Source of the DNA: Fragilaria crotonensis
Taxonomy: Eukaryota; Bacillariophyta; Fragilariophyceae; Fragilariales; Fragilariaceae
DNA: 64,000 nucleotides
NCBI GenBank assembly: GCA_022925895.1
Contig: JAKSYS010000011.1
Span: 62,001 to 126,000, forward strand
Reading direction: 5' to 3'
The notes beneath the pieces were generated by a model that saw only the letters and a program-made list of their open reading frames with translations, was not told the DNA's origin and ran no database searches. Both the position numbers and the translations under genes were made by a program. Shown here piece by piece: positions 1-64,000 of the stretch (its first letter is position 1; every line of letters begins with the position of its first letter).

Positions 1-1950
1 CGACGTCATTCAGTCTGACTTGCATCGTTGATAGTAGATTGTGAGCGAGATCGGGGATGAAGATCGCCTGATGGACCATTAGAATAACCGTTTCGCCCGT
101 GACTGGGTCGTCATAAGCGAGCGCAGCCGAAACGGTTTTTAGATCTTGGGCAATCGGCCCCGATGGGTTGTAGCCCGACACATTTATTGGGCGGTCGTAG
201 TCGTGGACTACTAAGCAATTACTTCCTACGGCACATTGATCCGCATGGGAGTCTAAGTCCGTGCGCCCTTCTTGCGCCACGGATACATCCAGAGATCCGA
301 GTGCACGAAGTACTAATAATGAGCGCGCGTGTCACTTGCAGGAATCTGTCGCGGACTCCTTCTTCTGGCGCGTTAGGGCAGTATTAGTTCGATTCGTGCC
401 AGTCGTCTTGGATTTCTTGGTTGCCCTCTCCGGCTGAGTCGAATAGGACTGATCAGAGCCGACAGTGCTCTCCTCTTCGACGGTGGTCTTGCTCATCTGC
501 TTGGCCAGTTGCGATACCTGGCGATTGACCGCTCGGAGGTTCTTGATCACATCCTTAGGCTTGTTACCACCCTTGATCTTGCTGTCTTTTGCACCAGGCT
601 TGTGGCCACGCTTGGTACGCTTAGAGGCAAGTTCCTTCTTCTGTTCGGGTGTGAGTTTGGCGTACTCCTCCTTCGTGTAATATCGGTCTTCGATCGCATC
701 GGCTTTACGCTTGCCGGTCTTTAGCTCGGAGATGTTGACTGTCGCATTCGTCGTCTTCTTAGACGTCTGACGAATGTAGTCCTGATAAAGCGTGACGCAT
801 GCATCAAAGTCATTCCTCAAGCGCTCATCGGACATGATTCGTGTCTTGACGGCGTCAAATTTGTCCGTTTTGATGCCGTCAAGCAGGTAACGGACTTTAG
901 ACCTTGGGTCAATTCCGGTGTAACCGTGCTCGACCAAGCCCTCCATCACGGAGTGCTGCTGTTTGTGTACATTAACATACTTCTCAAAGTCCCAACGGCG
1001 CTGCTCGCCATTGTAGACTGTATCCTTGAGCTTCTGTTCGGCCATTGTGGCCATGTTATCGACGTTATTGGGTCCCAAGTAATGGAGATAAAGTCCATTG
1101 TAGGCCATGCGTCCGTCTCTAGTCTTCTGAGCGGGTTTGACATAAGTCCAACATGGGTGCTCACGAGTGATCTTGGAGATAATGTCCCATACTTTGCCAC
1201 GGTTGACGAGGTAAATTGCGTCAGGGATTTTTGCATTGTTGGCAGCGAGCGTGTAGTGCGGTGCCCTGGCAATCATCTCATCCTGTATAGTAGGGTAGAT
1301 CACATCGTCGTCATCATCTGGGATACTGTCGCTCTTACGAACGACGTAGGCAAGTGGGATCTTACGCTCCCCGAGTACTGAGCGGAGGTACTCGTCGATT
1401 GCTTCCATCGTCTTGGGCCAATCCTTGGCATTGATGGTCGGCAAGTCATCTGGATTCCTATAGGTCGATTCGAACTCACGGAGCTCACGGACAGTACGGA
1501 TTGCTTCGAGCGTGACTTGAGCAACGGTTACTGTCCTACTGATGCGCGCCTGATGGCGTAGGTAGAAGGCGAGTAGCTTAAGGTGTCCTTCAGCTCGTTG
1601 GTTGACAGGAACTCCGGGATTTGGGATGTTAGCGGCTCCTCCCACTGCTCCTCCTGGTGGGGCAGGGATCATCCCTCCCGGACGCCTGATCACCCTGCAC
1701 AGGCTCTCAATCTCGTCGTCCGTAAGGAGTTTGATCTCCTCCAAGGAATCCATTCCCTGTTCGTCAACGAGAGCTTGTGCTGCCAGTTCGGTAAAACCGA
1801 TCCGGACCATCGCCGCGCGCATCACAGCGTTGTTCATGATGTTTCAAAACCAAGAAAGAAAACGAGGGCGAAAAGAAGTGTCAATCTGCATAGATCGAAA
1901 TCAGTTGAATCCCGGTTCATCCGATCCGTTCAACGCTGACCACTCGTAGG
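1..1950 (-). mobile_element. Ty1/copia (CoDi-like) LTR retrotransposon, left part outside window
   Basis: This is a minus-strand copia-type element cut by the left window edge. It holds a 501-residue Gag-like frame (332-1837) followed, toward position 1, by the start of the polyprotein. The 1-240 translation contains the protease-region stretch HDYDRPINVSGYNPSGP and the downstream motif IFIPDLAHNLLSTMQ, which I know from diatom copia elements. A minus-strand TATA-like stretch near 2015-2025 would fit an LTR promoter beyond the leader, but the second LTR is not in the window, so the outer boundary is unset. The visible part looks whole and young; completeness cannot be judged. Confidence 0.8.
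332..1837 (-). CDS. Gag-like protein of copia element
   Basis: A 501-residue frame opens with ATG at 1837. The N-terminus carries a small helical region (VRIGFTELAAQALVDEQG) and a segment LLTDDEIESLCRVIRRPGG that recurs in diatom copia Gag proteins. A globular middle follows, then a strongly basic tail from about residue 385 (KTGKRKADAIEDRYYTKEEY, then Lys/Arg-rich) suited to nucleic-acid binding. No CCHC zinc knuckle is evident, so RNA binding would rest on the basic tail. It belongs to the retroelement at the left edge and is not a host gene. The pol-type reading starts downstream, toward position 1. Confidence 0.8.
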   Translation of the reverse strand: MNNAVMRAAMVRIGFTELAAQALVDEQGMDSLEEIKLLTDDEIESLCRVIRRPGGMIPAPPGGAVGGAANIPNPGVPVNQRAEGHLKLLAFYLRHQARISRTVTVAQVTLEAIRTVRELREFESTYRNPDDLPTINAKDWPKTMEAIDEYLRSVLGERKIPLAYVVRKSDSIPDDDDDVIYPTIQDEMIARAPHYTLAANNAKIPDAIYLVNRGKVWDIISKITREHPCWTYVKPAQKTRDGRMAYNGLYLHYLGPNNVDNMATMAEQKLKDTVYNGEQRRWDFEKYVNVHKQQHSVMEGLVEHGYTGIDPRSKVRYLLDGIKTDKFDAVKTRIMSDERLRNDFDACVTLYQDYIRQTSKKTTNATVNISELKTGKRKADAIEDRYYTKEEYAKLTPEQKKELASKRTKRGHKPGAKDSKIKGGNKPKDVIKNLRAVNRQVSQLAKQMSKTTVEEESTVGSDQSYSTQPERATKKSKTTGTNRTNTALTRQKKESATDSCK

Positions 1951-2499
1951 TACATTGACAGTACAAGCCTTGTGACCGGTATGTGAGTTAGTACCAAAAA
2001 TGCTCTCATCGTTGCTATATATAATAGTTAGCTCCAAACGGACGGTAACTATGCCTTTTATCCGCGGTGGTACGGATAGGAACCGAGGCGCCCCTCAGGC
2101 CCATCGAGTGGCCGCTGGAAACGATCCAACGATTGAATGGGGATGGTATTCACCTCATTCGTTTATTACAGGCCACATGCTCCACCATGCATGTTATGGT
2201 TCACTGATTTGAAGTTGTTGGTAAGTTCACTGCATAACTAGGCAGAATGAACGATCGGATCTTTTCGAGCAAACGGCCGGTGCATTGCAAGGCAATTCCA
2301 GGTCGTTGGTATCGCTATACATGGTATGGCGTCGAATACCATCTACCAGAGCGTTCTGGGTCTGATAAACTGATAATAAGTAGTCGAGGTAACATGAGCG
2401 AGAGACATAGAAGGACTTAAACGTTACATAAACGAAGAAGTGCGTTCAGTGCTGGATACACCCAGTAGTACTGTCGTTCTCGCACTGTATACTGTACTA
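1838..2499. other. Copia leader / possible 5' LTR region, no gene
   Basis: This 660-bp stretch lies between the Gag start and the MITE. On the minus strand it has a TATA-like run (about 2015-2025) and would contain the element's leader and 5' LTR. I could not fix LTR ends or a primer-binding site because the partner LTR is outside the window. I see no host coding sequence. Confidence 0.4.
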
Positions 2500-3267
2500 C
2501 CTCCGTTCCAAAAAAAGAGTGCCATTTGACCAAACAGTAAGGTAAATTCTGGCATTTCACCGAAACGTCATGTCATTTGCATTGTTCGTGATGAAAGGAA
2601 CACATCCATGTATAACATTGAATACAAGCGCGATCGTTTGAATGTTCATTTCTCAGTTTTAAAAGTTAAAAATATGCCATCTATTAGTTTTTAGACTTTA
2701 AGTTTCGATTGGTGACACCACGGACCTTGAGCCCAAGTTAAGACCTTCTCGGCAGACAAAAATGAACAACTTACTTACTGGGCAGAAAAGTCGGAAACTG
2801 TTTTCAGCTTACTGAAGGAGCTCAAAAAGCACGGAAATCGACGAAATTTTTGTCAGGAACGTAACCGCCGTAGGACATGGCCTCGTTTGTGTCTACGACC
2901 AAGTAGGACCGTTTGTGAGGAACACTTAAATGCATTTTTCAATCCGGGCAAACGACAGTTTTGGTTCTTTCAGATATTGCTAAGTAAATGTCTTTCAAAC
3001 TGTGTCAAGACAAAACCATGAATATTTTTATTAATGATCATTCCCTATGTAAATAATGTGTGCGTCAATGAAAGGACAGGTATGACAGGCAGCATAGGCG
3101 GAATTTTTTAAACTTTAGCGGAATTATATCTAAGTAATGGCCGTTGAGACAACGCGAGCATCGCCGAAACGTGGAAACATACTGCTCGTCTACAGCAAAA
3201 TGACCAAAAGACACCAAATGAGAACCCTAATAGAAAATCAAATGGCACTCTTTTTTTGGAACGGAGG
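2500..3267. mobile_element. Stowaway/Tc1-mariner-like MITE, copy 1 (768 bp)
   Basis: Perfect 30-bp terminal inverted repeats begin CCTCCGTTCC, continue with seven A and GAGTGCCATTTGA, and are mirrored exactly at 3238-3267. The element is bounded by TA on both sides (2498-2499 and 3268-3269), the expected Tc1/mariner target duplication. The outer TIR sequence resembles the plant Stowaway MITE consensus. The core shares blocks with the second copy at 57698-58462, for example TCTGGCATTTCACC followed by AAACGTCATGTC near the left end, and GCGGAATTTTTT near the right. There is no obvious transposase, although a minus-strand frame over the right third is conserved between copies. Confidence 0.88.
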
Positions 3268-3767
3268 TAGTAGCACGTAGCATGGCCATATTTAATCATT
3301 GGTGCAACAGACAACAGTCCAATAGTTGATCGGTATCTCGTCATGGCAATTCAAATTTCGGGTTCCACGTTCCACTCCATGCACAGAGAAACGCGCATTT
3401 GTTACATACTCGGTTTATGATACGGAGTGCATCGTACCAGTACACCAGTATCACCTATCCCTGGGACCACACTGCACGGAGGCATTGATCCAGTTACCGG
3501 TACACAGTTCTATGTAGATATACGTATGCATATGCATATGGCTGATAAGAATGATGACATTGGGTCAAAGTATAAAAATGTATTCAGGTCTATATACTAA
3601 ATTTGTTGACCAAGAATGCTATACTGTCTCCTGCAAAGCCTTCAGTATGCATATGCCGTCTCGACACACCCTTACTGCCAGCACGGCCTGGCTCGCCCCC
3701 TTCATCGCCCCCTTCGCAACAGCACATGATGCAACTGTAACCCAAGGGTCGTCAAAGATATCTCAGC
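3268..3767. other. Intergenic, upstream of the Glu-Pro repeat gene
   Basis: About 500 bp without a convincing gene. It holds a near-palindromic TGCATATGCATATG at about 3527-3540 and would include the promoter of the gene starting at 3768. I recognise no specific factor site. Confidence 0.5.
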
Positions 3768-5819
3768 ATGGCAAAGAAGAAGAAGAGTGGCAAGAAGAAG
3801 GGAGTCGCGAGCCAACCCCAGAATACGAATGCTCCAGTTCCAGTCGCTGTGAGTCAAGAACCCGCCAGTTTCGAGAATGAAGGCAGCGAAGAAGAAGACA
3901 TTGTCTCACTGGCTGTTGGGCCACCAGCTGCCGTCATTGAAGACCCTCAGCCAGAGTCTGTCGAGGAAGCTGATCCAGCTTCAGAGCTAGAATTAGAACA
4001 AATTACCGAGCCAGAGCCCGTTGCTGAACCAGAGCCAGAACCAGTTGCCGAGCCTGAACCAGATACAGGGGACGCAGTCGCAGCGCCCGAACCTGAGCCA
4101 GAACCAGCTGCCGAGCCTGAACCCGAACCAGAACCTTTTGTAGAGCCCGAGCCCGAACCAGTTGTAGAGCCTGCGCCCGAACCAGTTGTTGAGCCAGAAC
4201 CAGTTGCCGAGCCGGAGCCAGAACCAGTTGCCGAGCCTGAGCCAGAACCAGTTGCTGAGCCAGAACCAGTTGTTGAGCCGGAGCCAGAACCAGTTGCCGA
4301 GCCAGAACCAGTCGCAGAGCCGGAGCCAGAACCAGTTGCTGAGCCAGAACCTGAGCCGGAACCAGTTGCCGAGCCGGAGCCAGAAGCACTTGTAGAGCCC
4401 GAACCTGAGCCGGAACCAGTTGCCGGGCTGGAGCCCGAGCCAGAACCAGTTGTAGAGCCGGAGCCCGAGCCAGAACCAGTTGTAGAGCCGGAGCCCGAGC
4501 CAGAACCAGTTGTAGAGCCGGAGCCCGAGCCAGAACCAGTTGTAGAGCCGGAGCCCGAGCCAGAACCAGTTGTTGAGCCCGAGCCCGAACCAGTTGTAGA
4601 GCCTGAACCCGAACCAGTTGCCGAGCCCGATTCTGAACCTGATACAGGAGAAGCAGTCGCAGAGCCTGAGCCAGAACCAGTTGCCGAGCCCGAACCTGAG
4701 TCAGAACCGGTTGCCAAGCCTGAAACCGAGCCAGTTGTTGAGCCTGCGCCCGAACCAGTTGTAGAGCCTGAGCCAGAACCAGTTGCCGTGCCGGAGCCAG
4801 AACCAGTCGCAGAGCCAGAACCTGAGCCCGAACCAGTTGCTGAGCCAGAACCAGTTGTTGAGCCCGAACCAGTCGCAGAACCTGAACCCGAACCAGTTGC
4901 CGAGCCCGAACCTGAGCCAGAACCAGTTGCCGAGCCGGAGCCCGAACCAGTTGCTGATCCCGAACCTGAGCCAGAACCAGTTGTTGAGCCCGAACCAGTC
5001 GCAGAGCCTGAACCCGAACCAGTTGCCGAGCCCGAACCTGAGCCAGAACCAGTTGCCGAGCCGGAGCCAGAACCTGAGCCCGAACCAGTCGCTGAGCCTG
5101 AACCCGAGCCAGAACCTGTTGTAGAGCCGGAGCCAGAACCAGTTGCTGAGCCGGAGCCTGAACCCAAGCCAGAAGCAGTTGACGAGCCTGAATCCGAGCC
5201 AGTTGTGGAGCGAGAAGCACTTGCCGAGCCTGAACCAGCTGGACCAGTTGCTGAGCCAGAACCTGAGGTTGTAGAGCCTGAACCGGAGCCAGGTACAGAG
5301 CCTGAACCCGAGCCAGTTGTTGAGTCAGAACCTGAGCCAGTTACTATTGCGTCTGAGCCAGAACCAGTTGCGGACCTCGAACCTGAGCCCGTTGCCGAGC
5401 CCGAGCCTGAACCAATTGCCGAATCTGAACCTGACGCAGCTGCCGAGCCTGAACCTGATCTGGTTGAAGAGTCCGAGCCAGAGCCAGAACCTGTTGCGGA
5501 GTCTGAACCTGGGCCAGCTGTAGAGCCAGAACCCGAACCAACTTCTACCGTTGATTCAAAGGCACCACCAGACGTACCAACGCCTGCGAAGGAGCCACTA
5601 CCAGTTGTTGTAACTCAGCAAGACAAGCAACAGTCAGAGGTGTCCAGCTCGACCGATCTAAGAGATGATTCGGATAGGCCGGGAATGCCAGTCCCCCCTC
5701 CAATCCCATATGCCTACATCTCACATAAGGATATGGAACCTGTAACGGAGAATCGGGCTACAACAGATGATCTCGGCGAATCGATTGCTGCCAGAACGGA
5801 CTGCTGCGCTATTCTCTAA
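3768..5819 (+). CDS. Glu-Pro repeat protein with basic N-terminus and C-terminal CaaX box
   Basis: A single-exon frame of 683 residues. It opens with a Lys-rich head ([12 protein letters not shown]). Residues about 80-590 are an almost pure acidic Pro/Glu repeat built from [13 protein letters not shown] units, followed by a Ser/Thr/Pro-rich tail. The last residues are DCCAIL, so the protein ends in CAIL, a canonical CaaX box; Leu at X favours geranylgeranylation, and an adjacent Cys could be palmitoylated. I infer a cytosolic, membrane-tethered, highly negatively charged extended chain. There is no signal peptide, membrane span or catalytic domain. The very long antisense frames in this interval are by-products of the repeat. 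Function unknown. Confidence 0.85.
4000..5550 (+). repeat. GAGCCXGAACCX-type tandem repeat encoding Glu-Pro
   Basis: A hexanucleotide-based array (GAGCCA/GAACCA/GAGCCC with inserted GTTGCC or GTTGTA) runs for about 1.5 kb inside the coding frame. Near-identical 48-bp blocks recur at about 4440-4570, which indicates recent local expansion. Base changes are largely between synonymous Glu and Pro codons, so the frame has been kept by selection. Confidence 0.85.
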
Positions 5820-6059
5820 TGATGTTTTGGTTGTATGTATAAGTTTTAAAATGTTCCTTACTCAAGGCAAAACCATACGTCGTCAACGTGTATCAAAAGC
5901 GCATTTATTTACTTGACAAGAAACTGGCTCAAGCGTTTCGCAATCCTCGAGTTCATGTTTATATTGATGAAATTCGCAGTGATTATGAACAAACTCCGTA
6001 CGTGGCACAGCTATAGCGACAGGCACATCATGTGTTGTTCAATATAACACCAACTTCAA

Positions 6060-6455
6060 ATTACATCGGGGCAAATTGCACTTACGGAGAGACAACACGA
6101 AGAGAATTATGCGATCATGATGCAGTCAGTGCACGACATTGACCATGATTGGGCTACTCGAACCAATATGCTTTCACAAGAAATCGCTGACGCCACCGAA
6201 GAGGTTAGTCAGCTGAAATCCTTGCTGACCGAGAAGAAGAATAACGCGAGTAAAACAGGCAGTATGGCAGGAAATAATGAACCCGACATTGACAGTACAA
6301 GCACTCACTGCGAATCACAGGGAAAAATTCCCGAGAAAAAGGAAGAATGGATGGCTCAACTTCAACGATCACTTCCTGATCTCTCCTCCTTATTCGATCT
6401 TAGACTGCGACCAAAGGACAGCCAACTACATACATTTATGGCAGAGCGCGCGTAA
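6060..6455 (+). CDS. Hypothetical coiled-coil protein or exon
   Basis: The first ATG is at 6117 and gives 112 residues, but the frame is open upstream to about 6046, so this may be an exon with an unseen 5' part. The first 50 residues are predicted coiled coil by eye (ATRTNMLSQEIADATEEVSQ); the rest is polar and ends in a short hydrophobic/basic segment. I recognise no family. It could be chance coding. Confidence 0.3.
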   Translation: MTSGQIALTERQHEENYAIMMQSVHDIDHDWATRTNMLSQEIADATEEVSQLKSLLTEKKNNASKTGSMAGNNEPDIDSTSTHCESQGKIPEKKEEWMAQLQRSLPDLSSLFDLRLRPKDSQLHTFMAERA

Positions 6456-6993
6456 CGCAATCGTAGATATGTAATGCGCAGTACATAGAAAGTACACCGT
6501 AACTCTATCAAAAATGGTAGGAACAACGCTAATCGTGCGCTGGGACAAGATAGTTCTCTTGCACAAATTTTGCTGACTCAACTTGATGTTTTCTTGACCA
6601 AGTTCCGCAATAAAGCAAGCTGTCAGCTTTCACAATTCCTCCCATTCGATGACACAACCAGTTGTTGTGGGCCCCCCTCAACTTCTTGTAGACAATCTCG
6701 AAGATACACTTGGTGACGAGAAGGGCTCGCTTGAACTGTACTGTGTGTTGCGTAGGACAGTACGGTGACTCTAGTATGGCCCAGTGCCGAGTCTGGACTA
6801 CTATCAAATACTTGTTCTACTGTATCTTGCTTCACCCTCAAGTACACAAGCACCGATATTGCGACATGCTCCAGTACAGAGTACAAGTACTGGAGTACGA
6901 TACCAGGTACGAAGTTCGTGTAGCACATCCTAAAAAAGGGATCGCTTCAGTATTATCTTTGCAACTATGACTCGTCACGAGATCAATGAAAAA
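6456..6993. other. Intergenic between convergent genes; GTAC-rich cluster
   Basis: No gene is seen. A GTAC-rich palindromic cluster (CCAGTACAGAGTACAAGTAC and neighbours) lies at about 6838-6925, between the 3' ends of the flanking genes. Confidence 0.5.
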
Positions 6994-9761
6994 TTACAAC
7001 GTGAACTGAACTCCCTCACAGATCAGATCATAAGGAGGAGGGCTTCTCCCAACATTTCGGTTCAGGAGAGCAACATAACATTGGTTTGGATTCAAAGGCC
7101 ACTCTGTGCCTGGTCCGTACTCATTGTATTCCGGTAAAGGATCCTGAAAGACCAGAGTGCCACTGGACGGAGCTTCACCTTCGGCGCAAACATCGTCGTA
7201 GCATGTCCACAACCACGCATCTGGGTGATAGTTGTAAGTGGCTTCGTCATTTTTCTTGCACTTATACTGTGATTATGTTGTGAGATATTGAAAAAAAGCA
7301 ATGGTGGGCAAAAACAAGCAGAAATCACATTCGGTAACTTACGAGGCCGAGCCAATCGTCGGGTTGTGGGTCCGGGTTGGAGAATTCAACCGTGATCTTT
7401 TCACCATCTCGGCAGACGCAGGTTGAAACGCAGTCCGCGGCTGCTGTCTTCGATGTTGGCGCTGGAGTGGCTGCGACTGGGGCGCCTGCGACTGGAGTGC
7501 CGCCAAGTGTGGGCTCACCAACTGCTGGTGGCAGAACAGGAGACCCTGTCGGTGGCGGAATAGGAGAGCCAGTCGGTGGCAGAACAGGAGAGCCAGTCGG
7601 CGGCACAACAGGAGACTTGGTGGTTTCCGTAACGGGCGGAACAACTGGCGTAGTCGTTGGTGGCGGAGAATTAGCATTACTTGCTGGTTGCTTCGTGTCG
7701 CAAGGACAAACTCGTCGGCAGCGACCACTACTTCCACTTGCTCCTTTCTTTGCCCCTGACAAGCGACGGTATGCATCATCGCCTGGCGTTTGGCCCGTCG
7801 CGTCATCACCAACGGCTCCCTGGCCTCCTTTGCCTTTGGGGGTCTCGTCGCCAGGAGTTTTGCCGCCGTTTCCACCCTTGCCTCCTTTGCCTTTGGGGGT
7901 CTCGTCGCCAGGAGTTTTGCCGCCGTTTCCACCCTTGCCTCCTTTGCCTTTGGGGGTCTCGTCGCCAGGAGTTTTGCCGCCGTTTCCACCCTTGCCTCCT
8001 TTGCCTTTGGGGGTCTCGTCGCCAGGAGTTTTGCCGCCGTTTCCACCCTTGCCTCCTTTGCCTTTGGAGGTCTCGTCGCCAGGAGTTTTGCCGCCGTTTC
8101 CACCCTTGCCTCCTTTGCCTTTGGAGGTCTCGTCGCCAGGAGTTTTGCCGCCGTTTCCACCCTTGCCTCCTTTGCCTTTGGGGGTCTCGTCGCCAGGAGT
8201 TTTGCCGCCGTTTCCACCCTTGCCTCCTTTGCCTTTGGGGGTCTCGTCGCCAGGAGTTTTGCCGCCGTTTCCACCCTTGCCTCCTTTGCCTTTGGGGGTC
8301 TCGTCGCCAGGAGTTTTGCCACCGTTACCCTTTCCATCCGGAGCGCATGGTTTCTCCTTGCCAATGCTGCAATCACCGCAGTCGCCTGTGAGGTCAGAAA
8401 GATGAGGGACGCACTGCAAAACACAACAAATGCATTGGGTATATTTCATACGTACATATTCCTCGGAAGCACGAACAAACGCAGTCATCATTTGATGGAG
8501 GTGCATTATCGTCGGTTTGCACCTTTCCACCAGGTGGAGTGCCCCCGCCTCCCTTGCCTTTTGGGACATCATCGGTCGGCCCCGCATCATCGGTAGATGG
8601 TGGTCCGCAGTCGCCCTTTCCTCCACTGCAGCCCTTTCCTGGAGGTGTGTTGTCATCGTCAGGTGGGGTTGTGTCGTCACTTGGCTTCTTTCCGCCAGGC
8701 GGAGTGCCCCCGCCTCCCTTGCCTTGTGGGACGTCATCGGTAGGCGGTCCGCAGTCGCCCTTTCCTCCACTGCAGCCCTTTCCTGGAGGTGTGTTGTCGT
8801 CGTCCGGTGGGGTTGTGTCGTCACTAGGCTCCTTTCCGCCAGGTGGAGTGCCTCCGCCTCCCTTGCCTTGTGGGACATCATCGGTAGATGGTGGTCCGCA
8901 GTCGCCCTTTCCTCCACTGCAGCCCTTTCCTGGAGGTGTGTTGTCGTCGTCAGGTGGGGTTGTGTCGTCACTTGGCTCCTTTCCGCCAGGTGGAGTGCCC
9001 CCGCCTCCCTTGCCTTGTGGGACATCATCGGTCGGTCCTGCATCATCGGTAGGCGGTCCGCAGTCGCCCTTTCCTCCACTGCAGCCCTTTCCTGGAGGTG
9101 TGTTGTCGTCGTCAGGTGGGGTTGTGTCGTCACTAGGCTCCTTTCCGCCAGGTGGAGTGCCCCCGCCTCCCTTGCCTTGTGGGACATCATCGGTAGGTGG
9201 GGTAGCATCATCAGTGCCTCCAGGAGTATCGTCGTTCACGATATAATCGTCATCGCAGACGTCGAAGCACGCACAGTCCTCGTCAGTGGGCGCGGCTTCC
9301 TTCATCGACGAGGTCAGGACACGGAGGGATTCGATTCTTTGGTTCTCTTGCCTCACTTCTCTCAGGTTTCGGCGGACATACAGGGGCTTATCTTCGACAA
9401 GGTTTCTGTTCTGTGGAAGGCCTTGTCCGTAGCATACACATTCGCCATCTGGGATTCCTCCTGAAGCAGAATCGACCGGAGCTGGGACTGGCGCTGGAAT
9501 TGGCGCTGGGGCCGGCGCTACACCACAGCCACACGTTTCTTTGATCATTTCAGGCAAAAAACCGCATTGGTCTAGTGGGATTTGACCATTGGTTCCCGCT
9601 TGTTCGAGGGCGCCACACGGCACCGCAGGCTGCCCGGTGAAAGTATAGACTGCATCAGGCAATCCTACAGACAATCCAGTTCCACAGACGGAACATTGCG
9701 CTTTGACAGATGCCACGAGAGCTGCGGCAATCGCGACTCTGAACATCAAGCCGTTCAACAT
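6994..9761 (-). CDS. Secreted two-block Gly/Lys/Asp repeat protein, three exons
   Basis: My model joins exon 1 (9761-8456), exon 2 (8385-7343) and exon 3 (7266-6994). The introns are 70 bp (GTACGT...CACAG) and 76 bp (GTAAGT...CACAG). The exons sum to exactly 874 codons including the stop, an 873-residue protein. It starts with a signal peptide (MFRVAIAAALVASVKAQ), then a Cys-rich module (CSVCGTGLSVGLPD ... CGCG). A block of about 48-residue repeats with DDVPQGKGGGGTPPGGK follows, then nine 19-residue repeats (GGKTPGDETPKGKGGKGGN), then a Pro/Thr/Val linker. The C-terminal domain (ITVEFSNPDPQPDDWLGL ... WLWTCYDDVC ... WPLNPNQCYVALL) resembles the beta-sandwich modules of other secreted diatom proteins. 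It is probably extracellular or wall-associated. Splicing is inferred, not shown. Confidence 0.8.
7820..8340 (-). repeat. 57-bp minisatellite, about nine units, within exon 2
   Basis: Near-identical 57-bp units encode GGKTPGDETPKGKGGKGGN. Units differ by single bases such as GGGGGTCTC versus GGAGGTCTC, which implies very recent expansion or gene conversion. The length is a multiple of three, so copy-number change would not break the frame. Confidence 0.9.
8520..9215 (-). repeat. About 144-bp repeat, 4-5 units, within exon 1
   Basis: Units encode DDVPQGKGGGGTPPGGK, then a Glu/Pro/Ser/Asp-Thr-Pro segment, then GKGCSGGKGDCGPP. Some units carry an extra TDDAGP. Two Cys per unit could support disulfide cross-linking. 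The array is independent of the 57-bp array of exon 2. Confidence 0.85.
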
Positions 9762-11303
9762 TGGTGTTCTCGAATAAAGGAGTCGATAGATTTCGGCGCC
9801 TTTCGGAATTGTGAGCCAACCATCATGTGCTGTTGGCTGTTTGTTGCCGGGGTCAAATGAGGGTTGTGAAATGCGTGTGTGCATACAAGAAGTACACGAG
9901 AACAGAGATTAACATACCGGTCCATTTTTTAAAATTGCTATGATGTGTGTTGTCAACTGGTGTTAACACGGTTTCCCAAATCTGATGATGTGGCGCGCCG
10001 TGATTTGATGCTGTACGTGTAGCATGTGACAAACTATGCCGTTACTCCATCGAATCTGCTTGAGTCTTGTGTGAGAAGGAATTTGACAGGTTTGAATTGC
10101 GCTTACGAGCATCCGGTAATTTGTGGTTAAAAACTTTTTAGATAATTCACATGTGTGAACATTCTATGACAACCACGAAACAGTAATCAATGATGCCTCA
10201 CAGGTACATCCGTTACTTTGTTTCTTTAATTAAATTAACGACTAACCATGTGTGACCGAACACATCAGCATGTTTAAATTTTAAATAAGGGATGCGTTAA
10301 CGTCATGTTTTAACGATTAATCAAGCTACGTATCATACGGAGTACGAGTACTTTGATACCGATAGTACTCCACGTAGGTGCAGCTCTACCTGTAGTACGA
10401 GTACCAGGTACCACAGAAAAATGGCTTCGAACCAATAGTTCCATATTCCATAGAGTTTCAAGTCACCATAGCCAAATCAAACCCACGATTTTATTATCCA
10501 AATTGAACACGTTTATCTTTATGAATTCTGCAATTACGTACAGGGAGCTGTACTCAACACTTGGGATGCTACATAGATAATTTGCGACGGCACACGACCA
10601 TAAGTGCAATACGTGAAAAGCCGAACTTCCGGAGATGCCCTCCTGCACCTGTGTGGGTTTCGGCACTGGCACTACTAGGCCACCGGGACCGTGCCTCGAT
10701 CACTTCACGAAATGACCCCGTGTGTGAATGAACAGGATTCAATTGACACCCGGACACACAAACCAGACGTTCTTCTGGACCAAGACAATCGGCCAATGGA
10801 ATTTATGAATGTAGTATCGCAATCCTTGCCTTGCAAGATGGAGGGGAATCTTTAGATGTAATTCAACACTCTTCCAAAAAGCAAAGTGCTTCCTCTCATT
10901 GTGATTTGATGGATTGTTGCAAGGGTAAACTTGCGTGAACTTCAGCAACTCACAGCAGTTCAGTGTACCTGTATGTCGCCTTTCTTGCAAAACTGTAACC
11001 TAAAGGCGCATTGGCGGGAGATGCGCTTTCTACTACTTGTGGTTGTGGGGGGCAGCATCATTGCTGTCGGAGTATGCATATGGCATGCTTGATTGAGTGA
11101 AATGACGTCATGACGTACCAATCAGCATGCTCTCCGTACGTTACTGTCGCACTGGAGTACTGTATCACCGTAGGAAGTACATGCAGGCCTCAGTACAGTG
11201 ATGTCATACCAATTGCGTGTAGAAGCTACGAGAAGAATTCCGAAAGTGGGTTTCAACACCTTGGACATAGAAGACCTGTTGTGTTGAACCACTTGAGACT
11301 GAA
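9762..11303. other. Intergenic, 1.5 kb, no gene seen
   Basis: AT-rich from 9900 to 10330, with a GTAC-rich cluster at about 10330-10415. Short open frames here look random. The 5' control region of the minus-strand secreted gene should lie just right of 9761, but I see no specific element. Confidence 0.5.
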
Positions 11304-12228
11304 ATGACACCTAATCGATCTGCTGCACCAAAGGGACGGCCTGTCCAAAAAGGTTCGGGGAGTGGGTTGCGTGCAACATGGTGCAAGACGGAGGCAAGTA
11401 AAGACATTGTTGGGATCGATGCGAATCACACAGAAATTGAGATGGCGCGCGAAGTGTCTGATGGCGAAGAGGACGAAGCGAACATCACAGTATGCAATGA
11501 CGATGTCCTTCTAGGGTCACATCACGCGAAACATCCAGGGAATATCCGCTTCCGAGATGCACTCGCTATCTTGAATCAAAAGTCCCGAAGGCAAAAAAGA
11601 CCAACCTTGTTGCAATGATTATCAAGGACATCAGCCCAGGGCGTTTCCTTGTGCATTGTGAAGGCCATTGGTATCCAATGACTAATCAACAAATTTCTGA
11701 CAGAGTCACAACATGGAAGCATGGTGATGCCGCCAAGAAGTCAGGAGGAAAGAACAAACAGAAGTCAGGAGGAAAGAATGAAAAGAATGAAGAGAAGTTA
11801 GAGCAGAGAACAAACAGAAGTTGGGTGGAAAGAACAAAGCAAAGTCAGGAGCAGAGATTGAACAGAAGTCACCAGGAGAGTCAGAACAGAACAATTAAGG
11901 TGAAATGAACGAAAAGAACGAAGCAAAGTCAGGAGCAGAGATTGAACAGAAGTCATCAGGAGAGACAGAACAGAAGTTAGGAGCAAAGTCAGGAGCAGAG
12001 ATTCAAGAACAGAAGTCACCAGGGGAGAATGAACAGAAGTTGGGTGGAAAGAACGAAAAGAACAAAGCAAAGGCAGGAGCAGAGATTGAACAGAAGTCAC
12101 CAGGAGAGTCAGAACAGAAGTTGGGTGGAATGAACAAAAAGAACGAAGCAAAGTCAGGAGCAGAGATTGAACAGAAGTCACCAGGAGAGTCAGAACAGAA
12201 GTTGGGTGGAAAGAACGAAGTGAAGTAA
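11304..12228 (+). pseudogene. DUF6824-like domain with frame break, running into a minisatellite
   Basis: The first frame (11304-11618) carries NDDVLLG and HPGNIRFRD, typical of the diatom DUF6824 family whose members usually read NDVLxGRG...HxGNxxFR. The rest of the domain (TNLVAMIIKDISPGRFLV, then GHWYP) continues in another frame from about 11600, so there is a single-base frame change near the A-run at about 11590-11600. The usual GRGG is replaced by GSHH. Downstream the sequence becomes a Lys/Gln/Glu-rich repeat (GAEIEQKSPGESEQKLGG) that changes frame again before 11905. I read it as a broken gene; uncorrected sequencing indels are an alternative. Confidence 0.55.
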
Positions 12229-12285
12229 GGAGCAGAGATTCAACAGAAGTCACCAGGAGAGAATGCACAGAAGTCAGGAGCAGAG
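11735..12285 (+). repeat. Lys/Glu/Gln-coding minisatellite
   Basis: Imperfect units of roughly 66-72 bp contain AGCAGAGATTGAACAGAAGT and CACCAGGAGAG. The array links the DUF6824-like segment to the ATR-like segment; apart from one TAA its last part shares the reading frame of the latter. Confidence 0.75.
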
Positions 12286-12288
12286 AGT

Positions 12289-13410
12289 GTGGTGGGCTTG
12301 GCAAAGCAACCCCGGGAGGCTCTCAATTACCCCGACATGGAAGGGAAGCGGATTGCCTTTTTTAAGGCAAGCCTTAGCTTGTTTCTAGATGATAGTCGTG
12401 GCCATCATCTTGATGACCTAGGATCATCCGGTTTTCATTCTTCGGCCTCGCTATTAAGTCAGACGATTGCTTTAATGGAATTCTTGCTTCATTCCGGGCA
12501 AATCGAACCGTGTGCACAACTTTATCTGGTATCTTGCCGCTTACTTGGAATTGTTGCCGACAACACCACGGCAATGGACTTGCGCGTCGAAGCTAGCAAA
12601 TGCATTGGTAAGATTGGGTCTGTCGCATTCGGAGAGCTCCTGAACATCGACTTCACCCCTTGTTGTGCCTCTGACTGGCTAGTGTTGACCGACTCTAGCA
12701 GGCCTTCGCTGATGACGTTCACGACGACAAAGATGCTTGAAATCTTGGTGGATCACATTAAGGAACAGCCGCAGAGTGAAAGAGCCCAGGCAGCTTTGAA
12801 GGCCTTTCAGGAGGTAGCATCAACACGACAAGGCTCTGCGGCTATAGGTTGGATGGATGTTGGTAATTTCAAGAAATTCATCTTGATGGAACGGCCTCCA
12901 CAGGTTCACAAGTTTACTCCATCTCCTGACTTTGTCACCAAAGCATTTATGTTATCAAATAGGGACAATGACATGCATCAAGATTCAATAATGTGGTGTT
13001 GGAGTGAGAGGTTGTGGGAGTTTGGTCATGGTTCTTATGGAGACTGGATCAAGCACCTGGTCACCTCACTTATAATATGCTGCTACGAGTCGGACAATAC
13101 AAAGTGTGGCGTAAGGGGGGGTAACCATTCCATTCGGGCAGTTGCCCGGGTGTCATCTTTGTTGTCCTCCATCGCTACCTACATTTTTCCAATGGTCATT
13201 CTTGACCTTCTCCTTAGCGACAAACATGCTAGAACAAAGAACCCACAAACCATCAAGACCGCGAAAGAAAGCTGGGTTGGCAATCCGTACAGTTTGGCGG
13301 CACAAAACGTTTCGCGTTGTGTTGGCTGGCTCTCTGGAAGCTTGCAGAAGTGCTCAGATGCAGAATTCTCTCGAAATGGCAACAAGCTTCTATGGTTTAC
13401 AATCTCTTAG
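12289..13410 (+). pseudogene. ATR-like PIKK HEAT-region fragment (tentative)
   Basis: A 373-codon frame with no ATG at its beginning continues from the minisatellite. The region LRVEASKCIGKIGSVAFGEL resembles the HEAT repeat of ATR/Mec1 kinases that reads like ASxCLGxIGA. Further on, SYGDWIKHLVTSLI and then IFPMVILDLLL match the order of the ATR segment just before the FAT domain, where a helix is followed by LLPYxxLxxL. No kinase domain follows. Identification is tentative; any large HEAT protein is possible. As it stands it is a fragment fused behind a repeat, so probably not a functional checkpoint kinase. Confidence 0.4.
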
Positions 13411-13411
13411 T

Positions 13412-13670
13412 ACACATTCATCAAGCTTGCTGTTAAGTCAGACTGTGCTCCATTCTTGGTGAGTCAAGACATGTGCAGAACTTCATCTGCTGGTATGGTG
13501 CTGCTTACCTGGAATTGTTGCCCAGAAAAAACCTCGGACAAGGACTTGTGCATTGATGCCAGCTTACTTTGCATTGGTCAGATAGGGTCTGTTGCATTTG
13601 CTATGCTCCTGAACATTGGCTTCACCCTTGGTCATGACTCTGACTGGCTTGAGGTTATCCACGTCTGACA
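13412..13670 (+). pseudogene. Second, decayed copy of part of the ATR-like fragment
   Basis: This segment repeats 12440-12690 at nucleotide level: TTAAGTCAGAC, TTACYTGGAATTGTTGCC, GGGTCTGTYGCATT and CTCCTGAACATYG occur in the same order and spacing. In protein it keeps CIGQIGSVAFAMLLNIGFT against CIGKIGSVAFGELLNIDFT. It has diverged further and has lost the frame upstream. It indicates a local tandem duplication of the fragment. Confidence 0.7.
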
Positions 13671-14933
13671 CACCTTTCCTTTGTAGCTCTGTGGGGTTTG
13701 TTCAGTGTTGCTACTCTGCTGCTGTGTGCACAATCCCTTGCATGTCAACATGTGGTTATCACGAAAACAATGAGGTCTGGTGGGTATGGGATTACTCCCA
13801 CAGCAGGTGATCTGGCCTCTTTGAGTGCTGCTGCTGGATCTGGATTGGCAACAGCACCATTGGACAACATCTTCTTGATACTGAGGGTTGTTTGGTTTCT
13901 GTTCAGGGTAGCTAGTACCTGCAACCTCAGGGGTGGTTGGAGTTAGAATTGTCACTTGTGTTTAAAAAGGTTGAGAGATTACAAGCAAAAGAGAGGAAGG
14001 AAGAGAAATGCTGCCATTTAGATGACTCTGTCACACCCAGAGGAGGGGGTAGGGCATTCACATTCAATGAATGATCTGGCAGAGTCTAACTGCATGGATC
14101 AGAGGTCTCTTGGTGAATAAAAGCTGCTGTAACAACTGAAGTTCATGTTGGAGAGGACAAAGGACAGATGCTTCCCAAGTGAAAACCACCCCTCTTTCAG
14201 CTTCCCACAACATGATGTACTTTAGTTGAAGCACAAAGATGAAGATATACTACTTACTATGAGAGACGAAGGTGTGGAGTAAAACAAAATCCAATGGAAT
14301 CAGATGGAAATCATGCTCATTCTGGTGATACTTCTCCCATGATGCAATCACCCCCATCATCAACAGTTCTGAGTGTGATCAGTAGCCACAGGAATACAGC
14401 AACAGACTCCAATCATGGTCAAACTTGACTAGCAATGTGAATAGGAATGTTGATGTTTGATAGTTTTATCAGTAGTTGTGGGATTGGTAGAAATTGATCA
14501 ATGTATTGGGAACAGAAGATATGTTTGACAAGGATTTTTCAAAGCAAAAAATGAGAGGTTCATGGGAAGAGTTGTCAATTTTTTGTTGGAACTTTCATGT
14601 CAATCCAAAAATTAGGTTTTGTTGTGTTATAAACAATCTCATCTCAGGGCATGGTCCAATACTATCATACCTGTAGTATGGGTACTAGCTACAGTAGCAT
14701 ATAAGCCTAAGGCATGTATGCATAGACTACGCAGTGGGTTGAATAACATCTTTCATACCAGGTACCAGTACTAGCTAGTACAAATACTATATACACCTTG
14801 AAAAGGTCGTATGAAATGCATTTCGAAGTTTGAAATACAATATGATATTCATATACTTATTACTCTTAGTCGAATAGTATTTAATTTTTGTATTTTAAGC
14901 ACCGTAGAGTAGAGGGACGCCCTTGCTTCTGTC
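13671..14933. other. Intergenic, 1.3 kb, no gene seen
   Basis: AT-rich DNA of different texture from the flanks, with only short open frames. A GTAC-rich cluster lies at about 14655-14800. Nothing else recognisable. Confidence 0.45.
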
Positions 14934-16301
14934 GTGTTATTGGCATACCACCTACAGTGGATTCACCACTGGTCGGAGCAGTTGCCATTTGCCATATCCA
15001 CGGGGTCGGTGGTGCATGGTCGAGGTCTAGTCGCCAGTCGCGCTATTAGTGTTGGGGAATGTCTCTTTGTGACACCTCCTATAGCATCAGCCCTGATTAA
15101 AGATGTGATGCGCTTGGGCCACGCCGCTAGGCTTGAACAAGTGGCAGAGACGATTCTTCTCAAGCACATGAAGCGAGCCTTGAGGTCGAAATCGAGGCAG
15201 CAAGCGGTCAGTTTCATGTTGCTTACATCAGGAGCACAACTGACGACAGTGTGCTCGCTAGTGACGAGGAATGTTTACAATTTTGTTTAGGCCAAACCGA
15301 GCCAAGTACTGTTTGGTGGAAGGACCCGGTTTGTTAGTGATTGCTCGCCACAACGCGTTCAGCCCTGACTTTCACGACTATGTCCAAATGGAAGTCAACA
15401 TCTCCTCGAACACACATCAATGAATATTGGGTCTCTACCCTCTTTTGCTGCTATCATCAGTCATTCCTGTCAACCAAGTGTAGTGCAAGTGCAAGCCGGG
15501 GACCTGATGATTGTTCGCGCCTGCGCTGCGGTCAAGGAGGGTGAAGAAATTGTCTGGAGCTACATTCCTCCAACACAATCTTTTCTTGCTCGGGAAGCCT
15601 TGTTATTCAGAAAGTTCGACTTTACATGTCAATGTCGACGGTGTTTAGTCGAGAGCAAACTAGGATCATTGAATGAACAACTGGATGCTCACCTTGGTGA
15701 AGTCGACCAACCGAACATGCGATGGAGTCGCAAGAATATTGAGCCGCTCGTCAAATTTTTGGAGCAAGCGCTTAAGCCTTTGAGCAACGAGGTGCGGCAC
15801 TTCCTACGAACCAGCTACCTCAATCTCTATCTCACTTACATCAATGCTTCCCTTCTCCAAGAGAAAATCTACGAGAAAGATATGTCAAATCTCGTCCTGC
15901 AGTTGCACTTGACTCTATCTGTTAGTCACAACGCATGCTCGGAACAATTGTCCATCCTACATTTACGCTACGACATGGCTGCCAACAAGACTTTTCGGAT
16001 TGAGCAACTGAAGCGGGCTCACATGACACGCTACGGTCCAATTGGTCAGGATTTGCAGCAAGTGCGACGGAGTATGCATCATACCAAACGTATCGTGCAA
16101 AGTCTTGAGGGAATGCAGCGGCTTCGTATGAGGATCAAGGCGCACACTGTATCTGTGCAACCAGTGCTTGTAAAGGAATATCATGGCTTGAGAATGGAAC
16201 GATCGCGAGCCGAGCCATCGGTTCTGAACAGCGGCGTTTTTATTAGAGGTGTTGCCGCTTGCCACACGCGATTGCATTCGAAATGTCAAATAACGAAGTG
16301 A
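14934..16301 (+). pseudogene. SMYD-like SET-domain methyltransferase with frame breaks
   Basis: The N-terminal frame (to 15290) has the SET start motif GRGLVASRAISVGE. The C-terminal frame from 15420 has ISHSCQPSVV, VRACAAVKEGEEIVWSYI, and the post-SET Cys cluster FTCQCRRC, followed by a helical region like the TPR part of SMYD proteins. The intervening 15235-15420 keeps family-like sequence (IARHNAFSPDFHDYVQME) but needs about three frame changes. No ATG opens the first frame, so the 5' end is missing or on another exon. It is either a recently broken gene or an indel-rich assembly patch; a lysine methyltransferase role is inferred from family only. Confidence 0.65.
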
Positions 16302-16619
16302 TTATTGGCGCAACTGCTACATCAAGTGGCTTAAAAAAAAAAGGTTGAAAATGCGACTGAACACGATATTTCTGGCTTCCACATGCGCAAGATTACGAAG
16401 AAATCGTAATCGTAGTTCAGGGTTTATTACAATTCCTCGCCATCTTTCAGAGCCTCCGGATGCCTGGGATGGTGATAAGCAAGCTTCAAGGGTCAATGAG
16501 CAACGTTTTCGTTTTCTGAGTTAGGACATACAGTGTAAGCCTAATGCCATGGGCAACTTCAACAGTGTGATGTATGCATCAAGAAGTTCTAGGTAGTGCT
16601 CTTATGTTCGTCATATCAC
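16302..16619. other. Intergenic, no gene seen
   Basis: About 320 bp between the SET gene and the duplicated block. Nothing recognisable. Confidence 0.4.
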
Positions 16620-16985
16620 AACTAATCTCGAGTGAAGTAGGAGTATGGAGTCCCGAATGTAGTTGAGAGTTTAGAGCATGGAGCATGGAGTCCCGAAGGT
16701 AGTTCGGAGTTTGGAGTATTGAGTCCCGAATGTGGTATGGAGTCACGAATTGAGTTGCCGATGCATACTTGAGATGAACTCGACAGCACAACGCTCAACC
16801 TCAAGGCTGTCTCAGCCATTCCCCTTGCAACTTGTGTACTTCTCCTGATCCAGAAGTTTTTGATGCATTACCAGTCATGGCTGACGCCGACGGAGAGAAC
16901 TTCGCGTCCTCTTTCGTATCGGATGGTGTGGATGGCAACTGGAGCGCTCCAATGCTAGTGGAGTTAAAGAAGAACGATATCGGAC
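16620..16985 (+). repeat. Duplicated promoter plus 5' coding block, copy A
   Basis: A degenerate GGAGTATGGAGTCCCGAA-type low-complexity run (16640-16750) is followed by a segment from about 16808 that nearly matches 37680-37848. Copy A includes an ATG at 16877 giving MADADGENFASSFVSDGVDG, then departs from copy B at about 16978 and stops after 38 residues. Over the last 170 bp I count only a couple of differences, so the duplication is recent. Confidence 0.85.
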
Positions 16986-17264
16986 CCTCCTAGTGCTTTC
17001 AAAGCTAGACATGCAGATGACCCAAGTTGCTCCTGCAGCATACCTTTCTTTTTCTCCCATCTGAGAACGAACTTCTTTGCGTCTTTTTGCATTTCGTCGG
17101 ACGGTTGGGGCGCACGTACTGGCTAACAATTTTCCGCTGCTCTTTCAAGAATGACATCTCGTCTTTCCACTCTTGAGTCATGAAACGATTGAGAACACTC
17201 TCAAATAAATTCGCTGCATTTTCAACTCAAACCATCGCCTCCGCTGTAGAAGAATGTCGCAGTC
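16986..17264. other. Junction DNA between duplicated block and transporter fragment
   Basis: About 280 bp with no recognised coding sequence. An in-frame TAG lies just upstream of the ATG at 17265, so the transporter frame does not extend into it. Confidence 0.4.
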
Positions 17265-17855
17265 ATGACGTCCCTCTTGATATATCTCGTTCTCAAGTTG
17301 GTCCTCGAATGCCTTTTGAGTTCAACGGGCACAGTAACTTCCTTCTATTTTGACTGGGATGCGACACGTGTGGGAGTTTACCTTGCGGTCTTGGGCCTGC
17401 TCATGTTTCCCGCCAACCTCATTGTTGCAATCATAAGTCGAAGCCATGAAGATCGCGCAATTGTCGTTGGCACCCAAATCATGGTATTGATGGGAACTAC
17501 TGCCATCATTGGTTACGTCCCTGATGCGGAGTACAGTGTTTATCATTACATTTCAGCATCGGTGTGCTGTTTCCTTGGTACGAACATGCTTGAGGCGCCC
17601 ATCATGTCAATACTTTCCAAGACTATCCCCCCACAGTGGGTGAAGGGTACCTTTAACTCTGGGTTGTTAGCCACGGAAGCTGGAACCTTTGGCCGAGTGT
17701 TGGGAGACGTGATCATTTCGCTAGCCGGACTAGCTGGTATCGATCGCATTCCGGATCTGACCTTTGTTCCAATGACAGTTACCATGGTTGGCACTCTGCT
17801 TATCACATTGAAGTCGTATGCGCAGCTTGAAACCGACGACGATGAGGACGATTGA
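17265..17855 (+). pseudogene. C-terminal half of SPX-MFS (VPT/PHT5-like) phosphate transporter
   Basis: A 196-codon frame encodes about four to five membrane segments (MTSLLIYLVLKLVLECLLSS onward). It contains family-typical pieces: LGLLMFPANLIVA, SHEDR, LEAPIMSILSK and GTFNSGLLATEAGTFGRVLGD. These match the distal part of vacuolar SPX-MFS phosphate transporters of plants and stramenopiles. The SPX domain and first transmembrane bundle are absent and nothing upstream supplies them, so this is a 5'-truncated copy. The retained part is free of stops and ends in an acidic tail, so truncation may be recent. Confidence 0.75.
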
Positions 17856-18492
17856 TTGACTGACAGACCCAGAGATTTGTCGATCGGGTCGACCATCCGA
17901 CTGATGACTGGTCAGTCTTGAAATGAGTATGTCTGCCTTCTTTCTAACGGGCGGCTTAATCTTGCTGGTGGTTGGGAGAATGTTCCTCTATGTAACGAAT
18001 GGCTCCGTAAGGCATATCATACGTGATTCGGAGTCTTGATCACGGTGCTCTCATTCTCGGCTCACCATTTGATACCATGAGAAAGGGGTCGTAGGCATCT
18101 TCAGCTTAACGGAATAGCCGTTTTCTAGTCCTGTCCAGCTGGACTTCCCGTCGCTTCCCAGGTTTGCTTCTTTATCCGGGGCATATGGTCGTGCTTTAAG
18201 TATCATGTTCCTCGAATCAAGCCCGACTTAAAAACACTTTGAATACCCGTCAAAATCGGCTAATTTCCTCGACATGTTAACGGTTTCCACCTCCGGGATA
18301 CCGAACTATCGGAAGCCCCGTGAGTCCAACGTTTTCTTCATATACTGCACTCCTATGTCATACGTGTATATAGTATGTAGCACACACATCTGACTCACAT
18401 GCTACCACTCTTAAACCTTCCGCCGATGCCAGGTTCTCACAATTTATAGATCTCTCCCTGTTCGCAAAATTTCGTTACGTCAAAAAGCTTCC
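17856..18492. other. Intergenic / promoter region of the secreted gene at 18493
   Basis: No gene seen. A TGTATATAGTATG stretch at about 18364-18376 could be core-promoter-like, but this is weak. Confidence 0.35.
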
Positions 18493-20213
18493 ATGTTCGT
18501 GTCCCGCGTTCTTTCCACAGGGCTTCTCCTGGCTCTTCTCCATGGTGTTGGGGCTGAAGCTAGTGCCAAGGAACGAAACCATATATACGACGAAATGGCG
18601 CTGCAAGAAGAGACCGTCATCTGGGGACGGGAGATTCGAAAACTGAATTTAATGAGCATGACTCCGGCGCCAACCCCGCCTCAAGGCGGTCAATCGAAGC
18701 TCAGCGTGAGTTGATTCGTCGTCTTCAGCTTTGCTTTCGATTATGATGTCTGTCCCGGATCTAACCCTATTCTCGCCTCGTGCAGGTTGATGTCACTTGT
18801 ACTGACGACAAGAATGGCGACAATTGTAACGCAATCGGAACTCCAGAGCCTGCCTGCGGCAACGGAATCGACACTTTGATGTTTACATACATTGGCGGGA
18901 ATTGTGACCAAAGTGTGAATTCTCAGAGCTCTTTCGAATGTCATGACTCTGACGGAGGTCCGTCGGAAGACGACGACGCTCACATCGACTGCTGCGCTGA
19001 CCAGGACGGTGGCGAAGTTTTCAAGGGCGTCGTTGCTGTTGGTGACCAGATCTCGTTTGGAGATAAAAAGGACCTACCTGCAGAGATCTTTTGTACTGTG
19101 AAGGATAACGAAGGCTCAGTGTTGCAAGAATTCAACATTCGAACTACTGACTACGATGACCTTTTCCTTAAGGACGTGTTCGGCAGCTTGCAGCTGGAAA
19201 GTTGTAATAGTTTGGAATGCTTGATCGATATTACATACGTGTACACCATTCAGAACGACGGAAGTACTTCGCTGGAAATCACCTCAGTCGACAGATCTCG
19301 AGAGGGAAGTACGGATGATGTGACGGGTCAATTCAACGACGGAAACCTCAGCCCAGGAGAGTCCACGCCAGCGCAAGAACCCTCTGTACTTGATATTTGT
19401 TTTTACGGTTCCGTTATAACCATTGTTGAGGCCACAGGCAAGCCACCAAGTGGCAGTCCCGTGTCAAGCGACGGTACCTACATTGTGGAGACCCAGGGAT
19501 TGCCGGAACGAGAAATCGCCGAGCCGTGCAGTAACGGAGAAGGTGCGTGCATTTTGCTGTTCTCGCGGTTTGTCATGTGCGATTCATCTCATGTTGGATT
19601 GTTTAGGTGGTAAGAAAGGTGGTAAAAAAGGTGGCAAGAAATCAAGCAGTGACGAAGAGTACAGCGGGAAGGGTAAAGGCTCGGGAGGGAATGAAGGCGA
19701 CGATGATGACGAGTATGGCGGCAAGGGTAAAGGCACGGGAGGGAAGAAAGGCGACGATGATGACGCGTATGGCGGCAAGGGTAAAGGCACGGGAGGGAAG
19801 AAAGGCGACGATGATGACGCGTATGGTGGCAAGGGTAAAGGCACGGGAGGGAAGAAAGGCGACGATGATGACGCGTATGGTGGCAAGGGTAAAGGCACGG
19901 GAGGGAAGAAAGGCGACGATGATGACGCGTATGGCGGCAAGGGTAAAGGCTCGGGAGGAAAGAAAGGAGACACCGATGATGAAGTCTCCGGAAAAGGAAA
20001 GGGTGGTTCGAACGGTTACCTCCGAAGGCTCGGGTCATACGATGAGTGCCACACCGGCAAGGGAAGCGGTAAGTCTGCGTACACATGTGTTATAATGCTA
20101 TGATCATGTTCCATCCTGACTTCTTCGTTTGCGGGAAATATGTCATAGGTAAAAAGGGCAGCAGTGGCAAGAAGGGAGGCAAAAAGGGTGGGAAGAAAGG
20201 CAATGCTTATTAA
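18493..20213 (+). CDS. Secreted Gly/Lys/Asp-repeat protein, four exons
   Basis: My model: exons 18493-18705, 18786-19542, 19607-20068 and 20149-20213, with introns of 80, 64 and 80 bp that start GTGAGT, GTGCGT and GTAAGT and end CAG, TAG and TAG. The sum is exactly 499 codons with stop. Residues 1-22 form a signal peptide (MFVSRVLSTGLLLALLHGVG). A globular Cys-rich domain follows (CGNGIDTLMFTYIGGNCDQS; GVVAVGDQISFGDK), a module I have seen in many secreted diatom proteins (possibly Pfam DUF7467, unchecked). Then come five to six 18-residue repeats (YGGKGKGTGGKKGDDDDA) and a Lys/Gly tail (GKKGGKKGGKKG). A zwitterionic wall or matrix protein is plausible; silica binding is only a guess. Confidence 0.82.
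19660..19965 (+). repeat. 54-bp minisatellite in exon 3
   Basis: Five to six near-identical 54-bp units encode YGGKGKGTGGKKGDDDDA. Units alternate four consecutive Asp with Lys pairs. The unit length keeps frame. Confidence 0.9.
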
Positions 20214-20394
20214 AGTCTACTTCATTCCTCCAGTATCGCATTAACGTGTCCCACGTGCGCAATAATTCTGTTGCCGTGATTTGAGTGTCCATCGCCTAGC
20301 GCCTAGTGACTATAAACTTCTATACACACGACAATGTTAGTCAAAACCATTGTAGGTTTGATTATTCTATGTGCTCCCCTGACTACTCGAAACA

Positions 20395-21860
20395 TCACAA
20401 TTGTCTGTACTGACGCATGTGCTCATTTTGAACTTCGTTGCCGTTGCCGAGCGAAATAGCTCGCACTATCTTGGTTTCAACGTGGTCCCACAGAATTCCC
20501 ATCGCTTTCTGAGAGCAGTATACCTTCTCGTGATCCTCCCCAGAACGAAGTGTTTGGTTCAGGCTCCAACGTGGTTGCTTCTGCAAATTCAAATAGTCCA
20601 TGGTAACCGATTTGGGGGCGCAAAGTTGATAAGGATGATCCACTCGCAACAACGCTTGCCGTGCAATGTCATCGATTGTAGGGCTCTTGCTGAAATCGTC
20701 GAACATGTCCATGGCAAAGTCGAGAGTATTGGCCAGGAATCCAAGTTGCCGCTGGTGGTACTTGAAATGACGAGCGAACTTTATTCGATGCATCACACTT
20801 GCATCAACGACGAGCCGGTGTTCGGCATGATCTTTCGGTGGAGCATCCGGCCTGGTTGCGGATTCAGACGCAGCCACTTGTTCGACGAGATCGCGATCAA
20901 AGCATATCCACACCTTGTCACCATCAAAATCACCCCCACTCATTCGATCGGCCTCGCTCTCAGAACCAACGGTGCTAAGCACAATAGCGGATATCAAATT
21001 TCCGAAAAAACCTTGACATTGGAGACCCATTCTCGCCATACCCTGCCAGGTTTTTCATTCGTAGGAGCAAATCATCGAAGGTAACCAAGGTCAGCTTCCT
21101 TAAATCCCCGTCAAAGTAGGATGGATTTCGAAAGGCAAGCACCTCCTTTGCTTCATATAGAGATCCAACAGTATAGTTATGTGATGAATGGTGAAAGAAT
21201 CTGATGGGCAATAAAGCTTGTCGATGAAAAACCGCATCGTAGCTGTATTTGATGTGGCCAATCCCATCACGTTGAGCAGGGTCAGCAAAAAGGAGATATG
21301 CCTTCCAAAGGGTTGCCCACCTAACGCTGCTATTGCCAGTTGCGTTTGTGGAGCCATTTGGATACTTGACCAGATTTGTCGAGTTGTGAAGGTGCTGAAT
21401 CAGGGCTTGGGTCAGATCGATTTCGCATTCCGATTTATGCAGGGTAGCATTTGCTACGTTGACGACATTGGCCAAGCGGCTGTGGGACAGGCGCTCCAAA
21501 GATTTCACAGATTTCCCAGAAGATGAGATGTCCTCATACGAAGCCAAAAGATCACCGTTTTCCAATGCATCAATAGTAAGATCATGAAATTCTTCTGCTC
21601 CCATTTCATGCGTTTTCAGCTGGAAGCGAAAACGATCCCCCCTATCGATAGTTAAATGTTCGCATTCTTCTGTACTTGCACGTAATGACGGTTGTTGTTG
21701 CTGTTGTTGACTACTGGTAGTTTCCCAATCAAGGGGAGGCTGGAGCCAGTTTGGTAAGGTTTCGATGAAGGAGAAGAGATCCTCTCCTTCCGCAACCACG
21801 AAAGGAATTTCATGGTGTATGTGATTCTGTTTATGAGTAGACGAGGTTGATATCTTTTAT
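20395..21860 (-). pseudogene. Cellular RNA-dependent RNA polymerase (RDR), C-terminal part
   Basis: Two overlapping frames, 21860-20975 and 21039-20395, carry parts of the RDR catalytic region in order. The first has FRNPSYFDGDLRKLTLV, the conserved RNPxxxxGDxR block. The second has SGGDFDGDKVW, the DxDGD catalytic motif that binds metal in cellular RDRs of RNA silencing. A one-base frame change lies between them at about 20980-21040. The reading is open back to about 21860 but has no ATG, and the N-terminal half of a normal roughly 1000-residue RDR is missing. The three catalytic Asp are present. It is most likely a truncated, frame-broken copy; an upstream exon beyond the GTAC cluster is not excluded. 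Confidence 0.72.
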
Positions 21861-21914
21861 ATCTTATGTACTCGTTCGTACTCGGTACCAGGTATAGTAA
21901 CATGGTACTATGAC

Positions 21915-22245
21915 ATGGCAGCACTGTCGTATGACAATACTCCATCATCGCCACCACTATGTACTGTACCAGTCGCAGTACCTAACTTTTCAGACTTCCC
22001 TACCGAGAACGCCAATAAGGCGACTGTTAAGAAAGCCACCAAGCTAGTCGCCAAAAAGAAGGAGGAGGAGGTGGCAGAAAAGAAAGCAGGAACAAAGGCC
22101 AAGAGGGACAGGGATGCAGCATCCCTGCGGTCGACAACAACAGGGCTGCTACCGCTCCATCGGCAGTGGGACCCTCGAAACGCAAACGTGCATGTCAAGG
22201 AAGATAAGCAAGGGATCGACAAGAAAACTCGACAAGTTTTCAATT
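21915..22245 (+). CDS. Hypothetical Lys/Ala-rich frame (weak)
   Basis: The frame starts at an ATG near 21915 inside a GTAC-rich cluster and encodes a Ser/Pro-rich start and a Lys/Ala/Glu-rich stretch (KKATKLVAKKKEEEVAEKKA). Beyond about 22245 it overlaps the minus-strand orphan gene and becomes its shadow. It may be the beginning of a lost gene or chance. Confidence 0.2.
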
Positions 22246-22260
22246 ATTCTTTCTTTTGTC

Positions 22261-25104
22261 TCATGTATCAATCAGGAGCCGCCATCCACTGGCTTCGCGT
22301 CCCCTGCTTTGGCCCTCCTCCGTTTTTTTGTTTTCGTTCCTGTTCTTCCGTCGCCTCCGCTTCCTGTCGTCCGCCTTGGGAGGGTTCCGCTCCGTCGGAT
22401 AGCAATGGACACCACATCCAGATCTTCCCGCCCGCAGGATCTTCTCCTTCGCCGCCGTGAAAATACCGTAGAGATTGTTCCTGAATTGCGCATCCCCACT
22501 GACATACCCCCTTTCATCACCATCGGGCTTGGAAACCGAGGTACAGTGCCTTACCACGCGGCCGTCCCAGCTGATGGCGACACCGTGGTGAAGCTTTATC
22601 GCCACGCCACTGAATGGGGTCCCATCAAGCCTCACCCCACACACATTGGGTAGGATGAAGTACCAGTTTTCACCCACGCCAGGCGTATCCTCAGTCCACA
22701 CACAGTAGGCTTGGGAGGCATCGTTCACATCGTAGTGGGACGAATTTCCGAGATTAAAACTCAAGTCGATCGTGTACCCAACACGTCGCTGGCGCTCCAA
22801 CCCCGCGATCAGGCGTCGAAGCTTCCGGCGAACAGAAGAACGATGGACAGCCGTGCGCTCGGCCCGTGCCACCGCCCACTTACGGGCAGTGACGAAGTAA
22901 TCTTCACCACAAGGTATAGAGTCGCTTCGTGGCGCGTCCCCACCGTCGCCGCCGCCTTCATCATGATCATCGTCATCATCATAATCGTCATCATCATAAT
23001 CGTCATCATAATTGTCATCACAATTTTCATCACAATTGTCATCATAATTGTCATCATAATTGTCATCATAATTGTCATCATAATTGTCATCATAATTGTC
23101 ATCATAATTGTCATCATAATTGTCATCATAATTGTCATCATAATTGTCATCATAATTGTCATCATAATTGTCATCATAATTGTCATCATAATTGTCATCA
23201 TAATTGTCATCATACTTGTCATCATAATTGTCATCATAATTGTCATCACCGACACAACCGACACAACCGTCACCACCGTTGGCATCGATGACAGCATCGT
23301 CGCCGCGGGACCCACCGAGAGCGCCCAAAAACCCATCGTGTACGCGCTTCCCGTCCATCCCCAGCAACGGGCACAAACCTGAACTCTGCTCCGCATCCCT
23401 TACAACAGAGTGCACCTGAGGGAAGCAGGTGATCCCAATTCCAGCGAAGTCAGCGACAACCTCTCGAAGACCCTGCTCACCACCAACAGCCGAATTTGCA
23501 GCATACGCAGATTTGAGGTAGACAAGGTCGCCCCCACCACCCGCCCTCCCAGTCGTGATCCTCGTGCCGATCGGGATCATCCCGCCAACATCGGATGAAT
23601 TCGCCCTCGCAGTGCCCCTCCCGTGAACCGACCGTCGAAAACACCGGCAATGCTCCACGATTTTGCCCAGCATGTCACGATAGTCGCCGTCACGACCGTC
23701 AGAAACACCGCCGACAAACCGGACCGACACAACCGAGTATCGGCATGGGATCCCGTCGATCTCAGCCCAGATGTCAACAAAATTCTGCGACTTGGGGTCA
23801 ATTGTCAAGCATTCTTGGGGCACATCGTAGTGATAGCTGGCCGGCACATACCATCGGCAGCCTTCCCTTGCACTGCTCGAAGTCTCCAGCCGGTTCCGAT
23901 AATCATGAGCGCGGTACTCGTGAGGGACCGACCGGTAGTCATTGCCCGCAATGAAATCCGGCGCCAATGATGGCAACTCATCATCCCGGGTCTGGAGCGC
24001 CCGGTATATCACCCTCTTCTGCACCGCAGGATGCAGATACCCAGTGGAGATCCTCCACGCGGACACACGACGACAGCCATCAGGCGACAAGCAATCAGTG
24101 TCAAACCGCTTGACATAGCTGTTGCGGCCGAAGGTGTAGCAGCTGTTCTCACCGCCAGGGGTCCTCTCCAAGCGGAGCCAGCTCATATCATACGCCCTGA
24201 ACGTGCCCGCCAGCCCAGCATCCCCAAGGTGGCGGTCACGACCACAGTAGAACACACCACACTGAGGTAGGAACAGAATCACCGCCCGGAAAAGACCATC
24301 ACGTTCGGCGTCGAGGTCGTCCTCGAGGCAAGACACAGGACAGACATCGTCACAGGGGACCGCAGCAGAAGTTTCGCGACCGCTCCCACGGTTGAGAATA
24401 ACATCCATGACGTAGAAGTCATTGAGAAAGTTCGACTGCGACCCGGATTGCGGGAACATGCCGTCCGCAGAACACAATTGGACCGGTGTACATTCGAAGG
24501 CCTTTCCCACCACCGTAATCGGAGTCTGACCACACAAGAACTGATCGCAACCATAGGGCCTCCCTTCACATTTCACAGATACTTCAAGGCCTATCGCACT
24601 TCGGAACCGCCGCCGGAACTCCTTCCTCTCCTCCGGAACGACGGCCATGGACAATAAACGCATAACTTGACAGCTGGAGGGAAGAGCAGACCGCGCAGAC
24701 CCCCGCGACCCACCAACGCCCGCCTGGTCCACGTGAGCACCAGGAACACGCGGGGACTGCCCAAGGTTTTCAACACCACTGGCAGTCGGGTACGTCCTCT
24801 TTGATCGATTGTTCGCACACGGTGACGACATGGGCGCAGTTGTCCACTGAGAAAGCGACGGAAACGATGAACCAATAGGTATTTCGTAGTTACCCTCCAC
24901 GTCCCTTGCATTCAACAAAACAGACAATCGACCCGCTATCTTGGCGGGGACCGTGCAGTTCTCAACGAAGAAGGCAACAAAAACGACGATCAAACCGCGA
25001 TAAATTGATAACAATATCGCGAGCAATGAGTGAGTAAAATGTATGAAGTGTAGATAAAATCCTGAGTTAACTTGCCCCCTTACTCCGAGGCTGTAGCCCA
25101 CCAC
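22261..25104 (-). CDS. Large orphan protein with DDNY minisatellite and possible 2OG-oxygenase-like C-terminus
   Basis: A 947-codon open frame; the first in-frame ATG is at 24831 (856 residues), but homology to the copy at 30.9-31.5 kb extends upstream of it. The N-terminal 600 residues are Cys- and Trp-containing and globular-looking (FPQSGSQSNFLNDF; TPGGENSCYTFGRNSYVKRFD; AEIDGIPCRYSVVSVRFVGG). Then comes a DDNY array (codons about 615-705), a basic segment, and a C-terminal domain with NSSHYDVND, NWYFILPN, LHHGVAISWDGRVVRHCTS. HYD and RHC about 64 residues apart could be the HxD...H metal triad of a double-stranded beta-helix oxygenase; this is inference. A Lys/Arg-rich tail ends the protein. 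No introns are needed. Function unknown. Confidence 0.65.
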   Translation of the reverse strand: MVGYSLGVRGQVNSGFYLHFIHFTHSLLAILLSIYRGLIVVFVAFFVENCTVPAKIAGRLSVLLNARDVEGNYEIPIGSSFPSLSQWTTAPMSSPCANNRSKRTYPTASGVENLGQSPRVPGAHVDQAGVGGSRGSARSALPSSCQVMRLLSMAVVPEERKEFRRRFRSAIGLEVSVKCEGRPYGCDQFLCGQTPITVVGKAFECTPVQLCSADGMFPQSGSQSNFLNDFYVMDVILNRGSGRETSAAVPCDDVCPVSCLEDDLDAERDGLFRAVILFLPQCGVFYCGRDRHLGDAGLAGTFRAYDMSWLRLERTPGGENSCYTFGRNSYVKRFDTDCLSPDGCRRVSAWRISTGYLHPAVQKRVIYRALQTRDDELPSLAPDFIAGNDYRSVPHEYRAHDYRNRLETSSSAREGCRWYVPASYHYDVPQECLTIDPKSQNFVDIWAEIDGIPCRYSVVSVRFVGGVSDGRDGDYRDMLGKIVEHCRCFRRSVHGRGTARANSSDVGGMIPIGTRITTGRAGGGGDLVYLKSAYAANSAVGGEQGLREVVADFAGIGITCFPQVHSVVRDAEQSSGLCPLLGMDGKRVHDGFLGALGGSRGDDAVIDANGGDGCVGCVGDDNYDDNYDDKYDDNYDDNYDDNYDDNYDDNYDDNYDDNYDDNYDDNYDDNYDDNYDDNYDDNYDDNYDDNCDENCDDNYDDDYDDDDYDDDDDHDEGGGDGGDAPRSDSIPCGEDYFVTARKWAVARAERTAVHRSSVRRKLRRLIAGLERQRRVGYTIDLSFNLGNSSHYDVNDASQAYCVWTEDTPGVGENWYFILPNVCGVRLDGTPFSGVAIKLHHGVAISWDGRVVRHCTSVSKPDGDERGYVSGDAQFRNNLYGIFTAAKEKILRAGRSGCGVHCYPTERNPPKADDRKRRRRKNRNENKKTEEGQSRGREASGWRLLIDT
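22985..23250 (-). repeat. 12-bp minisatellite encoding DDNY
   Basis: About twenty units of the 12-bp motif GTCATCATAATT (plus-strand view) encode DDNY on the minus strand with a few Lys, Cys or Asp variants. It sits between the orphan protein's globular N-terminal part and its C-terminal domain and would make a flexible acidic linker. Confidence 0.9.
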
Positions 25105-26594
25105 GACAGGGAATTACCATATAGTACTACACTCGGAGTACCGTTTACTTCGGTGGTGTGGTAACACACGGGATTTCTGCATAGCCACTGCAGGCTCATG
25201 CCTGGTGATATCATAGAGTGGAAGCAACGTGACTATATGTACGACAGCCGGCCACCAATCACATCGGGTAGAGAAGCTTGATTGCTCTATCATACTGTCG
25301 AATGCCGTCGACCGTCGACCAATCATGTCGTCGTCAAGTTTATGGAGTCTGCCGCCGTAGCCCAGCGTACAATATGTACTGCTTTAGGAGCAGGAAAACT
25401 TTGAACGCAATACAATCCAAGCATACTCTGCTGGTGTAGGCAGTATGCAATTGTACGCGCCAATCGGAAACTCGGAATTGGTATGCATACTGCTTGCTGC
25501 ATGCATACCAGTGTACTGACTAGTACTCTGAGTAGTTGTACGGTTGTACGACCGTACTCCAGTATGATGCAATACTGTAGTGTTCAGTACCTACTGTGGG
25601 TGGTTGGTGGAGATATGCGAGAGGAATAAAAAATCATCAACACCAACCTGCTAAGTCTCACTATTGTGCCATTTCCATCCTGTGGATGTATGTTTCAGCT
25701 TCAAACTTCCTGACATTTCACTATACTAGAAACAAGATACAAGCAACAAGGAGCAATGCCATCCATGTTTGATAAATGCGATTGTGACGGGCAAGCTTCT
25801 GACAAAGCATTCAGAAACATCATGATGGCAGAATCTGCTCCTGGCCTTCTTGCTCATTTTGAGGGTAAACTTGAGTCTTGTAGTAAGTCTGCAGTGTGGA
25901 AAAACCAGGAGCCCTGATGCTTTACCAGAAGTCTCAAAACTGCCAAAGATTGTCCACATTATCTCTTTAATCAACCGCATTCCTGTATTTGCACTATTGT
26001 GTGTCACCTAGGTGTTTCAAATTTGCACTGAATCATACTTCTTTAGTGTGATGCATTCTGACAGTAGGATGATGCATGTTGCTCTAGAGAAGTGATGCTA
26101 TCCATTCATTTCTCGCTCATCATCAATCATGGCACCAAGAAGCTTCAATTCTTCTGAAGAGCAAAAAGTTGAATGAAATTTCAAATCTATACCTGTGCAA
26201 ATGAAGGACTTACAAGTTTAAATGTCAAGAACAACTCTCGTAAGACAGCAAGGTTCATGCAGCACTATTCTTGGTTAAGACTTTCATACTGCTGTGTCAA
26301 GGATCACAACACAGCCAGTTGGCTGCTGATTCCCAATTTCAGCACAGTATTTGCTGAAACTCATTAATACTACTATGTCAATGACATCATTGCAAACAGC
26401 TGTGTTTTGATTTGCTGGGCAGAGGAACAAGAAAATACTTTATTGTTGTTGCATTTTGCTCATGCTACTAAGATTTCTCCCAACATTCAAATTAAAAGGC
26501 ATTTGTGGAGGCATTTTGTCTAAAAGCATAATGCTGAAGAAGGCATTCTTAGTGTTTCGCTCCTTGGTTAAATCCTATCAGCAATTTGGCTGGG

Positions 26595-26790
26595 GTCCCT
26601 TTACCTTTACCTTTTAGGAAATTACCCTTTAAGGAAAATCGTTACCTTAACCTTTACCCTTTAAGGGAATGCTTTGACTTTACCCTTTAAAAAAAATTGT
26701 TACCTTTAGTACCCGCCTTTAAGGAAATGCTTTACCTTTACCTTTTGACCTTAAATGTTAAAAGGTAATTACCGGGTAATTATATGAACA
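26595..26790. repeat. TTTACCCTTTAAGG-type repeat block, left
   Basis: Imperfect copies of a motif like GTTACCTTTACCCTTTAAGG repeat at about 30-50-bp spacing, ending with AAAGGTAATTACCGGGTAAT. The core CCCTTTAAGGG is self-complementary. Confidence 0.75.
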
Positions 26791-27111
26791 CAGCACCACC
26801 AACTTCGTACACAAGCATCGAGTACTCGAGTACACATTAGCCGATGATAATCATCATGCTGATTTTAGAATTAACAATGTTGAGTTTGCGATGCCTTGAA
26901 ATGAATTGTCTTTTATGATTAATGATTTCTCTGCTCTTGGAGTCTCGGCACACTCAGAGATTTCATATCAATCAGAGTCACCATCAGCAACATATAATCA
27001 AACGGGCTGGATGTTCAGCAGACCAACAAGGTCATCATCCAGGACTTCTTCTACCCACTCTTCTTGTCCAATTTCGATTATGCTCCTCACCTGTGCATCA
27101 ATCAATTCAAA

Positions 27112-27290
27112 GGGTAAAAGGTAAAGGGTAATTTACGGGTAATCCAAAGCTTTACCTTTACCCTTTAAGGAAAATCATTACCTGTACCTTTACGCTTTCA
27201 GGAAATGTTTTATCTTTACCCTTGAGGAAATAACCCTTTAAGGGAAATCGTTACCTTTACCCTTACCTTTTACCCTACTATGCAGAATTT
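27112..27290. repeat. TTTACCCTTTAAGG-type repeat block, right
   Basis: The same motif family as the block at 26595-26790, opening with AAAGGGTAATTTACGGGTAAT and closing with CCTTTACCCTTACC. The two blocks bracket about 320 bp and may be parts of one old element or a self-spreading satellite. Confidence 0.75.
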
Positions 27291-27649
27291 ACTGTTGTGC
27301 TTTGTTAAGTGTGTATAGATTGTATTGATGGCATCCTGAGATCCTCTCAACCTTTTATGCTTATTGACTTCTTGAAGATTCAATTATGATGCCAAAATGC
27401 TAACAAAAAATACACAAAACTGATCAATACTCAATCAATTTTGGATTTTGACAAAATCCAAAACTGGCATTTGCTCCATCAACAAACGCTTGAGATTCAT
27501 TTACAGAAGCTTCGGTAACGAATGTCGATGCTGGGGTTGTTATAGTGCAACAACTGATCAGGCAGCTCAGAACATAATGTTCTTCGGTTTGTTGTGCAAC
27601 TACAGCGCAACTACTAGTAGATAGCATGTGATCGCATCCTAAATTTCAC

Positions 27650-29845
27650 GTTAACTTATGTCGCTAACACCAGCACTAACTCCCAAAGCAACTCCCTACC
27701 AATACAGCTTCCAATGCAACGTCGCCTCCCTGCAATACGGGAAGGCTACGACGGGGTACACACACTGGTTTTGTCCAAAGACTGGTGACGGTGAAAACCC
27801 TATAATTAGGTTTATTATTATTATTAGCTTCCAATGCAAGCCTTCCCTTGCCAACTACCGCGTCTTTGGATGTCTAACATTCTTCAAACGCTACTACGAA
27901 TCAACCTTCCGCAACAAACTTATAACCTACAAGCAACAACTCCAACGTGGTGCCTCTCGCAGCGTTTTCATCGGATTTCCCGACAACTCTGCAGGCTGGT
28001 TAATCTACTCACCAGCCAGATCAACCCCAAAGCCTCATCATAACCCGCGATGCCTACTTTGATGAAGACTTCAACTCCACTCTCTGTTTCAATTCCAAAC
28101 CTTTTGCTGGAGCCGTACCCATCCGCTCCCACTTCAATCCGAATGGCCTTCGCAACACTCCAGAGAACTCTGAACCATCAACCTATCACCAAACTGGATC
28201 TGCAGCCAACCTTGGTAACCCACCATCAACCTTCATTGATACCTCAAACCATCAATCTTCCCTCCCTGCCATCCCTGAAATTGATGACAATCATGCCCAT
28301 GAAGATGATCTACCAACTTCTACACTTGCTGCATTCAAAAATGCAACTCCTCCCAAACATGGTCCAACACCACCCACACCAAGTCAGCTTTGTCACCCAC
28401 CAACAACATCACTCTCAATTCCATAACAAGATGATGACAATAAACTTTCAAGAATGCAATGAAGATCTACCAAGTATTGATCCCATTCACTCCGCCATGA
28501 CAATTGACAACACTCCCAGCAACAACTCACAAGCAAACCCATTGGAATCTGTGGACAAATATATTCCAGAGCCTCAGTCTCTAAAAGCTGTCCTCAAACT
28601 TGATGACAATGTCCGCAATGCTTGGCTACATCATAATGGAAATCAAGAACCTCATTGACCATGATACCTTCATCCTTGGACAAACTCCATACAAAGATGA
28701 ACTCATTGACCAGCATGATACCTTCATCCTTGGACAAACGCCATACAACAAAGATGAACTCATTATCCCAGTCAAACTTGTGCTCAAAGCAAAACAAACT
28801 GCAACTGGAAAACTTGACAAACTAAAAGCTTGCCTTGTCGCCCGTGGTGACGACCTGGAGAAACGTCTCCTGAAAAGAGTCAAAGCTATCAACCAACAAT
28901 TACTCCGTGAACAATGTCAAGAAATTGCAGAATCTACCCCTTCACCTGGCACTCCAAAACCTATACGAGTTGAACCACTCATCTCTGAAGACACCTGGTC
29001 ACCCTGTGCATCTGCAAGAGGGGTCAAACTCTTCATTGCAACCATCTGTGCATCCAGACGCAGCGTCAAAAGTGCTGACTTCATTGGTGCCCATCTCCTC
29101 CAAGCCAAAGTTATTGGCTGCCACTTCGTGAAACTACCATTGGAATACGCCAATCGCTTCCCCGGATACACGAAATTCTTTGGCTCTCCAATGTTACTGA
29201 ACAAAGGAATCTACGGTCGCGTCTACTCCGGCAAATATTGGCACATTGAGTTTTCGAAATGGCTCTACTCGCAAGGATTTATCCAGATTCCTTCCGAACC
29301 GTCTTGTTTTGTCCAATAGATACGACAAACACAATCAATGGGGGCTCCGTCTCCTATTTTTCGTCGACGACATGCTCTACGCTGGAAGTAACACTTTTAT
29401 CAAAAACAATTTGAAGATTCCGTCCACAATTACTTTTATGTCAAATTCCTCAGTCCTGCACAATGGTTCCTCCAAATGCATATCCACCAACATTCTGACT
29501 CAAGCTACACCCTGGATCAACACCACTATGTCTTGAATACTCTCCATTGTTATGACCCAAATTCCAAATTCCCCGAACGCGATACCCCCTTTCCTCCTGA
29601 CTTCACCTTCAGCAAGGATAAACAACCGCCCTGTAGCTAACAGCCTCTGACATTACACTCGTCGAACAAAAACAACGACGCCTCCCCTTCCCCTCTGCTG
29701 TCAACAAATCTACCGCCATGAAGTATCTCTTCAAGACACCATCGCCTAAAGCTGGACGATCCGTCAGGTTCGCTTTCTCACCCATCAAGTCCGACGCCAG
29801 ACTTCTAGGTCCTACTAACCTTAAGTCTACCGTCCGCCAGTACTC
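27650..29845 (+). mobile_element. Ty1/copia fossil (integrase end through RT/RNase H region)
   Basis: This is a decayed copia element. Parts appear in order: the distal integrase region (KPSLANYRVFGCLTFF, then a GFPDNSAGWLIYSP-like stretch), a linker, the reverse-transcriptase start (KLKACLVARGD), mid RT, the FVDDM catalytic box near 29360, and traces of the RNase H region toward 29840. Reading is broken in several places, Gag and protease are not seen, and no LTR pair could be matched, so the copy is old and inactive. It is clearly older than the element at the left edge. Confidence 0.8.
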
Positions 29846-30890
29846 GCGTACCGATTACACGAATACTGTACTGTAGTTAGTACGTACTGGAGACAGGAGT
29901 ACTCCAGTACTCGGAGTACATATATGGGTACGGGTACTTGTACAACTATGACATAGCTACTGTACAGTAGCTTTATGGACTCGTTTCTGAGTTGGCCTGT
30001 CTCGTACTTGAGTAATTTCTTGTTCCCAGTTGCATGTCTTGACGTCCGATTCATGACTGAAACCTGTCTGATCATGATGTGTAACTGGTATTACACTTGC
30101 TTTTTGTACATATGCATATGTGATATACTGGTAACTTTCACACGGATCCTCTATGCGCGTTGTAAACGAACAAGAATTAGTGCTATTCGCTATATGCATA
30201 TAACATACAACTCTACTAGAGTGTTTAAGCATTCAGGGCTATGACATATGGTCAGTGGTCAGTATTTGTAATTTGTACTCAAGACTCGAGACATTAAAAA
30301 ATTGAATAAGACACATGCTGCACACGCTTTATCAAAAGTTCAAGTTCTGACATTATGTACAGTATAGTACATCGAAGCTGTAGCCGTAGTCATTGTAGTC
30401 CCGGGAAATCAATGTATTCATATCATACAGATGGTAGAGTACTTATTGTCGAATAATGCAATAGTCGATACGAATATATTCTATATTATTTTTATGTGGC
30501 TTGTTGTCTGTGCATAACATTACTATTGAATAATGAGTTTGTAGTAGTAGACGTAAATTTTATATTGATTTGCATCTTATCTTGTATCGTTATCACATAA
30601 AAGTAAATACATACGTCATATGTATCATGTACAGTATCATGTATCGTCAGATTATTAGAGAAAAATCTTCTTATTCACTCGTGGTAGTCCCAGAATCAAT
30701 CTTATTTAGAAGTCCCAGGTGTTATCAACAAAAGAACGTGCTTGTACTCCGAGTAACGCATAGTCAGAGGTCGGAGTAGCATGGTACAATTCCCCACGAC
30801 AACTACAGGGGAAGTTCACCAAGTTATTCACATTATATGAGTAGAATTACTTGTTCTATACTCATTGCTTGTCATACTGTTATCAACTTA
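29846..30890. other. Intergenic, AT-rich, GTAC clusters
   Basis: GTAC-rich palindromes, including GTACTCCAGTACTCGGAGTA, lie at about 29840-29960, with smaller groups near 30350 and 30735-30790. No gene seen. Confidence 0.5.
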
Positions 30891-31470
30891 TCGCGGCGTC
30901 GATGGTTTGACCGTCGTTTTTGTTGCCTTCGTGTTGAGAACTGCACGGTCCCCGCCAAGATAGGGGTCGATTGTCTGTTTTGTTGAGTGCGAGGGACGTT
31001 GGGGATGAGGATGAAGTGCTGTTTGGATCTTCCTCTTCGCTGCTTCTCTCCTTGTCGACAACAACTGCACGGTCCCCGCCAAGATAGCGGGTTGATTGTC
31101 TGTTTTGTTGAATGTGAGGGACGGTGGAGATGAGGATGAGGATGAATTGCCGTTTGGATCTTCGTCTTCGCTGCTTCTCTCCTTGTCGACAACAATTGCA
31201 CGGTCCCCGCCAAGGTAGCGGGTTGATTGTCTGTTTTGTTGAATGTGAGGGATGGTGGAGATGAGGATGAGGATGAATTGCCGTTTGGATCTTCGTCTTC
31301 GCTGCTTCTCTCCTTGTCGACAACAACTGCACGGTCCCCGCCAAGATAGCGGGTTGATTGTCTGTTTTGTTGGATGCGAAGGACGGTGGGGATGAGGGAT
31401 CTTTCGTTTTTGCGGCTTCTCCCTTGCGGTCGAAAACTGTGCGGTCACGGGTTGACTGTCATTTTTTGAA
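30890..31470 (+). repeat. About 131-bp tandem array derived from the 5' end of the orphan gene family
   Basis: Units starting CTGCACGGTCCCCGCCAAGA begin at about 30941, 31065, 31196 and 31327, with a degenerate fifth near 31435; spacings are about 124, 131, 131 and 111 bp. The first unit and the sequence before it match the beginning of the minus-strand orphan gene (codons about 36-70, VVFVAFFVENCTVPAK), so the array arose by amplification of that family's 5' region just upstream of the related copy. Confidence 0.85.
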
Positions 31471-32400
31471 CTCGAGGGACGTGGAGGGGACGGCGATGTT
31501 CCGATTGTCACGTGTTCGATTGCTTCGGTACATTCCCGGAATACGGGTCGCCGTCGAACTTCGCTGGCGACTTCGGCGTTACGGATGTTGTCTCAACCGT
31601 GGGAGCGGTGACGGATCTGCTGCTGCTGCTGTTGCTGCTGCTGTCCCCAGTGGTGATCCTGGGTTTCGCCTTGTGGAAGACCCGTCGACGAACGCGACGG
31701 TTTTCGGTGCGGCGATTCCGTTTCCGCCTCTGCAACCGCCGCCTTGGAGATGCCGGGCTGGTGGGTGCGTTCGGCGCCTGCGGTTTGGGGTGGCTCCCCT
31801 CCGAGGGGACCCCTTGCGGTGGGAAAAGCTGCTTCACCTTCTGCCGCAGCAGTCACGTCACGCGGTTCGACGCCGATCGATTGTCGCCCGGTGGCTGCTG
31901 CCCGTCCATGGGGCTTGGACTTGGGGTGCCCTATCGTCGTGCGTCCGCGTGGAGGATGTCGGCTGGGTATCCGCATCCTGCGGCGCGGAAGAGGGTGGCT
32001 TGCCGGGTGGTCCTGACCCGGAATGATAAGTTGCCGTCGTCGGCGCCGGATTTTGAAGCGGGAAACGACTCCTGTCAGTCCCTCCTGTGTACTGCGCTCA
32101 CGATTATCGGAACGGGCTGGATACTTCGAGCGGCGCAAGGGAAGGCTGCCGATGGGATTTGCGGGCCGGTCGTCGCTGCGGTGTGTTACGGGAACGCCTG
32201 GCGATCGACCCTAGATGGCGGAATTTAGGTGACATCCCGGCTGAGATCGACGGTATCCCATCCCGCAACTTGGCGGTGTCGGTCCGGTTTGTCGGCGGTG
32301 TTTCTGACGCTCGCGACGGCGACTCTGACGCTCGCGACGGCGACTCTCGATTGGCAGGGGCCATCAACCTTTTTGTGACTGTGACCACAACAATCGCACA
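31470..32400 (+). pseudogene. Decayed paralogue of the orphan protein at 22.3-25.1 kb
   Basis: The 31512-32080 frame aligns with the orphan protein: FPEYGSPSNFAGDFGVTDV against FPQSGSQSNFLNDFYVMDV, LGDAGLVGAF against LGDAGLAGTF, and SRFDADRLSPGGC-like against KRFDTDCLSPDGC. The alignment then continues in another frame (CAHDYRNGLDTSSGAREGCRW; AEIDGIPSRNLAVSVRFVGG) to about 32350, where it ends. It lacks the linker and oxygenase-like C-terminus. It also has a Leu run (31620-31650) not seen in the other copy. It is a 3'-truncated copy with at least one frame break. Confidence 0.75.
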
Positions 32401-32555
32401 TCCCACTCAAAACGTTGCATCATGTGCGAGATGACGTGTCCGCCGTCGTCATCGCAACAGGGACAATCGATTACTTCTACGAATGGTGCTACACATGCAG
32501 CTGCCAAAGATGATGATGATATGAAAGGGACGAGTAGGGGTTTCGAACTCGTGGT

Positions 32556-33640
32556 ATGGTGATGTTGCCATGGCCAGAAGACCATCGTAGTCCTGGTCAA
32601 TCGTTCCTGTGTGCACGGTATCAACGTTTCACCTACTCCTACATGAATCGAGTGCTAAGCATTGTGGCAAAGCAAGAAGTGAAAAGCGAAAACGATGGAA
32701 CGTATCTGACTCAGGATGACTTGTATCTCTTCGAGTAAGTTTATCCCGACATGACTCGTGGGATGACCTACTTGTACGTACGTCGTGCACCAGGGAGACC
32801 TATTCGCTCACACTCGTTGTTGTCATCCTTGTCATTCTCGTCCACAGCAAGTACTACGAAGAAACCAAAACTCCAAACACAGATTACTAATGACATTCTG
32901 GAAATTGGCAGCTCCCAACTTCATTCCTGGCGGAGTCAACCAACTCGTTACTGTATTGGCTCAAGTGTCTCTCCCACTCTTGGTGCGAGAATTGCTCACC
33001 ATTTTAGAACAGAATCCATATCAAAGTATCGTACAACAAGGACTGCCGTACGTTGTTCTCATTTTCGTCGCGTCCATCCTGAATGGCTTTGCCACCCACC
33101 GTCATCGACATTTGTCCACCAAGGCCGGCATTGTTGTGCGTGCCACCGTGGTATCGGTCGTGTATAAGACAGTCTTGCAGCTTTTGCCTGCCGGCTGTGC
33201 AGGACTTACATCAGGACAAGTTACGAATCTAGTCGCGGTGGACATTCAGAAGGTATATGAAGTCTTTATGGAAGGCCATTTGATAAGGTCGTGTCCTCTG
33301 GGTATGGTCCTGGTCGGAATATGTTTGCTCGTCGTCTTGGGACCCTCAACTTTGGTGGGTATGTTGATATTATTTATCTTTGTTCCCATTGTCAAGGCAA
33401 TTGCATCAATTATGGGGAGAATACGCCATCAACGAGCGTTGATTACAGACATTAGAAACTCAGCAGTCAATGCTCAACGGCATCAAGGTAACGAAATTGA
33501 ACAATTATGAAGGAAAGTATCGAGATTGGATCGAATCCTCGAGAACCAAAGAGTTGAAATTGCTTCGCAGAGAGCACTTTGTATGGGCCATGACTCTTGT
33601 CTTCACCGTGTGCTCTCCGTTGCTGGCGGCAGCCGCTACC
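32556..33640 (+). pseudogene. ABCC (MRP-type) transporter, first transmembrane domain fragment
   Basis: An opening piece (32556-32735) reads RFTYSYMNRVLSIVAKQ ... LTQDDLYLFE, the ABCC pre-TMD1 signature. From about 32890 the frame encodes a membrane bundle (LVTVLAQVSLPLLVRELLTI; GLTSGQVTNLVAVDIQKVYE; PTLVG-like loop). After a frame change at about 33460 it gives MLNGIKVTKLNNYEGKYRDW, the conserved coupling-helix region. A GTAAGT donor at about 32734 and a CCACAG acceptor near 32849 suggest an intron, but that splice does not restore frame. There is no nucleotide-binding domain: after SPLLAAAATF the frame passes directly into a Pro/Thr repeat. It is a broken fragment. Confidence 0.75.
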
Positions 33641-36600
33641 TTTGTAACTCCTCCCCCAACCACACAGCCGACGGCAGCTCCAAGCCCTAGGCCTTCTTCA
33701 GGGACACCAACAGGTCAGCCGACAAGCGTTCCTACTGCTCCACCGACTTCGCCTCAGTTAGATATACTTCCGACGCATGTGCCAGAGTGTAAACCATCCC
33801 AAAATCCAGCTAAGGATGGATCAGGTGGGAGCACAAAACCGACTAGCCTCCCTAATGCTCCTTCTTCCCAAGCACCGCATCCCTCCGCGACGGCAAAGCC
33901 TTCATCCAAGCCTACCACCCCACCAACCCCGCGTCCCACGGATTCGCCGACTGCTCCTCCAAGCCCGAGACCCTCTGTGTCACCAACAGCTGGGCCGACT
34001 CATACTCCCACTGTGGCTCCAACGTCGCCCCAGATCGATACACCTCCAGCACACATGCCAGATTGTAAGCCATCTCAAACACCGACCGTAATGGACTCCT
34101 CAGCATCTCCAACCAAAGATGGATCCAACACGAGTCCAAAACCCACTGCGTTGCCAACTGCTCCGCCCAACGTGATGCCAACATCAGCGCCAACAGCTCC
34201 GCAAACATCTCCTCCAACGAAGACAACGACTCCTGGGACAACCGCGAAGCCTTCGACTTTGCCAACGACTTCTCAGACTGCGACTCCAACCAAAACGCCA
34301 ACAGCTTCTCCAGCCGCGAAGCCTTCAGCCCCTCCAACGCCGCGTCCGACTTTGGCGCCGACTGTGTCTCCGACGTCTCCTTCCACGCCAGCACCGAACT
34401 CCAGTGGAACCGCAAAGCCGTCTTCAAAGCCGACGACTTCTCCGCCTTCTCCACTCGATAAAGCACCGACAGGTTCCCCGACCGCCAAGCCTGCGGCGTC
34501 AGGCCCGACCGCTTCTCCGGGATCTACCATGACGGGAGCACCGAATTCAAGCGGAACCTCGAAGCCTTCAACGAAGCCAACGACGTCTTCGCCAGCCACA
34601 GTAACAAATGTTCCCCAACGGCCAAGCCTGCCGCGTCAGGCCCGACTGCTTCTACGGGATCTACTTCTACTGGAGCACCGAGTTCTAGTGGAACCGCGAA
34701 GCCTTCAACGAAGCCATCCACTTCGCAAACCGCTTCTCCGGCAAACGCACAAACAGCTTCCCCAGCCGCGAAGCCAACCGCACCTCCAACGCCGCGACCA
34801 ACATCATCGCCAGCAGTGACTCCGACAACTCCTTCAAGCCAAGCACCGAACTCCAGTGGAACCGCGAAGCCTTCGACCAAGCCAACGACTTCTTCACCAG
34901 CTACACTATCCACAGCTTCTCCAACGTCAAAGCCTGCGGCGTCAGGCCCGACTGCTTCTCCGGGATCCACTACTACTGGAGCACCGAATTCCAGTGGAAC
35001 CATGACGCCGTCTACCAAGCCAACGACGTCAAAGACAGCCTCACCAGCCGTAGTACCAACAGCATCTCCAACAGCGAAGCCTGCCGCGACAGGTCCGACT
35101 GCTTCTCCGGGATCTACCACTACGGGAGCACCGAATTCCAGTGGAACTGCAAAGCCTTCTACGAAGCCACCCACTTCACAGACATCTTCTCCGGCAAGCG
35201 CCCAAACAGCTTCTCCAGCCGCAAAGCCAACCGCGCCTCCGACGCCGAGACCAACTTCAGCTCCTACAGCTGCGCCAAACGGAGGACCGAATCCCAACGG
35301 AACTGCAAAGCCGACGACTTCTCCGCCTTCCCCTTTCGACAAAACACCGACAGGTTCCCCGACCGCTAAGCCTGCCGCGTCAGGTCCGACTGCTTCTCCG
35401 GGATCCACTACTACTGGAGCACCGAATTCCAGTGGAACCGCGAAGCCTTCGACCAAGCCAACAACTTCTTCACCAGCTACACTTACCACAACTTCTCCAA
35501 CGTCAAAGCCTGCGGCGTCAAGTCCGACGGCTTCTCCGGGATCCACTACTACTGGAGAATCGAATTCCAGCGGAACCGCGAAGCCATCTACCAAGCCAAC
35601 CGCGTCATCGCCAACTGCTTCTCCAGCTTCTACGCCAGCACCGAATTCCAAAGGAACCGCGAAGCCCACTTCCAAACCATCCACTTCTCCGCCTTCTCCA
35701 CTCGATAAAGCACCGACAGTCTCGCCAACCGCACCTCCAACGCCGAGACCAACGTCACCTCCAACAACTCCATCAAACGGAGGCCCGACTGCCAACGGAA
35801 CCGCAAAGCCACCTACGAAACCAACCGCATCATCGCCAACTGCTTTTCCAGAGTCGTCTACGCCATCTCCGAATCCCAAAGGAACCGCGAAGCCTTCGTC
35901 AAAGCCTACCACGTCACCGCCTTCTCCACTTGATAAGGCGCCGTCAGCTTCCCCAGCCGCAGTGCCTTCGGCTCCACCCACGCCGAGACCAACTTCAGCT
36001 CCGTCGAAGAAATCGCCGACTCCAAAAGGAAAAGGAACACCGAAGCCTTCGTCAAAGCCAACCACCTTACCGCCTTCTCCACTTGATAAAGCGCCGTCAG
36101 CTTCCCCGAACGCAACGCCATTTGTAGCTCCAACGCCGAGACCAACTTCAGCTCCGTCGAAGAAATCGCCGACTCCCAAAGGAAAAGGAACCCCGAAGCC
36201 TTCGTCAAAGCCAACCACCTTACCGCCGTCTCCATTTGATAAAGCGCCGACAGCTTCCCCGAACGTAATGCCATTTGTAGCTCCAACGCCGAGACCAACT
36301 TCAGCTCCGTCGAAGAAATCGCTGACTCCCAAAGGAAAAGGAACCCCGAAGCCTTCGTCAAAGCCAACCACCTTACCGCCGTCTCCATTGGATAAAGCGC
36401 CAACAGCTTCCCCAGCTCACACGCCAGATTGCAAACCGGTCGAAACACCGACGGCGAATGACCCGCAACCGTCCCCAACCAATAATGGATCGAACGACAG
36501 TACAAGACCTTCCCCGATGCCCACTGTTTCTCCAACCGCCAAGCGTACGCGCCCTCCAACCCCAAGACCAACTTCATCCCCAACCGCCATTCCAACCACT

Positions 36601-36768
36601 CGTCCATCCAAAGCCCCTTCCAAAGCACCAACCCGTAGGCCTTCCAAAAAGCCAACAGTTCAACGTCCAAAAATCCCCACTGCTCCTCCAACGTCTCCCC
36701 AGTTGGATAAACCACCGACGAATGTGCCACAATGTAAACCGGCCCACACACCGACCATCCCGTATTGA
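33470..36768 (+). CDS. Pro/Thr/Ser-rich repeat protein (PT-repeat), fused behind ABCC fragment
   Basis: From about 33640 the frame encodes over 1000 residues of PTxxPT / SGTAKPSTKPTTSSPA repeats. Occasional single-Cys modules (LDxxPTHVPECKPSQ, PDCKPSQTP, PQCKPAHTP) occur near both ends. Two open stretches (to about 34605, then to 36768) are in different frames, so one frame change lies near 34605. Such domains are heavily O-glycosylated in secreted and adhesive proteins of diatoms. Here no signal peptide precedes it; instead the upstream reading is an ABC transporter fragment. The recurrent Cys modules may mark original domain ends. Long antisense frames here are by-products. Confidence 0.65.
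33640..36560 (+). repeat. Degenerate Pro/Thr-coding tandem repeat, about 2.9 kb
   Basis: Higher-order blocks recur, for example GTCAGGYCCGACTGCTTC then GGGATCYACTACTACTGGAG, and near-identical copies of about 126 bp at 35985-36375. The 3' blocks are the most homogeneous. Confidence 0.85.
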
Positions 36769-37500
36769 AAACCTGCATTTATGAATTCGGCAATACGTTG
36801 GAGCAGTGTATGAAATGAATGCATTTTCACATGTTCCAGTGCGTGATGGTCGAGATGGAGAGCCAATTTTGTTCGGTCTCTTGCCCGATTTGGCTTCCCG
36901 AAGGCTTGACGTTACAATGCCATTCCACACATTCAAATCCAGTCCATCTTACGTTTCCAGTGCAGCTCTCGCTACACTGCTCCTTTATGAGTAGGTCGAT
37001 TGAAATTCAAAGATAAATACTGAGTAATAACGACTTCGTTCACTCACTAATAATAGCTTCATGTTCTCAGCGCACAAAGGCTTCGGAATGTAAACGTAAC
37101 TCTCCAAAAGATGTCACAATCGGCCTTCGATTCTGTGTCACGTCGTCGTATAATCTCGAGTCTCGCGTTGCAATAGTGCGGGAGGTACAAGTAAGTACTT
37201 GTACATGTACCGCATACATAGACATAATCGTTGTGGGTTGTGGGTTTTGGGTCTGGGAAAAGACAAGTACTGTATGAATACATACTTGTGTACAAGTACC
37301 TCATACCACGTACCACTACTGTAGTTCTACTACTACTAGTAGTACTGGAGTCGAATACATACGGTAAAAGTACTATACCAGGTACATACCGTATATGAAA
37401 CTTTGGTGCTCATGGCATGTGCTTATGTTTTTTACAGTGTATGATACTTGTACCCCAGTATGGTACAATACTGTACCCTGTACCTTGTTCCTGTTGTACA
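36769..37500. other. Intergenic; large GTAC cluster
   Basis: No gene seen. Between about 37185 and 37500 the sequence is packed with GTACTTGTAC, GGTACC-like and TACTAGTAGTA palindromes. Confidence 0.5.
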
Positions 37501-37504
37501 GTAG

Positions 37505-37850
37505 CATGGGGGAGAATGTAGTTTGGAGTTTGGAGTACATGGCGAGTCCCGAATGTAGTATGGAGTATGGAGTATGGAGTATGGTGTACTAGCGTATTGA
37601 GCATGGAGCATGGAGTCACGAATTTGGTTGCCAATGCACACTTGATGACCTCGAGCACAACGTCAAGGCTGTCTCTGCGTCTCAGCCATTCCCCTTGCAA
37701 CTTGTGTACTTCTCCTGATCCAGAAGTTTGATGCATTACCAGTCATGGCTGACACCGACGGAGAGAACTTCGCGTCCTCTTTCGTATCGGATGGTGTGGA
37801 TGGCAACTGGAGCGCTCCAATGCTAGTGGAGTTAAAGAAGAACGATATCG
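37505..37850 (+). repeat. Duplicated promoter plus 5' coding block, copy B
   Basis: Partner of 16620-16985. It has the GAGTATGGAGTATGGAGTAT run, then the near-identical 170-bp segment, and the ATG at 37745 (MADTDGENFASSFVSDGVDG). Confidence 0.85.
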
Positions 37851-39240
37851 ACGACCCTGCTGCCGCTGTTTACGCGATTCCCGAGCTTTTCCGTTCCTCT
37901 TGCCAGCCAATTCAGGTGACGGAGAGCCAGATAGAATATTCCTGTAAGTGAAGGCGAACATCAAGATCAGAATCAAGAGTTTCAGAACGACGATTTCGAA
38001 ATAGAAGCAAACGAGAGTGCATAAGTGAATGTCAACGTCAATAAAGCGGCAGAATACAATGATTACAATGTCTACAATGGCGATACATACATGAACCCTT
38101 CCCAGTGCGAGAATATTGCTGATGAAGTTGTCGGCTACTAGCAATACGAAGACTTTTCCAGGTTCACGTACCTTGGTTGCGTCGAAAGTCAGGAAGATGA
38201 AGCGAACAATTCGATCAGGCCTCGTTGCGGCCTTGTGACCCTCACGAGGAGGCCATTGCACATGGCCATTTACTACGACCCTTACTGCTCTCAGGATTCA
38301 GTTAATGATGTCAATCTCTGGGAGGTTTCTGCAAAGTAGTTGTCAGTTACTTCGGAATGCTAACAAGAGAGCTGTCTATCTCGTTGCTCAAGGATTTGAC
38401 GCCCCGAGGTCTTCAGAACATGCAGGCATGCTTTGAGTCGCAAAGGAGTACCACAACGAACTTGGATCCAAACTCCTCATTGAGGCCGGAGTGAGGGCCT
38501 CTAGTGCTACATCGGTCCCGTTAGGCAAGTTTTCCGAGGATGCATTTGCTCATCTCAAAATCATCCTGGTGTCTTCAATACTTGGACGATTAAGGGAATC
38601 TGAGCGCATCTGTTGTAATTTGACTGCTGCCTACGTTCGTGAAGAGGTCGCAGTGAAGGAATAAAGGAATACTTTCAGGGAGCGAAGAAGATTTCAGACC
38701 TTCATCTTCTAATTCACGTCTGCGACCACTTCCGCTTCGTGCTGACGAGATTACCTTTACAATAACAGTCTCCTGACATACATTGAGGTTGATGTGCCCA
38801 AAAGTTGCTCCCATCAAGACGACCCCACAGGTCGTCTGGACGCTCCTTGATGTTGGTGCGATTGAAGATTTCATCAAGCGCGTTCTCAGGGCTGTTGGAA
38901 CTCGGAACTGTTTGTCCTGCCGACGAGCTTGAAGAGAGTACTGAGACGCGCAAATGTTTGCGTTTGCTCCAGCCCTGCCTAGAGGCTCGTGCGGCCGCTG
39001 GTAGCTTCAAGCCTAGCGCTCACGACGCCCTCGAAAAGATTTTCATTACGCTTGACCGAGATCCTACCTCGTTCCTCTTTAGTATGTTCTATCATTCGAA
39101 GGTTCTTGCTTCTTAGTTCGAGACCCTCGACGCTCAAGTTGCGTGTATGGATTATAATGTCGGAGCTGGGGAGTGCAACAACAAGCATTTCCAGGTTGGT
39201 CACATGCATTCGCATTTCGTAGTATCTACAAAAAGTTGTA
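37745..39240 (+). pseudogene. Unknown gene starting MADTDGENFASS, decayed downstream
   Basis: The first 68 codons are open (NWSAPMLVELKKNDIDDP, then AAAVYAIPELFRSSCQPIQ) and end at a good donor (CCT|GTAAGT, about 37943). Downstream, Asp/Glu/Asn-rich readable pieces appear (MNPSQCENIADEVVGY; FSRFTYLGCVESQEDEANN; GVRASSATSVPLGKFSEDAF; SFKPSAHDALEKIF) but are interrupted by stops and frame changes. I do not recognise the family. The intact start and promoter, and a second copy at 16.9 kb, suggest a multi-copy gene of which this is a damaged member. Confidence 0.4.
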
Positions 39241-39402
39241 TGCGTATAATTTTCATTAAATCAGTGTGTAACCGCCTCATCGGCTTTGGGCAGCAGCATC
39301 ACATTGTGTTTAATTCTGAATTTGATCGCTAGCTGCTTAGTCAACCACAGGGAAGAAGTAAGAGCCAGGGCGACTTTATGATACGGACTGAACAAAGCAA
39401 AA

Positions 39403-39876
39403 TTGAGGTTGATGAAACAATTGAAAGCGGCACTCTTTCGTAGGCGACTTCGTAATTACCAGAGCTTTGTCATTGAGTGGCATTATCCCAACACGAACAC
39501 ACATTGTTGCCAAAGTTTGATGGTTCGCCATCGAATCACAGGGCATGAATGTGTTGCTACATTGGTCAAAGGTCACATCCGCCTCAGTAAATTAATAAAG
39601 AGCACCACCATGCCCTGTTCGCCAAGCTTTGCAAGAGTGCGATCAACGGAATGCAACGAGCGAGCGACTGCACAATCAGGAGGGCCACTCCAAATCGTGT
39701 TGATGTCATCGGCATTCACGACGGTCCACAATGGACAAGCTCGCTGGTTTGTCATGTTTAACGCTCAGTCGATGGAAATTCAGAGCGTAAGCTTGGATGT
39801 GGCACAAGTTGGTCGACACAATAAAGAGCGAGAATATGGTCCTGATGTGCCTATTAATCCCCAGCATGGAGTGTGA
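39403..39876 (+). CDS. Hypothetical 157-codon frame (weak)
   Basis: An open frame with an ordinary residue mix (LMSSAFTTVHNGQARWFVMF) and no recognised domain. It may be a remnant of a larger gene that also includes 37.7-39.2 kb, or chance. Confidence 0.2.
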   Translation: MRLMKQLKAALFRRRLRNYQSFVIEWHYPNTNTHCCQSLMVRHRITGHECVATLVKGHIRLSKLIKSTTMPCSPSFARVRSTECNERATAQSGGPLQIVLMSSAFTTVHNGQARWFVMFNAQSMEIQSVSLDVAQVGRHNKEREYGPDVPINPQHGV

Positions 39877-41526
39877 TCCTTGAAGATGATTGGAGGGATG
39901 TTACGTCATCAACGATGACAAGTACAGTCATTATTGTATGCGACCCGGCCGATGTACAACTGCGCATGCCAAGTCATCATGAAACATCATGTGATGCCAT
40001 ATTTTCCATGGCGTGTTCACGTTTTGGAAGGTGCGAGGCATTGTGGACAAACTCTGTTCACAGTATAGTGGTGCTCTGGCTGTGAAGTTTGCTTTGAGTT
40101 TGTTCAACGGCTTCCTACTCATCTAACTTTTTGCCGGGAGAGATCATTCTTGTATTATTATGGATTTGAAACCGATGCACTGTAATATCATGGTCAACCA
40201 TCATCGCAAGCGAGGAGAACTTTAGCAACCATCGGCCCAGCAGTTGATGACTCGTTTCGTTCCTTTGTTGCATATCGCAAGACCGTTGAGGTTTTGCGAC
40301 GCGTTCGCAGTTCTCAACTAAGCAACTGCACAGAATGAGCGAATACAACCAGATCAAATACAACCACATAGGGAAGTATTAATCTCTTGTTACTGCAACA
40401 ACATGTTATCCGACTAGCTAGTAGGCGAAGAGTGATTATCCAACGGACGCTCAAATGTGCCATAGTGTGGTGCGGCTAAGAGGACGAGAAGACAACGTTT
40501 AAGACACAAAAACTGCAAATACAAGCATATTGTTGACAGTTCATGATCATCATCATCTCCCTTTCCATCTCTGCCTCCATCGTTGTCGTTCTTGCTAGTG
40601 CAGAACGTGCCAACCGGAATCTGGAAAGGATTAGTCGTCATAAGGTCATCATGGTAGAGGAAGCTAGTTCTGCAATGACCATGGCGACGGAACGCATCAT
40701 GTATTGGATTCTGACTTCTGATCACATTCTCATTCGTAGGTCTTGGCATCATGGCACAAAGATGACGTGGATTAATGGCATATATATATGGTATATATAT
40801 GTATATATAATATGTGCTCGAGTACAGTACTCGTTGTATCCAGAATTTCAAAATGTGCGTACTGTTACGTGTACTGCATACTGTAGTATTGTACGTTTAT
40901 ATGGTCGAACAGTCAACATGGACCGACTTGGTGACGTGGTCGTTGCCGCCCATTTCATACCAGCTGCAATCTGTTGTCAAGATCTGAGTTATAAATACAT
41001 GGCGTGCTCGGAGTAACTGTCATGGAACAGATGTTCTATGTTATGAAAGGATGGTGGGTGCCAGGTTGACGTAACTGTTGAAGTTTGTCAGTTGAATATT
41101 GTGCGCCCCAATTGATTTGTGGGCACACGTTTCGAGCGTAGGTACCGGATTGAGGGTTCTTTTTGTTCCTTCGCGAGGGAGGACAAGGAAGAAAGGTACC
41201 ACGCGAACTAACTGTACACCGCTAATCAGTGTTTCATCAACGTGCATCTCGCGAAAACAACGACGATTGCTCGTGGAGGAAGTGGATCAATGGCATGGCT
41301 ATAAGCTTCTTGATGCGTGAAATAACGATGGTCATAATCAAGTTATTGTATTACTGTAGCAGATTAGAAATACATGATATGCATGACACATGCCTAGCTT
41401 TGTTGTTTTCGAAAGTTACGGTTCTCCGTACATGCACTCATTCATGCAAACTAACCTTCACAATTTCAAGCTGTGACTCTTCGCCCCCGTGCCTAATACA
41501 TCATTCGCATGCATGTTCTCGTCGTT
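39877..41526. other. Intergenic, 1.6 kb
   Basis: No convincing gene. It contains an ATATATATGGTATATATATG low-complexity run at about 40778-40820 and a GTAC cluster at 40810-40900. Confidence 0.45.
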
Positions 41527-42597
41527 TCATACCATGATAACATCATTCATAGGAAAGTCGTTGGCGGTCCATTCCGCCCTGCTGCCACTGCGTGTCAGAT
41601 TCAGCGAGTCTCCCGTAAACGACGATGGATCAAGATAGTGAAACTGCTGTCCCTCAAATGCAATGAGTGAGTCTGGTTGTGGCGCATCGGTTTCAAACTC
41701 CCCATCGAGAAGTATCTCCATCGGGAGGTCAGGAGGATTCTCAATGGGTTTGTGAATAGGCGTAACCATCGCCGGAGGGGCCGTCGCTAGTGTCGGGACA
41801 CTGTCTTGTCTATGCAGGGTGCAAATATTGTCGACTGAGCCCGACGATTGCACCAAGTCCTCTACGGGTGGCATTTGATAGAAATCGGGCTGTCGTATAC
41901 GTGAATGCAAATGTTAGACAACTGTTTACAGACGGCATGCGTAGATGTCTGATAGTAGCTAGCACATTCACATTCACAGGCTCACCTCTGTCTGTGGACT
42001 GCTCGCCGCCTTGATTCCAGTCCCCTTGATTCTCGTTCGCATCATCCGCTTGCAGAGAAATGGTCGATTGCGTAGAAACAACTCATGGTAGTATCCTCCC
42101 CGATCTCTACCGCTGGTTAGACGACAGAATCCGTATAGGTTAAGTTGACGTTGGAAACTTGTGAGTTTTGTCTGGCGAAAGTATGTGGGCATGACTTCAT
42201 TGACGAACGCCTTTGCGTTGTGGACCACGAAACAGCGACCATGGGGTTGCCACGAAACAATGTCATCTCGATTGACTGTCGATAGCATGAGATGCAGTTT
42301 CTCCGGAAACGGCTGCGCCACTCCACCTCTAGGACCTCGTCGTTTCTTGGAATCTTCTTCATCTTGTTGCATCTGCGCAACGTCCATCGACGTGGGCGAT
42401 TCTCTGGCGTGGTCGTGGTAATTATGAGTCACAGTTCGCTTCTTGGAATCATCTTCCATAGAACTGCCGCTGCAGCTAGTGCTGCTACTGAGACCGAGAC
42501 TCGATCCATCCGCTTTGGATCCAGACGAGTCCATTGATGAGGAGACCACGAGATCGAGCAAGGAACTGCAGTGCGAGGGGTGAATTGGTTTAATCAT
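41527..42597 (-). CDS. Heat-shock-factor-type transcription factor, two exons
   Basis: Exon 1 runs from an ATG at 42597 to 41986 and exon 2 from 41889 to 41527, joined in phase over a 96-bp GTGAGC...ACAG intron (324 residues). Residues about 96-192 form the HSF DNA-binding domain: QPFPEKLHLML, VNEVMPTYFRQTKLTSFQRQ, LNLYGFCRLTSGRDRGGYYH. A Ser-rich stretch and basic motif (KKRRGPRGG) precede it. The C-terminus is acidic/hydrophobic (DLPMEILLDGEFETD), a likely activation region. No clear HR-A/B coiled coil is visible, as in many diatom HSFs, so trimerisation is uncertain. The frame stays open upstream of 42597; a possible 5' exon (ATG 43202, donor near 43030) does not join in phase as I read it. 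Confidence 0.88.
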
Positions 42598-42727
42598 TTT
42601 CCTTCTTTGGGCACTCTGGTAACGTATTGACTCTGTTCTAGTTGTATGATCTGCTTGTCGCTGTTCGTCATTATTAGACAATGTGAATGTGTCGATGGTT
42701 TGTGAGATTTCAGCAGTGTGCAACACG

Positions 42728-43919
42728 TGTTCGCGTCTACGAAAGTATTCTACGCATGATGGGCATGGAAACCGAAAAGTAACATTGTACTTTGAAACAA
42801 TACGAGGTCTGAGTCAAACGGTAACAAGAAGTTTTGCTCTTTTATCCAGACCATAAGTAGAACAGAAATCGCAGCTCGCGAATCTTTCGGCAACAAGCTT
42901 AATCCATTTTCAAGCCCATGAACGAAGCAAGATATAGTAGTACTGGAGTAGATGGCGTCGATGTTTGTGGAACATAGGGCACGATCCAAGAGGAGAAGAT
43001 AGATTCATGGAAGCAACAATCTGGGTCTTACCTGTTGGTGATGATTTTGGGAGAGTAAAAAACGAGCAGATTTGTTGCATCGACACATCAACTTCTTGGT
43101 CTTCAGGAAATCTTTCGAGAGACTGGTGACGCGAGGAAAGGCCCAAGTTGCAAATACGACGGGACTGACATCTGGCTGAAGTTGGATCTCAGGGGAATGC
43201 ATTCTTTTCCTGAATATTTACATATCAGTGACGTCGATAGAATCCTAAGGAACGAATGAAAACGCCTGTTCTACGTCGTCCTCAAGATCCAGATGGTCAG
43301 CTGGCAAGTTGTTCCATGCGCGTCACATATGACGCAAGTCCTGCTGGTAATAATGCTTGGCTGGAGGGTCCGGCAAATGACGGTTTCACAACTTAAGTGA
43401 ATACACGCAATACACCTGTACTTGTACCTGGTACCAGGTACCAGGTATCTGGTTCGTACTATCATACATACTCGGGAGTGCTTTTCCACACTTTCGTACT
43501 GTGATCTGTGATCTATTACTGGCACGTGATTACGGTACTTGTACTCGAACGGAGTAACATGCACAACAACATTCAAACAATGTGTGGGTGTGCTTTGTGC
43601 TGCCTGATGATCCCACGATTGCTATGCTATTGCAGACGTTCTGTGTCTCTTTATGTCGTCTGGACCGGAACGGACCAGGATGGCAGGACCTTCCAATCTT
43701 CCGGAAACGTTTCTCTGCCTTTCCTCCTGCTCGGCTTCAAGACAGTCTGATAAATCAGTTGCCCAGCTGCTCGAATTCCAAACTTTCCCTGGAACTTAGT
43801 TTTGTTCCTGAATTATGAGCAGTACTTGGGATCGTGAATGTGTGACTTTGCTTTTCTTGCAGCTAGTTCTATCTGCTTGTTTCTAGCTTGAAATCGATGT
43901 CGCTATCGCAGTCGCTCTG
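42728..43919. other. Intergenic, 1.2 kb
   Basis: Upstream of the HSF gene. Minus-strand 43202-43030 is an ATG-led frame ending at CAACAG|GTAAGA, a possible 5' exon of unknown gene. A GTAC/GGTACC cluster lies at 43410-43560. Nothing else recognised. Confidence 0.4.
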
Positions 43920-44800
43920 TTACATCATCGATACAATACTTGCAAGAAATTCTCTTAGGGAAGGAGACATCATTACGATCTTGTTGTGATAAAGGTCGCC
44001 GACATGCGAAACATGCCACGTCGCGTACTGGTCACTAGGACGCAAGCCATGTGTCACCGCGACTCGCTGATCAAGGACATGGCATTCTCCTTCGAACGTG
44101 ATCCTCTGGAACCGCGTCCAAATACGCGAGAATTGCACCCTCCAGGTGAAAAAGACTGGCTTTTTCGGGGGAACAACGTCTTTGCCAGGGCCGATGCTTT
44201 CTCGTATCGAATGCCTCCCCGTACTGTTACAAAACATAATGATCTTTTTGGACGACAATTGCGTGGGTGCGTGGGTAGCAAACCATGCGGGAAACTCTGT
44301 AAATGTTTCCGTATGAGGGTTGACAGCTCCCTACCGGTAGTTTACGTTCGTATTCGTTTCGCGCATCGACTACCAAGTACTCGGGGTCCTTTACCAAACA
44401 ATCCCAAGCTTCTCCTGGTTTGACAACACGTACTCCCCAACCGTGATGGTTGGATCAACGTGGACATTTCCAATCGATACAATTTGTGACTTGATTTTGA
44501 TCCAAAGTCGAGGGAAGACATTGCGATCGTCATGGGATACCCAAGTTCTTAGCCCTGAAAACATAGATTGTACATGATTCATCACTTGATCGATTTCTGA
44601 CGACGGGTAACAAATTGTACCATTGATACTGTATACACTGTATACCCTCCGTAGAAAGAATCAAAGTACCACGCACTTCGTGGGACAGGCAGAAGACTTC
44701 TAACTCTTCCTGCAATGGCTTCAGCATTGCCTTGTGCCTGATCGAGTTTGGGTTTCACAAACTTGTAGAGAGTCAGTATTCGATGAGGCAGTACATTGTA
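43920..44800 (-). pseudogene. TrhO/UPF0176 rhodanese-domain tRNA hydroxylase, frame-broken
   Basis: Reading the minus strand in three frames gives the family motifs in order: LTLYKFVKPK; VRGTLILSTEGI; WIKIKSQIVSIGNVHVDPTI; VGEYVLSNQEKLG; DPEYLVVDARNEYE (rhodanese start); MFCNSTG and then RGGIRYEKASA (the active-site loop, normally MYCTGGIRCEKA); and FEGECHVLDQRVAVTHGL. TrhO proteins hydroxylate uridine 34 of tRNA. About four or more frame changes separate the pieces, so no full protein can be read. The catalytic Cys of the loop appears retained in one frame. The plus-strand 145-codon frame over this region is its shadow. Confidence 0.72.
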
Positions 44801-45765
44801 CGACCCCCCGTCTGCAATGCCCTCTTGGAAAAGCAGTGGTGGCGTGGGCAGAGTAAAGGTGGTGGATTGAATGCAAATGCGAAGCACAACAGCGTGTGTG
44901 GCATGCTCCACACACATATATGCATATATGTCATAGTAGCCCAACACACGACGTACGACATACGGACGTACGCCATGCAATGATGTACTACCTGTAGTAA
45001 ATATGATATGCATCGCACAGGGCCGCCGCCGGACTGTCACTGCCCGTACCCGTACCCGGCCGCAGTGGTAAGGAAGTACAGTGCATTGTACAAACATAGT
45101 ACACAGTCCTGCACTGACAGTACGTTGTCAGCAACCACCGTACCCGTGCATGCACAGACGAGAGGAGCATTCGTAATTCGTATCGTACAAGTACTACGTA
45201 TTACATACTGTACTAGCAGGCTACCAGGTAGTGTACGTGTTTAACTACACAGCGTGCGTACAGTAAGTATTGTCAATTGTCAATTGTCATACATGGATGG
45301 AAACGTCCTTTCCCCTCCACCCCACACAAGATGGTCAGGGGTCAGGAGTACCGACGTTTGGCGCCTGCTCGGCTCTGGTTGAAATATACACTGGTCGTCA
45401 ACCTAACGATTTCCGTTGTGTTACCTGAAAACGTTCTTTACTTAAGGCACTCTAGCACCTAGCATGCTGTTGGGCGGAATCTTGGCATCGGGGCAGTCGT
45501 GGATACCTGGCATCTAGTTGTACGTTGCACGTGGTACAAGAGTACTCTCCACGACAAATTCCCTGTTTCACCTTTCACGAATGTACAGTATGTACTCGGA
45601 GTACTTGTACTGGAGTGCTACCTGTCTGACCCGTCTTATCGCATGAATCGCATCATCGCATCTGGTTTTAGTAGTCGTTTCTCCCCATTGTTATTCCCCG
45701 CATCTGTATCTTGTATCTTCTATCCCATCGTTAACTTGGGAACGAAGAGCATCTACATCAACAAC
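44801..45765. other. Intergenic; GTAC clusters
   Basis: No gene seen. GTAC-rich palindromic clusters lie at about 45030-45270 and 45525-45625, just upstream of the coiled-coil gene. Confidence 0.5.
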
Positions 45766-47337
45766 ATGAATAACAACATGAATAACACATCGGAGGGACT
45801 CTCAAATATGCTCGCCGGGAGCGTGAGTGACAGCGAAGAAGACACCGTCTTTTTCGACGATGTGGATGAGGATAATCCGAAGGATGAACTGAGCTCTCAG
45901 ACACAACCCATGATCTTCTTTGGAAGCCCTCACCAGGTTCCGGATGAAGAAGCGCCTTCTTCATCATTTGAAACCCGAAGCCCTATCAATGGCACAACGA
46001 ATGGTTCCTCAAAATCGCCGCAGCAGTTGAACGCGATTGCAGGGCAATCATTACAATCACCCGGCATTGCACAGCAAGCATCTCAGCAATACTCTGACAC
46101 CCCAAAGGGGTTCTACACTAGTCATTGAACACACCATGGCTTCGTCCACCCCAAATGGCGCTGCATTTTTGCTGGGCATGTCGAAGCCGGTTTTTGCCTT
46201 TGTCGCATTGGCTCTACTCCTAACGACAGCTTCAGCAATTGTCTTTTCACTCAGTTCCTCAGAATTCCTGGACTTGATAATCAGATTGCTGCTCTCACAG
46301 CCCAAGTAGATCGTCTGGAATCGCAGTTGGTGGAACTTCAGAACGAAATTGATCGACTATCGACAGAGGTTGATCGCCTTGGATCTGAAGTTGATGCCTA
46401 AGTCTAGAGAACGATCGCCTTGCGTCAGAAAACGATCGTCTGCAGGTAGAAAATGCTGCCTTTGATGAGCTCTATCAGAAGTTCAATGGAACAAACGCTG
46501 ATTTTGTTGACCTCTTGCAGAGTCTCTCAAACACCTCCGATAACCTTTTGTTGCAAGTGACTCAACTCACACTCGAGACAGCAAGTCTCAAGAATTCTAC
46601 AGCATCCCTTGAGATGCAGGTTGGCGATTTACAGGATCAAGCCGAAACACTGAATACGACTAACTCAGAGTTGAATGCAACGAACCAAATCCTTGAAACT
46701 CAGAATGTTAAGCTGAATTCCGATATCATCCTTTTGAACGGGACGAACAACGCGCTCATGACTCAAAACAAAAATTTGACTGCATCCGTGACGACATTGG
46801 ACCAACAGAATACCGACCTTAAAGAGCAAGTTGACCGCCTTGAATCTGTTGTCGGTTTTCTGAATGAAACTACAACTAATGGTACCTTCGAGGAGCTGAT
46901 ACAAACCCTTGGCAGCCTCATTGAAACAAATCGGAATCTTGTTCTGACAAACCTTAAGACCCAATACCTGTCCCGAGTCGATAACTGGCTTTGCGACTTC
47001 TTGACCGACTTTGCGGGAAAGGCTTTCATCAAAAGTCCAAACATTGGCATTGGTGCATCCGATTATCCCTCGGTGATTTCGAATGTCGATTTGGGAGCCA
47101 TGGTTCCACTTTGTCTCGACACGGATAACTTTGAAGGTTTCGTCAGCTTGACATTTCCAAGTTCGCTGAATGGAATGTCATCTCCTATAATGTCACTACA
47201 AATCAGCTGAGAAGCGCTGTGGCACAGTATACATCACAGGCGCTGAACTACTACTTCCTGACCAAGGTGAGGTCGGAATAAGTCCGCAAAACTGGACGCA
47301 GGCCGGCTATGCTTGCGAGGGCTTTCCTCCAGTTTGA
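45766..47337 (+). pseudogene. Single-pass membrane coiled-coil protein, several frame changes
   Basis: An acidic, Ser/Gln-rich N-terminal region (MNNNMNNTSEG; SVSDSEEDTVFFDDVDEDNP) is followed by a membrane span (SKPVFAFVALALLLTTASA), a long coiled coil (ALTAQVDRLESQLVELQNEI; LNTTNSELNATNQILETQN) and a C-terminal domain with YLSRVDNWLCDFLTDFAGKA and NWTQAGYACEGFPPV. This layout recurs in diatom proteins I have seen, but I cannot name the family. The pieces lie in different frames, with changes near 46125, 46265, 46400 and 47160. All regions remain recognisable, so decay is recent or the indels are errors. Confidence 0.6.
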
Positions 47338-47801
47338 AGTTCGCAATCGACTTCAACTGAAGATCGGCATGTTGACAAAGATAAGACTTGAGGGTACTTT
47401 GAACATTTGGAAACAGGTACCAGGTGCGTGTACCGTCAGTTTAGCGATAGAGAGTAGAGTTCGGCCTTGGTTGTCTACCAATACACTACCTTGTCAAACG
47501 ACACCAACTAGAGCATGCTGGCACTATGTGAGAAGACTACAGTAACTGTCTGAAGCCCAATCGCGTAGCTCACCGACTTCTTATGTGTTTAATGCATACT
47601 ACCTTAATCCAAAGACCTGGCACAGCGTTGCATGCGTATTGGTATTTTACATCATATGCAGGGGAAGATAATGGCGCTCAATTAGATTGCAGGTGCCTTG
47701 CAGCACCCACCTCTTTGTGATGATCCGAAACACATCCTTCAACGAGAATCCATCGTTCGGGTAATCAAGATTGGGCATAAATTATAAAAGAGCTCATCAC
47801 A
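47338..47801. other. Intergenic between convergent genes
   Basis: About 460 bp with no recognised gene or repeat. Confidence 0.4.
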
Positions 47802-49132
47802 CTATATCATCTCAACATCTTCATGAGTTGGAATGCGCAGCTGCCGTCTTGTATGGCGACGGCTTTTACAATACCTCGAGTTCATGAGGAACATGGTCGA
47901 GATGATTCCTACCAAGCATCCCATTATACCGGATGCAAAAGCTAGGTACGGCGACTGGTCCGAGTCATGAGCGCATTGTTCATCAGCAAGCGTGGACGGA
48001 CTAGACGTCGGCATTGCGTCCTCACACCCCTTGGCCAAAAACACCGCCGAGCGCGCTACATCTTCCGTGAAGAAGCCATCCACGCCAACTTGGCACACAA
48101 GGTATTCCATCTCTTGCTCAAGATTGTCAAAGGCTGGTAGGACAAACGACAGTTCGGGCCGTTCAGTCCATACATGCACGGCAAGTTCATGCTCCCGAGA
48201 TAGTTCCATAAAGGTTTTCGCAGATTCTTCCTGGGCAAAACAGGCCTTATCAGGCCCTACACCATGAACAAAGTGTGCCCACCCCGACAAGGTACCACCA
48301 ATTGTCCTCCAGACAATCTTCCTCGGTGGCCAGTATTATCATTGGAGGATATGCCATATCTTCTAGAAGTCCACTCATTAGAGAGATACTTGAGAGTCTC
48401 GCCGTCAAAGCATTGGATTACCAATGGCGGAACTAAATACTCGTCAAATTTCAACGAGGCACATTCGGTATCGTTAAACATGGATTGAGTGTGAGAGGAA
48501 GATTCAAGCTCAGTCAGCAGTAAATCAGCAATATTCAGATTCGCCTCCGTCTCGAACCACTTGGGGTCTTTCAACTCTACATACAGGCCAGCACGCTTCT
48601 TGGTCGTCGTCAATTGTGGAAGAATCTCAGCATTCCACGTATCAACAAGGTTAAGAATTTCTTGCAAGGTCGGAATTGTATAAAGCCCATCAAATGTGGT
48701 GGACCGGGCGTCGGGGACTCGTTGCTTCACAGTTAACTTCCGGATCTCTTCGAGTTCAAAATTGAAAACCCAGTAACCAGTACGATTTCCCGTAGTTGAA
48801 AACGTCTGTCGATCTGGAAAGGCAGTCGCCACATCAGAAGTTACGTTCAGATCGACACTGTGATAGGCAATAAGTTTTCCGTCCTTTGTTGCAACAAGAT
48901 CAGGCTCAATGTAATCGGCTCCAAGTTCTAGAGCGAGACGGTATGCCGCCAACGTGTGTTCTGGAAGGTGGAACGAAGCACCGCGATGGGCAATCAAGAT
49001 CTTGTCAGACCGAGAAGTAACAGTCGACGGAACCGTCAGTCCACACTGCTTGTTGCCCAGTCGCTCTGCTGATGCGATGCCAATGATACTGGTAGATATA
49101 ATCGACGCTGCGATTGCTTTCAGAAACGTCAT
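47802..49132 (-). pseudogene. Secreted/membrane-anchored glycerophosphodiester phosphodiesterase (GDPD) with frame changes
   Basis: From an ATG at 49132 the protein starts with a signal peptide (MTFLKAIAASIISTSIIGIA). The GDPD catalytic motifs follow: ILIAHRGASFHLPEHTLAAY (HRG and E), ADYIEPDL (ExD) and IAYHSVDL (second His). Later parts include AGLYVELKDPKW and, in a different frame, VHVWTERPELS and GVDGFFTEDVA, which close the TIM barrel. A C-terminal membrane span (YLAFASGIMGCLVGIISTMF) and basic tail follow. The enzyme would release glycerol-3-phosphate from glycerophosphodiesters outside the cytosol, often under phosphate stress. Two frame changes lie at about 48290-48380 and are not obviously an intron. 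All catalytic residues are present. Confidence 0.75.
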
Positions 49133-52100
49133 GCTTAGGACTTGGGACAACGTCGCTGGTCGCTGGTTGCTGGTTGCTGGTATGCGAATTAATGACGAGA
49201 GGCCGTGTTGCTCTGCAACTTGTGAAGTTGTTGTACTAATCATATCATACATGTGTACCGGTTTCCGGTACTTGTATGCATAGTACCCGTACCACGTGTA
49301 TGTCATACTTCTATGCATAGTACCCGTACTAGTACCACGTGTATGTCATACTTCCGTAAGACATCCATTACAAGTATCGCCCTATGTCATACTGTCATAC
49401 ATAATTTAATGCTATCCCTATCCCTGTCATGGTACGAAATGGCCTGAGGTTTCTCCTTCAAGGTTGAGATTCAGGCCTGGTGGAATTCTTGACAGCCGCC
49501 TCTTTATCATATTATCACAGAAAACATTACACAGATACTCAACCGGAACTCCCTTCATCCTGAACTAGTAGCTCAACCTGCAACCTGCAAGCAACCCTGC
49601 TTCAAAGAACTCAACAGGAGCCAGAAAAATATTCATGGCAACAATGAACACAAGCCAAAAGTGGAGGATTCCATCATATGATTCTGTCGCTTGGAGTACC
49701 AAATGATTGGAGCTCCAATGATATAAAGGATCACGCCAGTATACACCAACTAATGCATCTACTGGCAACCAGCATGATCAGTGTCAACAAAAAAGTCATC
49801 ATCACTGGCTTGTTCCCTTGCGGTTCAGGCATGTTCTCTGATATTGCTGCTTCCTTTGCTGGCAGCATCACAGTAATACTTGGCACTTTGACCAATTCTG
49901 CAGCCATGGCAAACTGTCCCAGGTCATAGCTTGGCTCTGTATCATCAAACATCATCATCAACTGATCAAACTACTTCAAATACACAAACACATGGAACAA
50001 CTGCTTGGAAGGAAATGGAACAGGACACGAAACTGCTTCCTGCTGGTGTTCTTTCCTGAGGCATTAGCACCTCAAAACTGAGAACAGCATGCGCCATGAA
50101 CATGCATGTTTTCCGTGATACATGCCTGGACATGCCTTGAACTGTCTACCAACAGCGAACCATTGCATGACCGATGACGCATGCGGCCTGTTAAGGTAAT
50201 GTGATTCTTGTGTAGAATCCATCACCAGATTGACTAGTACCATTATCGACCAATGGGGTTGAAGGGACGCCTCCATTCCCCCTCAAGTCATCAGAGGGAG
50301 CCGCTTCAGCAAAATCTGCAATATTTAAATATTGTATAGGAACTTCAATCAGCCACTGATATATTCATACTCTCACATGACCACATGAAGCAGAAAAGAA
50401 CTAATATTGTTTCACATCAAAATTGGTCCCAATTCTGAACCAAAATCACAGTCGCCACATAGCTATTGGTGTTGGTTTGGCGGTTCCTTGTCACGAGCGC
50501 AAACTCCACCACACCAAAAGTGCAAGCACAACCGCCTCTCCTGATGTATGACAGCTAGTGGCCATCACAGCGTTGCTAGTACTGGTGTCGGTTTGGCGGT
50601 TCCTTGTCATGAGCGCAAACTCCACTGCACCAAAATCGCAACAAGTGCAACCACCACTTTTGATGTATGACAGGAGGTAGTGGCTATTGCAGCGTTGCTA
50701 CTGGTTAAGGATGATTGTCAGCTTGACCTTGGGAACAACAGTGACACAATTACAACAGTGAGCAAGAACAACACCGACGCAACAACAGTCAAGGAACAAT
50801 AAGCATCAAAAGCAGCAACAGTAATGAATTGTGGCAAAAATGTGAATTTAAGCCTAGCAGCAGATACTACTACTAGTGTGAGCGGTTCGATATTTTCAAA
50901 CTACTAGTAATATGTGGCAACCGGGCCGGCATCAATTTTGGCAAACGTTCAAAGCAAACACACATGTATGTGTGCAGACTCCGTTTGAAAAATTGCATTG
51001 CCGATTTTTCAGGATTCCTATGATGTCACGGTTACGAAGTTAGAGTGCCAGTTAATCGGATCTGGTGGTACCGTAGTCGAATCTGCTTATGGCTGTATAT
51101 CATAGTAGGCATTGTACCAGGTACAAGTACTCGTACAAGTCCTTGTACCTGTGCTGCTGTGCTTGTACTCGGAGCATCTCGGATGGATTTCTTCACAGCG
51201 CGAGAATTAAAAAAGAAGGTGCGCTTTGTACATGTACTATTCAGTGATGAATAGAATTAATCAATAAGAATATAAAAGCATGTGTATCGATGTGATGTAT
51301 AGAATCAATCAATACTAGGAACATAAAAAATGTGTGTCGATGTAGGCCGAAATGAGAAGCCTTGGTGTCATCTGAAGGCAATCCTTTGATGGAGGACACA
51401 AATGAAATACAAAAAGGAATAGTTTCTCAATAGTGCACATGAAGGAATAAGATAAGCTTACTTCTTGTACCTTACAATCAAGGATACTCTGCTTTCTGTA
51501 TCTGTGCTTGAGACTTCCTGCAGTGGAAAGACATCACATTGATGAGGAGTCACAGGTTGTCCAACTTTCCTCTAAACTTTTGGCTTCTCCACTTGAAACT
51601 GGCTTGAGCTGGTCTACTTGCTTTTCCTCTCAAACAGAGGGCTGGGCATTCATCAGAATAACAGCAACGGCACTGCCATGGCATTGATCAATTATGCTCC
51701 TTGCACAGGATCAGGGGGAAAGAAATACAAGTGGACATCAATTAAGTAACAAGATTTGAGCAGGTTTAGGAGAAAATTGATTTGGGAGCATCATGCTCAC
51801 AAAATTCATCCAGGAAGTTTGCTTGAGTCAGGGAAATTAATGACGTTTTTGAAGGTCAGATTTGTGCAGCCAAATTGTATTTCATAATTGTCTACTTTGA
51901 CTAACAGTCTTTGACTGAATTTGCACCTGAGTCTGTAGAGGAGGAATAACAAGCCTTTAGTAGGACTCTTCCTTAGTTTGAGCGCAGCAGAATTTATGAG
52001 CTCATCCAAACAAAATGTGCATAGAACAATTTCCCTTGTCTGTCATGGGAAAAATGGGACGATTTTAGGTCTCTTATCTGAAATTTTCTCTGGCATTCCT

Positions 52101-54805
52101 TGTCGGCGTGGATTTGCCTCACCAATTTCTTTAAGTTACACATGTCATCTGGTGGGTTCTATGGACATCATGAGAACAACACTTAAAGAAATAGCAAGGG
52201 TTTATAGTAGGTCAGAGACCTTTTCTAGTTTTCTCGCAATGCAGGCATACATTTGAAGAACGCGTTAATGCACAGACAAAAGAGCAGCAAAACACAATGG
52301 AGGATGTGCTGTTGAACTGTGGTATTCTTGGTGATGCAAAGAGCTTAGACAACTTGGTGGTGTACTACACTGCTTGCTGGTATGGAACCCATTCCTACAT
52401 CTTGATATTTTTGAATGACCAATGCATGATGTCTCAGTTTGGGAACTCATAATGACCTTGGTGGTCCTCATGTGCCTGGCTTTCTGCCGCCAGGTGCTGG
52501 CTAGGCGTGACAGTTGAGTTCAGGATCCAATCCTCTTCGACAATTTAGGGGTTAGGGGTTGAATTTGGATAAATCTCCATGTTATGGGAAACGCCATTGT
52601 CTATTGTTCAACCAGGATAAAAAATGAAGGAATTTCCTTCCACTTTCCCTGAAGCTTAATTGGACTACTAGGGTTCAGTTATTGAAGGGATTTCCTTAAC
52701 GAGGAACACTTAAATAACACATGAGAAACACCTTTCTCCAAATACCAGGCCGTCGTTGCGATTCCCTCAGAATTCCGTCGAAAAAGCTTATGCACCGTCA
52801 GACTTTCAACTACGCAATTTACGGTACTGTATGTACGTGGGGTGCAACGTGGAACTACTCGGAGTTCAAGTCCCTCTGCTAATGGGTAAGGTACAGACTT
52901 GACTTTTCCAACGATACTTCGAGACATTTTGCTTGGTCCGATTCGACCATTTTTCTTCGGCACTTACATAGTACTTACATAGACGCTATCTGCTCGTCAC
53001 TCCCCTTCGCCAGTGCCGGAGCACACAATGTGGTACTCAACAATTATGGTCCATTCTGTAAGTGTGCGCGTTCCAACCTTTTAGGTACGTCGTCGATCTT
53101 GGAGCCAGTTGCTGGTTGCTGTGGGATGAAGAGGCGCGATGAAAAAGAACGACGTGCTACAGGCTACAGTATTCTGTAGGAACCCTGGTGTATCACCAAT
53201 TTCTGGAGGGCACTTACTCTGTTCGAAACACCAGAGCTACTAGCTCTAGTCTACTCTGCGCATAAATGTTTCACTCTACAGCGGTAGTGCCCGAGATGAT
53301 GGAAAAATACTTGTTAACCAGGAACTACAAATAGGAACTCGCATACGACTAGCGTAGAACTCCCTCACTATTTTCTTTTTTCTGAGTCTTCACACGATTA
53401 AAAACACGAGCCATAGGAGATAGGAGGCAATCATCGTGTTTTGGCTAACGTACTAGGTGCCGGGAGTTTAACTAATAGGGCATCCTACCATCCAGCATGT
53501 TAGGAAGCGACCATTGCTTTCTCTTGAGAGCTACGTTCATATTCATCGGAGAAGCTTTCCGACTTGCTCGTACACGAGCATTCGCAGGCAATCCTTGGTA
53601 TCGGGCATCGCGCCATGGAACTCAGCGCGTTCTGCTATGTACGAGAATGACGATATTCGTCGGAGACGCTAACTATTGGCTCCAAACCGTCTATACGATC
53701 GCTGCCACGTAGTACTACTCCCTAAGGGAATAGTCATGATATGATCAAGATTAAACTACGAACAATACGAGGCGACAACCTCGGGTATCTGACAAAATGT
53801 TAGGTTGCGTCTTCACTCTCCACTCTCCACTCGCCACTCGCCACGTTCAGAAACGACCAATGCACTCTGTGTGCAGATAAATGTTAAAATTCGCAAACCG
53901 GCCTCTTAAATGAAACAAGTCAATATATCTCATTTTCATGGTCGTTGACTCCTGGTTATTCCGGACGAACATGACAATTTGGGTTCAAGAATCTTGACTT
54001 TGAAGGTGACTAAAGACTACAGTATAGCGAACATAAAATTATTATACGGGATACCTTTCCGATGATCTGCAAGGACTCCCCGTAATAGTGTGGACCAATT
54101 GGTGTACACTTCGTATGGAAAGTGATGACCCTAAGTCCGAATGTCCCACGTACGTCAAGTTCTACTAGACGTCTGAAATCTCTAAATCGAAGTTTCAAGG
54201 AAAAGCATATATTTAGTTGCGAGCCTTCTGCTTTCGTGACAGCAGAAATTTGGGTCAGTTGAATACATGAAGCATCAAGTGTCGTTTGGCTCGTAGAAAA
54301 CCACAGCAACTGCAATTATTTATACAGATTCGTGAGTGGTTCTGTTCTGGAGCATCGCATTCCATTCCCATTTGGGGCATATGAACGCGCTAAACATTCA
54401 GGATTCTACCAATGCCAGCGATGACGTGCTCGTCCCATTTGCTAAGTTCCTACAATACGACATGGCATCTGGCAAGACTCTCGACAAAAAATGCAATCCC
54501 GACAGGCGTAATGTGTCTTAAACATATATGGATACCCGATGCGGTGCGGAAGTCAGAGGATATAGTTTGAAATAAGAGATAAACCTGACCGATGCAAAAC
54601 GTTGTTGTATCAATCTTTTGTTGATGATTTTCAGTTACCACAGCAGCGTGCGAGGTAAGCAACAATTTGGTTCGATGTTGAGTTGTCGCTCATTGGTGAA
54701 TGACGTAGTGGTGTTTCCCAAGTATACGATATGACATTAAATGCCATGTTCTGTGACGTGCTGTACAACTCATTTCAACTTCTCACAATCACACACATAT
54801 CAGGT
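49133..54805. other. Gene-poor 5.7-kb region
   Basis: No convincing gene. It holds GTAC clusters at about 49245-49400 and 51055-51240, a 115-bp tandem duplication at 50469-50703, a short tandem repeat around TGTGTATCGATGT / TGTGTGTCGATG at 51240-51345, and AT-rich sequence at 51350-52300. Short frames such as 49731-49961 (minus) and 51978-52256 (plus) have no recognisable motif; some may be transposon remnants. Confidence 0.45.
50469..50703 (+). repeat. 115-bp tandem duplication
   Basis: The unit from GGTGTTGGTTTGGCGGTTCC to GCAGCGTTGCTA-type sequence occurs twice in direct orientation (from 50469 and 50583). The copies differ at many positions and by small indels, so it is not recent. Non-coding. 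Confidence 0.85.
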
Positions 54806-56344
54806 ATGAATCCCGACGAGAGCGATGACGAAAGAAATGATTATTGGATAGAACCAGATGCTATCAATGAACGCATTTTCATCACCAACAAAGGAGCACT
54901 ACCTGATCTTGTCAAGATGCGCACACCTGCGTCCGCAGTTGCGGTGGCCAAGAAGTTATCTGCAGCAGCAAAGGGACCAGCGCCAGTCAAAAAGTATAAA
55001 AAGGCTCCAGATGCACCTCGTCGATTTAAGAGCGCATTCATCTTCTTCTCCATCGAGAAGCATCGGGAGATTCGGGAGTCGCTCGCCAGTGGTGGAGAGG
55101 TTGAGAAGGTAAGATTTGCGCTACTTCAAGTTGCGATGTCGGCCACGCCTTACAGGTACTAACATGATATGTTCACTCAATGTGCAGACCACTAATGTTG
55201 CCAAGATGGTTTCGGCATATTGGAAGTCAATGAGTGCAATGGAACGGGAAGTCTGGGAAGAGAAGGCTCGCAAGGATCGAGCGCGGTACGAGGCTGAAGT
55301 TCTGACGTACAAGGGTCCGTGGAAAGTGCTTGCCAAACGTGAAAAGAAACCACACGATGCCCCTAAGCGCCCCATGTCAGCATTTTTATCATTCTCGAAC
55401 AAACGGCGCTCGGATGCTATGAAGAACAATCCGGGCCTAAGTCAAGCAGAGATTTCAGCCCTTCTGTCGAAAATGTGGAATGATGCACCTGCTGAAATTC
55501 GTGATGAGCACATCAAAAAGGAACAAGAGGCACGCCTTGTGTACAAGGAGGCTATTGCCATATGGAGAGAAAAAGACAGTCAAATGAAGTCGAAGGAAAG
55601 ATCCGACCGTGAAGCTAAGGCTCAGGAAACGGTGGACTCTATTGCCAATACCACGCTTATGGCTTCAGCATCTCGACCAGAGCAAGTTAATCTTCTTGAA
55701 TCAGATTCGATGATAAGCGTTGAACCATCACCTTTGGACAGCCGTCTGTTCTCTTCTGTTTCAGGTGCTCCGCAAGAAAGCTCTGTTAACTTGCTTTCTC
55801 AAAGGCGTACAGTTGGGCAAGACACCAAGAGGAGACTTTGGAGCAAGTCTCCAGCCTTCTCCCAATAGCGCAGCACCAGTACCATCAGCAGCAGACCGAC
55901 TTAACACTTGCGAGCATGATCCCCAACATGTGGGCTCAGCAACAACAATCATCGGCGCTTTGGAGCAGGAATGCAGCGTTTCAACAACCACAGATGGGGT
56001 TACTACAACGTCAGATGGCACTTCAACAGCAACGAAGTGGAATGCAGTCACAGACGGATCTCTTGCTAGATGCTAGTTCCAGTACTAGCCTCCAGCATCA
56101 ACTGATCCAATTGGAGAGAGGTGTTGGAGGCGTGCATCATCAAATGGAACTTCAGCAATATCAACGTGAATTTCAGGCACTCCCCGATCCTCCATTGGAC
56201 CATTTTTCCGTGCTTAGTCACCAACATCAACCAGGAGCAGCTGTCGGAGACGTGCACATAGGCGCTAATTTCTCCAACTCCCATGTGTATACGGATGGCG
56301 ACGGCCGAGTCCTCGATTGGGGTGACTTTCCTCTTGGTGAATGA
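54806..56344 (+). CDS. Two-HMG-box DNA-binding protein with Gln-rich tail
   Basis: Exon 1 (54806-55108) and exon 2 (from 55188) join in phase over a 79-bp GTAAGA...TGCAG intron. HMG box 1 (residues about 69-143) has PRRFKSAFIFFSIEKHREIR, AYWKSMSAMEREVWEEKA; box 2 (about 155-230) has PKRPMSAFLSFSNKRRSD, LSKMWNDAPAEIRDEHIKK. Both keep the Pro, aromatic and Trp positions of sequence-non-specific HMGB boxes. A Ser-rich linker leads to a Gln/His-rich tail (HQYHQQQTDL) that is in another frame; a short intron (about 55765-55830, GTGCTC...CCAAG) or one indel must join them. Likely a nuclear chromatin-architecture or transcription protein. Confidence 0.85.
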
Positions 56345-56750
56345 GTTAGTTGTTTTTGACTGTGACTCTCTGTAAGCGTTTGAATTCGGAGTACCGCTAA
56401 GGCTCGAGTCATAAAAGCTTGCATCGTTTCAGTTTTCAGTATCCTAGCTAGAGAGCAAAGTACTCTAGCTAGAGTCGGAGTATCTAATATGAAAGCACAA
56501 CGCATTATTCACATACTGTCTACGTCCGATACGACATTAATCAACAACAGAAGCATACAAATATATGGTTTGATATCGAACCGATGTATGCACAATACCA
56601 TCATACCATCATACACAGAATGAAGTACGAATTCTGCAAATCGAATCACAACGTCACACCAGTCACAAGTCACAACACTCGACGACTCGACGGCATGTCT
56701 GGAAAGAAACCCCATTCTCGTATCGCTCAACCAAGTGCCAAGCAAGCCCC
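56345..56750. other. Intergenic, no gene seen
   Basis: About 400 bp between convergent genes. It holds the short repeats AGTACTCTAGCTAGAGT and CTAGCTAGAG at about 56440-56480. Confidence 0.4.
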
Positions 56751-57690
56751 TCAGATTCGTTTGACTTCAATCGTCACGCGGTCTTGTGGCATATGCTCCA
56801 TTTCAACGTCATCGCCACCGCCACCGCCGCCGGCAGCCTCCAACACCTCTCGATCCAAAGGGTGAATATTCATAACCGCGTAGGTTCCGCCCGATGGGCC
56901 CTTGGCAAGGTGGCCAGGGTTGACCACTACTGTCGAGTCGCACACAGCACGGGCAAACCATGCGAGCTTGGATGGCAGAATCAACACATCAGGTCGGCAT
57001 GGCATTTGGCAGCATTTTAGTTGACGAAAACCCAAGTTTGTCCCCAAAGCTGGTGGAAACAGAGGATAATAGCTCCGTTGCTCCAAGAAATGTTCTACCA
57101 TGCGAGTCAATCGAGATCCTGGCGCAAGGTTCGCGTTTGCCTCATCGGCGCTCATTTGAAAAAGCGCATCGTTCGATGTTATGCCAACGACCATTTCATT
57201 GATTTGAAGTGTGCATGGATTGGGAACACACTGAATGTGACGAGGATCCCCTCCCATTCGTCCAGCGTTCTCAACGTGGTGCAAACCAAGTTTCCCCAAT
57301 CTCAATACCATTGGCACCTGGAAGATTGAGCATCTTGCCTTCCTGAGGCAATCGATCCGCCAGAGGAGCCTGAGAGAAAACCCACCGCGCTACCGCATCG
57401 TCAAGGCTTGGTGCAAGGATGGATTGAGTTTGCAGGCCCGCGTCGCTCTCAAACAACTCTTCCACCAAGGATGAAGACTTGTTGGCGAAAAATATCTCAT
57501 ACGTAACTTGCATTTTAGTCCCGTCGTCGAGCTCCAATGTCGTTTCGCTGTTGGCAAAATGGACGAACGGGCCCAGCAGCATGACAACATCCGGCTTCTG
57601 TGAGCGAACAATCTCGATCAAATCCACGAGAGGAGCATTGATGCCCAACACCAAAGATATCATGATTGGCGCTGGAATTTTTGAGATTGC
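56751..57690 (-). pseudogene. DNA polymerase alpha subunit B (POLA2), C-terminal half
   Basis: The distal part matches POLA2: ITSNDALFQMSADEANANL, VEHFLEQRSYYPLFPP, PDVLILPSKLAWFARAV and VVNPGHLAKGPSGGTYAVMN. The proximal part (LVDLIEIVRSQKPDVVMLLG) matches the inactive phosphodiesterase-like domain. The two lie in different frames, changing near 57300. Upstream the homology ends close to the MITE at 57698-58462, and beyond it (58463-59297) I find no N-terminal half. A TTCCAG-type acceptor near 57670 leaves open that the MITE sits in an intron. POLA2 tethers polymerase alpha to primase and is normally single-copy and essential, so this is probably a spare, broken copy. Confidence 0.75.
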
Positions 57691-57697
57691 ACTGGTA

Positions 57698-58462
57698 CTC
57701 CCTCCGTCCGAATATAGTAGTCCCACTTAAACTTTCAGTCGAGAAAATTCTGGCATTTCACCAAAACGTCATGTCATTTGCATTGCTCTAAATGAACACT
57801 ATCGATCTATGTATAACATCAAATGCATGCGTTTTGATCTGAATGTTCAAAATTGAGTTTTCAGGTCGCAATTTTCGAAATAAATTTTTCTTAAGGCTTT
57901 AACTCGCGCAGATGACCTCCCCGGTCCCAAAGCTTCCGTTACGACTTTTTCAACTATACATGACGAACACAAAACGTACTGGGGGCTAAACAAAATAAAT
58001 CGTTTACAGAACGCTGTGATACCTGAAAGGTTGCAGTCCTGACGGTAGTTTTGCTTGAAGTCATTAACGGTCATTGCTCATGGCTTTTATGTGCTTAGTA
58101 AATCAATATGGCACCATATAGGAAAAACTAACGGATTCTGTTAATTAAAAATCGTGTCTCGAATTGCAAGGACACTTTTCCTCATACAAGGCTCATTCAA
58201 AACTTTATGTAACTATTAGTGGCCTTTACTTTGAATACTGTTCCGTTTCCATGTGTTTCATTCAACATGATATATGGAATGCCAATTATGCGGAATTTTT
58301 TGTCACAATGCGGAAATTTCTCTAAGTAGCGTCGGTTGAGAGAGCGCATGCCTCGCCAACATGTAGAAAGATACCAACAGCCTACGTCCAAATGACTGAA
58401 AGACACCGGATGGGAACCCCTTGAAAATATTAGTTGGGACTGCTATATCCGGACGGAGGGAG
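57698..58462. mobile_element. Stowaway/Tc1-mariner-like MITE, copy 2 (765 bp)
   Basis: Terminal inverted repeats of about 33 bp with a few mismatches start CTCCCTCCGTCCGAATATAG and are flanked by TA (57696-57697 and 58463-58464). The start equals the plant Stowaway signature CTCCCTCCGTCC. The core is homologous along its length to 2500-3267 (TCTGGCATTTCACCAAAACG; ATGTATAACAT; GCGGAATTTTTT). The inner TIR sequence differs from copy 1 but stays symmetrical within this copy. Confidence 0.88.
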
Positions 58463-59297
58463 TATGATGGAAGGCTGCTCACCAATAAGAAAGATTGCTG
58501 CTTACTTTAGTGACCTTGTCATTCAATGGCTCAGCCACAAGTAGCGATGCAGCGAGGGTTGGAGGTTTGAGGTGCAATGTTCTTTGTCCGAGCATCAAGC
58601 AGCGAGCACCCCCTTAGAAACTGCAGTTAACCAACCAGCAGTTCTACCCAGATTTGGGGGGATGGCAACATTACTAACGGTGCTGCACCTGGAGTACTTA
58701 CAAACGCTGCCGATGTCTTAAGAGGAGGCCAATCCATTGTCCTTCAGAACCAACTATGGCGGCTCCGACGAAGATTGGAATCATGGTGATGTATTGTTAG
58801 ACTTAGGCTGTGTAGTCGTGAGTCGTGAGGCCAGTACGCGTCATTGTGCCACAGGTCAGGGATACATCGTCCACACAAGTTTTCGGCAGTGAGAACCTGC
58901 CACGTGGAAGTTGAAGGAAAAACTGAAAGGATATGAACATATGAACCATGAATCCATGAACCTCGAAAAGAGCGAACGGTCGTCATCTGTTGTGGGCATG
59001 TCGTCACTCGTCACTTGCTCCGTGAAAAGGGACGTACCGGTACTCTTACTCCACAGTACTCCAGTAGATTGGACCGTGAATAGTTCTACTATTGGGTATG
59101 TCATACTACCGGTAAGTAGCACAGTCTAGTAGTAGTAGATCGTATTCATGCCTATCTGCGCTGCCAATTGCAAACTGCATGTTGCGTGTCTTAGGTGTCA
59201 GGCCTTGAAGATCCATAATAAGCCAGCTGGAACAGTATCTTCTGCGATCAATATATCAGTGCGATCTTACCGAAACTCATCGCAAACAGCCACCTCC
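58463..59297. other. Intergenic, no gene seen
   Basis: About 830 bp upstream of the Ser/Glu-repeat gene. I looked on the minus strand for the missing half of POLA2 and did not find it. A GTAC cluster lies at about 59020-59130. Confidence 0.45.
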
Positions 59298-62200
59298 ATG
59301 GGAAATCGAACCATTCTTGTCACCACAGCCCTCTGGCTTGGTCTTGTCCTGTCGCTGCCACAAACAACGATTGCTGCAAGTTTTGTTGCGTCATCTGTGC
59401 GGCCTCCGTTGTCGAACGCCAACCAGAAAAAGTCGTTGCAGAGTTCATCACACCGCTCGTGGCTCGTCCGCAAACAGCAATCTAATCTGAGCCAGGATGC
59501 AAGCAGTTCAAGCAGTTCGAGAAGGCTGTTTTCCACTCGTCTGGTGCTTCGGCAATCTGAGGACGGAGCTGCGGATACCGAGCTAGATGAGGAACGAGAC
59601 CCGTCCGCACGAGTCTCCCAGTTCGCTTTTCAACGATCACTTCTGGAGGCTCGTCTTGCTATGGAAGCAGCTGCTACCAAAGGTGCCTCGACCCTCGAGG
59701 CACAACATGTTGTTTCTGAAATTATTGCTGAGGAAAAGGATAGCTCCTCGGCATTGCAGCCAGAAGGCTCCATTGACAACAACGTGCCTGTCGGTACCGT
59801 AACTGCTGAGACGAAGAGCCTGTTGGAAGATGTCTTGGAGGCAATCAATATCACTGAGGACGTGCGAATGACAGCGAGTCCACCTTTCCCGCATCCGTCG
59901 CATCGGAAGAACTGCCAACGATGAAAGAATCTGCCTCCTCATCCGTTACTTCACAAGGAAGAACGGTGTCGAAGGCGCCAACGAAAGGCGCGAAGGCGGT
60001 TTCGCCGTCTCAATCACGGAAGAGAAAAAAGAAGGAGCCAGCGAGCCAGGTTGTGGAACCTTCCTCTGTTTCTGTTTCCTCGGACGAACAGGTGTCAATG
60101 GAGTCATCGGAAATCGTCGACGCTGAGGGCTCGAAAATTGAGACGATGAGTCCAGCGAGCCTGACAGCAGATCCTAACCCCGAATCATTTACTTCAGGAG
60201 AAGAGGCGTCAGAGGATCCATTTCGAATCGGCGACACTAAAGATGTGGAAGATAAGTCAGAACTAAGTGTGTCAGAGAAACCAACGAAAGGCGCAAAGGC
60301 GGTTTCGCCTTCTCAATCACGAAAGAGAAAAAAGAAGGAGCCAGCGAGCCAGGTTGTGGAACCTTCCTCTGCATCTGTTTCCTCGGACGAGCAGGCGTCA
60401 GTGGAGCCATCAGAAACCGTCAACACAGTGAGCTTGCAAAATGCGACAACGAGTCCAGCTGGCCTGCGTGCAGACCCTGCCCTCGAATCGGTTACTTCAG
60501 AATTGGCGTCAGCGGATCCATTTCCAATCGGCGACACTAAAGATGTGCAAGATAAGACAGAACTAAGTGTGTCAGAGAAACCAACGAAAGTCGCGAAGCT
60601 GGTTTCGCCTACACAATCACGAAAGAGAAAAAAGAAGGAGCCAGCGAGCCAGGTTGTGGAACCTTCCTCTACATCGATTTCCTCGGACGAGCAGGCGTCA
60701 GTGGAGCCATCAGAAACCGTCAACACAGTGAGCTTGCTAGATGCGACAACGAGTCCAGCTGGTCTGCGTGCTGACCCTCCCCTCGAATCGGTCATCGAAT
60801 CGGTTACTTCAGCAGAAGAGGCGTCAGAGGAGCAATCTGCAATCGGCAACTCTCAAGATGTGCAAGAGATGGAGGCGAGTGCAGCTAATGAGGTTGCAGG
60901 CCCCACCTCTTTATCCCTGAAGTTAGAAGAACCAGCGTCAGAGGAACCATCGGTAATCGCTGCCGTGGAGGACATGCAAGATAACGCAGCGATCCTAGCG
61001 AGCCAGATTGAGGAATCTTCAGAAGTAATGGTGTCAGAGGAGCCAACGAAAGTCGCTAGGGCGGTTTCGCTTTCTCAATCACGAACGAGAAAAAAGAAGG
61101 TGCCAGCAAGTCAGGTTATAGAATCTACTTCCGTGTCCATTTCTTCGGAAGAAGGTGCGTCAGAATCATCTTCCGCATCCATTGCTTCGGATGAAGTTGC
61201 GTCAGAATCATCTTCCGCGTCCATTGCTTCGGAAGAAGTTGCGTCAGAATCATCTTCCGCGTCCATTGCTTCGGAAGAAGGTGCGTCAGAATCATCTTCC
61301 GCGTCCATTGCTTCGGAAGAAGGTGCGTCAGAATCATCTTCCGCGTCCATTGCTTCGGAAGAAGGTGCGTCAGAATCATCTTCCGCGTCCATTGCTTCGG
61401 AAGAAGGTGCGTCAGAATCATCTTCCGCGTCCATTGCTTGGGAAGAAGGTGCGTCAGAATCATCTTCCGCGTCCATTGCTTGGGAAGAAGGTGCGTCAGA
61501 ATCATCTTCCGCGTCCATTGCTTCGGAAGAAGGTGCGTCAGTATCATCTTCCGCGTCCATTGCTTCGGAAGAAGTTGCGTCAGAATCATCTTCCGCGTCC
61601 ATTGCTTCGGAAGAAGGTGCGTCAGAATCATCTTCCGTGTCCATTGCTTCGGAAGAAGGTGCGTCAGAATCATCTTCCGCGTCCATTGCTTCAGAAGAAG
61701 TTGCGTCAGAGGAGCCGTCGGAAGTCTTCGGCATGGAAGTCATGCAAGACGAGGCAGCGAGTCTAGCTAGCCTGATTGCAGAGCCTACCTTCACATCTTC
61801 TGCTCCAGAAAAGGAAGCGTCAGAGGAGCCATTGGCAATCGCAGATGCTCAGGACACGAAAGATGAGATAGAGAGTCCAGCGACCCAGGTTGCAGGCTCT
61901 ACTTCCACACCTGATACGTCTGAAGCACCGGCGTCGGCGGAACCATGGGAAGAGGTAGAGCTATTTCACCTCCTTCAAAACCGAAAAAGAAGAAAAGGGA
62001 GCCGACTTATTGGCAAACTCTCTCGCGCGACGACATCACTTCTATAATTGTCGAGTCTGTCACTCCCGAAAAGGGATTACGACAGCTTAACGAGGAGGCA
62101 GACGCTGACTTAGTTGGCTTTGCTGCTTCCCGACTCGCCACCGGCTTGATCGAAGGCGGGAAAGCTGCATTCTTCAGTGTAAAAGCTGCTGCAGGTGACA

Positions 62201-62655
62201 AGACGGAAGAAACTGCAGTAGCTGCCGCTAGTAAGGCGACACAGAAGCTTGTTTCGGCGCTTGCTGCCGTGACAGCCCTGGGGTTCCACGGGGCAGGACG
62301 AGCCCAAGAATGTGCTCAAAAGCTTCGGGCTGAAAGAATTGAAGCCGCAAAGAAGGCAGCGGAAGCCAGACAGGTGGAGGAGGAGAGAAACAGAATTGAA
62401 GCAGAACGTGTCGCTGCCGAGAAAGCGCTTGTGGACGAAGCTATGGCAGCTGAGAAGCTTGCCTCGGAAGAAATCCAAGCTCAAGTCGAAGACATGCAAC
62501 GCAACGTTGAGGAGGAAAATGATACGGCCGACAAGATGGCAGTTGAGAAAAAGAGGGTGAGCAATGAGATAAGTAGCAAGGAAATCAGGGAGATGCAGGT
62601 TGATGTCCCTGCAGGTAGTGAGCAATTGAGCGACCCGCCGATCTTTTTTTGCTGA
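59298..62655 (+). CDS. Ser/Glu-repeat protein with Lys clusters; possible organelle or secretory leader
   Basis: From ATG 59298 a signal peptide (MGNRTILVTTALWLGLVLSL) is followed by IAASFVASSVRPP, which loosely resembles the ASAFAP plastid-import motif of diatoms. Then come three to four units of about 100 residues with SPSQSRKRKKKEPASQVVEP, an array of thirteen 14-residue units (SESSSASIASEEGA) and a C-terminal Ala/Glu/Lys coiled coil (AAKKAAEARQVEEERNRIEA). Three open stretches are in different frames, so two frame changes (about 59870 and 61960-61990) must be introns or indels. Ser followed by Glu/Asp suits CK2-type phosphorylation; alternating Lys clusters and phospho-Ser recall silica-associated proteins, but this is only analogy. 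Confidence 0.55.
59975..60760 (+). repeat. About 306-bp repeat, three units
   Basis: Units contain CAATCACGAAAGAGAAAAAA and GAGCCAGCGAGCCAGGTTGT and encode the Lys-cluster module. The second and third are nearly identical, for instance in the ACCGTCAACACAGTGAGCTT stretch. Confidence 0.85.
61130..61695 (+). repeat. 42-bp minisatellite, about 13 units
   Basis: Units of TCTTCCGCGTCCATTGCTTC followed by GGAAGAAGGTGCGTCAGAATCA encode SSSASIASEEGASE. They are nearly identical, with variants such as TGGGAAGAA, so the array is young. Confidence 0.92.
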
Positions 62656-63332
62656 TGAAATCTGACGTGATTAATGGACCAGGAAGTGCTGTAACTCTAT
62701 CCGTCATGGTGATACCAATAGAATTATAGACAACGACGATAGAGAAAATCAATTTGGAGTTTGAAGGTATTCAATGTCTACTGTGGTAACGCGAACTCGA
62801 TGGAACATTTTGGTCGCAAACTTGGTTGTCTTCATACGGAGTATTCCTATAATCATTATCGCCGATGACACGGAGAGTTTTCAGATTACTAGATGATTCG
62901 AGAATAGTGAAGATCAGTGATTAAACAACAACTGCATCGATGTGCTGCGAGGTCTGCGTTCACGAAGACTTGCCGACAAATCATGCGGCCCTTGGGCCTT
63001 CAGATGTCAGTTGCCGCTGGTGAGTGACTTGATTGTGACGGCATTCGCCCTTTTTTGCTTGATTTGTGTTCGAGGTGGCCACTGTTTTGGCAAGACTGTC
63101 ACAGGAGCGTTCATCGGGAATATCTCTCACCTCGTCCGTATCATAACGTCGTTTACCTTCCTTGTGATGACGACGTCGGCGTTTCGTGCCGTCCCTTTTC
63201 CTTCGAGTTTCCTTAGTTAACGCCACATCTTCCAGATTGTTGGTGGTTTTCTTACAGTGCAGATGACCGGATGTTTTCTCGTTCTCGGGAAGTCCAAATG
63301 GTGACCAGATAAACATATCCATCATGTCTTGA
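62656..63332. other. Intergenic or 3' part of an antisense frame
   Basis: No certain gene. A minus-strand frame (63640-62981) ends here with a basic tail (RRKRDGTKRRRRHHKEGKRR) and runs antisense through the ankyrin repeats; it could be real in its downstream part but is unproven. Confidence 0.35.
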
Positions 63333-64000
63333 ATGCTATCATCCGTGACTTGGCGAGCAAGTGCCTGTGCAGAGCAACGAACCGGCTCATCGAGGTTTAC
63401 GGATCCGACGTCGCGGGGCATTCTCTTACGGGATGCTTCTGACTGGGCCTTCACACAAATCGCAGGCAGTTTGAACGGTTTGAGCTGGTCCGCCCATGCA
63501 ATCTTGAAACAAGACAATGTCGATGTGAACGTCAAGGATAGTGATGGCAACACAGCCCTTTCCTGGGCATGCATAAATGACTGCATTTCAGATGTGGCCC
63601 TTGAAATCTTGAAACAAGACAATGTTGATGTAAATGTCAAGGATCAGGGTGGTGGGACAGCCCTTATCCATGCGTGCCGCGAGAGCCTATCAGATGTGGC
63701 CCTTGAAATCTTGAAACGAGACAATGTCGATGTGAATGCCAAGGATAGAAATGGTGTGACGGCGCTATACTGGGCATGCAAAGACTGTCTTTCAGATGTG
63801 GCCCTTGAAATCTTGAAACGAGACAATGTCGATGTGGATGCCAAGGATAAATATGGTATGACGGCGTTATTCTTTGCAAGCCAAGACAGCCTTCCCGATG
63901 GCGTCCGGGATTTGCTTCAGCATGAGAAGGTGGATGTGAATACTCGATTGCATGATGGACGCACATCCCTATACATTGCGAGTCAAGAAGGCGATGTAGA
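63333..64000 (+). CDS. Ankyrin-repeat protein, runs off right edge
   Basis: A frame opens at ATG 63333 (preceded by a stop) and stays open to the window end. From about 63490 it encodes ankyrin repeats with NVDVNVKDSDGNTALSWAC, VALEILKRDNVDVNAKDRNG and VTALYWACKDCLSD. At least four repeats are complete and a fifth (VDVNTRLHDGRTSLYIASQ) is cut by the window edge. The first 50 residues show no domain and the true start could differ. Ankyrin repeats mediate protein binding; no other domain is visible yet. Repeat units are strikingly similar at DNA level. Confidence 0.75.
   Translation, partial: MLSSVTWRASACAEQRTGSSRFTDPTSRGILLRDASDWAFTQIAGSLNGLSWSAHAILKQDNVDVNVKDSDGNTALSWACINDCISDVALEILKQDNVDVNVKDQGGGTALIHACRESLSDVALEILKRDNVDVNAKDRNGVTALYWACKDCLSDVALEILKRDNVDVDAKDKYGMTALFFASQDSLPDGVRDLLQHEKVDVNTRLHDGRTSLYIASQEGDV
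63575..63850 (+). repeat. About 102-105-bp direct repeats within the ankyrin region
   Basis: TCAGATGTGGCCCTTGAAAT followed by CTTGAAAC recurs at about 63588, 63689 and 63797 with almost no change, implying recent duplication or conversion of ankyrin units. Confidence 0.85.

Follow-up and report, generated by a model that had tools for sequence, protein, structure and literature searches.

Stowaway-type elements in the window and their boundaries

The 64,000-nucleotide stretch of the Fragilaria crotonensis genome investigated here (the window) carries two repeats whose ends resemble those of plant Stowaway MITEs. This raises the questions of whether such a transposon group also lives in a diatom, and how the inner part of the TIRs can differ between the two copies yet be mirrored within each of them. 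We consider it most probable (roughly 80%) that the two repeats, here assigned to subfamilies A and B, belong to the plant-type (DD39D) mariner group as non-autonomous, Stowaway-like MITEs, each subfamily being a deletion derivative of its own autonomous ancestor that would be moved in trans by a DD39D transposase.

Both elements are flanked by TA on either side (Table 1), and sites lacking the insertion are present elsewhere in the assembly, at C34:57973-58068 for A and at C280:37113-37251 for B, where the TA reads CA. These empty sites support the boundaries of both elements and agree with the TA duplications claimed in the first-pass annotation. The coordinates proposed there for B (57698-58462) were confirmed, and the element placed at 2500-3267 proved to be real but to extend 3 nt further at each end. 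The TIRs span 28-33 nt: that of A (CTACCTCCGTTCCAAAAAAAGAGTGCCATTTGA) is perfect, with 33/33 identical positions, and that of B (CTCCCTCCGTCCGRATATAGYAGTCCCA) has arms that are 26/28 identical. Among the listed ORFs of at least 200 aa, none overlaps the window copy of A or B.

Table 1. Coordinates of the two elements and their parts within the window.
Feature	Position	Strand	Remark
Stowaway-like MITE, subfamily A	2497..3270	+	774 nt
TA target duplication, left of A	2495..2496	.	sequence flank
TA target duplication, right of A	3271..3272	.	sequence flank
Left TIR of A	2497..2529	+	33/33 match to right arm
Right TIR of A	3238..3270	-	33/33 match to left arm
Left subterminal block of A	2542..2651	+	element positions about 46-155
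Stowaway-like MITE, subfamily B (type B1)	57698..58462	+	765 nt
TA target duplication, left of B	57696..57697	.	sequence flank
TA target duplication, right of B	58463..58464	.	sequence flank
Left TIR of B	57698..57725	+	26/28 match to right arm
Right TIR of B	58435..58462	-	carries B1 changes, TIR positions 14 and 21
Left subterminal block of B	57743..57852	+	element positions about 46-155

Copies in the genome and likeness of their ends to plant elements

At least about 30 loci were found in the 62-Mb genome, a minimum figure since scoring covered 40 of 75 candidates in one set and 40 of 60 in another, and they fall into at least four MITE subfamilies, A, B, C and D (774, 765, 748 and 637 nt). 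Full-length copies of A on C806, C495 and C603 are 98-100% identical, and those of B on other contigs 87-98%. TA was present on both sides at 5/5 A, 18/20 B, 2/2 C and 1/1 D loci, so the further TA-flanked copies that the first-pass annotation had proposed to search for do exist. The flanks of the copies are unrelated, except for L019/L024 and short repeats. The abundance that had been supposed for the family was not borne out: the figure of about 30 loci compares with about 4,000 in carrot (PMC6881990).

The Stowaway opening CTCCCTCCGT is exact in B and D and differs by a single base in A and C (CTACCTCCGT); the earlier suggestion of Stowaway-type ends in a diatom is upheld. Over their first 12 nt, B and D are identical to TIR sequences of bamboo Ppmar2 and carrot Dcmar1/DcSto7b and to a primer for a rice Osmar14-TIR construct, in the form printed in PMC6696609, PMC6881990 and PMC3660474. 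Against the TIR mask CTCCCTYYSKYMC, which is the search mask of one carrot study (PMC6881990) and no family definition, A, B1, B2 and D have 1 mismatch and C has 3.

Transposase-bearing relatives

A 2,094-nt element at C807:102921-105014 has TA on both sides, its own TIRs of about 26-28 nt (CTCATCTGTTCCAAAATGAATGC[TG]CG) and an intact ORF of 480 residues for a D-39-D transposase. D2 and D3 are 39 residues apart in C807 as well as in a fragment on C522, the catalytic positions having been placed by eye from motifs of the DD39D group. The C807 protein matches DUF7769, an N-terminal domain linked with plant MLEs, at 33.7 bits (cut-off 27); the genome has 6 matches to this domain. C150 is truncated by the contig end: 171 nt of its left end, TIR included, are 88.9% identical to MITE C and are followed by a transposase N-terminus. 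The C522 element is broken. The TIR opens with CTCAT in C807 and with CTACC in C150 and C522.

The left subterminal block of A (about positions 46-155) recurs in subfamilies A-D and in C150, C522 and C807, where 31 nt of it are 97% identical to A. The first-pass annotation had called for an autonomous mariner-type element with the same TIRs. Relatives of this kind are present, C807 and the truncated C150 with the TIR of C, and none of the transposase-bearing elements found in the genome has the exact TIR of A or B. When the C807 protein was compared by tblastn with A, B, C, D and the A-like loci L046 and L047, nothing was returned at E <= 10.

Other candidate partners were rejected. PF03184 (DDE_1, pogo) occurs at 28 places in the genome that are not linked to these elements, and it was not reported at E <= 0.1 in the C807 protein or two C522 pieces. 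DDE_3 (PF13358) gave 0 genome matches at E <= 0.001, and the C807 protein scored 19.9 bits against a cut-off of 28.6. Six pattern matches in viral contigs were not confirmed by tblastn. A predicted transposase structure (mean pLDDT 34.7) was discarded, a search of solved structures gave one match (E 0.98) that is not meaningful, and a motif search of the literature returned 8 papers, unrelated as judged by title.

Conservation along the elements

Clear homology between A and B is limited to about 150-175 nt per end: BLAST aligned only A 1-152 with B 1-152 and A 599-731 with B 590-722. The best local alignment of the two cores scored 20 (shuffled mean 20.2; 101/200 shuffles reach 20). The global core alignment exceeded dinucleotide shuffles with z 5.7 (180-590), and by part with z 3.3 (about 240-530), 4.5 (180-380) and 1.7 (380-590), which faintly suggests a remnant of core homology. 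A homologous core along the whole length, as annotated at first, was thus not recovered. In global alignments the A core gave z 3.4-5.7 with the other three cores (4.4 for A/C in a second comparison), and B-C, B-D and C-D gave no signal (z -0.2, 1.4 and -0.8). This weak signal of the A core is not predicted by separate deletion origins.

From the tip inwards, conservation between the MITE subfamilies runs high, low, high at both ends: 9-10/10 of the outer nucleotides agree, the inner TIR is about 47-51% identical and the block further in 74-89%. Over positions 11-28 the left arm matches the right at 18/18 positions in A, 16/18 in B1, 18/18 in B2, 17/18 in C and 18/18 in D. Across A, B2, C and D, left arms match one another at 7-12/18. 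The description of an inner TIR that differs between copies and is mirrored within each therefore holds for the differences between subfamilies and for the perfect arms of A, but less well for the window copy of B, which with 26/28 is imperfectly symmetrical.

Alternative explanations

The gap between 16-18/18 matches within elements and 7-12/18 between subfamilies is what would be expected if repeated gene conversion between the arms, or template switching within the MITEs, kept the inner arms alike, and L004 and L018, which have both lost the outermost 4 nt at each end, provide a mirrored change. Inside subfamily B, however, the arms were found to vary independently, the outcome that the first-pass annotation had named as counting against its reading. 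Among the 17 of 20 B loci compared (the other three, in which one end differs, were omitted) 0 arm substitutions are mirrored; two right-arm changes, at TIR positions 14 and 21, form a two-base asymmetry common to 12/20 loci, namely all 12 of type B1, and L016, L020/L021 and L027 have private changes that affect one arm each. The unmirrored substitutions and the shared asymmetry argue against ongoing conversion, which we regard as improbable; neither it nor selection for pairing, the causes put forward initially, finds support as a present process. In the simplest reading, the symmetry at subfamily level was inherited from separate autonomous ancestors. A rather less improbable alternative, though still an unlikely one, is that a single subterminal block was joined several times to new ends by TIR swapping or outer TIR addition. 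The block is indeed paired with different TIRs in A-D, in E (C522) and in F (C807). In the G family (364 nt) the TIR is an unrelated one, TACCGTATTTCACGGAGATTTGTACCC, and the block, about 70 nt further in, adjoins sequence that by eye resembles the TIR of F. Fast TIR divergence along separate autonomous lineages would nevertheless give the same picture for A-F, and no recombinant with both parents came up, although the search was not systematic. It is similarly doubtful, if conceivable, that blocks and TIRs are separately evolving modules, the block having been fitted with at least six mariner-type TIRs and buried in an unrelated one in G, and the transposase-recognized ends having been replaced as a matched pair. 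The left and right blocks were rejected as inverted copies of each other in A, C, D, E and F (77-172/300 shuffles reach the score); B1 and B2 were borderline (17/300 and 12/300).

That the repeats are unrelated and their plant-like ends a product of chance is a reading to which we give almost no weight. The 10-mer opening is not rare: with one mismatch allowed it occurs 5 times in the window (2.75 expected), and genome-wide the pattern has 72 sites against 41 for a reversed control. Many TA-flanked copies nevertheless have matching ends on their two sides, there are empty sites, and the element encoding the D-39-D transposase contains the MITE subterminal block. The excess over chance lies in the paired, TA-flanked, many-copy arrangement and not in the 10-mer alone.

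Putative mechanism and relation to known systems

In the DD39D MITE interpretation favored here, each of the subfamilies A, B, C and D would keep about 150-180 nt per end of its own mariner-like ancestor, A, B and D presumably having arisen by deletion. The element would be cut and pasted into TA by a DD39D transposase that is produced from another locus and binds both ends, and transposases of the C807 and C150 type may mobilize A and B. The subfamilies have the outer 10-12 nt in common, and each has an inner TIR of its own (about positions 13-30). The cognate transposase probably contacts this inner part through its DNA-binding domain, which would explain why the two ends of an element agree there and the subfamilies do not. 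Several subfamilies share subterminal blocks but not the inner TIR, and so provide a natural experiment on which parts of the ends determine the specificity of a transposase.

A group best known from plants is thus present in a diatom as well, at a low copy number. As in plant Stowaway MITEs, the target is TA, the TIR opens with CTCCCTCCGTCC (B and D identical over 12 nt), the length is below 800 nt, no coding capacity was seen, the inner TIR is family-specific and a related DD39D mariner resides in the genome. The diatom elements differ in their host, in lengths of 637-774 nt near the upper limit, and in the CTACC opening of A and C. Tc1/mariner MITEs flanked by TA and with a proposed autonomous partner occur outside plants as the Submariners of Pandoravirus salinus and Acanthamoeba, a likeness by description (PMC4495683), where they are called a novel Tc1/mariner subgroup and have another host. 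Mariner-like elements have likewise been reported from a diatom, Amphora acutiuscula (Nguyen 2014, cited in PMC5963040).

PlantMar hosts are angiosperms and a few oomycetes in a 2020 survey, which favors transfer from, for example, oomycetes, fungal pathogens or viruses for the arrival of plant mariners (PMC7325037), and a DD39D element is also reported from a stingless bee (PMC8472432). The presence in a diatom of an open DD39D transposase, together with Stowaway-type MITEs and insertions whose empty sites survive, adds a useful data point on the origin of plant mariners. C807 resembles DD39D mariner-like elements (PlantMar; Guest/GT) in its D-39-D motif, DUF7769, length of 2.1 kb, TA target and TIRs of about 26-28 nt, and differs in its diatom host. 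The TIR of GT elements begins with CTCCC (PMC8472432), whereas that of C807, the sole full-length open transposase, opens with CTCATCTG.

Insertions in the window and their empty sites

Two Stowaway-like MITEs lie in the window, one of subfamily A with arms identical over 33 nt and one of subfamily B (type B1) in which 26 of 28 nt agree between the arms. When the joined flanks were searched against the host assembly (G000; 62.1 Mb, 881 contigs), an empty site was found for both insertions. One of the two mismatches at the B empty site falls within the TA itself (CA in C280). The A empty site, which shows one 3-nt gap further left in a longer alignment, is located on the same contig as the insertion, 6.45 kb upstream. 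Because C464, C51 and C66 also hold paired matches (83-85%), spaced 6.45-6.47 kb, the empty site probably represents the sister long terminal repeat (LTR) of a retrotransposon that A jumped into.

Positions of the MITEs, their relatives and surrounding features
Feature	Position or loci	Description
A MITE, 774 nt	window 2497-3270	TA on both sides
B MITE, 765 nt	window 57698-58462	TA on both sides
A empty site	C34:57973-58068	joined flanks 100% over 96 of 140 nt queried, single TA
B empty site	C280:37113-37251	joined flanks align over 139 nt, gapless, two mismatches
LTR-like surroundings of A	window 2427-2496, 3273-3300; C34:57973-58068	
B1 loci (n=12)	L009-L018, C373/C438, C576	
B2 loci (n=8)	L019-L023, L025-L027	
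Insert in C113 copy of A, 3.4 kb	L039:1697-5114	carries ORFs
Insert in C373/C438 copy of B, 1,366 nt	L040:695-2060	own inverted ends AAGGCCGTTGTTATACAAG
Complete transposase-bearing element	C807:102921-105014	TA on both sides, TIR CTCATCTGTTCCAAAATGAATGC[TG]CG
G MITE, 364 nt (example)	L050:1831-2194	TIR TACCGTATTTCACGGAGATTTGTACCC
Half G MITE	C150:558-747	adjoins C150 element
Silicon-transporter frame	C97:29749-33762	one open frame, 1,456 residues, three domains
Long open frames	window 3768-5819, 7325-9211, 33470-36768, 59921-62047	mostly low-complexity repeats (EPEPV, GKGG, PT-rich, SSASIASEE)

Census of the subfamilies

Genome searches with A and with B, for which scoring covered 40 of 75 candidates and 40 of 60, respectively, so that the counts are lower bounds, together with the TIR pattern TACTMCCTCCGT (72 genome sites versus 41 for the reversed control) yielded at least about 30 loci, a number that does not bear out the abundant family proposed in the first-pass annotation. 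Both ends are present at five loci of subfamily A (L001-L004 and C113), which also has fragments, and at 20 loci of subfamily B, comprising types B1 and B2. L024 has the flanks of L019 and C438 the flanking letters of C373, so each pair was counted once. Subfamily C consists of two MITEs (L043, L044) and subfamily D of one (L045). C398 (A-like, without right end) and the partial loci L008 and L034 were excluded from the tabulation of arms. Older A-like copies on C198 and C376 match at 66% over most of their length and carry no recognised TIRs. The C113 copy is split by an insert whose ORFs resemble, by their motifs, a PIF/Harbinger transposase.

Arm symmetry between and within subfamilies

Both ends of A, B1, C and D contain a subfamily-specific stretch sandwiched by two conserved stretches. 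Mean left/right identity per 15 alignment columns (column numbers on the left exceed element positions by 3) was 85/77% in columns 1-15, 48/47% in columns 16-30, 51/46% in columns 31-45, 78/74% in columns 46-60 and 89/88% in columns 61-75; the 46-51% of the variable stretch is low, yet exceeds the expectation for unrelated letters. Over positions 11-28, comparing the left with the right arm within an element gave 18 (A), 16 (B1), 18 (B2), 17 (C) and 18 (D) matches out of 18 nt, whereas left arms compared across subfamilies (A, B2, C, D) shared only 7-12 of these 18 nt, and 9-10 of the 10 nt at positions 1-10. The initial observation that the inner TIR differs between copies and is symmetrical within each thus holds when subfamilies are compared.

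The accompanying claim, that both arms change together through selection for pairing or arm-to-arm conversion, was not supported within B. A base-by-base comparison of 17 of the 20 B loci, from which L018, L025 and L026 were omitted for a differing end, showed no mirrored substitution. Every one of the 12 B1 loci (L018 judged by eye) carries changes at positions 14 and 21 of its right arm and lacks them in its left arm, so these loci have spread with imperfect arms; further one-armed changes are found in L016, L020/L021 and L027. The two types are also distinct by core identity (at least 93.8% within B1, at least 93.2% within B2 and 88-92% between them, in a matrix excluding C373/C438 and C576). 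The exception to one-armed change is the outermost 4 nt, absent at both ends of L004 (A) and L018 (B1), two loci of different subfamilies that nevertheless have TA on either side; in L026 they are missing from the left end, and the right end is altered. The sole explanation we offer is that such copies were cut out or reinserted by way of a shortened end.

Homology of A and B along their whole length, also proposed initially, is at most weak: locally, the best alignment of the cores scored at the shuffled mean, and global alignment, scored as z against dinucleotide shuffles, gave a weak signal. Global z was 5.7 for A/B, 3.6 for A/B2, 3.5 for A/C and 3.4 for A/D, and for pairs without A it was -0.2 (B/C), -0.1 (B2/C), 1.4 (B/D), 2.2 (B2/D) and -0.8 (C/D). 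Narrower pieces gave 3.3 (about 240-530), 4.5 (180-380) and 1.7 (380-590) for A/B and 4.4 for A/C. The A core may thus retain a faint trace of common sequence, and this is some evidence against the subfamilies having arisen entirely separately.

Candidate autonomous partners

Pfam DUF7769 (PF24964), which we take as a mark of plant-type mariner transposases, has six matches in G000. A candidate autonomous mariner-type relative is present as a complete element on C807, with a single ORF of 480 residues counted from ATG; the protein scores over the DUF7769 cut-off and its second and third D are 39 residues apart. Its left end carries the MITE subterminal block (31 nt, 97% to A). Among the 57 matches to this protein, only C807 itself is both full-length and free of stops; the copy on C522 is broken, and left ends similar to that of C807 (73-84%) occur on C672, C71, C260, C797 and C482. 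The C150 element opens with the subfamily C TIR, shares 88.9% identity with MITE C over 171 nt and continues into a transposase N-terminus before the contig ends. It lies beside half a MITE of the separate family G, as if inserted in a G copy. G occurs on further contigs, where scoring of 40 of the 95 candidates gave at least 31 places that span 327 nt or more of the 364; it also carries the subterminal block, about 70 nt inward of its own end.

Relation to plant elements

In plants, rice and bamboo TIRs hold two boxes, and changes in these affect the affinity of the transposase (PMC6696609), and carrot Dcmar1 and the MITE family DcSto7b have a common 31-nt TIR (PMC6881990). The diatom MITEs fit this pattern: they share the outer end, and each subfamily has an inner stretch of its own. 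The inner stretch would be alike on the left and right because a single transposase has to bind the two ends, and if each subfamily were a separate deletion derivative of a separate autonomous lineage, arm symmetry would be explained without conversion. We infer that A and B were moved by these candidate transposases.

A later DD39D survey reportedly lists a few elements in Chromista. Other sources record the plant mariner family from angiosperms and from a few oomycetes (PMC7325037) and describe an incomplete DD39D/GT element starting with CTCCC in a stingless bee (PMC8472432); going by these records, the group is already known outside plants and not new as such. Mariner-like elements have been reported in the diatom Amphora acutiuscula (as cited in PMC5963040). 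A term search of the text of a paper on araphid-diatom repeats (PMC12718438) found no mariner, Stowaway, MITE or DNA transposon, and among the titles and abstract starts of the papers listed in a literature search, with subscription papers mostly outside reach, none described Stowaway MITEs from a diatom. The diatom elements represent a known kind of transposon with an extended host range.

That the host is a diatom follows from 19 silicon-transporter matches in G000, 18 of them above the family cut-off and some in tandem. The pogo-type transposase domain DDE_1 has 28 matches, several within long open frames.
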